Below are positions 1-60,114 of a stretch of 60,114 bases of DNA, one piece after another. Source of the DNA: Candidatus Avibacteroides excrementipullorum (lineage in GTDB: Bacteria > Bacteroidota > Bacteroidia > Bacteroidales > Bacteroidaceae); the NCBI GenBank assembly GCA_018711405.1, contig DVIH01000067.1, forward strand, positions 1 through 60,114. Reading direction: 5' to 3'. Position 1 is the first letter of the stretch, and each line of letters opens with the position of its first letter. The position numbers and the translations under genes were made by a program. The notes below the pieces were generated by a model. The model saw only the letters and a program-made list of their open reading frames with translations, was not told the origin of the DNA and did not search any database.

Positions 1-1459
1 GACGCATAGGCTCAGACTGATCAGTTGGTTGAACAGTTATATCGCGACCGCTATTCTCATCATAATATTCATAAACATCATCAGTATAGAATTCTCTTAC
101 GGCTTCTTTCGTGAAATCAATGAAACGACGGCTTTCATCCGTAGGCAAATTTCTCTTCGATGCTTCCCAAACCGACAAGTCTGCAAAAGCCTTATCTATA
201 TACTGTTCGTTTCCTTCAAGCGCAGCTTTCATCAGATAAGCCTCAGCACGACAAAGCAGAGTTTCTTCAGTTGTAAACTCACGACGTACAATGTGCGGAT
301 AGCCGATGCCTGCGACCTTATCGGTATATTCAAATTTCTCTATATTGTTGCTGAAGCACAATCCATAATCTTGTCTACCATTCAAGAACAAGCCGGCTGC
401 CATGAGATACGGGTGAGGCATGATACTCCTCCATGTCGGTCCCCAGCCATACAATGAGCCGTAAGCAGCCTCATGATTTACGCCATAACGATATCCTGAT
501 GCGAAAACACGCCATGCTGTAGAATATGTCGGGATAAACAGCAATGTCGATGGGCTTTCATAATCAAGCCACACATTAGCGTATGCATCGCTTGTCGCAC
601 AATCCTCAAACTTTGTATAATCCCTCATCAGCGGAGCTGCAGCAGAAGCATCCTCACCGCCAAGCACCAAATTGGCATATTCTATAACTTTGTCATATTC
701 ATGCTTGTAAAGGTAGAAACGCGCAGCGAACGCATTAGCGGCGTTCGTATTGAAATGATATTTAGATACCGTATAGCTGGCATCATCTATCAAAGGAAGG
801 CCTGCAAGCAAATCCGCTTCTATTTTCTTATAGACATCGGTCACAGTACCACGTTCATATTTTCCCTGAAGCACATCTTCCACTTCTGTCACATAAGGTA
901 TGCCAAGATCTGCACTGCTTGCCTCATCACCTCTATACGCCTGACAGAACACATTGGCTAAAATGAAGTGATTGAAAGCACGCACCAAAAGAGCTTCACC
1001 TTTAGAAGCTTCATACTCAGAAGGGTCAATGCCTTCGGCTTCAAACTTTGCTATTGCCTCAAGAGCATGGTTCGCTGTAGCGATAGCAGCATAACAACCT
1101 TGCCAAACGGCGGATGGAGAATCCTGAGCCATGGATGACCTTGCCGGTTCAAAAGCAAATATTTCATCGTCCATCTTCTCCATTGACAACAGATTAAAAT
1201 AAACCGGTTTATCCTTATTTGAACCCGAAGCCCACGGAGAAACATGCGGAGAATTGTTGTCCACAACATTATCACTACTCAATTCACCGAGTACAGACCA
1301 GTTTCCCGAAGGATAAGCAGACACGAGGAGCTTCCTTACAGCTTCAGGCGTATTGATTTCGGTTCTTTGGTCCGGTGACATGTCAAGGAAGTCGCTGCAC
1401 GAAGCGAACATGAAAGCAGACGACACAAGACCTATAGATATATATTTATTCAATTTCAT
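1..1459 (-). CDS. SusD/RagB-like nutrient-binding outer membrane lipoprotein, 3' end cut by window edge
   Basis: Minus-strand frame from ATG at 1459 (MKLNKYISIGLVSSAFMFASCSDFLDMSPDQRTEINTPEAVRKLLVSAYP...) stays open to base 1; lipoprotein signal, SusD-like start, directly downstream of a SusC gene. Missing from ORF track because no stop lies in the window. Confidence 0.93.
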   Translation of the reverse strand, partial: MKLNKYISIGLVSSAFMFASCSDFLDMSPDQRTEINTPEAVRKLLVSAYPSGNWSVLGELSSDNVVDNNSPHVSPWASGSNKDKPVYFNLLSMEKMDDEIFAFEPARSSMAQDSPSAVWQGCYAAIATANHALEAIAKFEAEGIDPSEYEASKGEALLVRAFNHFILANVFCQAYRGDEASSADLGIPYVTEVEDVLQGKYERGTVTDVYKKIEADLLAGLPLIDDASYTVSKYHFNTNAANAFAARFYLYKHEYDKVIEYANLVLGGEDASAAAPLMRDYTKFEDCATSDAYANVWLDYESPSTLLFIPTYSTAWRVFASGYRYGVNHEAAYGSLYGWGPTWRSIMPHPYLMAAGLFLNGRQDYGLCFSNNIEKFEYTDKVAGIGYPHIVRREFTTEETLLCRAEAYLMKAALEGNEQYIDKAFADLSVWEASKRNLPTDESRRFIDFTKEAVREFYTDDVYEYYDENSGRDITVQPTDQSEPMR

Positions 1460-1483
1460 ATTCTTATTGTTCTATATTAAAAA

Positions 1484-4400
1484 TTAGATACCCAATCTCA
1501 AAGTAAATGTAAACTGCTTAGGCATAGGAGTCGCAACACCACCGGAGTTGACGAATTCCGGATCCTGTCCGTTCAGCTTCTTGTCGGCATAGATAAGGAA
1601 CAGGTTGGTTCCCTGTATCTTCAGAGAAGCGTTTGACAGACCGATTCTCTTAACGAACTTGTTCGGCAATGTGTATGTCAGCGAAATCTCTTTCATACGG
1701 ATGAAACCTCCGTTAGCCACACGCTCGGTAGAATAGTTGTATGCATTGTATGCATAGCTCAACTGAGAGTCGTTCTGATACTGACGACGGCTGGCGATGG
1801 TCGGGATAGTAGTCTTGTTTTCGTCACCAGGTATAGTCCACCTGTTCTTGAACTCTTTCGGGCTGGCAGTCTGATCAGAGTAAGCTGCTGCGAAGACAGG
1901 GTCGAGACGAATCTTGTTACCGAACGAATAAGTGATGAACACATTCAAGCGGAAATTCTTATAGTCAAAGATGTTACCGAAGCCACCGGTGATAGTCGGG
2001 TCAACCGGACCTTCATATACGAGGTGATCAAGTTTCTCATACTCCTGGAAGTTGATGCTTGAAGTAGTAACCTCGCCGTTTTCATTGATGAACTGAGGCA
2101 GACCCTCATCGTTCAAGCCAACGAAAGGAATGGAGAACATGGCACGTACCGGATAACCTTCAAGGGCATAACCGGAAGCCGAGCAAAGTTCAAGCATTGT
2201 AGAGCGAGATTCCAAATCGGTAATCTCATTGACTGCATTGGAGAATGTCCAGTCTGTACTCCAGCTGAAATCCTTGGTCTGAATATTTCGTGTAGACAAA
2301 GTGAACTCAAAACCGTGAGACTTCATGGAAGCTACGTTACCATACTTATGAATGAAACCGCCGGCACCCTGAGTATAGATATCGCCGATAAGGTCATAGT
2401 TGTTACGAGTATAGTAGTCGAACACCAAGTTGATGCGGTTGTCGAGGAAACCTACATCGGCACCCACGTTGAACTCATATTTCTTTTCGTATGTCAACTC
2501 CGAGTTTGCGAGGTCGGACAGCACGATACCCGTCTCGAACAAGTCTTTCTCAGGCTTCCATGACTGAGTAGCATAATAAACCGGGAGAGCATTGGTAACC
2601 CACGACGGGCCACGGTCTGCAACCAACGAATAAGAAGCCCTCAACGTCATGTGAGAGAATACCGGCTGTTTGTAGAACCAGTTTTCTTCATGCACGTTCC
2701 AAGACGCACCGACGTTCCAAGTAGGCAACCATCTTGCGCTGCGCGAACGGCCAAGCTTGTTGGTACCTTCATAACGTCCGGTAAGGTTCACGTTATATTT
2801 ACCTTTATAAGAATAGTTACCTGTCAAGAAGTAAGCGAGCGAACGAGTATAACCCCATGCATTGGCATAGTAAGTACGTCCTTCTTCTTTCATCTGTTTG
2901 AAGAGGCTCGGATCCATAGCGGGAAGTCCGCCTTCGTCATAGATGAATCCCCAACCTTCGAAATCGACCTGATTCTTATCGGTCTTGTTGGATTCCATAC
3001 CACCAAAGAGGTTGATGATATGCTTACCGTCCTGAATCACCTTATTATATTGCACTGTTCCGCGGAAGTCCAACTGCTTCACAGAATAATCGCTGCGGAA
3101 ATACATACCGCCTTCCGGCATAACTGATACAGGGTTGGCGTTCGGATCATCCGGGTCAGTGTACAGATACGGGTTGGAATACATTATGATAGGATCATCC
3201 ACACCTGCGCGATAAGCTTCAGCCTGATTGGAGTGGTCTTTGATGAAATGTTCATTAGTAGAACTCTGATAACGATAAGCCACCAAAGCATGGAATTCGA
3301 GACCCAAGATAGGTTTCCAGTTCAATTCACCCTGGAACTTCATATCTGTCACGCCAAGCTGGATATAGTTGTTGTCCAATTCATCGAAGATGTTGAAAGG
3401 AGCATAGTTTCTGGAATAAGTGGCATTCGGGTCAAGAGTCCTCGAAGTATTGAGGGCGAAGCTGTAGGGGTTGATATCGAAACTTCTCGATACGGCACCC
3501 GAAACAACGTCTGTAGACTGACTCAAAGTACCGGGAGCTTCCTGATTACGATAGGATGCACTGGTCAACAAAGTCAAAGTAACCCATTTAGACACATCGA
3601 ATGATGCATTCAAGTTACCGGTATAACGTTCAACGGCACTTTTCTTAGTCCATCCCGGATCGTAGAGAGCAGACAAAGAAGCATAAAGTTTAGCTTTTTC
3701 AGTACCGCCGGAAATACTTACCGCATGGTTCTGCTGCAAAGAGTTTCTGAACAACAGGTCAAACCAGTCTGTGTTAAGTTTTTCAGCTGTCTGCAAATAT
3801 TTATTCATTGCCGCCTGAGTATTGGCCAGACCGAACTGTCCGTTAGTCTCATTATATTGTCTCATCAACTGATACATTTTTCCGTAAACACCCGATGAGC
3901 TGCTGCTTGCCAAAGAAGAGAAGTTCAACCAGCCTTTTTCCTCCATTTCCTTATATATACTCATCTGTTCCTGAGAGTTGGAAATGTTGTAGTTGTTATA
4001 GTTAGGTTTCATACGGGTTGTGAACTCACCGGTATAGTTGATAGTGCTGACACCGGCTTTACCGCGTTTGGTCGTAACGACAACGACACCGGCCATAGCG
4101 CGTGCACCATATATAGATGTAGCGGAACCGTCTTTCAACACCTGGAAGCTCTCGATGTCATCGGCATTAAGACCGGCGATAGCTGAAGAAATCAAGCTGG
4201 TAGCATCACCTGACGACAGGTCGTCAGCATCCACATCCACAGCATTTTCCAAGATCACGCCATCGACAACCCACAACGGAGTAGAGCTACCGTAGATAGA
4301 CGTAGCACCACGCACGCGGATCTTAGGCGCAGCACCGAAAGTACCGGACACGTTCTGCACCGACACACCGGCTGCTTTTCCTTCCAAAGCACGGCTGACA

Positions 4401-4810
4401 TCGGCCACACCGTCAAGTTTTGTATCTTCGGCATCCAGCTGGGTGGTAGAACCGGTGAAAAGACGCTTATCCATCTTCTGCATACCGGTCACGACAACCT
4501 CGTCCAAGACTTGGGTGTCAGCCGAAAGAGTAACTTTGATTTCGGAACCGGTCTTAGCGGCAACTTCTTCCGTCTGGAAACCTACGTAAGAAATCACCAA
4601 AGTCTTGGTTCCTTCAGGCACACTTAAACTGAAATTACCGTCAAAGTCGGTCACTGTTCCAATAGAGGTATTGCCCTTGACAACGACAGTGGCTCCGATA
4701 ACCGGAAAACCGTCATCGCCCATGACGACGCCTCGCACATTCACATTCTGAGCATGTACGACAACCGTACAGAATAGCATCAGAAATAGCACTCGCAAAA
4801 AACTCTTCAT
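1484..4810 (-). CDS. SusC/RagA family TonB-linked outer membrane protein
   Basis: 1108 aa; signal peptide, carboxypeptidase-like N-terminal domain (VRGVVMGDDGFPVIGATVVVKGN), plug motif (VLDEVVVTGMQ), paired with SusD. Confidence 0.97.
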   Translation of the reverse strand: MKSFLRVLFLMLFCTVVVHAQNVNVRGVVMGDDGFPVIGATVVVKGNTSIGTVTDFDGNFSLSVPEGTKTLVISYVGFQTEEVAAKTGSEIKVTLSADTQVLDEVVVTGMQKMDKRLFTGSTTQLDAEDTKLDGVADVSRALEGKAAGVSVQNVSGTFGAAPKIRVRGATSIYGSSTPLWVVDGVILENAVDVDADDLSSGDATSLISSAIAGLNADDIESFQVLKDGSATSIYGARAMAGVVVVTTKRGKAGVSTINYTGEFTTRMKPNYNNYNISNSQEQMSIYKEMEEKGWLNFSSLASSSSSGVYGKMYQLMRQYNETNGQFGLANTQAAMNKYLQTAEKLNTDWFDLLFRNSLQQNHAVSISGGTEKAKLYASLSALYDPGWTKKSAVERYTGNLNASFDVSKWVTLTLLTSASYRNQEAPGTLSQSTDVVSGAVSRSFDINPYSFALNTSRTLDPNATYSRNYAPFNIFDELDNNYIQLGVTDMKFQGELNWKPILGLEFHALVAYRYQSSTNEHFIKDHSNQAEAYRAGVDDPIIMYSNPYLYTDPDDPNANPVSVMPEGGMYFRSDYSVKQLDFRGTVQYNKVIQDGKHIINLFGGMESNKTDKNQVDFEGWGFIYDEGGLPAMDPSLFKQMKEEGRTYYANAWGYTRSLAYFLTGNYSYKGKYNVNLTGRYEGTNKLGRSRSARWLPTWNVGASWNVHEENWFYKQPVFSHMTLRASYSLVADRGPSWVTNALPVYYATQSWKPEKDLFETGIVLSDLANSELTYEKKYEFNVGADVGFLDNRINLVFDYYTRNNYDLIGDIYTQGAGGFIHKYGNVASMKSHGFEFTLSTRNIQTKDFSWSTDWTFSNAVNEITDLESRSTMLELCSASGYALEGYPVRAMFSIPFVGLNDEGLPQFINENGEVTTSSINFQEYEKLDHLVYEGPVDPTITGGFGNIFDYKNFRLNVFITYSFGNKIRLDPVFAAAYSDQTASPKEFKNRWTIPGDENKTTIPTIASRRQYQNDSQLSYAYNAYNYSTERVANGGFIRMKEISLTYTLPNKFVKRIGLSNASLKIQGTNLFLIYADKKLNGQDPEFVNSGGVATPMPKQFTFTLRLGI

Positions 4811-5375
4811 AAATTCTTCTTAAATTATTTGATATTAACTGTTTATATATTGTTTTTATTTTTTCCGGCACACAAATGGGAGAAAACGCCACACGGCAAA
4901 TCGCCGCAACACTCCGCAAATCTCCCTTTCATCCAACAAATATAATGGCAAGTAATCATAAACATTGCACGTTTCCCCGTTTTTAACACGCCCCGCATAC
5001 GTTAAAAAAGCATATCGCGGACAACGGCAAGGAAAGCGACACCGCATACAAAAACCCATCCATTACTGCCAGGCACCGACAACGCAGCGTCTGCGCCTGA
5101 AATACGTCCTTGCAAAGATATAAAAATGGAATAAAGAATATAATTTATCCCAACCTATAATGAGAGATAAAATGACTTTTTACTGAAAAAATCCGTTTTT
5201 AAGCCATTCCGCCTTTTTGCAAGGGAGTATTTTGCTACATACAGTTTGCAAATATAGCTTTTAAAATCAAAACACAAGCAAAGAATCACGATTTATTTAC
5301 AAAAAGGAAGATAAAAAGGACAAATAGCCGCCAAACAGGAAGCAAAACACAGAGATAAGATTACAAATATAAAGA

Positions 5376-5410
5376 AAATGGAGGTTTTCCCCGAAGAGAA
5401 ACCTCCATTT
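5376..5410 (-). terminator. Intrinsic terminator-like hairpin downstream of pckA
   Basis: Perfect 12-bp inverted repeat AAATGGAGGTTT / AAACCTCCATTT just past the pckA stop. Confidence 0.8.
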
Positions 5411-5437
5411 CTGATATGATTATCGGCACGCGATGTC

Positions 5438-7048
5438 TCAATCGAGTTTCGGTCCTGCTGCAACGAGAGCCTTGCCGGCTGCATTGCCTTCGAACTTCGC
5501 AAAGTTCTTGATGAAACGTCCTGCCAGGTCTTTTGCCTTTTCTTCCCACTGCGATGCATCGGCATAAGTGTCGCGAGGGTCGAGGATGTGCGGGTCAACT
5601 CCCGGCAATTCCGTAGGAACGACAAAGTTGAAATAAGGGATAACCTTTGTAGGAGCCTTGTCGATAGATCCGTCAAGGATAGCATCGATGATGCCGCGAG
5701 TGTCGCGGATAGAGATACGCTTGCCCGTACCGTTCCAACCTGTGTTCACGAGATAAGCCTTTGCACCTACCCTCTCCATCTTCTTCACAAGTTCCTCAGC
5801 ATACTTGGTCGGGTGCAGCGAAAGGAATGCCGCGCCGAAACATGCGGAGAATGTAGGAGTCGGCTCTGTGATGCCGCGTTCCGTTCCTGCGAGTTTTGCG
5901 GTGAAACCGGAAAGGAAATAATATTTAGCCTGTTCAGAGCTCAGGATAGACACCGGAGGCAATACGCCGAACGCATCAGCTGAAAGGAAGATAACCTGAT
6001 GAGCGTGAGGTCCTTTAGATACCGGCTTAACAATGTTGTTGATGTGGTAGATAGGATAAGACACGCGGGTATTTTCAGTAACGCTCTTGTCGGCGAAGTC
6101 GATCTTGCCTGCTGCATCCACAGTCACATTTTCGAGCAGGGCATCACGGCGGATAGCATTGTAGATGTCCGGTTCGCTCTCTTTGTCGAGGTTGATGACT
6201 TTGGCGTAGCATCCGCCTTCATAGTTGAATACGCCTTCATCGTCCCATCCGTGTTCGTCATCGCCAATAAGCAGACGTTTCGGGTCGGTAGACAGAGTAG
6301 TCTTTCCGGTACCGGAGAGTCCGAAGAATATGGCAGTATCCTTACCTTCCATATCCGTGTTGGCAGAGCAGTGCATGGAAGCTATGCCGCGCAGAGGGTT
6401 GAGGTAGTTCATAATAGAGAAGATACCTTTCTTCATCTCGCCGCCATACCATGTGTTGAGGATAACCTGTTCGTTGGTCTTGAGGTTGAAGACGGTAGCA
6501 GTCTCCGAGTTAAGTCCCAGTTCCTTGTAATTGTCGACTTTCGCCTTCGCTGCGTTGAAAGACACGAAATCGGGTTCGCCATAGTTCGCCAGTTCCTCCT
6601 CAGTAGGACGGATGAACATGTTCTTCACGAAATGAGCCTGCCAAGCCACTTCCATGATGAAACGCACTTTCAGACGTGTAGCGGGATTCGCTCCGCAGAA
6701 AGTATCCATCACAAACAAACGTTTGCCGCTCAACTGTTTTACGGCTTTAGCCTTGAGGTCTGCCCAAGCCTCTTCAGAGCAAGGTTTGTTGTCGTTCTTA
6801 TATTCATCGGAAGTCCACCACACTGTGTCCTTGCTTGCTTCATTGTATACAAAGAATTTGTCTTTAGGCGAACGGCCGGTATAGATACCGGTCATGACGT
6901 TTACCGCGCCAAGTTCTGTCACCTGTCCTTTTTCATAACCGTCAAGACCGGCTTTAGTCTCTTCCTCAAACAAGACTTCATAAGAAGGATTGTGAAGAAT
7001 CTCTTTCACATCCTGAATGCCATACTTTGAAAGATCCAATTTTACCAT
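5438..7048 (-). CDS. pckA: Phosphoenolpyruvate carboxykinase (ATP)
   Basis: 536 aa; [12 protein letters not shown]-loop, [23 protein letters not shown], conserved PEPCK motifs. Confidence 0.98.
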
Positions 7049-7332
7049 AATGATTAAAATTTAATTAGTTGTTTATATTTTGTCTTTGAATGTCAGCTAT
7101 AGAATGATGAAAAGCCTGTGTTTGGCTCTTTTCTGTTCACGCTGCAAATTTACAACAATCTCCCGAACGGCGTATGCCAATACGGAAATTTTTCACTATT
7201 TCATATTGCTTTAAGATTACTTCACAGAGAAAGCAGCGAAAACGGGCAAATACACCTTATTATATATATAGCATAACAGAAAAACAGACGGACATGCAAA
7301 CTATAAGAAAAAAACAGTATCTTTGAGCCTGA

Positions 7333-7851
7333 ATGAAAAACGCCACAGTCATGAAAACAAGACTTTATCTCGCAGCCCTCTGCACGGCTGCAATGCTGGC
7401 AACAGGATGTGACAAAAGCAACGAGCCGACATCCAAACCAGAACAGACACCACAAGTGTACGAAGACCTGATGGACTGCTATGACTTCAATGATGAAGTC
7501 ACACTCTGCAACGGCAAAAAGCCTTCGGAATTGGAGTGGATTAAAGACTATGTGACAGAACTGCTCGACAGAGAGCATCTCAGCACATGGATGACATTCG
7601 CACTGATGGTGAAATGCCCGGAGCGTGACATCATACTGACTCATGAAGAGCTGTCATCGCCATACATCAGCGCAATGTTTGACTGCAACGGCAACCGTCT
7701 GACGCAGAAGGACCTTACCTCCGAAGAGCAGGAATACATAGACGTTGATGAGTCGGATAAAAATACCGTCATAGTCTGGATGAATACAGAGAAACTTTAT
7801 GGCAGTGACATCATAGACAGACTGAGCGAATACCGGGATAAAAACAAGTAA
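7333..7851 (+). CDS. Hypothetical lipoprotein
   Basis: 172 aa with lipobox (LAALCTAAMLATGCDKS); likely start at the internal MKTRLYLAAL; no family recognised. Confidence 0.7.
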   Translation: MKNATVMKTRLYLAALCTAAMLATGCDKSNEPTSKPEQTPQVYEDLMDCYDFNDEVTLCNGKKPSELEWIKDYVTELLDREHLSTWMTFALMVKCPERDIILTHEELSSPYISAMFDCNGNRLTQKDLTSEEQEYIDVDESDKNTVIVWMNTEKLYGSDIIDRLSEYRDKNK

Positions 7852-7857
7852 GTCCGA

Positions 7858-7945
7858 GACCGAGCCGATCCCTGACAAAGATGGCGTACATACCCGCCAA
7901 AGATGGCGCACATCTCCGGCCGAGACCGAGCCGATCCCGACCGGA
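7858..7945. repeat. 22-bp-period mosaic array 1 (word order A B B A)
   Basis: 13-bp words at 7858, 7880, 7902, 7924 (gaccgagccgatc, gatggcgtacata, gatggcgcacatc, gaccgagccgatc) separated by 9-bp spacers. Confidence 0.9.
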
Positions 7946-7962
7946 GATGAAAAAGCACAAGA

Positions 7963-9900
7963 TTACACCTTATTTATATATAGAGATGCAGGAACCACCC
8001 TGCCAACGCGACTGATATAATCATACAAATCGCCGTAAAACCTGTTTTTGCCGAGAGTGACGGAATTGCCCACGATGATAAGTTTGGCTCTTGCCCTCGT
8101 CATGGCCACATTGGCACGGCGCACATCGGAGAGGAAACCCACGCTTCCGGCTTCGTTGTCTCTGACCATGCTCAGGATAATGACATCGCGCTCCTGACCC
8201 TGAAACCCGTCAACGGAGTTGACTGTCACGAGTTTGCGCAGGCGCTTATGAAAAGCGCACCGGGTTATCATCCCCCGCAACAGACCCACCTGCGATTTAT
8301 AGGGAGAGATGATGCCGAAATCTATCCTCTCGTCCACAATCCTGTCCACCCCTATCCTGTCCACATAAACGGCCATGACATCGAGCAGCAGCTGCGCCTC
8401 CTGCCTGTTCATCTTGCTTTCCGTCCACCGGTTGACTTCTTCGTCAAAATCGCAACCGGCAGTATCGACCCACACCATAGGCGTGTCATACTGCAACACT
8501 GTGCGGGAAGCCACATCGGGAGCTGCAACCAGACGCCCGCCATAGAACCTTTCGGACGAAAAGCGCATAATGTCTTCATGCATGCGATATTGCACGGTGA
8601 GCATTTCCACGCACGACGGCTTTTCGTGCGCCAGCATCTCCATAAGCGTAACACTCAAACCATCGCGAGCAGCCTCCATGCACTTCACCGTAGGGGGCAA
8701 CTGCTGATGATCGCCTGCAAATATCACCCTCCCCGCCTTGACAATGGCGCACCAGCATGACGGCTGCATGGCCTGTGCTGCCTCATCTATGAAAAGAGTG
8801 GAAAAGAAACGCCCGGTCATGACCTTTGACGCCGCTCCGGTGAGCGTTGAAGCGACGACCATCGCGCAGTCAAACAGGCTGTTGTCTATGCGTATCTCCA
8901 GCTCTACAGCCCTTTCGCGCAGACGGCTCAGACGATTGCGCACGGCTTCTTTTTCGGAACGCGACAAATTGCGGCGCGACAAGCATTCCCGTATGCCTTT
9001 GCGTATGCTCCACAGCTCCGGATAGTCGGGATGGCTCTCATATCTGCGCTCGTAGGTATGGGCCAGAAGCCTGTCGGTGACACGCATGGGATTGCCGATG
9101 CGCATCAACGGTATGCCCCTGTCGAGCAACTGCTCGGCAATCCAATCGACTGCGGCATTGCTCTGTGCGCATACCAGCACCTGCGGCTCGCGCTTTATGG
9201 TCTCGCAAATGGCTTCTACCAGAGTGGTTGTCTTGCCCGTGCCGGGAGGTCCGTGCACTATGGCCACATCGCGGGCGCGGATTATCTTGTTGACCGCAGC
9301 TTCCTGGCTTGCATTGAGCCACGGGAAACCGATCGGACGTTCCTGCCGGAAAGCTGGCATTTCACTGCCGAGAATGACATCACGCAAGTGCATAAGCGTT
9401 TTGGAAGATGTACTAAGGACTGTGTCGAGAGCGTCAAACATGAGGTTGAACGAGGCGGCATCAAACGCCACCTGCATGCCAAGACACCCGGAAAGCGACA
9501 TCTCGCGGAGTTCCGACAAGTCTTTCTCATCAGACAATGCCACGACACATCTAAGCCCGTCGGTCAGGCACACATTAGCCTGAATTTTCAGGAAATGAGG
9601 TTCCGACACGTCAGAGTCTTGCCTCGATGCCACGAAAAACACGACAGGCTTGCCGGGTTCAAACTCATGCTCATCGACACGGGCAGGCGACAGTTCGGAC
9701 AGGCTAATCTCCACGCAAAGCCGCCCAAAAGCATTATAACGGCTTGAGCCACACGCCACAGGATACCAGCAACGCCCCTGCCCCATGAGCCTAAGCACAC
9801 CTTTCGTCTTTGCCTTCACCTCATATTCGGAACGTTCATACTCATATTCCTTGCGGAGCAGCTCCTGCTGTTTTCTCAACTGCAATATGACCGATTTCAT
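7963..9900 (-). CDS. Superfamily 1 (UPF1/IGHMBP2-like) DNA/RNA helicase
   Basis: Walker [67 protein letters not shown]. Start at 9900 ([12 protein letters not shown]) preferred over ORF-track 9990, which runs through a terminator-like hairpin. Confidence 0.92.
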
Positions 9901-9956
9901 CAAACAACAAAAAAAGGGAGGTGTGTCGTAAATTTTAGAGGTTCTGACACGCCTAA

Positions 9957-9995
9957 AGGGGCTGTGCCAAAATTTACCATTTTGACACAACCCCT
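9957..9995 (-). terminator. Intrinsic terminator-like hairpin downstream of the mmd operon
   Basis: aggggctgtgccaaaat/attttgacacaacccct inverted repeat, followed by a second hairpin (9920-9953) and T-run on the minus strand. Confidence 0.7.
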
Positions 9996-10023
9996 CGTCA
10001 TATTAATTACAGATAACTGATTA

Positions 10024-11184
10024 TCAGATAAGGAAGCCGAGCAATACACCTGCCGCGACAGCCGAACCTATCACGCCTGCCACGTTAGGCCCCATAGCAT
10101 GCATGAGCAGATAATTGGTCGGGTCATATTCCAGACCTACAATCTGAGATATGCGTGCAGAGTCGGGCACAGCCGAAACACCGGCATTTCCGATAAGCGG
10201 ATTGATCTTGTTGTCTTTCTTAAGGAAAAGGTTGAAGAACTTCACGAACAACACACCCGAAGCCGTTGCAATGATAAACGACAAGGCTCCAAGTATGAAG
10301 ATGAGAACCGAATCCTTAGTGAGAAACTGCGATGCCTGAGTGGAAGCACCCACAGTAACACCCAGCAGGATAGTTATCGTGTCGATCAAAGGCCCGCTCG
10401 CAGTATTGGCCAGACGGCGAGTCACACCGCTTTCTTTCAACAAGTTACCGAAGAAGAGCATACCCAGCAAAGGCAAGCCCGAAGGAACGAGGAAAGTAGT
10501 GAGCAAAAGTCCCATGATGGGGAAAATCACCTTTTCCGTATGAGAGACGGCTCTCGGCGGTCTCATCCTGATGAGACGCTCATGCTTGGTGGTGAGCAGA
10601 CGCATGATAGGCGGCTGTATCACCGGAACGAGCGCCATGTAAGAATAAGCCGAGACCGCAATGGCTCCCATGAGGTTGGGCGCAAGTTTTGACGACAAGA
10701 ATATCGCAGTAGGTCCGTCCGCACCTCCGATAATGCCTATGGCACCGGCCTGGTTTGGCTCAAATCCCATGTGAAGCGCAATCATATACGCTCCGAAGAT
10801 GCCAAACTGTGCAGCCGCTCCGATGAGCATCAGTTTCGGATTGGATATCAGTGCCGAAAAGTCTGTCATGGCTCCTATGCCAAGAAATATCAATGGCGGA
10901 TACCATCCGGAGGTTACGCCCTGATACAGGATGTTCAGCACAGAGCCCTCCTCGTAGACACCTATCTGCAACCCTGCCTCAAGATTGAACGGAATGTTGC
11001 CGATAAGAATACCGAATCCGATAGGAATCAGCAACATAGGCTCGAATTCTTTAGCAACGGCAAGATATATGAAAAACAATCCCACCAGAATCATTATCAG
11101 GTGTCCGCTCGTAGCATTGGCGAAACCTGTATAATCCCAAAAGGTGATCATGTTTTCTTTCAACATTCCAAGAAATTCACTCAT
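10024..11184 (-). CDS. mmdB: Sodium ion-translocating decarboxylase beta subunit (OadB/MmdB/GcdB family)
   Basis: 386 aa; GADGPTAIFLSSKLAPNL, polytopic; last gene of mmd-like cluster. Confidence 0.93.
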   Translation of the reverse strand: MSEFLGMLKENMITFWDYTGFANATSGHLIMILVGLFFIYLAVAKEFEPMLLIPIGFGILIGNIPFNLEAGLQIGVYEEGSVLNILYQGVTSGWYPPLIFLGIGAMTDFSALISNPKLMLIGAAAQFGIFGAYMIALHMGFEPNQAGAIGIIGGADGPTAIFLSSKLAPNLMGAIAVSAYSYMALVPVIQPPIMRLLTTKHERLIRMRPPRAVSHTEKVIFPIMGLLLTTFLVPSGLPLLGMLFFGNLLKESGVTRRLANTASGPLIDTITILLGVTVGASTQASQFLTKDSVLIFILGALSFIIATASGVLFVKFFNLFLKKDNKINPLIGNAGVSAVPDSARISQIVGLEYDPTNYLLMHAMGPNVAGVIGSAVAAGVLLGFLI

Positions 11185-11194
11185 AATCCTGCTT

Positions 11195-11644
11195 TTATTC
11201 GATTACTACAAGATCGGTTCCTTCAAGAACAGAATCCCCTTGTTTTACGTTAACCGCAGTTATCGTACCGTCTTTATCTGCATTGATATTGTTTTCCATC
11301 TTCATGGCTTCGAGGACAACGACAGTCTGACCTCTCTTGACAGCATCGCCCACTTTGACTTTCACGTCAAGAATAACTCCGGGCAGCGGAGATTTTACAC
11401 CGCTCTTCTTTCCGCCTCCGGCAGCAGGAGCTGTCTGAGCAGCCGGAGCGGCAGCAGGCGCACTTGCCGGAGCGGCAGCAGGTTTTGCAACTGGTTTCAC
11501 CACAGGAGCAGCAGCTTTGACGGATTTTTCCATTTCAATTTTATATGGCACTCCGTTCACTTCAACCTGAGCGACATTATCCACTATATCAGAAATAACG
11601 ACAGTATAAGGATTACCGTTTATTTTATATTTATATTCTTTCAT
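11195..11644 (-). CDS. mmdC: Biotin carboxyl carrier subunit (MmdC-like)
   Basis: From MKEYKYKINGNPYTV; Pro/Ala linker then VKVGDAVKRGQTVVVLEAMKMENNINADKDG biotinyl motif. Confidence 0.92.
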   Translation of the reverse strand: MKEYKYKINGNPYTVVISDIVDNVAQVEVNGVPYKIEMEKSVKAAAPVVKPVAKPAAAPASAPAAAPAAQTAPAAGGGKKSGVKSPLPGVILDVKVKVGDAVKRGQTVVVLEAMKMENNINADKDGTITAVNVKQGDSVLEGTDLVVIE

Positions 11645-11667
11645 TGTGTTTTTTACTTTATTTGGGT

Positions 11668-11859
11668 TTAACGTTTCGGAATTTGACGCATCATCAGAAG
11701 TTTCAGCCCCCACGAAGAGGCAGTCTTGCTGTTTTTAAATGTCAATACATTAGATTCAATGTCGTGAAATTCGTTCAACTTCTCATGCAAAGCCATAGTT
11801 ATAGCGGCTGCGACTTCATCTGCAAGCGTTGTTCCGTTTTTTTTGTTTTGCTTTTTCAT
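11668..11859 (-). CDS. mmdE: Small protein resembling decarboxylase epsilon subunit (MmdE-like)
   Basis: 63 aa; paralogous to C-terminus of upstream OadG-like protein (EVAAAITMALHEKLNEFHDIESNVLTFKNSK...LLMMRQIPK vs EVYAAIGLALHEMQNEVHDVEETVLTIERTK...LYMMREVPN); 4-nt overlap with it. Confidence 0.75.
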   Translation of the reverse strand: MKKQNKKNGTTLADEVAAAITMALHEKLNEFHDIESNVLTFKNSKTASSWGLKLLMMRQIPKR

Positions 11860-12785
11860 CTTGTTGGTTTTTTAACGTTGGGTACCTCGCGCATCATATA
11901 AAGCTTGGAGTTCCATGGAGAATATCTGCGTTTCGTCCGCTCGATAGTAAGGACTGTCTCCTCCACATCGTGCACTTCATTTTGCATTTCATGAAGCGCC
12001 AGACCGATTGCAGCATAAACCTCACTCGATGTCTTGACAAATTCTTTAGCGCCGGCCTTGTCGCCCGGAGCAAGATGTCCGCTTTTGACAGCTCTGTTCT
12101 TGGAGACCTTCATGGCTATGACGCCGATAGCCTTGAATCCCAGAAACAACAATATCAGGCCTACAAAAACGACAGCCATCGCTGTGATAGACATTCCCAC
12201 GCCATGCTTGTCGTGCATTTTGAAACCTTCTATCTTTTCGTTTCTGTCAATCGTAATATTATTCGTGCTCGGGGTGACATAAGAATCTCCTATTCCATCT
12301 TTCACTTCCCAGCCTTCAGCTCCATCGGCTATACGGGCATACGACTGATCTGCTTTAAGCGTATTTGCGGGAATGGTCACAGAGTCAATCAATGTTTTCC
12401 CGTTTGAGTCGAACAAGGCTATAGTATTGTCTTTAGTCGGATCGAGTGTAAAGTTTATATGGAATGTACCGCGATTGGGGTTTCCGTCAGCCCAAAACAA
12501 GGCATGCTGACGAGGTTTTATCTTCGTCAGGACATCCACCTTCGGAATCGGATACATCGTGGGGTTGCTCAAATCATTGGTAAGGAAACATCCTTTCAGA
12601 TCGACAGACGCATACGATGTATTGAAGATCTCAATCCATGCGCTATGCACGCCATAATCGTCCTGGAAGTTTGTTTCATTGATTATAAGCACCTCATTGA
12701 TGCGCAATGCCGTCGCATTTTGGGCGCGCGCGCCCAAAACCGACAACACCGTCATTAATAATAATGCAATTTTTCTCACATTCAT
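11856..12785 (-). CDS. mmdD: Lamin-tail-domain / OadG-type decarboxylase membrane subunit (MmdD-like)
   Basis: 309 aa; signal peptide, LRINEVLIINETNFQDDYGVHSAWIEIFNTS...LKGCFLTND (LTD-like), single TM (MAVVFVGLILLFLGFKAIGV), MmdD-like C-terminus. Confidence 0.85.
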   Translation of the reverse strand: MNVRKIALLLMTVLSVLGARAQNATALRINEVLIINETNFQDDYGVHSAWIEIFNTSYASVDLKGCFLTNDLSNPTMYPIPKVDVLTKIKPRQHALFWADGNPNRGTFHINFTLDPTKDNTIALFDSNGKTLIDSVTIPANTLKADQSYARIADGAEGWEVKDGIGDSYVTPSTNNITIDRNEKIEGFKMHDKHGVGMSITAMAVVFVGLILLFLGFKAIGVIAMKVSKNRAVKSGHLAPGDKAGAKEFVKTSSEVYAAIGLALHEMQNEVHDVEETVLTIERTKRRYSPWNSKLYMMREVPNVKKPTR

Positions 12786-12801
12786 AATCTACAACTTGAT
12801 A

Positions 12802-14355
12802 TTACAGTGGAATATTACCGTGCTTCTTAGCCGGGTTCATCAGTTTCTTTGTCTGCAATTGTTGTAGTGCGCGTATAATACGGAAACGAGTATTGCGCGG
12901 CTCGATAACGTCATCTATGTAACCGTATTTAGCCGCATTGTAAGGATTAGCGAACAGTTTTGTGTATTCTGCTTCTTTCTCTGCGATAAATGCTTTCGGA
13001 TCGGCTGCTTCTTTCGCCTCTTTAGCATAAAGCACTGCCACTGCACCCGATGCGCCCATCACCGCGATTTCAGCCGTAGGCCATGCATAGTTCATATCGC
13101 CACGCAACTGCTTGCAGCTCATCACGATATGCGAACCGCCGTAAGACTTGCGCAATGTCACTGTAATCTTTGGCACAGTAGCTTCGCCGTAAGCATAAAG
13201 AAGTTTTGCACCATGCAGAATCACTCCGTTGTACTCCTGTCCAGTACCCGGCAAGAATCCCGGCACATCGACCAAAGTCACAAGAGGAATATTGAAGGCA
13301 TCGCAGAAGCGTACGAAACGTGCGCCTTTACGCGAAGCGTTGCTGTCGAGCACACCGGCCATAACCTGCGGCTGGTTGGCAACGACACCCACAGACTGCC
13401 CGTTGAAACGTGCGAAACCTATTATTATGTTCCTTGCATAGTCTCTCTGTACTTCCAGGAACTCTCCGTTATCAACGATGGCACCTATAACCTCGTACAT
13501 GTTGTACGGACGGTTGGGGTCATCAGGGATTATTTCATTCAAAGAATCTTCCAGACGGTCGATCGGGTCATTGCATTCCACCAATGGAGCTTCTTCCAAG
13601 TTATTCTGCGGGATGTAGCTCAACAGTTTTCTGATGATTGCAAGAGCCTCTTCCTCAGTAGAAGCGGTGAAGTGTGTCACGCCCGATTTTGACGAGTGTA
13701 CGCTTGCGCCTCCGAGTTCTTCAGCAGTCACATCTTCTCCGATAACGGTCTTTACCACTTTCGGACCGGTGAGGAACATATATGAAGTGCCTTCCATCAT
13801 AAGAGTGAAGTCGGTCAAAGCCGGAGAATACACAGCACCGCCGGCACAAGGACCGAAGATACCGGAAATCTGCGGGATGACGCCTGAAGCCATGATATTG
13901 CGCTGGAATATTTCCGAATATCCGGCCAAAGCATTGATACCTTCCTGGATACGTGCTCCACCCGAGTCGTTCAGACCGATACAGGGAGCGCCGTTTTTCA
14001 TGGCCATATCCATGACTTTGCATATTTTCAAAGCCATAGTTTCAGACAACGAACCTCCGAACACTGTGAAGTCTTGTGCGAACACATAAACGAGCCTTCC
14101 GTCTATCGTACCGTAACCGGTTACGACACCATCACCGAGAAAAGTTTTCTTTTCCTGGCCGAAGTTCGTACATCTGTGTTTCACAAACATGTCAAGTTCC
14201 TCGAAACTTCCTTCGTCAAGCAACATGGCAATACGTTCACGAGCCGTATATTTACCTTTTTCATGCTGTTTTGCGATAGCTTTCTCACCGCCGCCAAGCC
14301 TTGCCTGCACGCGGAGGTCTATCAACTCTTTAACTCTTTCAAGCTGGTTACTCAT
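12802..14355 (-). CDS. mmdA: Acyl-CoA carboxylase/decarboxylase carboxyltransferase subunit (methylmalonyl-CoA decarboxylase alpha)
   Basis: 517 aa; carboxyltransferase family ([53 protein letters not shown]). Confidence 0.95.
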
Positions 14356-14385
14356 TCTTTTCTATGTTTTTGGTTCGTTATTCCA

Positions 14386-14790
14386 TTATTTCTCACAAAG
14401 TTCCGTCAATACGCCCTGTGTGGATTTCGGGTGCAGGAACGCGATGTTAAGGCCTTCCGCGCCTTTTCTCGGAGCCTTGTCTATCAGTCTGATGCCTTTC
14501 GATTCAGCAAAGGCAAGAGCGTTGGCCACTCCGTCTTCTATAGCGAAAGCCATGTGATGTATGCCTTCACCCCTCTTTTCGATGTATTTGGCTATGGTGC
14601 TCTCTTCGCTTGTCGGCTCGAGCAATTCGAGTTTGGTGTCGCCCACTTTCAGGAAAGCTGTCTTCACTTTCTGATCTTCTACCACTTCGATGTTATAGCA
14701 TTTCAGGCCTAACACCTCTTCATAATACGGGAGGGCTGCTTCTATACTCTTTACAGCAATGCCCAGATGTTCAATGTGTGAAATTTTCAT
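14386..14790 (-). CDS. mce: Methylmalonyl-CoA epimerase
   Basis: From MKISHIEHLGIAVKSIEAALPYYEEVLGL; glyoxalase-fold, GIHHMAFAIEDG. Confidence 0.95.
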   Translation of the reverse strand: MKISHIEHLGIAVKSIEAALPYYEEVLGLKCYNIEVVEDQKVKTAFLKVGDTKLELLEPTSEESTIAKYIEKRGEGIHHMAFAIEDGVANALAFAESKGIRLIDKAPRKGAEGLNIAFLHPKSTQGVLTELCEK

Positions 14791-15003
14791 TTTATATAAA
14801 ATTTTATATCGTGAACTTATAAATATATCTATGCCGTTCGGACATAAGTCGGTACAAATAAAATCATTTCTATCCAAAAGACGAAATTTTTCTTATTCTA
14901 TTTTAATCGCATGTCTCATGCCGCCCGCTAATTTAAAGTCAAATTAACTAATATAGACAACATTTTGTCAGAAATGCTAAGCATAGTTTGAAAAAAGAGA
15001 AAA

Positions 15004-15030
15004 CGGCGGCATGGTTGCCCGATGCCGCCG
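15004..15030 (-). terminator. Terminator-like hairpin downstream of OadA-like gene
   Basis: cggcggcat ggttgcccg atgccgccg inverted repeat. Confidence 0.7.
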
Positions 15031-15052
15031 CTCCACTCATCTTTTTTGCTCC

Positions 15053-16825
15053 TTAAGCCTTATCTTCTTTTTTGATATAAGCAATGACATCGCCTTTGTT
15101 CACGGTATCTCCCTGCTTAGCGCAGATCTCCGTGATTTTGCCCTCAAATTCGGCAAACACTTCGCGGTGCTCTCCCCACATGGTAGTGATGTAGCAGAAG
15201 TGCTGTCCCTCCTTGATGTGCTGTCCCAGAGCAGGAGCCTGCGATGCGTCTACCACATCGATTTCCCAAAGTATCTGTCCTTTCACAGGAGCAGTGACAG
15301 GATCGCAGCCGGCTCTCTTGACCTTGAGTATCTCCTCTTCGTTGAATCCGCTCTTGGCCAGTTCGGCATCTTTAGCCCTCTGCAAGTCGGTTTCAAACCT
15401 CTGCTTAGCCACGCCCGACTTGTAGTCGCGATACTGACGGTCGTGCATTGCGAGTTCAAACAACTCTTCATCGTCATCGCCGTATTCCCATCCGTTCTCG
15501 TCCATTTCTTTCCTGTACTGGTCGAGCTGGTCGGGATATTCGTCCTGCGGGTTTCCAGTGTAGAATTCCAGTCCTTTCTCCTTGGCCAGTTCTATGATTT
15601 CAGGAGCAAGCTCACCGGGCAGTTTGCCGCTCTTGCCGAGTATCATGCCCCAAGTGTTATTGTCTATCATGCTGTAGCGCGGTTCGCCTTTGGCAAGGCA
15701 AAGCACATTCATCAACGCCACATTCTTCACGTACTGGCTGAAAGGAGTCACCAACGGCGGATAACCGAGTTTCGGCCACACGTAAGCCACTTCGTCAAAC
15801 AGTTTCACAAGCAGGTCGTCTATGGTAAGTTCCGGCTCGCCCTTGCTCTTCAATATCATGTTGATGCCCGAATGCACGCCTTTCAGGTCGGCCATCATGG
15901 ATCCCATCATACCGCCCGGCAGTCCGCATCCCAGCAGCAGCGATGATGTGAACTTGTTGCTCGGGTCAATGAAGTATCCCAAGAAATCATCTATAAACGA
16001 CTGTGTGAGCGATCTCGCTTTCATGTATGCATTCATGTTAATTTCAGGCACTTTGAAGCCTGCGTCTTTCAGCATGGCCTGCACCGAAATCACGTCAGGA
16101 TGCACCTTGCCCCACGACAGCGGCTCCATAGCCACGTCTATGATGTCGGCTCCGTTTTCGCACACTTCGAGGATGGAAGCCATGGAAAGTCCTGGGCCGG
16201 AATGTCCGTGATACTGTATCAGCACTTCCGGATGTTTCTTCTTTATTGACTTCACGAGCTTGCCCAAGAACACCGGACGACCTATTCCCGCCATATCCTT
16301 AAGACAGATTTCGGGAGCGCCCGCCTCTATGAGCTGGTCGGCTATGTTGGAATAGTATTCCACCGTATGCACCGGTGAGAATGTGATGCAGAGCGTAGCC
16401 TGAGGAATCATCCCTGCTTCGTTGGCATATTTGATGGAAGGAATGATGTTTCTCACGTCATTCAGACCGCAGAATATTCTCGTAATGTCAACCCCCTGAG
16501 CTTTCTTCACCTTGTACATCAACCTCCGTACATCGGCAGGCACAGGATACATCCTCAAGGCATTCAAGCCTCTGTCGAGCATGTGCGTCTGTATGCCGGC
16601 TTCGTTGAAAGGTTTCGTAAACGCGCGCACCGCCTTGTTAGGGTTTTCCCCGTAAAGCAGGTTCACCTGTTCAAAAGCGCCGCCATTGGTCTCCACACGA
16701 GCGAAGCAACCCATATCGACTATGACAGGAGCTATTTTCACCAATTGATCCACGCGGGGCTGATATTTCCCCGAAGACTGCCACATGTCACGGTAGACAA
16801 GGCTGAATTTAATTTCCTTTTTCAT
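15053..16825 (-). CDS. OadA/pyruvate carboxylase subunit B-like carboxyltransferase with degenerate biotinyl domain
   Basis: 590 aa; LVYRDMWQSSGKYQPRVDQ, HGHSGPGLSMASILEVCENGADIID; C-terminal biotinyl-like domain lacks the (A)MKM motif. Confidence 0.88.
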   Translation of the reverse strand: MKKEIKFSLVYRDMWQSSGKYQPRVDQLVKIAPVIVDMGCFARVETNGGAFEQVNLLYGENPNKAVRAFTKPFNEAGIQTHMLDRGLNALRMYPVPADVRRLMYKVKKAQGVDITRIFCGLNDVRNIIPSIKYANEAGMIPQATLCITFSPVHTVEYYSNIADQLIEAGAPEICLKDMAGIGRPVFLGKLVKSIKKKHPEVLIQYHGHSGPGLSMASILEVCENGADIIDVAMEPLSWGKVHPDVISVQAMLKDAGFKVPEINMNAYMKARSLTQSFIDDFLGYFIDPSNKFTSSLLLGCGLPGGMMGSMMADLKGVHSGINMILKSKGEPELTIDDLLVKLFDEVAYVWPKLGYPPLVTPFSQYVKNVALMNVLCLAKGEPRYSMIDNNTWGMILGKSGKLPGELAPEIIELAKEKGLEFYTGNPQDEYPDQLDQYRKEMDENGWEYGDDDEELFELAMHDRQYRDYKSGVAKQRFETDLQRAKDAELAKSGFNEEEILKVKRAGCDPVTAPVKGQILWEIDVVDASQAPALGQHIKEGQHFCYITTMWGEHREVFAEFEGKITEICAKQGDTVNKGDVIAYIKKEDKA

Positions 16826-16992
16826 ATCTTCATTTTTTCTAAAAAGAGGTTCTGAACTTTTATTACGGGCAAATATAATAATTCACCCGATATATAACCC
16901 ATTTCGGCAAAACAAAATAAGGAATTTTTTCCTCAATTTCAGCACTGACGGGCAAACTGAGGCCTGGAGACTGCCGAAGACTATGCCAATTG

Positions 16993-17349
16993 CTAATTGC
17001 AGTTTGCATTCCGCTTGCGCAGTTCGGCAAGAACAGGGCATGAAGCTACGCGCGAGCAGCCGTCTATCCTGTCTATCGCCCCGCGCAAGAACGCCACTTC
17101 TCCGCGCACCTCATCAAGTTCCGCCTTCAAAGGAGCCACAATCTGCTCCGTCAATATCATCGAAGCCCGACGCACATTTTCCAATTCATCGGCTTTAGCT
17201 TTGGCACGCAGCACATCCGCCTCCGCTTTCAGTTTTTCCGCCTCGCGCAGATATTTCCGCCGGTCGAAAAGGCCTCTGAGGCAGCCCGCCGAGAGGGCTG
17301 CCGCCAGAATGCCTGTCACGGTACGCACGATGTCAGACCTGTCCGTCAT
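16993..17349 (-). CDS. Small coiled-coil hypothetical protein
   Basis: 118 aa; N-terminal hydrophobic stretch, Lys/Ala/Glu-rich coiled coil; start overlaps stop of upstream HU-like gene. Confidence 0.6.
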   Translation of the reverse strand: MTDRSDIVRTVTGILAAALSAGCLRGLFDRRKYLREAEKLKAEADVLRAKAKADELENVRRASMILTEQIVAPLKAELDEVRGEVAFLRGAIDRIDGCSRVASCPVLAELRKRNANCN

Positions 17350-17767
17350 CTTCCTGCCCGTTTTCCGAACCTTTTTGCGGACGCGGCTCCACCTGATTGA
17401 AGCGAAGTCCGGCCACAGCCTCCCTCAGACGGTTACCGGCATAAAAGGCTATGCGCGGCTTGCGGATGTTGGCGGCGGTAAACGCCTCTTTGGTCTCCGC
17501 CCCCGTGGACGATACCACGATGCGCAGCAAGCCAAGTTCGCCCATACGCACGCTGCGTCCGTTGCGCAACGCGCTGCTGATGCAATGCACCATGTTGGCG
17601 GTCGTTGCCTTGATGTCGCCTTCGGTAAGCGTACACATGGCCTGGAGGTCAGAGCAAAGGTCATCAAACGAATATTCGCTTGTCACTTGCGTCTGCGCAT
17701 AATACTTTGCGGGGTCCTGCGGGTTTTTCGGGTTCTTCCTTGGTGTTACAGAATAATTGATTGCCAT
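17333..17767 (-). CDS. HU-like DNA-binding protein
   Basis: 144 aa; MAINYSVTPRKNPKNPQDPAKYYAQTQVTSEYSFDDLCSDLQAMCTLTEGDIKATTANMV...VRMGELGLLRI resembles Bacteroidales HU-related family. Confidence 0.8.
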   Translation of the reverse strand: MAINYSVTPRKNPKNPQDPAKYYAQTQVTSEYSFDDLCSDLQAMCTLTEGDIKATTANMVHCISSALRNGRSVRMGELGLLRIVVSSTGAETKEAFTAANIRKPRIAFYAGNRLREAVAGLRFNQVEPRPQKGSENGQEDDGQV

Positions 17768-18003
17768 ACGTTTTTTTTGTTTTTTAAGTCAGACATGGTT
17801 TTGTTTATCTCTCCGTCTCCTCACCGGTGATTTGACACTGCAAAGATATGTACGTCACCATACGCCGTCCGCGCGAAAATGACACTTGGCGGCAACACGC
17901 CACACCCTGCTCCGCCAAAGCATGAAAAGAGACAACACGGCGCAATGGCAAGACGACCCGGCACGATGCCCGCAGCTACTGCGCCATGACACGGCATGAA
18001 AAA

Positions 18004-18032
18004 ACGGGAGCATCTCACGATGCTCCCGTCCA
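18004..18032 (-). terminator. Intrinsic terminator downstream of 1384-aa repeat protein
   Basis: cgggagcat ctcacg atgctcccg perfect 9-bp stem just after the stop. Confidence 0.8.
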
Positions 18033-18072
18033 AATGTAGTTTTTAATCAAATTTTATGATTATAACTTGTCT

Positions 18073-21000
18073 TTATTCCTCAACCAGCACTTTTTCGCCG
18101 TTGACTATGTAGAGACCCTGTGCAAGGCCGTCCACAGCCTCGTCCACGCTCTTGGCCATGCAACTGCGAATCAACATACCGTCCACACTGTAAACATACA
18201 TCTGTACAGGTTCTGCATATACACCGTCCACAGAATTGATCAATACGGTCTCCATTCTGAAGTTGGTTTCACCCCATACTGTGCCTGTATACTCGAATTC
18301 GGCTGCCTCGTCTGTTACAGGAGCCTCAAACACCTTCTCATCGTTGACGTATGCACCCGTCAGGAAATGTTCCTCATCGGCATAGAAAGTCACACGATAC
18401 TCTGTGCCCGTAGCTATAAGCTCGCCATCCTCATAAGGCCTTGCAACATAGTCGCCAACGTTCATATCCCAATAGTCGAATATCTCGATGATAATCTCAC
18501 CGCCCTCAGGCTCGTCGTATGTCAGTACGTAATACTCCGTCTCAAAGAACACAAGTTCGAGTTCAACATCGCCGGAGATGTTATACAACTGCCCGTTGCC
18601 GTCAGTACTTACATCATAGATGGACTCGCCGTTGACCAGGAAGTCGCGGAATGTGTAATTGGAAGGTACATTGCGGTTCCAGGAGAAGTAAGCATCGGTT
18701 GCAGACTTCGGTACGGTCACTGTCACATCCTCATCGGGAGCGGAATAATAGGTATTCACCTGCTTCAGAGAAGGTATCGACAGGTTGATGTAATAGCTTA
18801 CTTCCTCATTGCCGGTGGCTTTCATCGTGATGGTGTAGACTTCCTCAGGAGCAGCCTGCTCGCAGACCACGCGAACTTCAAACACATGTCCTTTTTCAGT
18901 CGAGACAAGGCTTGCAAAATCAGTGCCATACTGGCTGAGTACACCGTCCACGTAGATTTCCTTGACCATAGAGCCTTCAGCCGCCGTCACGTTCAGGTCA
19001 ACCGTATAGCCGCCAAGTGACTCGCTGTAGGCCACATTGCTGTACTCGTTCATGCCGGCATTGACCGTTCCGGTCATTTCCTGGTCATCAACAGTATAAT
19101 AAGTGTAGGTCACATCGGCCTCTCCGCCTTCTACCGTGAGGTTCACTGCCACGTCAAAGTCTTTCACATCTTCCACGAAGACCACCTTGATGTCGAATAC
19201 CGTACCTGCCGTTTCGGTATTGACTTCATACCACTGTTTTTCCTCATCAAATTCGAGGGCTGTACCGCCTGAATATACGGCATCCACTTTCCAGCCTGCT
19301 GCGGGAACCGGTATGATGTTCATCCAGTAACCTCCGAACGAACTATGCCATACATCAGTGAACGTGTTGAGGACGCCGAGTTCGAATGTGCCTCTAAGGT
19401 ATTCAGGAAGAGAGTTGGCATAATAGTAATCCACGGTGCCTTCACCTTCCACTTCCACGTTGAATCCGTAGATGAATTCGTCGCCCGGTGATGCGTTATC
19501 CGTGAACTCTATCACAAGGTCTACAGTCTCGCCGGTCGTATAAGCTACGATAGGATTGATTCCCACTGCCCAATAAGCTCCCAAGTCCACTTCTTCGCCA
19601 TTGGCTGTGATAGAGACGAGTTCCTCGCCATCCGCCGGTTCCACATCTATGTAGATTTCATAAGAGCCGTTACTGTTCAAAGGAGGATTCATGCCTATCA
19701 CGGCGCCATCGGTCAACTCGCCTCTCTGAGTTCCGCTTCCGTCAGCAGGATAATATATGTAAGATGCCTTTCCGTTGCCTATCACGGTCACATTGTAGGT
19801 CTGCAGGTATTCCGGCTGGCTTCCGCCGTCAAAGACGACAGTTATTTCGGTAGTAGCCCCGAACGCTTCCACCTGGCTGTTGAAGTAGCCGTAGTTGTTC
19901 ACATCGAACATAGCCTGCATGTCGGTCTGGCCGTTGACCTTTATGTCTGCCAAGGTATATCCGCCGGCAGCCTCCGGTCTGAGCGTCAGGTTGTAATATC
20001 CTCTTGAACTCTTGTATATGTTGAGCTGGTAAGTCTCGCCATCGAGCATTTCAATTTCCAATTCATCACCGCTTTCCGCATCGGTGTATGTGCCCATCAA
20101 CGTACCTTCGCCCTCAATGTTGATTTTATAAATCTGGGTATAGTCAGGAGCCGGTTCGCCGAACACTACTTTTATAGTGGCCGGGTTCACGTCGGCAGGC
20201 AGATAGAAGTAAGCCTTGTCCAAAGTCTGGAGTCCGCTGGTGACTTCCTCGTCCAGCACGCCGTTGACAAGCACCTGGTTCACGGCCTTGCCTTCGCCGT
20301 CATTCATCTCAAGCCCTACGTAATAGCCTTGGCTATCGGCAAGCAGTTTTTTCACGGCATAAGAAAGCTCGCTGCCGTTCTCCACCGGCTGGTAATCGAA
20401 ATTATACAAATCCATTGAGTACGGGCCGAAGCGCAACTGGCCGCCTTCGCCTTCCACTTCAAACTTCACCGTGAAGTCTTCCGCAGCCAGAGGCTCGAAG
20501 TTGAGCACAAGGTCTACCGTGGCATCAGGACATTTCACAATGAAGTGCTGCTTCATGTACTGCCACTGCAAGATGTCCACCTCGGCACCGTTGGCCGTTG
20601 CGGAAACGAGGTCATACCCTTCGGCCGGCACCGGAGTGATGTAAACCCAATAGCCTGAAGTCTCGGAATAATAAGGATTCATGCCCACAGAGCTGCCATT
20701 GGTCAGAGGCCCGCTCACCTCTTCGCCGCTTGTGGCATCGGTGTAAGAATATGTGGCCGAGCAGCCTTCGCCATTGATGGTGACGTTGTAGGTCTGAGTC
20801 ACAGGTCCTGCCTCAGTGAAGACGAATTTGATATTGGTCGTTTCAGCTTCAGTAACGTTCGAGAAAAATCCGTTGGCCTTGACTTCATCCAAAGCATAAG
20901 TGTCGCTGTGGCCGTCAAACTGTATGTCGGAGAGTTCATAGCCCTGCGCTGCTTTCGGATAGATGTCAACCTTGTAGCCGGTGCCGTCCATGTTTGCGAA

Positions 21001-22227
21001 CACGTTGAAATAGTTCGGGCCTTCCACGAACGAGCCTGTCATGGTGCCTTGTGTCAAATCCTTGTTCTGATACTGGTATTCCACCGTGCCTTCACCCTCT
21101 ATCTCGATGTTGTACGTCTGGTTGTATTCGGGCTGCGGTTCCTCGCTTGCGAACACAAGATCCAGAGTGGCTTCACATACACCGTCCACAAAATAAACCT
21201 TGAACGAAGCATATTGCTTGCCGCTGTTAATATATTCGTTCCATGCGGCTGTGCTCTGCTCATTGTCAGTATCGCCGTCTATTATGATGTCGGCAAGTTC
21301 GCCCTGTATGTTTTCTATCGTCACAGGCAGATAAGAAAGGCGTTGATATACATCGTCAAAGACCACATCGCCGTTCACCACAGGCTGTGCCTCGGTATCG
21401 CCTCCCGCACTGCTGTAAGTCTTGACATCGGCGCTGCCCTCGCCATCTATGGTGCAATGCAGCACAAGTCCGGAAGCAGCCGGAGCGTCTTCTTCGCACA
21501 CCACCCTGAGGTCATACTCCACAGGCACGGTAGCGCTTTGGAGCGAGATGGCACGTCCCACTGTCTGTGCTTCATCGTTCACGTATATCTCCTTGATGAC
21601 ATAGCCCTCGGCATCGGAAGCGAGGATAGTGACACCGCGGCGGTTCATAAGACCGGCCTTTATGCCCGATATGTAGTTGGGACCTTCCACGAGGTCTACG
21701 GTCTGCCTGCCTTCGGCTCCTGTGTACTGAGCCTTCACATCGGCTTCACCGCCCTCCACGGTCAGATTGATGAGAAATTCGTATTCCGGCACTTCAGGCT
21801 CATCGCCGCCCTCGAACACCAGTTTAACACTCACTTCACATACTCCATCACCATCTGTATCATCAACCTTAAAAGTTGCAGCCGGTTGAGTAGTTGTTTT
21901 TGTACTTTCATATTTTGCCCATGCGGCATCACTATGCACACCATCAACAAGGATATCCGTCAATGTTCCGGACTTTATATTAATTTGGGCATAAAACGAA
22001 CCGTCATTCGACAGCATAACATCCGAACATACCACATCTTCTCCATCGACAAACTCAGGGAAATAAGAAGCATAATTATTATCCATGTAAAAAAACACAG
22101 CGGATCCCTCGCCCTCTTGCTGACAATGGAATGTAACATCCACAGCCTTTGCCACACCGCCCGCGGCAAAAGACACCAAACAGAGCAATGTCAGCCTGCT
22201 TAGCCAATAATGTAATAACTTTACCAT
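18073..22227 (-). CDS. Large secreted multi-repeat protein with T9SS-like C-terminal tail
   Basis: 1384 aa; signal peptide, about 11-12 tandem beta-rich ~100-120 aa repeats ((I)EGEGTV.Y.Y ... GY.L..I.VNG ... I.VVF), tail VYSVDGMLIRSCMAKSVDEAVDGLAQGLYIVNGEKVLVEE. Confidence 0.9.
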   Translation of the reverse strand: MVKLLHYWLSRLTLLCLVSFAAGGVAKAVDVTFHCQQEGEGSAVFFYMDNNYASYFPEFVDGEDVVCSDVMLSNDGSFYAQINIKSGTLTDILVDGVHSDAAWAKYESTKTTTQPAATFKVDDTDGDGVCEVSVKLVFEGGDEPEVPEYEFLINLTVEGGEADVKAQYTGAEGRQTVDLVEGPNYISGIKAGLMNRRGVTILASDAEGYVIKEIYVNDEAQTVGRAISLQSATVPVEYDLRVVCEEDAPAASGLVLHCTIDGEGSADVKTYSSAGGDTEAQPVVNGDVVFDDVYQRLSYLPVTIENIQGELADIIIDGDTDNEQSTAAWNEYINSGKQYASFKVYFVDGVCEATLDLVFASEEPQPEYNQTYNIEIEGEGTVEYQYQNKDLTQGTMTGSFVEGPNYFNVFANMDGTGYKVDIYPKAAQGYELSDIQFDGHSDTYALDEVKANGFFSNVTEAETTNIKFVFTEAGPVTQTYNVTINGEGCSATYSYTDATSGEEVSGPLTNGSSVGMNPYYSETSGYWVYITPVPAEGYDLVSATANGAEVDILQWQYMKQHFIVKCPDATVDLVLNFEPLAAEDFTVKFEVEGEGGQLRFGPYSMDLYNFDYQPVENGSELSYAVKKLLADSQGYYVGLEMNDGEGKAVNQVLVNGVLDEEVTSGLQTLDKAYFYLPADVNPATIKVVFGEPAPDYTQIYKINIEGEGTLMGTYTDAESGDELEIEMLDGETYQLNIYKSSRGYYNLTLRPEAAGGYTLADIKVNGQTDMQAMFDVNNYGYFNSQVEAFGATTEITVVFDGGSQPEYLQTYNVTVIGNGKASYIYYPADGSGTQRGELTDGAVIGMNPPLNSNGSYEIYIDVEPADGEELVSITANGEEVDLGAYWAVGINPIVAYTTGETVDLVIEFTDNASPGDEFIYGFNVEVEGEGTVDYYYANSLPEYLRGTFELGVLNTFTDVWHSSFGGYWMNIIPVPAAGWKVDAVYSGGTALEFDEEKQWYEVNTETAGTVFDIKVVFVEDVKDFDVAVNLTVEGGEADVTYTYYTVDDQEMTGTVNAGMNEYSNVAYSESLGGYTVDLNVTAAEGSMVKEIYVDGVLSQYGTDFASLVSTEKGHVFEVRVVCEQAAPEEVYTITMKATGNEEVSYYINLSIPSLKQVNTYYSAPDEDVTVTVPKSATDAYFSWNRNVPSNYTFRDFLVNGESIYDVSTDGNGQLYNISGDVELELVFFETEYYVLTYDEPEGGEIIIEIFDYWDMNVGDYVARPYEDGELIATGTEYRVTFYADEEHFLTGAYVNDEKVFEAPVTDEAAEFEYTGTVWGETNFRMETVLINSVDGVYAEPVQMYVYSVDGMLIRSCMAKSVDEAVDGLAQGLYIVNGEKVLVEE

Positions 22228-22712
22228 AATATTAAATTTTTAGTTTATAAAAAAGGAATATTCTTCCGTCAATAATTTCTCATAAAAGTACCGTGCCTGC
22301 AAAACACACCTGCCCGTTGCATCCCGAATCCGGGCAACAATACATTCGCTCCAAATATACTTATTTTCCAAACAACAAAAAATTTTTTTATCTTTTTTAT
22401 TTTTTCTATTTTGTTAAAAAAGCCGACACCGGCCCATGAATGCAGGATTTGTTATTTTTTATCGCCGAAAATGCCATTCACACTTACAAAAAACAACGCG
22501 GCAAAGTCTTTTAGCGGCAAAACATAACGGCACAACGGCAAAGAGCGACAAACAGGCAAAAGACGAAATTAAAAATCCCCCCGAGCATAAATAAAAAGCC
22601 GAAATAATATGTTTTTTATTGTCAAAAACCGCCGATGCCGCAAAAAGGGCGGAAGCATCTCACGACGCCCCCGCCCACAAAGAAAGTTATTCAGTAATCT
22701 TTAATATTGTGT

Positions 22713-22788
22713 CGACCCGGTTGTGCCTTAAAACAAGGCGGTAGATACAGGGTCGTTCCTGTCGCAATCAGTGAAATCACTGCAGGAA
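22713..22788. other. Structured intergenic element (two compound hairpins)
   Basis: cgaccc(22713)...gggtcg(22750) enclosing gcctt aaaac.. aaggc; adjacent ttcctg(22756)...caggaa(22783) enclosing cagtg aaat cactg. Confidence 0.55.
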
Positions 22789-22807
22789 TGGCGCCACTGT
22801 CAGAAAT

Positions 22808-24640
22808 TCATCTTACAACTGCCTTCAACGCCTTGACTTCCCCCCCGGCAATGACTCTCACCACATATACGCCTTTCTCCAGATTGTCATTTTCCAATCT
22901 CATGCCCGACAAGCCGAATACTTCAAAAGAATCATAATCGCCGGAAAGCACTATCCGTCCATCCTCACTTGAAGCCGTTACGGCCATGCCTCCACCGGCA
23001 GCAGAACCGGATATGCCTCCATCGGCCATCACCCTGGCCGAAGCGGAATTCATAATCTGGGAATTGTACTGTCCCGCCACAGGCTGATGCATGAACACCA
23101 CGCATCTGAGATTCTCCAGGTTCCAGTCTTCACCCAATGGCACGGACGTGTCATACACATAGTTGTCGCCCGTCCATTCTATCATGTCCCCATAGCCTGA
23201 TTCGGGATAAATCCGCCTTACCACATTGTTATGCACATATTCATCCACATATATGTCCCAGTCTTTCTGGTAATAGACCAGACTGTCTTCCACAATCACC
23301 ACGGACATCATGGCATCGTCATAAATCATCTTGAAATATCCGGAGCGTTCGCCTGAGGCCTCTATCAGAAGCGAATGGGTAGCTTCATCATACCTGGTCT
23401 TCAAATCAATGCTGACAAAAGCCGGATAAGTCAAAGCCTTGTCCATAACAGGGGTTATCACCCTTATGTCTCCGGCACATCCGTAAGCGGTCAGATTATC
23501 GCCCATGATATCTGTCCTGTTTATGGAGAACTGAGGAACGCCTGTCATGTACATCAGGTTGGAAAACACCGAACTGAAATCTATGGTGTAAGGGTCAATC
23601 TGCGACGGCGACATGTTTCTGTGATAGGATATCCACTCCACGTTATCCAGCCCCTCCGTCAAAATCTCAAGCCTGTTCTGCCCCATCGGACATACCATAC
23701 AATCCACGGAAGTGGTATGTTCAAGCAGGTGCTGCCTGGGATAGTCCTTGTCATATACCACAAAACTGTCCTCAAAGGTATTAAGCACCACATCCTTGCC
23801 TTCCACCTGCGTTATGGTGGCTTTCAATGAATGGATTCCCATGGCAAGTTCCGGCACCTCAATCTCATCCTCGCACACTCCGGTGCTCCCTATGGAGTCT
23901 GTCATGTTCTTCAATACCGGTTCCATGTCGTCCACCTGGTATGACACCTGGAAATCTTTTGTTATGCGCCCCCCGTTGGCTATGTCCAGCCTATATTTCA
24001 ACGTCTCTCCCGGCTTCAGGAAATCATCCGTTATCTCCATGCCGGTAATGCTGAGTTCCGGGTCCGGCAACCCCTCCTTTTCCACCACGCACTGCAGACT
24101 GAGCGAACCGCCGTACAGTTCGGACTGGTCCACCCCGTCTATATAAAGCGAACCTGCCTCCGGGGTATCATATTTGGTGTACGACACCGGAGCCATGCCG
24201 GCAGTTCTCTGCACCGCGTCATATCCTATGTAAAAAGAACCGCTGTTTATGTAAAAAGGGAAATCGAGCGCCACATCGTTCCATCCTGGCCGGCATGTGC
24301 CTACGGCCTGCTCATATATGTTTTCATCTGAATTTATGTCGAGCTTTATCCACAATTTCACATTGTCAATCTCTTCCTGCCATTCACCCTCGAAAAGACC
24401 TATCCTGACGGCAACGACTTTTCCGCCCACATACGGCTCAAGCATATCTGCGGACAACAACACTCCGGTAGAAAACGGCATATTGTCCCACGAAAAGCCA
24501 AAACTGTATTCATCCACACGGTCATTGCAATAACCTATAGCAGTCTGCTCCTGGGAAAAGGCCGCCTGGCAAGAAGCACACGACAGGAACGCTGCCGCAA
24601 TCGTCCTTGCAAATACTTTCATAACGCTTATCCCTTTCAT
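22808..24640 (-). CDS. Secreted Omp28-like protein with T9SS-like C-terminal tail
   Basis: 610 aa (start may be internal MKVFARTIAA); HTTSVDCMVCPMGQNRLE reminiscent of Omp28 family; C-terminal FEVFGLSGMRLENDNLEKGVYVVRVIAGGEVKALKAVVR. Confidence 0.65.
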   Translation of the reverse strand: MKGISVMKVFARTIAAAFLSCASCQAAFSQEQTAIGYCNDRVDEYSFGFSWDNMPFSTGVLLSADMLEPYVGGKVVAVRIGLFEGEWQEEIDNVKLWIKLDINSDENIYEQAVGTCRPGWNDVALDFPFYINSGSFYIGYDAVQRTAGMAPVSYTKYDTPEAGSLYIDGVDQSELYGGSLSLQCVVEKEGLPDPELSITGMEITDDFLKPGETLKYRLDIANGGRITKDFQVSYQVDDMEPVLKNMTDSIGSTGVCEDEIEVPELAMGIHSLKATITQVEGKDVVLNTFEDSFVVYDKDYPRQHLLEHTTSVDCMVCPMGQNRLEILTEGLDNVEWISYHRNMSPSQIDPYTIDFSSVFSNLMYMTGVPQFSINRTDIMGDNLTAYGCAGDIRVITPVMDKALTYPAFVSIDLKTRYDEATHSLLIEASGERSGYFKMIYDDAMMSVVIVEDSLVYYQKDWDIYVDEYVHNNVVRRIYPESGYGDMIEWTGDNYVYDTSVPLGEDWNLENLRCVVFMHQPVAGQYNSQIMNSASARVMADGGISGSAAGGGMAVTASSEDGRIVLSGDYDSFEVFGLSGMRLENDNLEKGVYVVRVIAGGEVKALKAVVR

Positions 24641-24641
24641 A

Positions 24642-25748
24642 TTACTTCAACACCTTTTCCACGTCCACGGTTCCATCGCTATATACTGTCCGTCTTATAT
24701 AAAGCCCTTTTTCAGGTGACTGCACTTTCAAACCGCTCACAGTGTAATATTCCGCACGGGAGATTTCCCTGTCCGCCGACAGCTGCCCAATCCCTTCTTT
24801 CTGATGCATGTTGTAAGAATAAGACAGATTGTCAACCAGCACCCATTGCATATTCGCCTCGTCCATTATATAACGTCTCTGAGTGACTATGGCGTTTTTT
24901 GACACGCTTAAGATATACTCCAACGACCCCGCAAAGAAATCCAGCTCAGGGTCAACAAACACGAAAGTGTTTTCTCCTACAGCCTTGCTTGAATCATACA
25001 CGAACTCATTTTTCTCCGTATCAGTCCAAGGCGAAGCCCCCCCGGGTATGGAATACACCCATTCCACGATATTGCCCATGTCATCATATTCATAGGTAGT
25101 CCTGGTGGACGGCATCCTCATCCCCCCGTCTATGGTATATATCACCTCAAGGACTCTCTGCCCTTTCGCATCATACTCATACTCTTTCACAAGGTTATTG
25201 TACTTCTGCCCGTCGTAATAGTTATAGTACAGTTCCGACTCGAGCAACCCGGTATCATCGTTATAAGTGAAGTCGCAACCGCTATACAGCTCGTAATCGT
25301 CACTGAACCTCATGGCATAGACATCCGCTCCGGCAATCGTGCCGTCATCGTTATATCTTATGTCATACCTTGCCTGCGGGGTATAGCCGTCCCCCCAATT
25401 GGAAAAATTCTCACGATGTATCTTGCGGTTGTTTTCATCATAAGTATATGCCACATACGAGGTGCCGAACATGTCATACGAATCGCCAGACGGAGTCATG
25501 TTGAAATCCTCAAACTTTATGCAGTTATTGTTGTCATCGTATTCATAAAGCGAAGCATAAACATATACGCCGTTTTCAGCAATCTCAAAAATGCTATCCA
25601 CAAGCATGTCATCGTTATAATAATATTCCGTCACATCGTTGGAACTGCCGGATTCGATTTTTGCAAGAGAAAAACAAACATCCTGCGCACCCGCGCCCGC
25701 AAACATGCCCGACAAGGCAAAAGACAGAAACAAGTATTTTTTTACCAT
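24642..25748 (-). CDS. Secreted YD-like repeat protein with T9SS-like C-terminal tail
   Basis: From MVKKYLFLSFALSGMFAGAGAQ; repeated YxYDxxxN motifs; tail AEYYTVSGLKVQSPEKGLYIRRTVYSDGTVDVEKVLK. Confidence 0.7.
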   Translation of the reverse strand: MVKKYLFLSFALSGMFAGAGAQDVCFSLAKIESGSSNDVTEYYYNDDMLVDSIFEIAENGVYVYASLYEYDDNNNCIKFEDFNMTPSGDSYDMFGTSYVAYTYDENNRKIHRENFSNWGDGYTPQARYDIRYNDDGTIAGADVYAMRFSDDYELYSGCDFTYNDDTGLLESELYYNYYDGQKYNNLVKEYEYDAKGQRVLEVIYTIDGGMRMPSTRTTYEYDDMGNIVEWVYSIPGGASPWTDTEKNEFVYDSSKAVGENTFVFVDPELDFFAGSLEYILSVSKNAIVTQRRYIMDEANMQWVLVDNLSYSYNMHQKEGIGQLSADREISRAEYYTVSGLKVQSPEKGLYIRRTVYSDGTVDVEKVLK

Positions 25749-25752
25749 AACA

Positions 25753-25914
25753 TCATTCCTCCACCGCTTCAAAGTCATCTTTTCCCACTCCGCAAAGAGG
25801 GCAAGCCCAATCTTCCGGTATATCTTCAAACTTAGTGCCGGGTTCTATCCCGCCATCAGGATCTCCTATGGCCGGATCATATATCCAGCCGCATACTACA
25901 CATTTGTACTTCAT
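25753..25914 (-). CDS. Rubredoxin
   Basis: 53 aa read from minus strand: [53 protein letters not shown]; two CxxCG knuckles. Below the size cut-off of the ORF track. Confidence 0.97.
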
Positions 25915-26146
25915 AGTTTAATCTGTTTAATTTAACATCAATTGTGATGCCAAATATATGTTTTTGGAATCACAATTCAAAATAAAAAACAGCAAATGGA
26001 ACATGCATATTTTATTTTTTACAGAAAAGGCTGTAAAATATTCTAAATACGACCCGAGACCGCGCACAAAATGCCACCTGCGCTTACAAAAAACAGAGCC
26101 CCGCCCACGCCTGCCATTCCAGAGACACAGTCTGACAGTCAGCCGG

Positions 26147-26234
26147 GATGTACGCCATCTTCGCCCGGGATCGAGCCGGTCATCCGCCAAGACCGAGCCG
26201 ATCATCGCCAGGGATGGCGCACATCCCGGACGGA
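26147..26234. repeat. 22-bp-period mosaic array 2 (word order b a A B; lower case = reverse)
   Basis: Words at 26147, 26169, 26191, 26213 (gatgtacgccatc, gatcgagccggtc, gaccgagccgatc, gatggcgcacatc). Confidence 0.9.
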
Positions 26235-26289
26235 GACAATTTTAGTGTTAAATCTTGTTCCCTTTTCAGCCGCGTTCGGGCAAAATGCC

Positions 26290-26297
26290 TACCTTTG
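26290..26297 (+). promoter_or_regulatory. Candidate Bacteroidetes -7 box for metK
   Basis: TACCTTTG followed by long leader to metK ATG at 26472. Confidence 0.5.
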
Positions 26298-26471
26298 CAG
26301 CAGGAAAACGAATGTGGAAAGATTTGAACAGCTTGCAACCACACAAAAAAATGCTAAACAGTACACCCCCACACACCTGTCTGTCATTTTTTTCAAGTCG
26401 CACGCAAGATGTCACAAAGAAAGCCGCACTCAGTTTCCCCGTTTTTTACTAATCAATAAAACAAAAAAGAA

Positions 26472-27764
26472 ATGGGATATTTATTCACATCCGAATCGGT
26501 GTCGGAAGGACACCCCGACAAGGTGGCCGATCAGATATCGGACGCCGTACTTGACAAACTGCTGGCATACGACCCGAGTTCTAAAGTAGCATGCGAAACA
26601 TTGGTGACCACCGGACAGGTGATAGTCGCCGGAGAAGTGAAAACCAAAGCCTACATTGACCTGCAGCGCGTGGCACGCGAGGTAATCAACCGCATAGGCT
26701 ACACCAAGAGCGAATACATGTTTGAAGGCAACTCGTGCGGAGTACTCTCGGCCATACACGAGCAAAGCCCCGACATAAACAGGGGAGTGGAACGCGAAGA
26801 CCCTATGGAACAGGGAGCCGGAGACCAGGGCATGATGTTCGGCTACGCCACAAACGAGACGAAAAACTATATGCCGCTGCCGCTCTACCTGGCACACAGG
26901 CTGCTCATGACGCTGGCCGAAATACGCCGCGAGGGAAAACAGATGACCTACCTGCGCCCCGACTCGAAAAGCCAGGTGACGATAGAATATGACGACAACC
27001 GCCGCCCGGTGAGAATAGACACCATAGTGATATCCACCCAGCACGATGACTTCATCAGGCCTGCCGGCCCGTCGGAAGAGGCTCGGCTCGAAGCTGACAG
27101 GCAGATGCTGGAACAGATACGCCGGGACGTGACGGAGATACTCATCCCGCGCGTGAAAGCCGAGTTAGGCGACGAGAAGATACTCGCCCTGTTTGACGGC
27201 AGCACCAGATACCATGTCAACCCCACAGGCAAATTCGTGATAGGAGGCCCGCACGGCGACACGGGGCTGACCGGGCGGAAAATCATAGTCGACACCTACG
27301 GCGGGGCAGGAGCGCACGGCGGAGGAGCATTCTCGGGCAAAGACCCGAGCAAAGTGGACCGCAGCGCGGCATACGCGGCACGCCACATAGCCAAAAACCT
27401 CGTTGCGGCAGGAGTGGCCGACGAGATGCTGGTGCAGGTGTCATACGCCATAGGAGTGGCCGCACCTATCAATATATATGTGAACACCTACGGACGCAGC
27501 CATGTGGACATGACCGACGGGGAGATAGCCGAAAAAATAGGACAACTGTTTGACATGCGCCCGCACGCCATAGAGCAGAGGCTGAAACTGCGCAATCCCA
27601 TATACAGCGAAACAGCTGCCTACGGACACATGGGACGCGAGCCGAAAACGGTGACGAAACACTTCGAGTCGGCATACGAGGGCAACAAGGACGTGACAGT
27701 GGAACTCTTCACTTGGGAGAAACTCGACTACACGGACAAGGTGAAAGAGGCTTTCGGACTGTAA
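26472..27764 (+). CDS. metK: S-adenosylmethionine synthetase
   Basis: 430 aa; [44 protein letters not shown]. Confidence 0.98.
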
Positions 27765-27934
27765 AAGGACAAGCATTCGGAAAGTGCATTGACAAAACAA
27801 GAAGAGAAATCTAATGGCCAGTGCTGACTGCAACATATAGGTTCAACAAAATAATAGCGACTGCAACTATTAGGTCTATAGTGACAATCGCTATTGTTAT
27901 ATATAAAGGTTTGATACCTGTAGTGTATGCGGAC

Positions 27935-28399
27935 ATGAGCACAGGCGACATAGCATCGCTCACAGGCGACATGAAGTTTTCCACATGCAGTTTCTGTAAC
28001 GTGAAAGACATGGACATCACATCCATGTACAACGATGACGCATTCGAAAGCACAGGCACAGGCAACTATCAGACACAATTCGGAGACACGCGCATAGGCG
28101 AGATAAAAGACGGCGCGCTGATGCTGAAAGCAGACTATTCAGACCTGAGAATAGATGCCATATCAGCCTCAACAAACATACGCGCCAGCTTCAGCGATGT
28201 GAAACTGAAAGCCTTGCTCCCCATGAACATCGAGGTGGAATCGGAATATGACAAGTCTTTCAGTTGCAAGGTGCCGCTGAAGAAGACAAACGAATATGAA
28301 AAGAACACGTCATACAACATGACAGGCAAGATAAGAGGGGGCAACCCCAACCTGACACTGAAATACACAGGAAAATATTCATCGCTGCAAATAAGATAA
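27935..28399 (+). pseudogene. DUF4097/adhesin-like protein remnant, possibly 5'-truncated
   Basis: Reading frame MSTGDIASLTGDMKFSTCSFCNVKDMDI...LKADYSDLRIDAISASTNIRASFSDVKLKAL; similar style to downstream gene but no signal peptide or N-terminal half. Confidence 0.5.
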
Positions 28400-28438
28400 A
28401 CACATATATAAATAATATAAAATAAGGAGAAAAACATC

Positions 28439-29182
28439 ATGAGAGGAAAACTGCTATTGCTGCTCGCGGCACTGACCCTGACAGGCACGCTGGCTATGGG
28501 AAAGACAAAGGAAAGATTCGTACTGCAAAGCAAGAACTATGAGTTTCAGGATTTGAAAAGTTCATGCGCTGTGGAAATAGAACACTCTTTCGGCACGATA
28601 AAGTTCATAGACTGCGAGCCGGGACAAGTAAGAGTGGAAGTGAAAGTGACAACCACAGAGACCGATGAAACATTTATAAAAGACATGAGATTCATGAATC
28701 CCATAGAAGAAGTGGAGGTGAACAAATCGGGCGACAAGATTATAATAGAGAACAAAAACCAGAGGAACGAAAACGGCTTCAACAAAAGCAAGAAAGGGAA
28801 AAGAGGTTACAGCGGCTCCCGGCTTAAAAGCGAGAAAGATTGGAGCGTGGACATAACAGTGTATATGCCAAGCGAGATGAGCATCAATCTCGAAGCTGCT
28901 TTCTGCGACATAACAATGTCTGAAAACAACCAAGGGGAAAGAGACCTGGAGGTAGCTTTCTGCGACATGACCGGCGGAGACTTCAACAGGCTCTACATGG
29001 AGAGCGCGTTCAGCGATGCCGTGCTGGGCAACATAAAAGAAGCCGACATCGATGCCTCATTCTCCGACATCAAAGCTGAAACCATAGGAAGCATATCGGG
29101 CGACTTCGCTTTTGGCTCTTTCCATTTCAATAACATAAAAGAAAAGAAGTCCGTATCGTCAGTATTCACAAAAGGCATCTGA
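28439..29182 (+). CDS. Secreted DUF4097-like protein
   Basis: 247 aa; signal peptide, repeating beta-solenoid style (LEAAFCDITMSENNQGERDLEVAFCDMTGGDFNRLYMESAFSDAVLGNIKEADIDASFSDIKAE). Confidence 0.7.
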   Translation: MRGKLLLLLAALTLTGTLAMGKTKERFVLQSKNYEFQDLKSSCAVEIEHSFGTIKFIDCEPGQVRVEVKVTTTETDETFIKDMRFMNPIEEVEVNKSGDKIIIENKNQRNENGFNKSKKGKRGYSGSRLKSEKDWSVDITVYMPSEMSINLEAAFCDITMSENNQGERDLEVAFCDMTGGDFNRLYMESAFSDAVLGNIKEADIDASFSDIKAETIGSISGDFAFGSFHFNNIKEKKSVSSVFTKGI

Positions 29183-29218
29183 GATGACACTTGCATATTA
29201 CTCCGGGCAGAGACCTCT

Positions 29219-29668
29219 TCATTTTCTCAAAAGGTCTCTGCCCTCGTATGCGCAAAAGGCATCTTTCCACTCTTGCGGAATCGGCTCGGCCTGCAATGTT
29301 TTGAGATTATAGCCCACCATGACGGTCTCGCAACTGCATTTCACCTCGCCTGTTTCGGTATTCACCCCGCGCTGGAGCAGCTTGAAACTCTTGTTGCCTA
29401 TCTCCGCCACTGCCGTCTCCACTGCAATCTTCTCATCGAAGAATATCGGTGCATAAAAGTCAGAATGAAGCGATGCTATGATAGTGACATGCTCTTCCCA
29501 ATCAATAGTGCCGAACACATCTGTGAAATAGTGCGTCTTCGCCAGGTCGTAAAAAGAGAAATATACCGCATTGTTGACATGGCCTAACCTGTCAAGATCA
29601 TTGAAGCGCAACTGTATGGGCATTACATGTCTGAATTTTATATCCTTATACTTGTCTGTCTTTTCCAT
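29219..29668 (-). CDS. Acyl-CoA thioesterase (YbgC/4HBT hot-dog fold)
   Basis: From MEKTDKYKDIKFRHVMPIQLRFNDLDRLGHVNNAVYFSFYDLA. Confidence 0.9.
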   Translation of the reverse strand: MEKTDKYKDIKFRHVMPIQLRFNDLDRLGHVNNAVYFSFYDLAKTHYFTDVFGTIDWEEHVTIIASLHSDFYAPIFFDEKIAVETAVAEIGNKSFKLLQRGVNTETGEVKCSCETVMVGYNLKTLQAEPIPQEWKDAFCAYEGRDLLRK

Positions 29669-29682
29669 TTTTCCTGATTCAC

Positions 29683-30897
29683 TTAAAACATTTTCGCAAT
29701 CCGTTCCATCCCGGCAATAAAAGCATCTACCTCGCTCTTTGTATTGTACAGTCCGAACGACACTCTCACCGTACCGCTGATGCCGTAATGGTGCATAAGC
29801 GGTTCCGCGCAATGATGCCCTGTCCTCACGGCTATGCCGAGCCTGTCGAGCAACGTTCCCACATCGAAAGGATGAACATTACCGAGCAGGAACGATACCA
29901 CACCGCAACGCGAAGCGGAGTTCCCGATGAACCGCACATCTTTCAACGAGGAGAGGGCATCGACCGCATAAGTTGTCAACTCATGTTCATGACGGTTTAT
30001 ATTATCCATTCCTATGGCGTTCACATAGTCGAGCGCAACAGCCAGAGCATGACTGCCCACAAAATCGGGCGTGCCTGCCTCAAACTTATATGGGAGTACA
30101 TTGTACGTGGTTTTCAGAAACGACACGTTCTTTATCATCTCACCCCCGCCTTGATAAGGAGGCATCCTGTCGAGCCACTCTTTCTTGCCGTAAAGCACAC
30201 CTATGCCCGTAGGTCCATAGACCTTGTGTCCGGAGAAAGCATAAAAGTCCGCATCAAGCGTCCTTACATCCACCGGCATGTGGGGAGCCGACTGCGCCCC
30301 ATCTACAAGGACAGGAACACCCCTCTCGTGAGCCATGCGTATCATCTCTTTCACAGGATTGGCAGTGCCGAGCACATTCGACACATGAGCCACCGCGACT
30401 ATGCGCGTCCTACCGGTAAACAATCTTTCATATTCATCCAACAGGATTTCACCCTCATCCGATATGGGTATCACTTTCAGCTTCGCACCTTTTCTTTCGG
30501 CAGTCATCTGCCACGGCACGATGTTGCTGTGATGCTCCATTGCCGAGATGATGATTTCATCGCCTTCCTTTATAAACGCTTCCCCGAAAGAGAAAGCCAT
30601 AAGATTAATGCTTTCGGTGGTACCGCGCGTAAATATAATCTCCTCCGATGATTCCGCACCGATGAAACGGCGCACAGTCTCCCTCGCCTCTTCATGCAGT
30701 TCCGTAGCACGCTGCGAAAGGAAATGCACCCCGCGATGCACATTGGCATTCACCGAATAATATTCTTCCGCGATGGCATCGACCACCGCTTTCGGCTTCT
30801 GCGTAGTCGCCGCATTATCGAAATATATCAGAGGTTTGCCATATACATCTCTTTTCAGTATAGGAAAATCTTTCCTTATTTTCTCTATATCAAACAT
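29683..30897 (-). CDS. sufS: Cysteine desulfurase SufS
   Basis: 404 aa; FDNAATTQKP, HHSNIVPWQ, SGHKVYGPTGIGVLYG, RTGHHCAEPLM. Confidence 0.97.
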   Translation of the reverse strand: MFDIEKIRKDFPILKRDVYGKPLIYFDNAATTQKPKAVVDAIAEEYYSVNANVHRGVHFLSQRATELHEEARETVRRFIGAESSEEIIFTRGTTESINLMAFSFGEAFIKEGDEIIISAMEHHSNIVPWQMTAERKGAKLKVIPISDEGEILLDEYERLFTGRTRIVAVAHVSNVLGTANPVKEMIRMAHERGVPVLVDGAQSAPHMPVDVRTLDADFYAFSGHKVYGPTGIGVLYGKKEWLDRMPPYQGGGEMIKNVSFLKTTYNVLPYKFEAGTPDFVGSHALAVALDYVNAIGMDNINRHEHELTTYAVDALSSLKDVRFIGNSASRCGVVSFLLGNVHPFDVGTLLDRLGIAVRTGHHCAEPLMHHYGISGTVRVSFGLYNTKSEVDAFIAGMERIAKMF

Positions 30898-30912
30898 AAC
30901 CTTACATCATTA

Positions 30913-32265
30913 TTATTTCTTACAAACCCTGCATCCGTTGCATTTGCTCAATTCCCCTCTGAACCGCAGTTCCGCAAGCCTGTGAAGCCTTTCTTTCAAC
31001 GGTTCCAGCTTTATGGAATCTATAACCTCTCCGGCAAATGCAAACATGAGCAACATACGCGCCTCCTTCAGAGACAGCCCGCGCTGACGCATGTAGAACA
31101 CGGCACTTTCATCGAGCTGCCCTACTGTAGCTCCGTGACTGCACTTCACGTCATCGGCATATATCTCCAGCTGAGGCTGTGCATACATGCGTGCGTCTTT
31201 TGTCAGGCACAGATTCTTGTCCACCTGTTCCGAATCGGTCTTCACTGCACCGGGACGCACCAAGACTTTTCCTGCAAAAGCGCCGACAGCCGCATCATCG
31301 AGCACATACTTGAACAGTTCGCGGCTCACGCAATGCGAAGCCTTGTGGTCTATGACCGTGTTATTGTCCACATGCTGCTTCTTGTCGGCAATGACAAGCC
31401 CGTTGAGTATGGTCTCTGCCCCCTCGCCTTCCAATGTCACCCCGATGGTGTTGCGTGTCAAGCCGTTGGTAAGCGTCACCCCGCTCATGCGGAACGATGA
31501 GCCGGCCTCCTGCCTTACATAAGTACCGGCCATGCGGATGTTGGAAGAATCAGTCTCTTCCACCTCATAATAATCCAGCACGGCATTCTCTCCGGTGAAT
31601 ATCTCAGCAGTCTGCGTAGAAAGGAAGCGTGAATCGCCCTGTGCATGGTCGCAAACGAGAACTTTGGCCTGTGCTCCCCGCCCCAGAGCTATGAGCAGAC
31701 GCCTGTTGGCCATAAAATCGATTCCTTCCGAGCTGCGCACATTGACTATCTGGACAGGTTTGTCCAACACTACATTGTCGGGTACATAGATGAATACCCC
31801 GTCCTGAGCGAATGCCGTATTGAAAGCCACAAGCGAATCGGCATCGGCACAGGCTGCACGGGCATAATATCTTCCCACAAGTTCCGGATACTTCAGCGCC
31901 ATGTCGTGCAATCCTCCTATCATCACACCTTCTGGCATGGAAGCCGGAGCTTTCATATCTGTATAAAACGAATCATTGACCGTGAATATCTGAAAAGTGC
32001 TTATATTGGCCACATTGCATTTGAATGACTCGTACGGATTGACTTTGGGCTTTACCCTGCCGAGATTCATGCCATAGTCGGGAGCGAAACAAGAAGCCAC
32101 ATCAGTGTATCTGAACTTTTCATCTTTCTTTCCCGGAAAGCCGAGCTTCAAGAAAGAGTCCATAGCCCTGTCTCTGACGCTGTTCATAACATCAGAACTG
32201 TTTCCCTTTATCATCCCCGAAAAGCGGCTGTAAAGATCCGTATATTGTTTTTCAGCATTATTCAT
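30913..32265 (-). CDS. sufD: Fe-S cluster assembly protein SufD
   Basis: SUF scaffold motifs (KCSHGATVGQLDESAVFYMRQRGLSLKEAR); between sufC and sufS. Confidence 0.96.
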   Translation of the reverse strand: MNNAEKQYTDLYSRFSGMIKGNSSDVMNSVRDRAMDSFLKLGFPGKKDEKFRYTDVASCFAPDYGMNLGRVKPKVNPYESFKCNVANISTFQIFTVNDSFYTDMKAPASMPEGVMIGGLHDMALKYPELVGRYYARAACADADSLVAFNTAFAQDGVFIYVPDNVVLDKPVQIVNVRSSEGIDFMANRRLLIALGRGAQAKVLVCDHAQGDSRFLSTQTAEIFTGENAVLDYYEVEETDSSNIRMAGTYVRQEAGSSFRMSGVTLTNGLTRNTIGVTLEGEGAETILNGLVIADKKQHVDNNTVIDHKASHCVSRELFKYVLDDAAVGAFAGKVLVRPGAVKTDSEQVDKNLCLTKDARMYAQPQLEIYADDVKCSHGATVGQLDESAVFYMRQRGLSLKEARMLLMFAFAGEVIDSIKLEPLKERLHRLAELRFRGELSKCNGCRVCKK

Positions 32266-32287
32266 AAATCGAACCTCCGCATAAAAA

Positions 32288-33046
32288 TCACTCTCCAAGT
32301 TCTTTCTTTATCCAGTCGTATCCTTTTTCCTCGAGTTCCAGAGCAAGTTCCGGACCGGCAGTCTTCACTATGCGCCCTTTGTAAAGCACATGCACAATGT
32401 CAGGTTTGATATAGTCGAGCAATCTCTGATAGTGAGTAATGACTATGACACTTGTCTCAGGAGTCTTAAGTTTGTTCACCCCGTCGGCCACAATGCGCAG
32501 CGCATCAATGTCTAGTCCGGAATCGGTCTCATCAAGTATTGAGAGGCAAGGTTCGAGCATAGCCATCTGGAATATCTCGTTTTTCTTCTTCTCGCCACCG
32601 GAAAATCCTTCGTTGACACTGCGGTTGGCCAGTTTATTGTCAAGCTCCACCACTTTTCTCTTATCTCTCATCAGGCGGAGGAACTCGCTTGCCGTCAAAG
32701 CCGGCAGCCCCTTGTACTTACGATGTTCGTTGACAGCGGCACGCATGAAATTGACCATGCTCACTCCCGGAATCTCCACCGGGTACTGGAAACTCAGGAA
32801 AAGCCCTTCTCGCGAACGCTCCTCAGGAGAGAGCTGCGACAAGTCTTTTCCGTTGAAAGTCATACTGCCTTTAGTCACTTCAAATGCCGGGTTACCCACT
32901 ATGACCGATGACAAGGTACTTTTGCCCGAGCCGTTAGGCCCCATTATGGCATGTACCTCTCCCGGTTTCACAGTCAGGTTTATTCCCTTGAGTATCTCCT
33001 TGCCATTGACGCTGGCATGCAAATCTTTTATTTCGAGCATATTCAT
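32288..33046 (-). CDS. sufC: Fe-S cluster assembly ATPase SufC
   Basis: 252 aa; [35 protein letters not shown]. Confidence 0.97.
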
Positions 33047-33083
33047 TGTAGTCTTCCTATTTTATTGTTCATGTTTTCTTTTT

Positions 33084-34544
33084 TTATCCCACAGACCCCT
33101 CGAGCGAAATCTGCAAAAGTTTCTGAGCCTCCACCGCAAATTCCATAGGCAGCTTGTTGACCACCTCTTTGGCATAACCGTTCACAATCAGACCGATGGC
33201 ATCTTCGGTGGATATGCCTCGCTGGTTGCAGTAGAACAGCTGTTCCTCGCTGATTTTCGAGGTCGTCGCCTCGTGTTCCACCACAGCCGTATCGTTGTGT
33301 ATGTCCATATACGGGAAAGTGTGCGCTCCGCATTTGTCGCCGAGCAGCAGGCTGTCGCACTGACTGTAATTGCGCACATTATCCGCCTTTGGCGACACTC
33401 GCACCAGTCCGCGATAGGAATTCTGGCTCCTGCCGGCCGATATGCCTTTCGATATGATAGTGCTCTTTGTGTTGCGTCCCAGATGTATCATCTTCGTTCC
33501 CGTATCGGCCTGCTGGTAATTGTTGGTCACAGCCACCGAATAGAACTCCGCCTGCGAATCGTCTCCGGCAAGCACGCAACTGGGATATTTCCATGTTATC
33601 GCCGACCCGGTCTCCACCTGCGTCCACGACAGTTTGGATGCCACGCCCTTGCACAGTCCGCGTTTGGTCACAAAGTTGTATATACCACCCTTGCCGTCCT
33701 TATCGCCGGGATACCAGTTCTGCACGGTGGAATACTTCACCTCAGCCCTGTCGTGCACATATATCTCGACTATGGCCGCATGGAGCTGGTTGCTGTCGCG
33801 CATCGGAGCGGTGCAGCCTTCCAGATACGACACGTAGCTGTCATCATCGGCTATGATGAGCGTCCTCTCAAACTGCCCGGTCTCTGCCGCATTGATGCGG
33901 AAATAGGTGCTCAGTTCCATAGGGCACCTCACCCCTTTGGGGATGTAAACGAACGAACCGTCTGAGAACACGGCCGAGTTGAGAGCGGCAAAGAAATTGT
34001 CGCGGCTGCTCACCACGCTGCCCAGATATTGCCTGACCAGGTCGGGATGCTGCCTCACCGCCTCGCTTATGGAACAGAAGATAATCCCCTTGTCCATAAG
34101 TGTCTCCTTGAATGTGGTCTTGACCGACACCGAATCCATCACGGCATCCACCGCCACACCGCTGAGAGCCATCTGCTCTTCCAGAGGTATGCCGAGCTTG
34201 TTGAACGTCTTGACCAGTTCCGGATCGACCTCGTCCATGCTTCCCGGCCTGTTTTTCTTCCCGGCAAGCGGGTCGGCATAGTAGCTTATGTCCTGGAAGT
34301 CTATGTCTGGAATGTCAAGGTGCGCCCATCGCGGCATCTCCAGCGTAAGCCAGTATCTGTAGGCATCGAGACGGAACTGCAACAGCCAGTCCGGCTCCTG
34401 TTTCTTGGCCGAAATGAGCCTTATGACATCTTCATTGAGTCCTTTGGGGATAATGTCTGTATCCACCTGCGTGGTGAATCCGTATTTATATTTTTCGTCC
34501 GCCACCTCGCGGACAAACTTATTGTTTTCTTTCTCTTTCTGCAT
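33084..34544 (-). CDS. sufB: Fe-S cluster assembly protein SufB
   Basis: 486 aa; [37 protein letters not shown]. Confidence 0.97.
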
Positions 34545-34568
34545 ATCTCCTCACATAAAAATAAACAT

Positions 34569-35120
34569 CTATTCCGCCTGCGCCCCGCCCGCGTATCCGC
34601 TCCGGCCTATGTCCTCCATCACATCGGAGGCGGCATCGCCGAATTCGCTCACATAAGGCATTATCTTGTTCAGGCAGTTTTTACTCAACTTATAATAATA
34701 TGATTTTTCCTTGAAACCTTCGGGATAGATTTTCCCCTCCAGCTGCACCGACTCTATCAGGTTGAAAGCCACACCGGTTATGACAAGGTATTTCAGCACG
34801 CCCAACGCCCCGCCCGACAAGCGGTTCAGCCAGCCCATGTCAATGGCATGCACCACTTTGCCAAACAGACGGGCCAGCAGCCCTCCGGCAAGGACTACTA
34901 TGAAAAATATCAGAAGGAAAGCGACGGCACGCGCAAGTCCGGACTCCCCGTCGCCAAACATACCGGCAAGGTAAGGACACAGCACATTGCCGGCCACGAC
35001 ACCCACTATAAGGCTTGCCAGAGAAAACAACTGTTTCACCAGCCCTTTGAACAGGCCCTCCACCAGCCCTATGCAAAGCAGAGCAGTGATGAGTATGTCT
35101 ATCCCCTCCATGTGTTGCAT
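34569..35120 (-). CDS. CvpA family membrane protein
   Basis: 183 aa; polytopic, IDILITALLCIGLVEGLFKGLVKQLFSLASLIVGVVAG. Confidence 0.85.
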   Translation of the reverse strand: MQHMEGIDILITALLCIGLVEGLFKGLVKQLFSLASLIVGVVAGNVLCPYLAGMFGDGESGLARAVAFLLIFFIVVLAGGLLARLFGKVVHAIDMGWLNRLSGGALGVLKYLVITGVAFNLIESVQLEGKIYPEGFKEKSYYYKLSKNCLNKIMPYVSEFGDAASDVMEDIGRSGYAGGAQAE

Positions 35121-35389
35121 GACGTAACCTCGCTTACATTAATATATATATGGTATCAGCCTGCAAATATACTGTTTTTTATCCGTATAGAACAAAAACA
35201 TTTCGCACGCCCCCTCAACGCTTGCAGCAGACGCATCACAGCCCCCGATGCACATTTGCCACATCATTGCGGCACGGCATCCGATCTTACGGAAAAGTAT
35301 CGTTCGCCACTATCGTCACAATAAAAATTTCACGCCTGCGCTCCGGAAGGCATCATAAAACAAAACAAGATGCACGGATATAAAAAAAT

Positions 35390-35413
35390 AGCAGAAACTT
35401 CACAGTCTCCGCT
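35390..35413 (-). terminator. Intrinsic terminator on minus strand
   Basis: agcggagact gtga agtttctgct stem (G-U allowed) followed by ATTTTTTTA on minus strand. Confidence 0.7.
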
Positions 35414-35622
35414 ACCTCTTTATGTTTAACCTAAACCTTAACTATGAAAAAATCTAATGCTTTTACATCGACGGTAAATATACGTTTTATTTATTTAACA
35501 AAACAAGACTTGAAGAAAAAAACACATCTTCTTTAATATTATTTAACAATAAAGCCCATTTCCCGCCTTCGGGCGCATCGCGTCATTGCCGTCAAAAAGA
35601 CACTCCGAAAAGGGCTGAAAAA

Positions 35623-35732
35623 GATCGGCTCGGTATCGGGCTGAGATGTGCGCCATCTTCCCCAAGTATGTGCGCCATCTTTGCCCGGGATGGCGTATAT
35701 CCCGGGAGGAGACCAAGCCGGCCTCTCACCGA
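35623..35732. repeat. 22-bp-period mosaic array 3 (word order a b b B A)
   Basis: Five words at 35623, 35645, 35667, 35689, 35711 with 9-bp spacers; largest array. Confidence 0.9.
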
Positions 35733-35852
35733 ACCGATGAAAGCCTGTCGCAGGCACATGGGCAAAGCCTGAGATGCAAGAAAGACATGTTTAGAAAAAA
35801 ACAAAAACGGGGGGCTGCGCCTTACTTTTGGGCGCAAACCGCACTGCATGTT

Positions 35853-36713
35853 CTAAATCCCCACATACAATTTGAGATAATTGCTTGGTGCATACCCGAA
35901 CTTTTTCTTGAAAGCCTGTGAAAAATGCGATCTGTTCTTGAACCCGACCATATAACCGACATCCTGCGCTGTCGAAATATTTTCAAGCAACAGCTTTTTT
36001 GCCTTTTCCAGCCGATGTTCCATAATCCACCGCTGTGGAGGCAAGGGGCTGACTTTGGCAAAGTCGCGCTTGAAAGTGGCAAGGCTTCTTCCCGTATAGG
36101 AGGCAAACTCTTCCAGCGTCAGGTCTTCCGTGTAGTTCTGTTCCATGAAGTCCATCAGGTCAATCTTCCACGCTTCGCTAAAGTCGAACAGTGTCGGATA
36201 GAACCGGGTATCTATGGCAAGCAAGCACATGACGGCTTCCTGCACTTTCAGACGCAACCATTCGTCCGAGGGCTTTTCCGTGCTGTCCGTATAGGGCAGG
36301 AACGAATCGAACAGACTTTTCAATGCCGTCACCTGCGGCAGTATGTTCACCGTCTGTGCTATCGGACTTATGTGATGCAGTTTCTTACAGGTAGCGGCTA
36401 TGCGGTTGTAGTATTCTTTCAGTTCGTGGCGAGGGAGCGAAAAGTTGATTCCACGGTAAGGCTCGCCGTAAAGGGGCACTTTCGTTACGTTTATCGAGCA
36501 GTCACGGCGCACAAACACATAATTGCCCGCCACAATCTCGTCCGTTCTATCCTTGCCCTCTATGACCAATTTCCCCGAGCGCACGAATATAATGGAATGG
36601 GCAGGCATCCTGTGTTCCCAATGCATGTCGTGGGGTATGCAGCAGCTCAGCAGGATGTCGCCATAGTTGACTAAGTTTTCTATCTGTCCGTCCATGCTTG
36701 CAAAAGTAGTCAA
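35853..36713 (-). CDS. AraC family transcriptional regulator
   Basis: 286 aa (start possibly MDGQIENLVNY at 36695); two HTH region LTLEEFASYTGRSLATFKRDF...AQDVGYMVGFKNRSHFSQAFKKKFGYAPSNYLK. Confidence 0.93.
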   Translation of the reverse strand: MTTFASMDGQIENLVNYGDILLSCCIPHDMHWEHRMPAHSIIFVRSGKLVIEGKDRTDEIVAGNYVFVRRDCSINVTKVPLYGEPYRGINFSLPRHELKEYYNRIAATCKKLHHISPIAQTVNILPQVTALKSLFDSFLPYTDSTEKPSDEWLRLKVQEAVMCLLAIDTRFYPTLFDFSEAWKIDLMDFMEQNYTEDLTLEEFASYTGRSLATFKRDFAKVSPLPPQRWIMEHRLEKAKKLLLENISTAQDVGYMVGFKNRSHFSQAFKKKFGYAPSNYLKLYVGI

Positions 36714-36722
36714 AATAAATTC

Positions 36723-38120
36723 TTATTCACGCTTCATTTTGAGGAAGATTTCAGGCATGGCGGTAGGATTCATAGGCTTCATGTCCACCAAATCAAGCGA
36801 CTTCACCATGTGCAGTGTGCCTTGTTTGTAGGTTTGGAAATGTTCGGTCGTGAGATGATGCTTATAAGCTTCCCGGTCGGCATATATTTCCAATATACGC
36901 ACTTGGCAGGAATCCCGTTGCTGTATCATCGGATAGATGGCTATCACTCCCGGTTCGTTGCGGACAGAAACAGCCCCGACATTCAAGGCGAACGACAGGT
37001 ATTCATCCAAATATTCGGGATAAACCTCTATTTCCGAGATGCGCACCAACATACTGTCGGCTTCAGCGTCTTCACAGGCAATCATCTGCTTACCATAAGT
37101 TGCACAAGGCAGGTTGAAAAGCCGTTCCGCATTCTTCCGCAAGAACATTTCCGTATATGCCGACAAGCCCTTGTCTTCGGACAATTCCTTTTCCAGCCGT
37201 TGCAGATTTCCCGTCAATACTTCCGCAGGCTGATAGGGATAGTCCGAGCCATAAAGTATATGGTCGGGCGTGGTGACAGTGAGCATACTTCGTATGACGG
37301 TTGGCGAGGCTGCCCCTGCCAAGTCGTAGTATAGCCGTGAGAGATTGGCTTCCACATCTACTTCGCCTACCTTCCCTTTGGCTTGCAAGGCAGGAAGAAT
37401 CGCATTCATGCGCAGAATGGCAAGGGGAAGAAATGAACCGCAATGAGGCACTACTACTTTCACGTGCGGATAGCGCACCAATACATTGCGAACAAGCATG
37501 TTCAGGACGGCACGGGTCGTTTCCGCCGGATATTCGTAGGGGGCCGGCGGAAGGGCAGCCATCAGTTCCTCATTCACAGGCACAGGCTTGTGCGGATGAA
37601 TGATGATGACGGAGTGACGCTCGTTCAAGACTTCCATCAGCGGGTCGAGTTCCTCATCACCCAAATATTGTCCCCGACTGTTGGTCGCCAGTTTCACGCC
37701 GTCTGCTCCCAAGGTGTCAAGCGCATAGACGGCTTCGCGGATGGCGGCATCCACATCGGGCAGTGGCAATGAGGCGCAAAACCTGAACCTGCCGGGATAA
37801 TCCGCTTTCAGCTTGGCGCAATACTCATTGTAACGGCGTGTCGTCTGCTGACATTCTGCCGTGTCATCGAAATATGGTTGAGGGGCAGGCATCGTCAAGA
37901 TGGAGCATTCTATGCCGGCCTCATCCATGAACTTCAAATGCGCACCGACATCCCATGCCGGAAGAGGAAAGCCTTCATCCAGCGCGGCATCGTGCTTCTC
38001 CAACGTCTCCATATAAAACGGCAGGATGTTATGGCAATGCACATCCACAATGCCTTGTGCCGCCACGTTTCCTGCCATGCAAGTTGATAAAACCATAAGC
38101 GATATTATTTTCTTCCACAT
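36723..38120 (-). CDS. Secreted amidohydrolase (amidohydrolase_2 type) fused to antibiotic-biosynthesis-monooxygenase-like domain
   Basis: 465 aa; signal peptide, VDVHCHNILP, VIIIHPHKP, VVVPHCGSFLP, ILYGSDYPY; C-terminal ABM-like MLVRISEIEVYPEYLDEYLSFALNVGAVSVRNEPGVIAIYPMIQ...CQVRILEIYADREAYKHHLTTEHFQTYKQGT. Confidence 0.88.
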   Translation of the reverse strand: MWKKIISLMVLSTCMAGNVAAQGIVDVHCHNILPFYMETLEKHDAALDEGFPLPAWDVGAHLKFMDEAGIECSILTMPAPQPYFDDTAECQQTTRRYNEYCAKLKADYPGRFRFCASLPLPDVDAAIREAVYALDTLGADGVKLATNSRGQYLGDEELDPLMEVLNERHSVIIIHPHKPVPVNEELMAALPPAPYEYPAETTRAVLNMLVRNVLVRYPHVKVVVPHCGSFLPLAILRMNAILPALQAKGKVGEVDVEANLSRLYYDLAGAASPTVIRSMLTVTTPDHILYGSDYPYQPAEVLTGNLQRLEKELSEDKGLSAYTEMFLRKNAERLFNLPCATYGKQMIACEDAEADSMLVRISEIEVYPEYLDEYLSFALNVGAVSVRNEPGVIAIYPMIQQRDSCQVRILEIYADREAYKHHLTTEHFQTYKQGTLHMVKSLDLVDMKPMNPTAMPEIFLKMKRE

Positions 38121-38698
38121 ATTCTTTTACCGTATGAAGTTATCATTTCCCGATATTCCTTGCCCGGCCGGGTGCATTTGTCAATCATCTCGCCTGTACG
38201 CAGGTAAGAATAAGTGGGCATTTCAAACAGGACGGGTTTCAACTTGTTGTAGTCCACCTTGCCGTTTTCATTGAGGCAATCTTCCTCCACGTGCGTGGCA
38301 TTGATTTTACAGATGAAATTGTCGAAGGTTTCCGTCTCGTAGTTGTCCACCACTTCGCACTCCATTACCAGTGGGCTGTCCTCGATGACGGGTGTCCGTC
38401 CTTCGTCCAAATGCCACTTGAACACTCCGGACTTGTCCGTTTTCGCGCCGCTTGTGATGCCTACATAGTCGGCACGCGGCAGCAGTTTTTCATCTACCAC
38501 ATTGACAGACAACCGATCTGTTGCCCTGATTCCCTGATTGGTGTGATGGGGCTTGTAAAGGCTGACCATGATGCGGTCGTGCCCGATGATGCCCACATGT
38601 CCTGCCAACAACCATGCGGGCTTGTCTTCCATCATTGTTCCGATGACGACCGCCGGGGTCGGATACAGGGCCAGAACTGAACCAATGTTTCTTTTCAT
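38105..38698 (-). CDS. Flavin reductase-like FMN-binding protein
   Basis: 197 aa; MKRNIGSVLALYPTPAVVIGTM...DRLSVNVVDEKLLPRADYVG..SGAKTDKSGVFKWHLDEG. Confidence 0.88.
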   Translation of the reverse strand: MKRNIGSVLALYPTPAVVIGTMMEDKPAWLLAGHVGIIGHDRIMVSLYKPHHTNQGIRATDRLSVNVVDEKLLPRADYVGITSGAKTDKSGVFKWHLDEGRTPVIEDSPLVMECEVVDNYETETFDNFICKINATHVEEDCLNENGKVDYNKLKPVLFEMPTYSYLRTGEMIDKCTRPGKEYREMITSYGKRICGRK

Positions 38699-38701
38699 CG
38701 C

Positions 38702-38884
38702 TTATTCCTCCTCTTGCAATTTGTTATATTCCTCATCCGTTACAGGCTCAAGCCATTCGTTGCTTGTCTTTTCTCCGGGCACTTCAATGGCAAGGTGGGC
38801 AAACCAACTGTCGCCTCCGGCGGCACCTGTACCCCATGACCATGTGCCAAGGGCGATTTTAGGATAATTCTCTTTGTTTGTCAT
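38702..38884 (-). pseudogene. Chimeric remnant: aldo/keto reductase N-terminus joined to cupin C-terminus
   Basis: 60 aa MTNKENYPKIALGTWSWGTGAAGGD | SWFAHLAIEVPGEKTSNEWLEPVTDEEYNKLQEEE. Confidence 0.7.
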
Positions 38885-39273
38885 AACGCTGTTCTTTTTA
38901 AATGTTTCTGCGGCAAAGTTATGGCGGTTATCCTTCGACTTCGTTATTTTACAGCGCAATTTATGTTCGTATCAAGCTCAATATAGCTTTTTTATTAGAA
39001 TACCCCAAATGGAATCAAGAGAGTGAAGTCGTAATATTAATCAAAAAACTATTAATCTGTTTCCTTTTTGAATCCAATTCATAATCTTTAATTCAACTGA
39101 TGGACTTATAGACGATAAGCAGAATAGAGAAATTTGATGATTTCCAAACCGCTATTCATCTCCTCTCCCACTATTGATAAATCCTGACTTACAACCAAAT
39201 TTTGTTTGATTCAACATTCGTGAGGTCGCCGCACATAAAGCGCACCAAGAGCCGAATATTCGCAGACTTTCAG

Positions 39274-39281
39274 TATCTTTG
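39274..39281 (+). promoter_or_regulatory. Candidate -7 box upstream of miaB
   Basis: TATCTTTG followed by GCAGCGCAA, matching Bacteroidetes TAnnTTTG consensus. Confidence 0.6.
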
Positions 39282-39311
39282 CAGCGCAATAAGTAAAACA
39301 AAGACATAATC

Positions 39312-40676
39312 ATGATTACAGGAAAAACAGAAACGGACTCTAAATCCGCAACTGAAAACAAGAAACTTTTCATCGAGACATACGGATGCCAGATGAACGC
39401 GGCCGACAGCGAAGTGATTGCCTCGATAATGCGCCTGGCCGGATATGAACCCTGCGAAGACATCAATGACGCCGATGCAGTGCTGCTCAACACCTGCTCC
39501 ATAAGAGACAACGCGGAACAGAAAATCATAAACCGTCTTGAGGCTCTCAACGCCATGAGGCACAAAAACAGACATTTCATCATAGGCGTGGTGGGCTGCA
39601 TGGCAGAGAGACTGAAACAGGAACTGATAGAGAGACACCACACCGACATCGTGGCCGGCCCGGACTCTTACCTGAAGCTGCCCGGACTCATAGCTTCGGC
39701 TGAAGCCGGACACAAAGCCATCGACACCGAACTGTCGGCCACAGAGACCTACCGGGACATAATACCCGAAAGGATATGCGGCAACAACATATCGGGATTC
39801 ATCTCCATCATGAGAGGCTGCAACAACTTCTGCCACTACTGCATTGTGCCATACACACGCGGCAGGGAAAGAAGCCGAGACATAAAAAGCATACTCAACG
39901 AAGCCGATGACCTTGCAGCAAAAGGTTTCAGGGAAATAACCCTGCTCGGGCAGAACGTCAACTCATACAGATTCGAGCAGGACGGAAAGATCATATTTTT
40001 CCCCGAACTGCTGAAGACAGTGGCCGAACATGTGCCTGAAATGCGCATCAGATTCACCACATCGCACCCCAAAGACATGAGCGATGAGACGCTGCATGTC
40101 ATAGCGGAGACGCCCAACGTGTGCCGCCACATACACCTGCCGGTGCAGAGCGGCAGCTCGCGCATACTGCAACTGATGAACAGGAAATACACCCGCGAAT
40201 GGTATCTGGAGCGCGTGGAAGCCATACGCCGCATCATCCCCGACTGCGGACTCTCCACAGACGTATTCTGCGGATACCACTCCGAAACGGAAGAAGACCA
40301 CGCCATGACCCTGTCGCTGATGAGGGAATGCAGATATGACTCGGCATTCATGTTCAAATACTCCGAACGGCCCGGCACCTACGCATCCAGACATCTGCCC
40401 GATGATGTGCCTGAAGAAGTTAAGATACGCCGCCTAAATGAAATCATAGCCCAGCAGAACATACTCTCGGCCGAAAGCAACAGGCGTGATGAAGGCAAGA
40501 CATTCACAGTACTCACAGAAGGCTTCTCCAAACGCTCGCGCGAACAGCTCTTCGGCCGCACGGAGCAAAACAAGGTGGTGGTATTCGACAAAGGCGACAA
40601 GCGCATAGGCCAATATGTCAATGTGCGCATCACGTCTTCATCATCAGCCACGCTCAAAGGAGAAATAGCAGACTGA
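39312..40676 (+). CDS. miaB: tRNA-2-methylthio-N6-dimethylallyladenosine synthase
   Basis: 454 aa; TYGCQMNAADSE, RGCNNFCHYCIVPYTRGRE radical SAM. Confidence 0.97.
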   Translation: MITGKTETDSKSATENKKLFIETYGCQMNAADSEVIASIMRLAGYEPCEDINDADAVLLNTCSIRDNAEQKIINRLEALNAMRHKNRHFIIGVVGCMAERLKQELIERHHTDIVAGPDSYLKLPGLIASAEAGHKAIDTELSATETYRDIIPERICGNNISGFISIMRGCNNFCHYCIVPYTRGRERSRDIKSILNEADDLAAKGFREITLLGQNVNSYRFEQDGKIIFFPELLKTVAEHVPEMRIRFTTSHPKDMSDETLHVIAETPNVCRHIHLPVQSGSSRILQLMNRKYTREWYLERVEAIRRIIPDCGLSTDVFCGYHSETEEDHAMTLSLMRECRYDSAFMFKYSERPGTYASRHLPDDVPEEVKIRRLNEIIAQQNILSAESNRRDEGKTFTVLTEGFSKRSREQLFGRTEQNKVVVFDKGDKRIGQYVNVRITSSSSATLKGEIAD

Positions 40677-40697
40677 AACAACACACATGGACAAAGC

Positions 40698-42551
40698 ATG
40701 AAACGCCTGTTGAAATACATATCGGTACTTTCGGCCATAGCGGCAATAATGTCGTGCGCCAACGTGGGCCGTCCCACCGGCGGAGCCTATGACGAGACAC
40801 CGCCCAAGTTCATCAAAGCCACACCGGCAATGGGCGAGAAAAATGTAAAGACCAACAAAATCCGCATACAGTTCGATGAATATCTGAAACTGAACAACCC
40901 AAGCGAAAACGTGGTCATATCTCCGCCGCAGAAAAGAAGTGCGGAGATAAACGCCATAGGCAAGAGCATACAGGTGAACCTGACCGATACGCTCATCCCC
41001 GACAAGACGTACACCATAGATTTCGGCGATGCCATAGAAGACAACAACGAGGGCAATCCGCTTTACAACTTTGTATATTCATTCTCCACAGGCAACGAGA
41101 TAGACACGCTCGAAGTGTCGGGTACCGTACTCAACGCACAAAACCTCGAACCGGTAAAAGGCATCATGGTGGGACTTTACTCCAACCTCGAAGACTCCGC
41201 CTTCACCACAAGCCAGATGGAGCGCGTAGGCATGACCGACAGTCGCGGATGGTTCCGCATCAGAGGCATAAAAGAGGGACGCTACAGGATATATGCCCTG
41301 CAAGACATGGACCAGAACTACACATTCAACCAAAAGAGCGAAATGATAGGGTTCACCGACTCCATCATAGTGCCCTACTCCCGTCCAGATGTGAGAATGG
41401 ATACGCTATGGGTAGACACCGCCACCATAGACACCGTGATAAGAGTGCCCTACACGCACTTCTACCCTGACAACATCCTGATAAGATGCTTTCAGGAGGA
41501 TTTCAAGATGCAGCAGATACAGAAAAGCGAACGCAACGACAACCGCAAAATAACCGTCTATCTGAACCGGCCGGCCGACAGCATCCCGAGACTGGAAGGG
41601 TTGAACTTCGACAGCAGCGATGCATTCATCACCGAACGGGTTATAACCAACGACACCATAACATGGTGGATAAAAGACTCCGCCGTCTACAACACCGACA
41701 CGCTCAGCATGAAGATATTCTACATGAAGAGCGACAGCAACGGAATATTGAGACCGCAGACAGACACATTGAACCTGGCCAAGAAATTCGTAAGACAGAC
41801 CCGGAAGAAAAAAAATGATGACGAAGACGAACTGCCGCCGGCATTCGAATACAAATTCACCAACATGAACGCCAACTTTGACGGATATAAAGACATATTC
41901 ATGCTGTTCAACGAGCCTGTGGCACATTACGACAGGAAAGCCATGCACATAGCAGAACAGGCAGACACACTGTGGACAGACATTCCTTTCAACTTCGAAC
42001 AGGACAGTCTGAACCCGCGCCTATACCGCTGGATAGCCAACTGGGAACCGCAAAAGACTTACAGGATAACAGTCGATTCGGCCGCATTCACCAGCATATA
42101 CGGACTGACAACGACGGCCATAGAGCAACAATTCAAAATCAACCCGCTCGAATCATACGGCATAATAGTGATGAAAATACACGGCATCGAGGGGAACGCA
42201 TACGCCGAACTGCTCAATTCGCAAGACGCTCCGACCATGCAAGTGCCGGTCAAGGACGGTAACGCCATATTTGAATTCCTGAAACCGGGCAAATACTATG
42301 TCCGGCTGTGCAAGGACGACAACGGAGACGGCAAATGGACCACAGGCAATTACGAGAAACATATACAGCCCGAAACAGTGTACTACTATCCGGGAGCAAT
42401 AGAGTTGAAGGCCATGTGGACCATAGAACAGGACTGGTTCGTCAACGACACGCCTGCCGACAAGCAGAAGCCCGATGAGATAAAGAAACAAAAACCGGAG
42501 CAGAAGAAACGCGGCAGAACCGGTCAACAAAGCAGCAGTTACAGGAGATGA
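40698..42551 (+). CDS. Ig-like (SbsA-type) domain-containing lipoprotein
   Basis: 617 aa; lipobox IAAIMSCANVGRPTGG, PPKFIKATPAMGEKNVKTNKIRIQFDEYLKLNNPSENVVISPP, GKYYVRLCKDDNGDGKWTTGNY. Confidence 0.85.
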   Translation: MKRLLKYISVLSAIAAIMSCANVGRPTGGAYDETPPKFIKATPAMGEKNVKTNKIRIQFDEYLKLNNPSENVVISPPQKRSAEINAIGKSIQVNLTDTLIPDKTYTIDFGDAIEDNNEGNPLYNFVYSFSTGNEIDTLEVSGTVLNAQNLEPVKGIMVGLYSNLEDSAFTTSQMERVGMTDSRGWFRIRGIKEGRYRIYALQDMDQNYTFNQKSEMIGFTDSIIVPYSRPDVRMDTLWVDTATIDTVIRVPYTHFYPDNILIRCFQEDFKMQQIQKSERNDNRKITVYLNRPADSIPRLEGLNFDSSDAFITERVITNDTITWWIKDSAVYNTDTLSMKIFYMKSDSNGILRPQTDTLNLAKKFVRQTRKKKNDDEDELPPAFEYKFTNMNANFDGYKDIFMLFNEPVAHYDRKAMHIAEQADTLWTDIPFNFEQDSLNPRLYRWIANWEPQKTYRITVDSAAFTSIYGLTTTAIEQQFKINPLESYGIIVMKIHGIEGNAYAELLNSQDAPTMQVPVKDGNAIFEFLKPGKYYVRLCKDDNGDGKWTTGNYEKHIQPETVYYYPGAIELKAMWTIEQDWFVNDTPADKQKPDEIKKQKPEQKKRGRTGQQSSSYRR

Positions 42552-42654
42552 GACCGACAGCCGCTCTCCGTTATGAAAAAATATTGCAAATTCATCAAAG
42601 AATAGTAATTTTGTCAACACAACAAAAGAAATAAATCAAAAAAAGGAATCCATT

Positions 42655-43926
42655 ATGAACATTCTTTTATTAGGCTCGGGAGGACGCGAACATGCCTTGG
42701 CATGGAAGATAGCGCAAAGCCCGAAAACAGAAAAACTGTATATAGCACCCGGCAACGCCGGAACCATGACAGCCGGAGAAAACGTTGACATCAAGGCCGA
42801 TGATTTTGAGAATATAGGCAAATTCGCCATAGAGAAAGAGATAGACATGGTGGTAGTAGGCCCTGAAGACCCGCTTGTGAAAGGCATAGCCGACTACTTC
42901 GCAGGCAATCCAGTCTTGTCGGATATTCCAGTCATAGGCCCTTCCAAAAACGGGGCGCAACTGGAAGGCAGCAAGGAATTTGCCAAGAAATTCATGCAAC
43001 GCCACAACATCCCTACCGCCGCATACAGGAGTTTCACCCCCAATACGCTCGAAGACGGATTGTCTTTCCTTGAGACCCTCGAAGCTCCATACGTACTCAA
43101 AGCCGATGGCCTGTGCGCAGGCAAAGGCGTATTGATTGTCCCCACCATAGAAGAAGCGAAAAAAGAGCTGAAAAAGATGCTGGGCGGCATGTTCGGCAAA
43201 GCGTCGTCCACAGTAGTGATAGAAGAATTCCTTTCGGGCATAGAATGCTCTGTCTTCGTCCTTACCGATGGCACACATTATAAGATACTGCCCGAAGCCA
43301 AAGACTACAAACGGATAGGAGAAGGCGACAAAGGTCTCAACACCGGTGGTATGGGCAGCATATCGCCCGTATCGTTCGCCGACAAAGAATGGATGAAAAA
43401 AGTGGAAGACAGGATAATATGCCCCACAGTAGAAGGCCTCAAAGCGGAAGGCATAGACTACAAAGGTTTCATCTTCTTCGGCCTCATCAACGTCAAGGGT
43501 GACCCTATGGTCATAGAATACAACGTGAGAATGGGCGATCCGGAGACAGAATCGGTCATGCTCCGCATCAAAAGCGATCTGGTAGACCTGTTTGAAGGCG
43601 TGGTAAAGGGCGATTTGGACAAAAGGCATCTGGAGTTCGACGAAAGAAGCGCAGTGACAATCATGCTCGTAAGCGGAGGCTATCCTGAAGTCTACAAAAA
43701 AGGATATGCCATAACAGGAATCGACATGGTGAAAGACAGTGTGGTTTTCCATGCCGGGACAGCAAAGGCAGGCAACGACACTGTCACTTCGGGCGGACGT
43801 GTCATAGCCGTCAGTTCATACGGGAAAGACAAACAAGACGCTTTGCAGCGCAGTTTCAAGGCTGCGGAGACCATACAGTTCAAAGACAAGTACTTCCGCA
43901 AGGACATAGGTTTCGACCTTGATTGA
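42655..43926 (+). CDS. purD: Phosphoribosylamine-glycine ligase
   Basis: 423 aa; [43 protein letters not shown]. Confidence 0.98.
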
Positions 43927-43960
43927 ACGACACCGGAAAAGAAATGCACACAACCAGACA

Positions 43961-44941
43961 ATGATAGAAGCACTCAGAAAAATCACAAGCAACCGATACA
44001 TTGCCATGTTCATGCTCATTGCATGCATGGCAATGTGGTTTTCCGGCTCCGGCGAAATCCCGTCTGCACAAAGTCACGGAGGCTTGGCCTACGATTTCAT
44101 AAAAGACCGGTTCGCTTGGGCTGCGACATCAAAAGCCATATCGCTTCTGCTTTTTCTTGCCGCATGCTTCATGCTATACGAGATAAACATGATGTTTTCC
44201 ATCATCAAAGTAAAAACATCGTTTCATCTCACGCTATTTCTGTTCATCGCCGCCGCATTACGGTTCAACGACATGACAGCCGGACACTATTCCGCCATAT
44301 TCATCATGCTGTCCATCTTGTTTTTGTTTTACGCCACATTCAAGGCTGAGCACAATTTCAAGATTTTCCAGACCGGCGCATACCTGTCGATCGCTTCCGT
44401 TTTCTATGCGCCTTCTCTATGGCTGATACCTGTCTACCTGCTGGGCATAGCCTACCTCAACATGATGAACATTAAGAGTTTCTGGGCATTCATCGTAGGA
44501 CTTATTTTCCCTTATTGGATAATTTCCGGGATATGCCTATACACTGACAACTGGCAGATGCTGCCGCAGATACTCACGGAACTGCATCCTGAACAATTTT
44601 TCAATCTGACGTCAGTCGGCATGACCGATGCCATAGCCGCATGCTATATGCTGTCTCTCACCCTATGCGGTGCCATCTACATAGGCATGTCGTCTACCGA
44701 AGAGAAAACAGCCACACGCTCTTTCCTTCACTTTTTCCTGTTCTGCTCATTCGCATGCTTTCTTCTCATGCTGATATACCCGGAAGACATCCGCTCCATA
44801 CTGTTCATGCAAGCCCCGTTCACATCGATTATGGCAGCAAGATTCTTTGTTCAGGCATCCGGAAAAGCATCACCCGTCATACTCGCCACATTCATTGCCG
44901 CAGGAATATTTGTATTATGCCTGCCGCTGATAACAAACTGA
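43961..44941 (+). CDS. Polytopic membrane protein
   Basis: From MIEALRKITSNRYIAMFMLIACMAMWF; multiple TM segments; overlaps mnmD start. Confidence 0.8.
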   Translation: MIEALRKITSNRYIAMFMLIACMAMWFSGSGEIPSAQSHGGLAYDFIKDRFAWAATSKAISLLLFLAACFMLYEINMMFSIIKVKTSFHLTLFLFIAAALRFNDMTAGHYSAIFIMLSILFLFYATFKAEHNFKIFQTGAYLSIASVFYAPSLWLIPVYLLGIAYLNMMNIKSFWAFIVGLIFPYWIISGICLYTDNWQMLPQILTELHPEQFFNLTSVGMTDAIAACYMLSLTLCGAIYIGMSSTEEKTATRSFLHFFLFCSFACFLLMLIYPEDIRSILFMQAPFTSIMAARFFVQASGKASPVILATFIAAGIFVLCLPLITN

Positions 44942-45636
44942 AACAAGACGTGAAAGACAGAATCATATCAGAAACGGCCGATGGCAGCAAGACTTTATAC
45001 ATGCCGTCTATCGATGAACATTACCATTCGGTGAAAGGTGCGTTGACAGAATCCATGCACATCTTTATTGACTGCGGACTGAGACACTCCGCCGCGCAGT
45101 CGCCGCATATACTGGAAATAGGTTTCGGCACCGGACTGAATGCATATCTCACTTTGCTCGAAGCAGAGAAAGAAAAAAGAAATATCAGCTACACCGCAAT
45201 AGAAAGATATCCGCTCGAACATACCACCGCAGACAAACTCGGTTACTGTCTTTTACCGGAAATGGACAATAAGAAACTGTTTGACGCCCTGCATCTGTCC
45301 GCATGGGAAGAACAGGTAAAGATGACTGAACACTTCACATTGCTGAAAAGACAAGCAGACTTCACAGATACAGACTCGTGGAAAGACATCAAAAAATATG
45401 ACATTGTTTATTTCGATGCATTCTCGCCGGAAAAGCAACCTGAAATGTGGTCTGCACAAATATTCAGCCAACTGTACCAGAACATGAACCATAACGGCAT
45501 ACTCACCACCTACTGCGCCAAAGGATGTATAAGACGGATGATGCAGGATGCCGGATTCGCTGTGGAAAGACTGCCCGGCCCTCCCGGAGGGAAACGGGAA
45601 ATATTAAGAGCCACCAAAACGACAATGACAAAATGA
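44917..45636 (+). CDS. mnmD: tRNA (5-methylaminomethyl-2-thiouridine)-methyltransferase MnmD-like
   Basis: From MPAADNKLKQDVKDRI; TADGSKTLYMPSIDEHYHSVKGALTES, ILEIGFGTGLNAYLTL, YFDAFSPEKQPEMWS; ORF-track start at 44641 is too far upstream. Confidence 0.92.
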   Translation: MPAADNKLKQDVKDRIISETADGSKTLYMPSIDEHYHSVKGALTESMHIFIDCGLRHSAAQSPHILEIGFGTGLNAYLTLLEAEKEKRNISYTAIERYPLEHTTADKLGYCLLPEMDNKKLFDALHLSAWEEQVKMTEHFTLLKRQADFTDTDSWKDIKKYDIVYFDAFSPEKQPEMWSAQIFSQLYQNMNHNGILTTYCAKGCIRRMMQDAGFAVERLPGPPGGKREILRATKTTMTK

Positions 45637-46508
45637 AAACCATCATAAGACAACATATACTACCGCTTGCCGCAATGCTTCTCTGCATCATATCAGCCCT
45701 GTCATGCGACAGTACGGACAAGGCCGCAGATACATTGACAGTAAGCATTGCGCCGCAAAAGCATTTAGTCACGGCAATAGCCGGAGACAGATTCCGCATA
45801 GCAGTACTCGTACCCAAAGGCATGAATCCAGAGAACTATGATCCCGCTCCAAAAACATTGCTGCAACTGTCGGAAAGCAAGGCATACATCCGCATGGGTT
45901 CCTTGCCATTCGAGAAAACATTGGGAGAGAAGTTGTCGGAAACCGGCAGCGACATACCCACTTTCGATGTATCGGAAGGCATCGAAACAATCAAGACGGA
46001 AGGCCCGCACGGACATGATGCCGACCCGCATATATGGATGTCAATGAAAAATGCAGAAACCATAGCCGTCAATACGCTCGGCATACTCTGCCAGATAGAC
46101 CCAGACAGAAAAGACTTCTATCAGCAACGATGCGACTCGCTCGTCAAAGCCATCAGAGACACCGATTGCAGAATAAAAGAAATGTTGGCAGATGCAGACA
46201 AGACGTTCATCATCTACCACCCGGCCATGACTTACTTCGCCCGAGATTACGGCCTGCAACAGATAGCCATAGAAAAAGACGGCAAGGAACCTGCCGCATC
46301 AGACCTCGTAACACACATCAAGACGGCAAAGCTGACCGGAGCCGGATATCTGTTCATCCAACCGGAATTCGACAAGCGCAACGCATCTATCATAGCCGAA
46401 GAGACTGGACTGGAAATGAAAGAGCTGAATCCGCTGGCAGAAGACTTCACAGGCGAGATGCTGAGGTTTGCCGCCACATTGTCCGATTATCCGCAGAAAC
46501 AACAATGA
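45633..46508 (+). CDS. Metal (zinc) ABC transporter substrate-binding lipoprotein
   Basis: From MKTIIRQHILPLAAMLLCIISALSCDSTDK; GHDADPHIWMS, FIIYHPAMTYFARDYGLQQIAIE; ATGA overlap with upstream gene. Confidence 0.92.
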   Translation: MKTIIRQHILPLAAMLLCIISALSCDSTDKAADTLTVSIAPQKHLVTAIAGDRFRIAVLVPKGMNPENYDPAPKTLLQLSESKAYIRMGSLPFEKTLGEKLSETGSDIPTFDVSEGIETIKTEGPHGHDADPHIWMSMKNAETIAVNTLGILCQIDPDRKDFYQQRCDSLVKAIRDTDCRIKEMLADADKTFIIYHPAMTYFARDYGLQQIAIEKDGKEPAASDLVTHIKTAKLTGAGYLFIQPEFDKRNASIIAEETGLEMKELNPLAEDFTGEMLRFAATLSDYPQKQQ

Positions 46509-47215
46509 GCAACATAATCGAAATAAGACATCTCTATGCCGCATACGGAGACAAAACCGTATTGGAAGACATCTCACTCGAAGTTGAAGAAAACGACTAT
46601 CTCGGCATAATAGGTCCAAACGGAGGAGGCAAGACCACTCTCGTTAAAATCATCACAGGGCTGAAGCACAAGACATCAGGGACTGTGACATTCTTCAAAG
46701 ACGGACGGAAAACAGACAGGCTCAGCATAGGATACCTGCCGCAATACAACGGAGTGGACAGAAAATTTCCCATATCGGTAGAAGAGACCGTGCTCTCCGG
46801 CCTGATTGGAGAAAGACGCATCACAGACAGATATTCGCCCGAGCAGAAACGCAAAGCCAAAGAAATCATAGAATACATGGGGCTTGGCGGACTGGAAAAC
46901 CGCCCCATAGGCTCGCTCAGCGGAGGGCAGATGCAGCGCGTCCTGCTCGGCAGGGCTATCGTGTCAGCCCCCGCCCTGCTTGTACTCGATGAACCGGACA
47001 CATACATAGACAGACATCAGGAAAACATCCTGTACAAACTGCTCAAAGATATAAACAAGACAAGCGCGATTATCATAGTAAGCCACGACATGACATCCAT
47101 GCAGAAAGAGACAAAACACTTGGCTTTCATCAACAAGCGCCTCTCTGCATACAATACAAAAGACACGGACAACGACCGTATAACACAAATATTTTCTCAC
47201 GGAGAATGGAAATAA
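46505..47215 (+). CDS. Metal ABC transporter ATP-binding protein
   Basis: From MSNIIEIRHLYAAYGDKTVLEDI; GPNGGGKTTLVKI, LSGGQMQRVLLGRAIVSAPALLVLDEP; ORF-track start 46034 is an extension. Confidence 0.94.
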   Translation: MSNIIEIRHLYAAYGDKTVLEDISLEVEENDYLGIIGPNGGGKTTLVKIITGLKHKTSGTVTFFKDGRKTDRLSIGYLPQYNGVDRKFPISVEETVLSGLIGERRITDRYSPEQKRKAKEIIEYMGLGGLENRPIGSLSGGQMQRVLLGRAIVSAPALLVLDEPDTYIDRHQENILYKLLKDINKTSAIIIVSHDMTSMQKETKHLAFINKRLSAYNTKDTDNDRITQIFSHGEWK

Positions 47216-48438
47216 AAAAACATACACTCGACAACGGATTAAAAATAGCACATGCCAAAGTACCAGGCGACGTGACCTATTGCGGCATTGCCATAGCAGC
47301 AGGCACACGCGATGAAAACGCAGACGAACAGGGCATGGCACATTTCGTGGAGCACACCATATTCAAAGGGACCAAAAGGCGCAAGGCATGGCACATTCTC
47401 AACCGCATGGAGAAAGTGGGAGGCGACCTCAACGCATACACCAACAAAGAAGAGACTGTGATATATTCGGCTCTGCTCAACAGAGACATGGAAAGAGCCG
47501 TAGAACTGCTGTGCGACATTGTATTCAACTCCGTATTCCCTCAAAAGGAACTGGATAAGGAAAAAGAGGTCATCCTCGATGAAATAGACTCATACGAAGA
47601 CTCACCGTCGGAACTCATATTCGATGATTTCGAAGAACTTATTTTCAAAGGGCATCCACTGGGCAAAAACATTCTCGGCACACCCGAAAAGCTGAAAGGA
47701 TACACCACCGGCGATGCACTGCGTTTCGTTTCAAGGCTCTACAAGCCCAACAACATGGTACTTTTCGCAAGAGGCAACACAGACTTCGGAAAACTGGTAC
47801 GTCTGGCCGAAAAATACGCCGCACATATCCCCGCCGGAGAGATAAAAAGACACGGCCTGGAAATACCCGGTTACCGCCCCACCACATTCCGCGCACAAAG
47901 AAACGTGCACCAGACCCACATCATGATAGGCACACGTGGATACAACGCATACGAAGACCGCCGCATCCCGCTATACATGATAAGCAACATGCTCGGAGGT
48001 CCCGGCATGAACAGCAGGCTCAACGTGGAGTTGAGGGAAAAACGCGGACTGGTCTACAACGTGGAAGCCAACATCACATCGTACACCGACACGGGAGTTT
48101 TTTCCATATATACGGCCACGACACCCAAAGACACCGACCGATGCAGGGAAATAATACTGAAAGAACTGAAGAAAATGCGGGAACAGAAAATGAGTGTCAC
48201 CGCACTGGAAAGCGTGAAAAAACAGCTCATAGGACAGATATGCGTAGCGTCCGACAATAACGAAAACTGCGCCCTCGACATGGGCAAGTGCATACTCCAC
48301 TACGATGAATATGACAACAAAGAAAGCCTGCTCTCCAAAATCAGAGCCATAAGTGCGGAAGACATACTGGAGACCGCCAACGAACGACTGAGGGAAGAAC
48401 AACTGACCACCCTCATCTATGATGCGCAAAACGAATAG
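47206..48438 (+). CDS. M16 family zinc metallopeptidase
   Basis: 410 aa; HFVEHTIFKGTKRRKAWHI (HxxEH), NAYTNKEETVIY. Confidence 0.95.
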   Translation: MEIKKHTLDNGLKIAHAKVPGDVTYCGIAIAAGTRDENADEQGMAHFVEHTIFKGTKRRKAWHILNRMEKVGGDLNAYTNKEETVIYSALLNRDMERAVELLCDIVFNSVFPQKELDKEKEVILDEIDSYEDSPSELIFDDFEELIFKGHPLGKNILGTPEKLKGYTTGDALRFVSRLYKPNNMVLFARGNTDFGKLVRLAEKYAAHIPAGEIKRHGLEIPGYRPTTFRAQRNVHQTHIMIGTRGYNAYEDRRIPLYMISNMLGGPGMNSRLNVELREKRGLVYNVEANITSYTDTGVFSIYTATTPKDTDRCREIILKELKKMREQKMSVTALESVKKQLIGQICVASDNNENCALDMGKCILHYDEYDNKESLLSKIRAISAEDILETANERLREEQLTTLIYDAQNE

Positions 48439-48450
48439 GAGAAACGACAC

Positions 48451-49398
48451 ATGACCGACACGAACACCAGAGCCGGAAGAAACAGGACACTGACAATATC
48501 CACCGATGAGATCCCATCGTTGGAAAAAGACATCATGCAAGAAAGGGACATAACGGCAGAAACTCCCCTGACCGACCGCATCATCAACGGCGATGCCATG
48601 AAAACGCTCGACCTGCTGCCCGACGGCTTCGCAGACCTCATCATAATAGACCCGCCGTACAATCTGAGCAAGGACTTCAACTCGGCACGGTTCGCAGCCA
48701 TGACAGCCGACCGCTATGAAGCATACCTGCGCACGTGGTTCGGCAAAGTCTGCTCCAAACTCAAGCCCGACGGCTCCCTCTACATGTGCGGCGACTGGCG
48801 GTGTTCATGCAGCCAACAGAAAGTCATAGGCGAGAGGCTGCACATACTGAACCGCATCACCTGGCAACGCGAGAAAGGACGCGGCGCCAAAGCAAACTGG
48901 AAAAACTCCATGGAAGACATCTGGTTTGCCGTGAGAGACAGGAGAAACTACCATTTCGACATAGATGCAGTGAAAGTGAGACGCAGGGTCATAGCCCCAT
49001 ACAGGACAAACGGCCGACCCAAAGACTGGGAAGAGACCGAAGACGGAAACTTCAGGATGACCTGTCCCTCCAACTTCTGGGATGACATAAGCGTCCCTTT
49101 CTGGTCCATGCCCGAAAACACCGACCACCCCACCCAGAAGCCCGAAAAGCTGATAGCCAAGCTCATCCTCGCATCATCCGCCCCCGGCGACATGGTGTTC
49201 GACCCATTTGCCGGAAGCGGCACCACATGCGTTGTGGCCAAGAAGTTGTGCAGACACTATCTAGGCATCGAGGCCGACCGCGAATATTGCCTGTGGGCGG
49301 CCAAGCGACTGCAAATGGCGGAACACGACAAGACCATACAGGGGTATAGCGGAGGCTGTTTCTGGGAAAGGAACACTCTGCCCAAAGAAAGACGGTAA
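48451..49398 (+). CDS. DNA methyltransferase (N6-adenine/N4-cytosine type)
   Basis: 315 aa; IDPPYNLSKDFN (DPPY), DPFAGSGTTCVVAKKL; no adjacent restriction gene. Confidence 0.92.
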   Translation: MTDTNTRAGRNRTLTISTDEIPSLEKDIMQERDITAETPLTDRIINGDAMKTLDLLPDGFADLIIIDPPYNLSKDFNSARFAAMTADRYEAYLRTWFGKVCSKLKPDGSLYMCGDWRCSCSQQKVIGERLHILNRITWQREKGRGAKANWKNSMEDIWFAVRDRRNYHFDIDAVKVRRRVIAPYRTNGRPKDWEETEDGNFRMTCPSNFWDDISVPFWSMPENTDHPTQKPEKLIAKLILASSAPGDMVFDPFAGSGTTCVVAKKLCRHYLGIEADREYCLWAAKRLQMAEHDKTIQGYSGGCFWERNTLPKERR

Positions 49399-49504
49399 CT
49401 CAAAACAGCGACAACAAAGCAGCCCGTCTCATAAGACCTGCCACTTCACAAACTTTCACTACATTTACAGCATGGGAAAAAGGAATGATTTTTCCGCGCG
49501 GGAT

Positions 49505-49535
49505 TTGCATATCCCAAACCTTTGGCCCACCTTTG
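49505..49535 (+). promoter_or_regulatory. Candidate promoter upstream of MATE gene
   Basis: TTG at 49505-49507 and CACCTTTG at 49528-49535, 20-bp spacing. Confidence 0.5.
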
Positions 49536-49589
49536 CAGCGACATTACGGAAAAGTTGCGTTTTGTAATCCTCATCGGAAGGCGATATAT

Positions 49590-49635
49590 GCCGGATAAGA
49601 TGACCGGGTAAAACCGTCTCTTGTCCGGTTTTTTA
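49590..49635 (+). terminator. Terminator-like hairpin in MATE leader (possible attenuator)
   Basis: CCGGATAAGATGACCGG GTAAAA CCGTCTCTTGTCCGG followed by TTTTTT, 28 nt before ATG. Confidence 0.65.
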
Positions 49636-49662
49636 TTCATCCCCTAAAAAAGAAAAGACATT

Positions 49663-51018
49663 ATGAAAGAACTCGACTTGACAAAAGGCAGTGTGCCAAA
49701 AGTGCTGATGCAGTTTGCCATGCCCTACCTGCTTGCCAATGTGCTTCAGGCATTGTACGGCGGAGCCGACCTCTTCGTGGTGGGACGATTCGACGATGCC
49801 GCGAGCGTGGCGGGAGTAGCCATAGGCAGCCAGGTGATGCAGACCGTGACAGGCATAATCTTGGGACTGACCGCAGGCATCACCGTGCTCATAGGCATAG
49901 CCACAGGCGCACGCGATGAGAAGAAAGCAGCAGCCACCATCGGTTCGGCTGTGTGGCTGTTTGCCATCATCGGAGCAGTGCTGACGCTGCTCATGACCGT
50001 ATGGCACGACACCATCGCCACAGCCATGCACACCCCGCCCGAAGCCATGACCGACACCCGCTACTACCTGCTCATCTGCTCGCTGGGCATACCGTTCATA
50101 ATAGGCTACAATGTGGTGTTCGGCATCATGCGCGGTCTGGGCGACTCACGCTCGCCGCTCTACTTCGTGGCTCTGGCTTGCGTCATCAACATCGTGCTCG
50201 ACTTCGTGCTGGTGGGCGGCTGCCACATGAGAGCCGCCGGAGCAGCCACAGCCACGATAGCATCGCAAGGCATCAGCTTCGCCGCCGCACTGTGCTATCT
50301 GCACCGCAAGGGATTCCGCTTCCCGTTCACAAGGCGAGACATCAGGCTCAACGGCATCCTGTCAAAACGAATCATAAAACTCGGCACACCCATAGCGCTG
50401 CAAGATGCGCTGATAAACATATCTTTCCTCATCATCACGGTCATAGTCAACCGCATGGGCGTCACGGCATCAGCCGCACTCGGAGTGGTGGAAAAACTCA
50501 TAGTCTTTGCCATGCTGCCGCCGGTGGCCATATCGTCGGCAGTGGCCGCCATGACAGCGCAAAACTACGGCGCAGGACTCACCGACCGCATGAACCGCTG
50601 CCTTAAGTCGGGCATAGGCATGGCTCTCGTGTTCGGCACGGCTTTCTGCATATATTCCCAGTTCCTGCCCGAAACCCTGATGGGCATATTCACAAACGAT
50701 GCCCCCGTCATAGAGCTGGGGGCCGAATACCTGCACGGCTACAGCATAGACTGCATCATAGTGAGCTTCGTGTTCTGCATCAACTCTTATTTCAGCGGGC
50801 AGGGCAACTCGCTGTTCCCCATGGTGCACAGCCTCATCGCCACATTCCTTTTTCGCATACCCCTGTCGTGGATTTTCAGTCACATCGCCCCGACATCCCT
50901 TTTCCCAATGGGATTCGCGCCTCCGCTTGCCACGATGGTTTCGCTCGCTATCTGTCTGTGGTACTTGAAGATATGGCAGAAACGGCAGGCTTCTTCCGGC
51001 ATACGGGCGGAATGCTGA
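49663..51018 (+). CDS. MATE family efflux transporter
   Basis: 451 aa; polytopic, LTKGSVPKVLMQFAMPYLLANVLQALYGGADLFVVGRF. Confidence 0.96.
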   Translation: MKELDLTKGSVPKVLMQFAMPYLLANVLQALYGGADLFVVGRFDDAASVAGVAIGSQVMQTVTGIILGLTAGITVLIGIATGARDEKKAAATIGSAVWLFAIIGAVLTLLMTVWHDTIATAMHTPPEAMTDTRYYLLICSLGIPFIIGYNVVFGIMRGLGDSRSPLYFVALACVINIVLDFVLVGGCHMRAAGAATATIASQGISFAAALCYLHRKGFRFPFTRRDIRLNGILSKRIIKLGTPIALQDALINISFLIITVIVNRMGVTASAALGVVEKLIVFAMLPPVAISSAVAAMTAQNYGAGLTDRMNRCLKSGIGMALVFGTAFCIYSQFLPETLMGIFTNDAPVIELGAEYLHGYSIDCIIVSFVFCINSYFSGQGNSLFPMVHSLIATFLFRIPLSWIFSHIAPTSLFPMGFAPPLATMVSLAICLWYLKIWQKRQASSGIRAEC

Positions 51019-51022
51019 AAAA

Positions 51023-51110
51023 GATCGGCTCGGTCTCCGGCAAAGATGTGCGCCATTCCGGGCAAAGATGGCGTACATCCCGCCCCGATACCGAGCCGAT
51101 CCCCGGCGGG
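51023..51110. repeat. 22-bp-period mosaic array 4 (word order a b B A)
   Basis: Words at 51023, 51045, 51067, 51089; begins 5 nt after MATE stop. Confidence 0.9.
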
Positions 51111-51193
51111 GGTAAAAAACGTTTTTCACAACCGCATCCGCGCACCTGTCGAAATTTGCCTTATATTTGCGCAAAAGTCATAACCAATGCCTG

Positions 51194-51895
51194 ATGCAAA
51201 AGACCATTTACAATAAATATCTCGGCGAGATAGAATGCAGGTACAACCCGAGAGCAAGACGAATCATATTCCGGTTCAAGGACGGGAGATTTCAGGCCAC
51301 GATGCCTGTCAAAACCGGAGAACAACAGCTCGATGCGGTTATCGCGGAAAATCTCGGAAAACTGCTGAAGCTGAAAGAGGAGAAAAAAGCCGCCACGTTC
51401 AGAAGCGGAGAGACCATATTCAGCTCAGACCACATGACGATAACACTGCTGCCGCACGACATCCCCGAATGGCACCTGTCGGGCAGAGACGGCAAATACA
51501 TCATCCGTCACCCGCAGGAAGAAGATCTGTCGGACAAGGCAACGACGGAACATATCAAGAAGCTCATGGCCGTGTGCATGAAGCACCGCGCCAAGACCGT
51601 AATGCCCGCACGCACCAAACAGCTGGCAAGACAGTTCGGATTCATCTACAAGGAAGTGAAGATAACCTCCGCACGGAGAAGCTGGGGGAGCTGCACGGGA
51701 AAACAAAACATTAACTTCTCCTTCCACACCATGTCGCTGCCTGCGCACCTCACCGACTACGTGATCCTGCACGAACTGTGCCACACTGTGGAGATGAACC
51801 ACAGCGCACGCTTTTGGGGGCTTCTCGACAGATGCACCGGCGGACGGGCTTTCGCTCTCAGAGACGAGATGAAAAGATATTCCACCGGGATATGA
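51194..51895 (+). CDS. YgjP-like (DUF45) metallopeptidase
   Basis: From MQKTIYNKYLGEIECRYNPRARRIIFRF; SARRSWGSCTGKQNINFSFHTMSLPAHLTDYVILHELCHTVEMNHSARFW. Confidence 0.93.
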   Translation: MQKTIYNKYLGEIECRYNPRARRIIFRFKDGRFQATMPVKTGEQQLDAVIAENLGKLLKLKEEKKAATFRSGETIFSSDHMTITLLPHDIPEWHLSGRDGKYIIRHPQEEDLSDKATTEHIKKLMAVCMKHRAKTVMPARTKQLARQFGFIYKEVKITSARRSWGSCTGKQNINFSFHTMSLPAHLTDYVILHELCHTVEMNHSARFWGLLDRCTGGRAFALRDEMKRYSTGI

Positions 51896-51903
51896 CGCGA
51901 CAG

Positions 51904-52308
51904 TCACCTGCCGTCAAACCGGACATCGCCGTCATCGCCTCTTGAGACAGCCACGAAGTCTACACCCTCTTTCAAAGAATAAGGCACCACGATGTCAGAA
52001 CTCCTGTCGACCACCATCAGCGTATTGTCGAGAGCAAAACGACCCACAGTCACAGTATCGCCGCCATCTTTCACCACCCCATCGAATATAAGGCTGTCGT
52101 TGAGGAACATGCTTATGCTCTCGCTCGACAGCGAACTGTCGATGGCAAAGACAAAAGCCTCCTCGCTGAAAGTCTGTCCCCTCTTCTTATCGGCATCAGC
52201 CTTCATCGACACATAGACCATAATGCCCACAATCACTATCACGGCAAACGCCAGTATGCCGTTGCCCACCATAAACTGACGGTTCGTATTCAAAGCAGAT
52301 TTTCCCAT
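51904..52308 (-). CDS. Single-TM hypothetical protein
   Basis: 134 aa; MGKSALNTNRQFMVGNGILAFAVIVIVGIMVYVSM. Confidence 0.65.
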   Translation of the reverse strand: MGKSALNTNRQFMVGNGILAFAVIVIVGIMVYVSMKADADKKRGQTFSEEAFVFAIDSSLSSESISMFLNDSLIFDGVVKDGGDTVTVGRFALDNTLMVVDRSSDIVVPYSLKEGVDFVAVSRGDDGDVRFDGR

Positions 52309-52378
52309 AAATACACATGTTTTCAGCGCAAATCTAACACTTTTCCCAAAAAGATTTTTTACATACGATAAAAATATA

Positions 52379-52386
52379 TATCTTTG
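52379..52386 (+). promoter_or_regulatory. Candidate -7 box for rimP-nusA-infB operon
   Basis: TATCTTTG followed by GCAG. Confidence 0.65.
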
Positions 52387-52449
52387 CAGATGAATTTAGG
52401 TGATTAGCGAGGGGGCGTCAAGGTCTCCTTTTTTTATTCTTACCCAAGC

Positions 52450-52917
52450 ATGATAAATAAAGACAAGGTTACCGAAATAGTCGAAGAATGGCTGTCCGGG
52501 AAAAGCTATTTCCTGGTGGATGTCAGCATAAGCAGCGATGACAAAATCATAGTGGAAATAGACGATGCCGAAGGCGTTTGGATTGAAGACTGCGTGGAGC
52601 TGAGCCGCTTCATAGAAAGCAGGCTCAACCGCGATGTGGAAGATTACGAGCTGGAAGTAGGCTCGGCCGGCATAGGACAACCGTTCAAGGTGTTGAAACA
52701 ATATTATGCACACGTGGGCTGTGAAGTGGAAACCATGACAAAGGAAGGCGTCAAACTGACCGGAATACTGAAAGACGCCAACGAGTCGGACTTCACCATG
52801 ACTGTGGAGAAAAAAGTAAAACCGGAAGGCGCCAAACGTCCCAAGATGATAGAAGAAGACATCTGCCTGAAATATGATGAAATAAAATATACGAAATACT
52901 TAATCAGCTTCAAATAA
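52450..52917 (+). CDS. rimP: Ribosome maturation factor
   Basis: 155 aa; upstream of nusA; VGSAGIGQPFKVLKQYYAHVG. Confidence 0.95.
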   Translation: MINKDKVTEIVEEWLSGKSYFLVDVSISSDDKIIVEIDDAEGVWIEDCVELSRFIESRLNRDVEDYELEVGSAGIGQPFKVLKQYYAHVGCEVETMTKEGVKLTGILKDANESDFTMTVEKKVKPEGAKRPKMIEEDICLKYDEIKYTKYLISFK

Positions 52918-54179
52918 TGGCAAAGAAAGAAGAAACCATAAGCCTTGTAGATTCGTTTTCCGAATTCAAGGAACTGAAGAACATAGACCGCACCACCATG
53001 ATAAGCGTGCTCGAAGAATCATTCCGCAGCGTCATCGCAAAGATGTTCGGCACTGATGACAATTATGACGTAGTAGTCAACCCCGACAAAGGTGACTTCG
53101 AGATATACAGAAACAGGACGGTAGTGGCCGACGACAAACTTGTGAATCCCAACATGGAAATAAAACTGTCGGACGCAATCAAAATAGACCCCTCCTACGA
53201 AATAGGAGAAGAAGTGACAGACCAAGTAAACTTCCTCTCGTTCGGCCGACGCGCCATACTGAACCTGAGACAGACACTGGCATCGAAAGTGCTGGAACTG
53301 CAAAAAGACAGCCTGTATTCCAAATATTCGGAACTCGTTGGCACCATAGTCAACGCAGAAGTATACCAGACATGGAAAAAAGAAATACTCCTGCTTGATG
53401 ACGACGGCAACGAACTGCTGCTGCCGAGGACGGAACAGATCCCGTCCGACTTCTACCACAAAGGCGAGACAGTGCGCGCGGTAGTGGCAAGGGTGGAAAA
53501 CAAGAACAACAACCCGAAAATCATACTGTCGAGAATAAGCCCCGTATTCCTGCAAAGACTCTTCGAACAGGAAGTACCCGAAATAGCCGACGGACTCATC
53601 ACCATAAAGAAAATAGCGAGAATACCGGGAGAAAGAGCCAAGATAGCAGTGGAATCATACGATGACAGAATAGATCCGGTAGGCGCATGCGTAGGCGTAA
53701 AAGGCTCGAGGATACACGGCATAGTCCGCGAATTGCGCAACGAAAACATAGACGTGATAAACTACACGTCCAACATAAAGCTCCTCATCCAAAGAGCATT
53801 GGGACCGGCCAAAGTATCGTCCATCTCCATCAACGAAGAAGAAAGGAAAGCAGAAGTATATCTTGAACCGAAAGAAGTATCGCTCGCAATAGGCAAAAAC
53901 GGAATGAACATCAAGCTCGCAAGCATGCTTACGGAATACACCATAGACGTATTCAGAGAACTCGGCAACGACGAAGACTACGAGGACGACATCTATCTGG
54001 ACGAATTCAAAGACGAGATAGACGAATGGGTCATCAATGCCATCAAATCAATAGGCATCGATACAGCCAAAGGAGTGCTCAACGCCCCGAGAGAAATGAT
54101 TATCGAAAAAGCCGACCTGGAAGAAAGCACAGTAGACGATGTACTGCGCATTCTGAAAGCTGAATTTGAAAATGAATAA
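52917..54179 (+). CDS. nusA: Transcription termination/antitermination factor NusA
   Basis: 420 aa; VGACVGVKGSRIHGIVRELRNENIDVINY, KEVSLAIGKNGMNIKLAS KH motifs. Confidence 0.98.
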   Translation: MAKKEETISLVDSFSEFKELKNIDRTTMISVLEESFRSVIAKMFGTDDNYDVVVNPDKGDFEIYRNRTVVADDKLVNPNMEIKLSDAIKIDPSYEIGEEVTDQVNFLSFGRRAILNLRQTLASKVLELQKDSLYSKYSELVGTIVNAEVYQTWKKEILLLDDDGNELLLPRTEQIPSDFYHKGETVRAVVARVENKNNNPKIILSRISPVFLQRLFEQEVPEIADGLITIKKIARIPGERAKIAVESYDDRIDPVGACVGVKGSRIHGIVRELRNENIDVINYTSNIKLLIQRALGPAKVSSISINEEERKAEVYLEPKEVSLAIGKNGMNIKLASMLTEYTIDVFRELGNDEDYEDDIYLDEFKDEIDEWVINAIKSIGIDTAKGVLNAPREMIIEKADLEESTVDDVLRILKAEFENE

Positions 54180-54293
54180 CCAGTTTTTTTGAGAATTGAC
54201 TTAAGGAAACATGGAAACATGTCAAGTCAATTCCCGAGCAAGCAGAAAAGAGAAGTTTCCGTATTTCCAATTTCAATGATCAATTAAAACAAT

Positions 54294-57263
54294 ATGAAGA
54301 TAAGACTGAGCAAAGTAATCAAAGATTTGAACGTGGGTATGTCCACAGTTGTAGAATACCTGCAAAAAAACGGTTTCGGCATAGAAGCTGACGCCAACCC
54401 CAACACGCAAATTTCAGAAGAACAATACGAAGCGTTAAGGAAAGAATTCAGCAAAGACAAAAACATAAAGAAACAGTCGGACATAATTTCATTTGAAAGA
54501 CAAAACAAAGAAAAAAACAAGAAAAGCACAGTCGCAATAGAGGGTTACGAAGAAAAACAGGACTCGAAAGAGAAAGCGGAAATGATAAAGACGGAAATCC
54601 CGAAAGAACAGATGCTGAAACTGAAACCTGTCGGCAAGATAAACCTTGACGAACACAACAACCCTATAAAAAAAGAAGAAAAGACCGGGCAAACAGCCAA
54701 AACGTCTCCGGACAATATCGGCAAAAGCAATGAGTCCAAAACCGTTGAGAAGAACGATGGGCAGGCTCAGACCGCCGAAACTCATCCGACAGAGGCTGAC
54801 AACAAGGAGACACCATCATCACAACAAACCAAGACAAACACAGTGACTGAACAAAAACAACAGGAAGACGGACAAGCAGAATCCGACAAACAGACGCGCA
54901 CGGCCGAAACCGGCGAAACGACAGAAAAAGACGTCTACAAGATACACAGTCAAGGCGGCAGCGGACTGAAACTCAACGTGGTCGGACAAATAGATCTGGA
55001 CTCTATCAACCAGTCGACAAGACCCAAAAAGAAAAGCAAAGAAGAAAAGAAAAAAGAAAGGGAAGAGAAAGACAGGTTAAAAGCGGAACAACGCAAAAAA
55101 TACAAAGAAAACAGCCCCGCGAAAGACTTCAGACCGGAAGACAAACAGTCATCAGACCAGCATGACAAGTTTGACAACGATGCCGACAAGAAAAACAAGA
55201 AAAAAAGGAACAGGATAAACAAAGAGAAGATCGACATAAACAATGTCGGCAGTTTTGTCCCACAGAAAAAAGCCAACAATGCAGGCAAGCCGCAACAACA
55301 GCAGCCGAACGAGAAAGCCGTCCCTAAACACAAAATGAAAAAACTCCCGCCAAAACCGGAAGTAAACGAAGAGGACGTAGCAAAACAGGTAAAAGAAACA
55401 CTCGCAAGACTGACATCGAAAGGCAAGAGCAAGGCCTCAAAATACAGAAAAGAAAAGAGAGAGAACGTGATGAACAAAATCCAGGAAATGGAAAGCCATG
55501 AAATGGAAGAAAGCAAAGTTCTCAAACTCACAGAATTCGTTACAGCCAACGAACTTGCAAACATGATGAACATCTCCGTCAACCAGGTCATATCCACATG
55601 CATGAGCATAGGAATAATGGTATCCATCAACCAAAGACTCGATGCGGAAACCATAAACCTCGTTGCCGAAGAGTTCGGATTCAAGACTGAATACGTAAGC
55701 GCATCGGTTGCACAAGCCGTAGCCGAAGAAGAAGACAAGGCAGAAGACCTGCAACCAAGAGCACCGATCGTAACAGTAATGGGACACGTGGATCACGGAA
55801 AGACATCGCTGCTCGACTACATCAGAAAATCGAATGTCATAGCCGGAGAGGCCGGCGGCATCACGCAGCACATAGGCGCATACAATGTCACACTCGATGA
55901 CGGCAGGAAAATAACATTCCTCGACACTCCGGGACACGAGGCATTCACGGCAATGCGTGCACGCGGAGCAAAGGTGACAGATATCGCCATCATAATAGTT
56001 GCAGCCGATGACGATGTGATGCCACAGACCAAAGAAGCCATAAACCATGCGGCAGCGGCAGGAGTGCCCATAGTGTTTGCCATAAACAAGATAGACAAAC
56101 CGCATGCCAACCCCGACAAGATAAAAGAAGCGCTTGCCAACATGAACTATCTGGTTGAAGAATGGGGAGGAAAATACCAATCGCAAGACATATCCGCAAA
56201 AAAAGGCACAGGCGTAAATGACCTGCTGGAAAAAGTCCTGCTCGAAGCCGAAATGCTCGACCTGAAAGCCAACCCCGACAGGAAAGCCACCGGTTCCATA
56301 ATAGAATCCACGCTCGACAAAGGACGGGGATATGTGGCGACAGTGCTGGTATCGAACGGAACCCTGAAAATGGGCGACATTGTTCTTGCGGGAACCAACT
56401 ACGGCAAGATAAAAGCCATGTTCAACGAGCGTAACCAAAGGATAACGCAGGCAGGCCCGTCAGAACCGGCATTGATTTTGGGACTCAACGGTGCACCGGC
56501 AGCCGGAGACACATTCCATGTGATAGAGACAGAACAGGAAGCAAGGGAGATAGCCAACAAACGCGAACAACTGCAAAGAGAGCAAGGACTCAGAACAAGA
56601 AAGATACTTACCCTCGATGAAGTGGGACGCCGCCTTGCACTCGGATCGTTCAAAGAACTCAACATCATAGTCAAGGGAGACGTAGACGGCTCTATCGAAG
56701 CACTCTCCGACTCACTCATCAAGCTCTCCACAGAGACCATACAGGTGAACGTCATACACAAGGCTGTGGGACAGATTTCAGAATCGGATGTGGCTCTCGC
56801 AACGGCATCAGATGCCATCATCATAGGTTTCCAGGTACGTCCTTCGGCAGCCGCACGCAAATTTGCCGAGCAGGAAGGCGTGGAAATAAGGCTGTACTCC
56901 ATAATATATGATGCCATAGAAGAAGTCAAGGCCGCAATGGAAGGCATGCTGGCACCAGAAGTCAAGGAACAGGTAACGTCAACCATAGAAGTCAAGGAAG
57001 TATTCCACATATCGAAAGTGGGAATGGTGGCCGGAGCAGTTGTAAAAGACGGAAAAGTGAAACGCACCGACAAAGCAAGACTTGTCAGAGACGGCATAGT
57101 GATCTATACCGGTGCGATAAACGCCTTGAAACGATTCAAAGACGACGTGAAAGAGGTTGCAGTCAACTATGAATGCGGCATAAGCCTTACAAACTGCAAC
57201 GATCTGAAAGTGGGCGACATCATAGAGACTTATGAAGAAATAGAAGTAAAGCAAACGCTATAA
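54294..57263 (+). CDS. infB: Translation initiation factor IF-2
   Basis: 989 aa; [39 protein letters not shown], long charged N-terminal region. Confidence 0.98.
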
Positions 57264-57287
57264 CAGGAAACAAAACCCTGATATCAT

Positions 57288-57331
57288 AAAAAAGGCACGT
57301 CCGCTGCAAAGTTCCGGACGTGCCTTTTTAT
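57288..57331. terminator. Bidirectional intrinsic terminator between infB and HAD-like gene
   Basis: AAAAAAGGCACGTCCG ... CGGACGTGCCTTTTT. Confidence 0.9.
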
Positions 57332-57348
57332 TTCTTCGGGCATCGGAA

Positions 57349-57756
57349 TCACCTCTGCCACCACTTTTTCTTCTTCTCACGGGCAGGCTCCGTGCCGCAT
57401 ACGTCATACCACGACAACTTCTCGTTTATCATCCTGTAGATAATCCCCCAGTCGGGCAGCCCTCCCAGGTTCTTGTCGTCTATAAAGACATCGGCATTTA
57501 TCTTTCGGGTAAAATCAGAGTTGCCATGCTTTTCTTCCTGATAATTGCCGTTGACAGCATAAAACTCCACTCCCCTTTTCCGGCAATACTCCACAGCTTC
57601 ATCCAACAGCTTGCCTTCCCTCACCGTCCACAGCACAAGCCTGTGCCTGTCTTCTATAAGTTTCTTCAGCGTCTCTATGGCAAAAGGGACCTCCCTGCCT
57701 ATCTCCGGATACCTGTGTTCCACTATCGTCCCGTCGAAATCTACAGCTATGACCAT
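57349..57756 (-). CDS. HAD-like hydrolase (BT0820-type)
   Basis: 135 aa; MVIAVDFDGTIVEHRYPEIG, DVFIDDKNLGGLPDWG. Confidence 0.88.
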   Translation of the reverse strand: MVIAVDFDGTIVEHRYPEIGREVPFAIETLKKLIEDRHRLVLWTVREGKLLDEAVEYCRKRGVEFYAVNGNYQEEKHGNSDFTRKINADVFIDDKNLGGLPDWGIIYRMINEKLSWYDVCGTEPAREKKKKWWQR

Positions 57757-57782
57757 ATTGAAAATCTGATTACATTATTGCA

Positions 57783-59099
57783 TTACTCTATTCCTATCCC
57801 TTTATATTCAAAGCCCATGCCGAGCAACTCCGACGGCACATAAATGTTACGCCCGTCAATGACCAGCCTCCTCCTCATGGTTTCCTTGAGCAACGGCCAA
57901 GAGGGAAGCCTGAACATCTTCCACTCAGTCAGCACCAGCAAAGCATCGGCTCCGTCTACGGCATCATACATGTCTTTCGCGTATGTCACAGCATCTCCCA
58001 GCCTGCGCCTGCATTCCTGCATGGCCACAGGGTCATACACCTTGACAGTGCATCCCGCCTTTCTCAAAAGGTCTATCGTGACCAGCGATGCCGCCTCGCG
58101 CATGTCGTCTGTCTCAGGCTTGAAAGCAAGCCCCCACAAGGCGATAACCTTTCCGGCAAGATTGCCATCGAAAGCCTTTTCCAGCTTCTTGAATACCACC
58201 GACTTCTGGTTCTCATTGACCGCCTCCACAGCCCTGAGCACTTTCATGTCATAGCCATGCTTCTCGGCTGTCTTGACCAAAGCCTTTACGTCTTTAGGGA
58301 AACAACTGCCTCCATATCCGCAGCCGGGATAAAGGAATTTGGTGCCGATGCGCGTATCGGAACCTATCCCGAGCCTCACCATATTTATATCGGCACCGAC
58401 CAGTTCGCAAAGATTGGCGATGTCGTTCATGAAACTAATCCTTGTGGCAAGCATAGAGTTGGCCGCATATTTTATCATCTCGGCGGAAGGTATATCGGTG
58501 AATATCACACGCAGATTGTTCAGCAGAAACGGCCTGTAGAGCCTTGTCATCAGTTCCTTCGCCCTGTCGGTCTCCACACCCACAATCACCCTGTCGGGAC
58601 TCATGAAATCCTTCACTGCATTGCCCTCTTTCAGGAACTCCGGATTGGAAGCCACATCAAACGGTATGTCCACACCGCGCTTGTCCAGCTCCTCCTGCAC
58701 AATCTTTTTCACAAGCCCGGCAGTGCCGACGGGCACAGTCGATTTCGTCACAATCATCAGATACCTGTTCATGTAGTGGCCCACCGTGCGCGCCACGTCC
58801 ATCACATAACTCAGGTCGGCGCTGCCGTCCTCATCGGGCGGCGTACCCACCGCACTGAACACCATTTCCACATCATTGATGCATTCGCGTATGTCGGTAG
58901 TGAATTTCAGCCGCCCGTCCTTATAGTTTCTCACCACAATCTCTTCCAATCCGGGTTCATAGATAGGTATCGTCCCGTTCCTGAGATTTTCTATTTTCCG
59001 CGCATCTATATCCACGCATGTCACATTCACACCCATTTCCGCGAAACATGCACCGGAAACAAGTCCCACATACCCGGTGCCGACTATAGCTATATTCAT
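57783..59099 (-). CDS. ugd: UDP-glucose 6-dehydrogenase
   Basis: 438 aa; MNIAIVGTGYVGLVSGACFAEMG, GYGGSCFPKDVKAL. Confidence 0.96.
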   Translation of the reverse strand: MNIAIVGTGYVGLVSGACFAEMGVNVTCVDIDARKIENLRNGTIPIYEPGLEEIVVRNYKDGRLKFTTDIRECINDVEMVFSAVGTPPDEDGSADLSYVMDVARTVGHYMNRYLMIVTKSTVPVGTAGLVKKIVQEELDKRGVDIPFDVASNPEFLKEGNAVKDFMSPDRVIVGVETDRAKELMTRLYRPFLLNNLRVIFTDIPSAEMIKYAANSMLATRISFMNDIANLCELVGADINMVRLGIGSDTRIGTKFLYPGCGYGGSCFPKDVKALVKTAEKHGYDMKVLRAVEAVNENQKSVVFKKLEKAFDGNLAGKVIALWGLAFKPETDDMREAASLVTIDLLRKAGCTVKVYDPVAMQECRRRLGDAVTYAKDMYDAVDGADALLVLTEWKMFRLPSWPLLKETMRRRLVIDGRNIYVPSELLGMGFEYKGIGIE

Positions 59100-59105
59100 A
59101 AACGA

Positions 59106-59450
59106 TTATCTGCTAAAATTAAATATATGAACAAGTCGCAAAGATAACACAAGCAAACGATAGTATGAATGATTGAACAATTTAAAATCTTCCGACTCTG
59201 CATTCTTTTCGGCTGCGGAAAGAATCCCTCTGTCCTCTATCTGCTTCTTGTATTTCTCAAGTCCGTACAAACCGGGCCTTATCTTGCACATGCCTTTAGC
59301 CTGCTGCACTATCCGGCGAATGCTTGCAAACGGAGTTTTCGTATTCCATTTGCAATCTTTTATCTTGAAAACTTCCCCGTTCAGCTCACCCAAAGTTGCA
59401 ACTCCGCCAAGTCTCTCCAACGTCTCGATAACTGCTTCATACTGTTTCAT
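59106..59450 (-). pseudogene. Probable N-terminal fragment of winged-helix/HARE-HTH-like protein
   Basis: 114 aa; MKQYEAVIETLERLGGVATLGELNGEVFKIKDCKWNTKTPFASIRRIVQQAKGMCKIRPGLYGLE...FNHSYYRLLVL then unrelated short tail. Confidence 0.5.
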
Positions 59451-59580
59451 GAAATTTCAAAATTTATCATCCGAAAGGCAAATATAATAAAAAATCCCTC
59501 CGCACGGCAAACGCCATGCAGCAGAGGAAAAGCCGCACCGGCAAATGCTTCACATACGGCACGACACAAACCCTGAAAAG

Positions 59581-59668
59581 GATGTGCGCCATCTTCGCCC
59601 GGGATGTACGCCATCCTTGCCGGGGATCGGCTCGATCATGACCGAAGACCGAGCCGATCCCCGGCGGC
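59581..59668. repeat. 22-bp-period mosaic array 5 (word order b b a A)
   Basis: Words at 59581, 59603, 59625, 59647 (gatgtgcgccatc, gatgtacgccatc, gatcggctcgatc, gaccgagccgatc). Confidence 0.9.
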
Positions 59669-59776
59669 GATAAAACCGACACGCAGAGAAGAAATCGCAG
59701 AGCAGAGCAGCATTCGCGCAAATCATTGCAAACCACATATTTAGACACAACGTTCCACGGAAAATATGCACAACTG

Positions 59777-59807
59777 TTGCACAAACGAAAAAAACATATT
59801 ATCTTTG
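59777..59807 (+). promoter_or_regulatory. Promoter of first tRNA-Glu
   Basis: TTG (59777-59779) and TATCTTTG (59800-59807), 20-bp spacing. Confidence 0.65.
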
Positions 59808-59857
59808 CACCGCAAAAGAAAAAACGGCAAAATTTCTTCATTTGCAAAAAAGAGGAA

Positions 59858-59929
59858 GGCCCATTCGTCTATCGGCTAGGACGCAAGATTTTCATTCTTG
59901 AAAGAGGAGTTCGATTCTCCTATGGGCTA
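59858..59929 (+). tRNA. tRNA-Glu (anticodon TTC)
   Basis: ggcccattcgtctatcggctaggacgcaagattttcattcttgaaagaggagttcgattctcctatgggcta; cloverleaf with TTC anticodon, T-arm gttcgattc. Confidence 0.95.
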
Positions 59930-59940
59930 CAGAGAGACAA

Positions 59941-59977
59941 CAGTCATGCCGCCTTGACACGGGGCGGCTGTTTTTTT
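59941..59977 (+). terminator. Intrinsic terminator after first tRNA-Glu
   Basis: cagtcatgccgcc ttgacac ggggcggctg TTTTTTT. Confidence 0.85.
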
Positions 59978-59999
59978 CAAAAAAAAGAGTGCGATAAAT

Positions 60000-60030
60000 T
60001 TGTCTATATGAAATATTGGACATATCTTTG
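60000..60030 (+). promoter_or_regulatory. Promoter of second tRNA-Glu
   Basis: TTG (60000-60002) and TATCTTTG (60023-60030). Confidence 0.65.
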
Positions 60031-60048
60031 CACCCGCTATAGAATTAA

Positions 60049-60114
60049 GGCCCATTCGTCTATCGGCTAGGACGCAAGATTTTCATTCTTGAAAGAGGAG
60101 TTCGATTCTCCTAT
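60049..60114 (+). tRNA. tRNA-Glu (anticodon TTC), second copy cut by window end
   Basis: Identical to 59858-59923 over the visible 66 nt. Confidence 0.93.

Follow-up and report, generated by a model that had tools for sequence, protein, structure and literature searches.

The window, by which the whole analysed stretch of 60,114 nt is meant, carries five short repeat arrays adding up to 21 units, with the unit starts lying exactly 22 bp apart (Table 1), and the positions, period and unit total given in the initial annotation were all confirmed. The second array lies some 80 bp ahead of a SAM-II riboswitch and the fourth 4 bp downstream of a MatE-family gene, and no Rfam family was matched at the window arrays. 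The units are made of two words, A (GACCGAGCCGATC) and B (GATGGCGYACATC), with lower case letters denoting the reverse orientation, and the orders ABBA, abBA and bbaA stand as they had been read earlier. The order previously given as baAB is really bAAB, the unit GATCGAGCCGGTC of array 2 showing 2 mismatches to A as opposed to 3 to a, and the fifth unit of abbBA in array 3 (GACCAAGCCGGCC) is degenerate, with 3 mismatches, so that this array can also be counted as four good units. The 9-bp stretches between the words, which had been described as related spacers, are indeed related, but they are not separate elements and form part of one lattice, in which GA, a 9-mer, TC and another 9-mer follow each other (GA-N9-TC-N9-GA); a half-site therefore starts every 11 bp, with alternating orientation. 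Scored as four units, the five window loci attain 18-20 of 20, whereas the highest value among 200 first-order Markov windows of equal length is 6.

Table 1. Repeat arrays, end boxes and neighbouring features in the window
Feature	Position	Strand	Description
Array 1	7858..7936	n/a	four units A-B-B-A at 7858, 7880, 7902, 7924; convergent gene gap
Array 2	26147..26225	n/a	four units b-A-A-B at 26147, 26169, 26191, 26213; divergent gene gap
SAM-II riboswitch	26308-26366		5' of the S-adenosylmethionine synthetase gene; adjoins array 2
S-adenosylmethionine synthetase gene	26472-27764		
Array 3	35623..35723	n/a	a-b-b-B at 35623, 35645, 35667, 35689, plus degenerate fifth A unit at 35711
T-type end box, array 4	51016..51022	n/a	TGAAAAA on + (outward TTTTTCA); one of the genome-wide end-box classes
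Array 4	51023..51101	n/a	four units a-b-B-A at 51023, 51045, 51067, 51089
G-type end box, array 4	51102..51112	n/a	CCCGGCGGGGG; one of the genome-wide end-box classes
Array 5	59581..59659	n/a	four units b-b-a-A at 59581, 59603, 59625, 59647; tRNA-Glu gene downstream
tRNA-Glu	59858-59930		
Second tRNA	60049-60114		cut by the window end

The five loci belong to a dispersed, intergenic mosaic family of the same genome (2.198 Mb in 140 contigs, 88% complete), as had been proposed, and the genome-wide word search suggested at the time extends it well beyond them: the A-word pattern gives 399/413 matches as against 13/19 for the reversed control, and a word-free lattice of three units gives 136 matches as against 0. 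In the 682 kb of contigs sampled there are 71 arrays, which by proportion corresponds to approximately 230 genome-wide. All 71 score at least 17/20, with nothing between 9 and 17, and no partial or decayed array was found among them. After trimming of weak end units, 63/71 have exactly four units and 8/71 have five, and this near-fixed number together with the lack of partial arrays leaves the earlier idea of growth by module unsupported. Consistent with the previous statement that the arrays are not ORFs, 68 of the 69 with gene context are intergenic, while one overlaps a predicted gene; in the classified set 32 lie in tandem, 22 in divergent and 13 in convergent gaps, with no preference among these contexts. 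The ends of the arrays carry boxes of two unlike types, a G-type (CCSGGCGGGGG) and a T-type (TTTTTC).

The end words have a fixed orientation, the opening word being reversed in 90% of the 71 arrays and the closing word forward in 87%. The number of A words per array is underdispersed (variance 0.47 vs 0.96; 0 of 20000 permutations) and the arrays mix the two words, AABB compositions occurring 20 times with 8.6 expected, BBBB once with 7.2 expected and AAAA not at all with 2.6 expected. Half-sites are paired A/A or B/B within a word, A/B never being seen, and a word almost always joins two different half-sites, namely GAYCGA with GATCGG and GATGTR with GATGGC. In a second genome of the same genus (G002, CALULY010000001.1), there are 75 pairings of CAAAA with CAGAA half-sites as opposed to 3 of CAGAA with itself (P=8e-9); with the half-sites being heterotypic in both genomes, perfect palindromes are thus avoided. 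The unit orders number 37 among the 71 arrays, which is equal to random assortment, and the arrays are therefore not copies of a few masters.

The arrays also keep a minimum distance from each other. With the same number of arrays placed randomly in those intergenic gaps of the same contigs that measure at least 110 bp, 16.3 intervals below 4 kb are expected (minimum 7 in 5000 simulations), as opposed to 0/50 observed, and the interval CV is 0.42 as opposed to 0.81 simulated. A 4-kb hard-core exclusion alone gives a CV of 0.51 (P=0.03 for the remainder), so that the exclusion zone is to be regarded as the main spacing effect. In G002, the same test gives 0 intervals below 5 kb with 5.5 expected (P=0.00075). 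Arrays are sparser in G052, a member of another genus, and in Bacteroides pyogenes; seven G052 arrays within 400 kb are spaced 19-51 kb apart, longer gaps also occur there, and since the G052 intervals range from 19 kb to >160 kb, strong regularity is seen only in the present genome and in G002.

The same layout is reused by relatives with unrelated words. In G002 and in G004, which is also of the same genus, the words follow CARAASTTYTG, and the arrays, of four units spaced at 21 bp, are bounded by AAAGT end boxes that resemble terminal inverted repeats (AAAGT...ACTTT), and the pattern of these ends, which gives one match per array end, is matched 123 times in G002, 100 times in G004 and 0 times in the control, from which about 120 and about 100 arrays are estimated; four units are present in 26/29 G002 arrays. 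In G052 the words are GAAYRKSMYRTTC, arranged in arrays of four units with a 22-bp period, in G137 the arrays also comprise four units and their words vary from locus to locus, and Bacteroides pyogenes DSM 19673 has 22-bp arrays of TTTCCCNNNNGGGAAA, mostly with four units (86/79 matches vs 0 in the control). Across the present genome and its relatives, the period of the four-unit arrays is 21 or 22 bp throughout; longer arrays of 6-8 units occur in some genera (G125, G117). Among 80 named Bacteroidaceae loci, repeat lags of 22 (12 cases) and 44 (8 cases) are prominent. The A and B words themselves had no match in the named genomes searched, among which records of the present genome may not have been included, nor in the phages, viral contigs or plasmids searched, and a G002 array used as query gave one weak plasmid match. 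A third word set within the genus is found in G001, where an array at L127:9188 consists of the 22-bp direct units AGCATACGACCATAGGCATGAT. In G118, there are 64 matches to the reversed control lattice AG-N9-CT, which suggests arrays with other boundary dinucleotides.

Among the shared genes fetched, protein identity is 90% between G002 and G004 and 61-64% between either of them and the present genome. For three G002 arrays, all of the gene sides with an array (4/4) are also array-bearing in G004 (Fisher P=3e-4), and two further loci, examined singly, share the array position. At these shared positions the flanking intergenic DNA is mostly unalignable, the words differ and one array is inverted; the shuffling that had been suggested earlier is thereby found between species at conserved positions, though much of it may be drift between equivalent half-sites. 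Between the present genome and G002 or G004, array positions are not conserved (1/9 and 0/7), and individual positions are therefore dispensable over longer times. In close species, then, positions persist while words change, and between distant ones positions and words are both replaced. For one G004 array there is no counterpart in G002, and this only pair of empty and occupied sites displays no clear target duplication, its flanks being too diverged to show one. Opposite a G004 array, G002 carries at C2 113560-113799 (within L293) a 28-bp near-perfect palindrome, GTGGAGACGCGATTAATCGCGTCTCTAC, which is REP-like. A synteny break between the two genomes lies inside an array, in that the two flanks of one G002 array locus map to separate contigs of G004, in both cases next to an array (L189, L193). 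Arrays also break assemblies, several G004 contigs beginning within them.

In the model that we favour, tentatively and at a little less than an even chance, the arrays would serve as assembly sites of fixed size for a putative oligomeric DNA-binding protein, and possibly as landmarks of chromosome architecture. Eight half-sites of ~11 bp in alternating orientation would form four asymmetric dimer sites, lying along one face of the DNA at intervals of two helical turns and closed by the end boxes, which would allow the protein to occupy or wrap the array of ~90-110 bp, with the arrays being kept in intergenic DNA and a minimum distance apart. The two-turn phasing, the fixed number of sites, the grammar and the lack of decayed copies speak for an assembly that is bound and under selection, and the context-neutral placement together with the exclusion argues for a role at the scale of the chromosome and not of the gene; intergenic placement and minimum distance suit architectural landmarks better than gene-by-gene regulators. 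Of the same-face protein binding proposed in the initial annotation, the two-turn lattice is borne out, while the binding, like oligomerisation and the architectural role, is our inference. As the words change between species, the partner would either have to evolve its specificity fast or have to recognise the periodicity and not the sequence. The model is weakened by the full replacement of words at ~200 sites, which is hard to envisage for a co-evolving binder, by the loss of positions at 61-64% protein identity, by the sparser spacing in G052 and B. pyogenes and by the longer arrays of G125 and G117. It can be extended, speculatively and with more doubt than confidence, to a class of landmarks of the Bacteroidaceae, a four-dimer, one-face lattice with enforced spacing whose sequence is rewritten while its architecture is kept, and by which a putative fast-evolving or sequence-indifferent oligomer would organise the nucleoid.

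The strongest competing model, possible but in our view rather unlikely, takes the arrays for a non-autonomous, MITE-like mobile repeat, in which a transposase would bind the four sites, target immunity would create the exclusion zone and recombination between copies would homogenise the words. The minimum distance expected of a MITE with target immunity is indeed found, and is sharp, in two species with unrelated words (4 kb in the present genome, 5 kb in G002), and the model also accommodates the species-specific words, the turnover of words as well as positions in distant congeners, the TIR-like end boxes of G002, the G004 array missing in G002 and the synteny break that falls in an array. 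Under this model, however, copies should share a common order and insertions should be accompanied by target duplications, and neither was seen in the genomes compared; the copies are unlike each other, as is evident from their 37 orders, no subfamily with common flanks was observed and there are no decayed copies. The repeat is moreover absent from the phages and viral contigs searched, with the one weak plasmid match mentioned above, and no master element was identified. Ends of the Tn7 and Mu type (TnsB/MuA) comprise several ~22-bp protein sites each, and their target immunity gives spacing; the arrays differ from them in the alternating orientation of the sites, in their random order and in the lack of an attached transposase gene.

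It is improbable that the arrays represent a neutral satellite-like DNA kept uniform by recombination, in which recombination between neighbouring arrays would purge close pairs via deletion or inversion of the intervening DNA. This would account for the species-specific words, the synteny break at an array and the exclusion zone without any function, and the 4-kb hard core covers most of the regularity, but the fixed four units, the end orientation, the balance of A and B and the absence of decayed arrays would be left unexplained. An element acting as a nucleic-acid hairpin, be it a terminator, a stabiliser of mRNA ends, a cruciform or an sRNA, is very improbable: the single-strand folding of 6/8 arrays is better than that of shuffled sequences (z about -2.7 to -7), but that of 2/8 is not (ABBA, z -1.7; bbAA, z +0.6), complementary word pairs are at chance level (58 arrays vs 55.7), half-sites are preferentially mismatched with perfect palindromes avoided, and arrays occur in divergent gaps (22) as well as in convergent ones (13).

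Lrp/AsnC operators, in which DNA is wrapped round an octamer by way of four dimer sites of 13-17 bp two turns apart, are a close geometric match (PMC2995911, PMC10201364), and the present genome has two Lrp-like genes. The arrays do show clustered 13-17 bp semipalindromes at two-turn spacing, but the specificity does not track the words: the recognition region is near-identical (VSRAAIHQRVQ-) in the present genome, G002, G004, G003, G137 and G052 despite unrelated words, and the explanation was rejected for this reason. G001, furthermore, gave no Lrp match and the context-free placement is not operator-like, which leaves this explanation with very little credibility. The second Lrp-like gene (L176, G000 C2:1275-1460) lies ~350 bp from an array and is not among the G002-G004 matches. 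A terminator, promoter or operator is disfavoured by the occurrence of arrays in all three kinds of gene gap without preference. CRISPR loci have near-identical repeats, unique ~30-bp spacers and cas genes, and the arrays, as had been stated before, are not of this type, their spacers being only 9 bp long and related to each other and their words mixed. An origin from phage, virus or plasmid was rejected for lack of matches to the A and B words in the sequences searched.

A search of the open literature, subscription journals lying outside it, returned no description of such arrays, and the nearest described elements are REP/BIME sequences (PMC3733652, PMC2817692) and the repeats of Porphyromonas gingivalis (PMC4596501). 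REPs are defined as palindromes tagged with GTAG or CGTC at one end (PMC3733652), and BIMEs have been discussed as sites bound by several proteins (PMC2817692). Like these, the arrays are dispersed in hundreds, mostly intergenic, and built from near-palindromic units that may face either way and follow one another in a mosaic. They differ in that neither units nor end boxes carry the GTAG/CGTC tag, and in their fixed four-unit 22-bp lattice, their mismatched halves in place of stable hairpins and their exclusion spacing. Y1/RAYT transposases (PF01797) were not found in the present genome (at 88% completeness), G001-G004 or G052, with positive controls being matched, so that the earlier suggestion of a REP-like element with a co-occurring RAYT is not supported. 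CGTC REPs have been described without a transposase. The BrickBuilt MITE and the 22-, 23- and 41-nt repeats of P. gingivalis resemble the arrays in belonging to Bacteroidales, in units of ~22 nt, in being intergenic and in being limited to a species, but BrickBuilt consists of identical 23-nt direct repeats in variable copy number, with a leader and tail bearing terminal inverted repeats, at 19 loci (PMC4596501). Klein et al. mention 22-nt tandem repeats in strain W83 without giving locations (PMC4596501); repeats of this kind, to which the initial annotation had pointed, may be related to the arrays. Chromosomes are also organised by short, dispersed near-palindromic sites such as those of MatP-matS and parS, which are single and conserved, unlike the four-site arrays with their species-specific words.

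The evidence points either to a DNA-protein landmark that has not been described before or to a mobile repeat that senses its own spacing. Were the arrays bound by one oligomer, a major family of gut bacteria would possess a dispersed element for organising the nucleoid, with a layout that is conserved and a sequence that is rapidly replaced, much as in centromeric satellites; were the arrays mobile, their spacing would make target immunity visible as a genome-wide ruler. Since the type strain of Bacteroides pyogenes has arrays, a cultured species is available for testing either reading. On contig C1 of G052 (L105-L124) there is another dispersed repeat, ATCGCAAAGCGATGTCCCTAC, with ~15 copies in 400 kb; it is palindromic and its end is the complement of GTAG.
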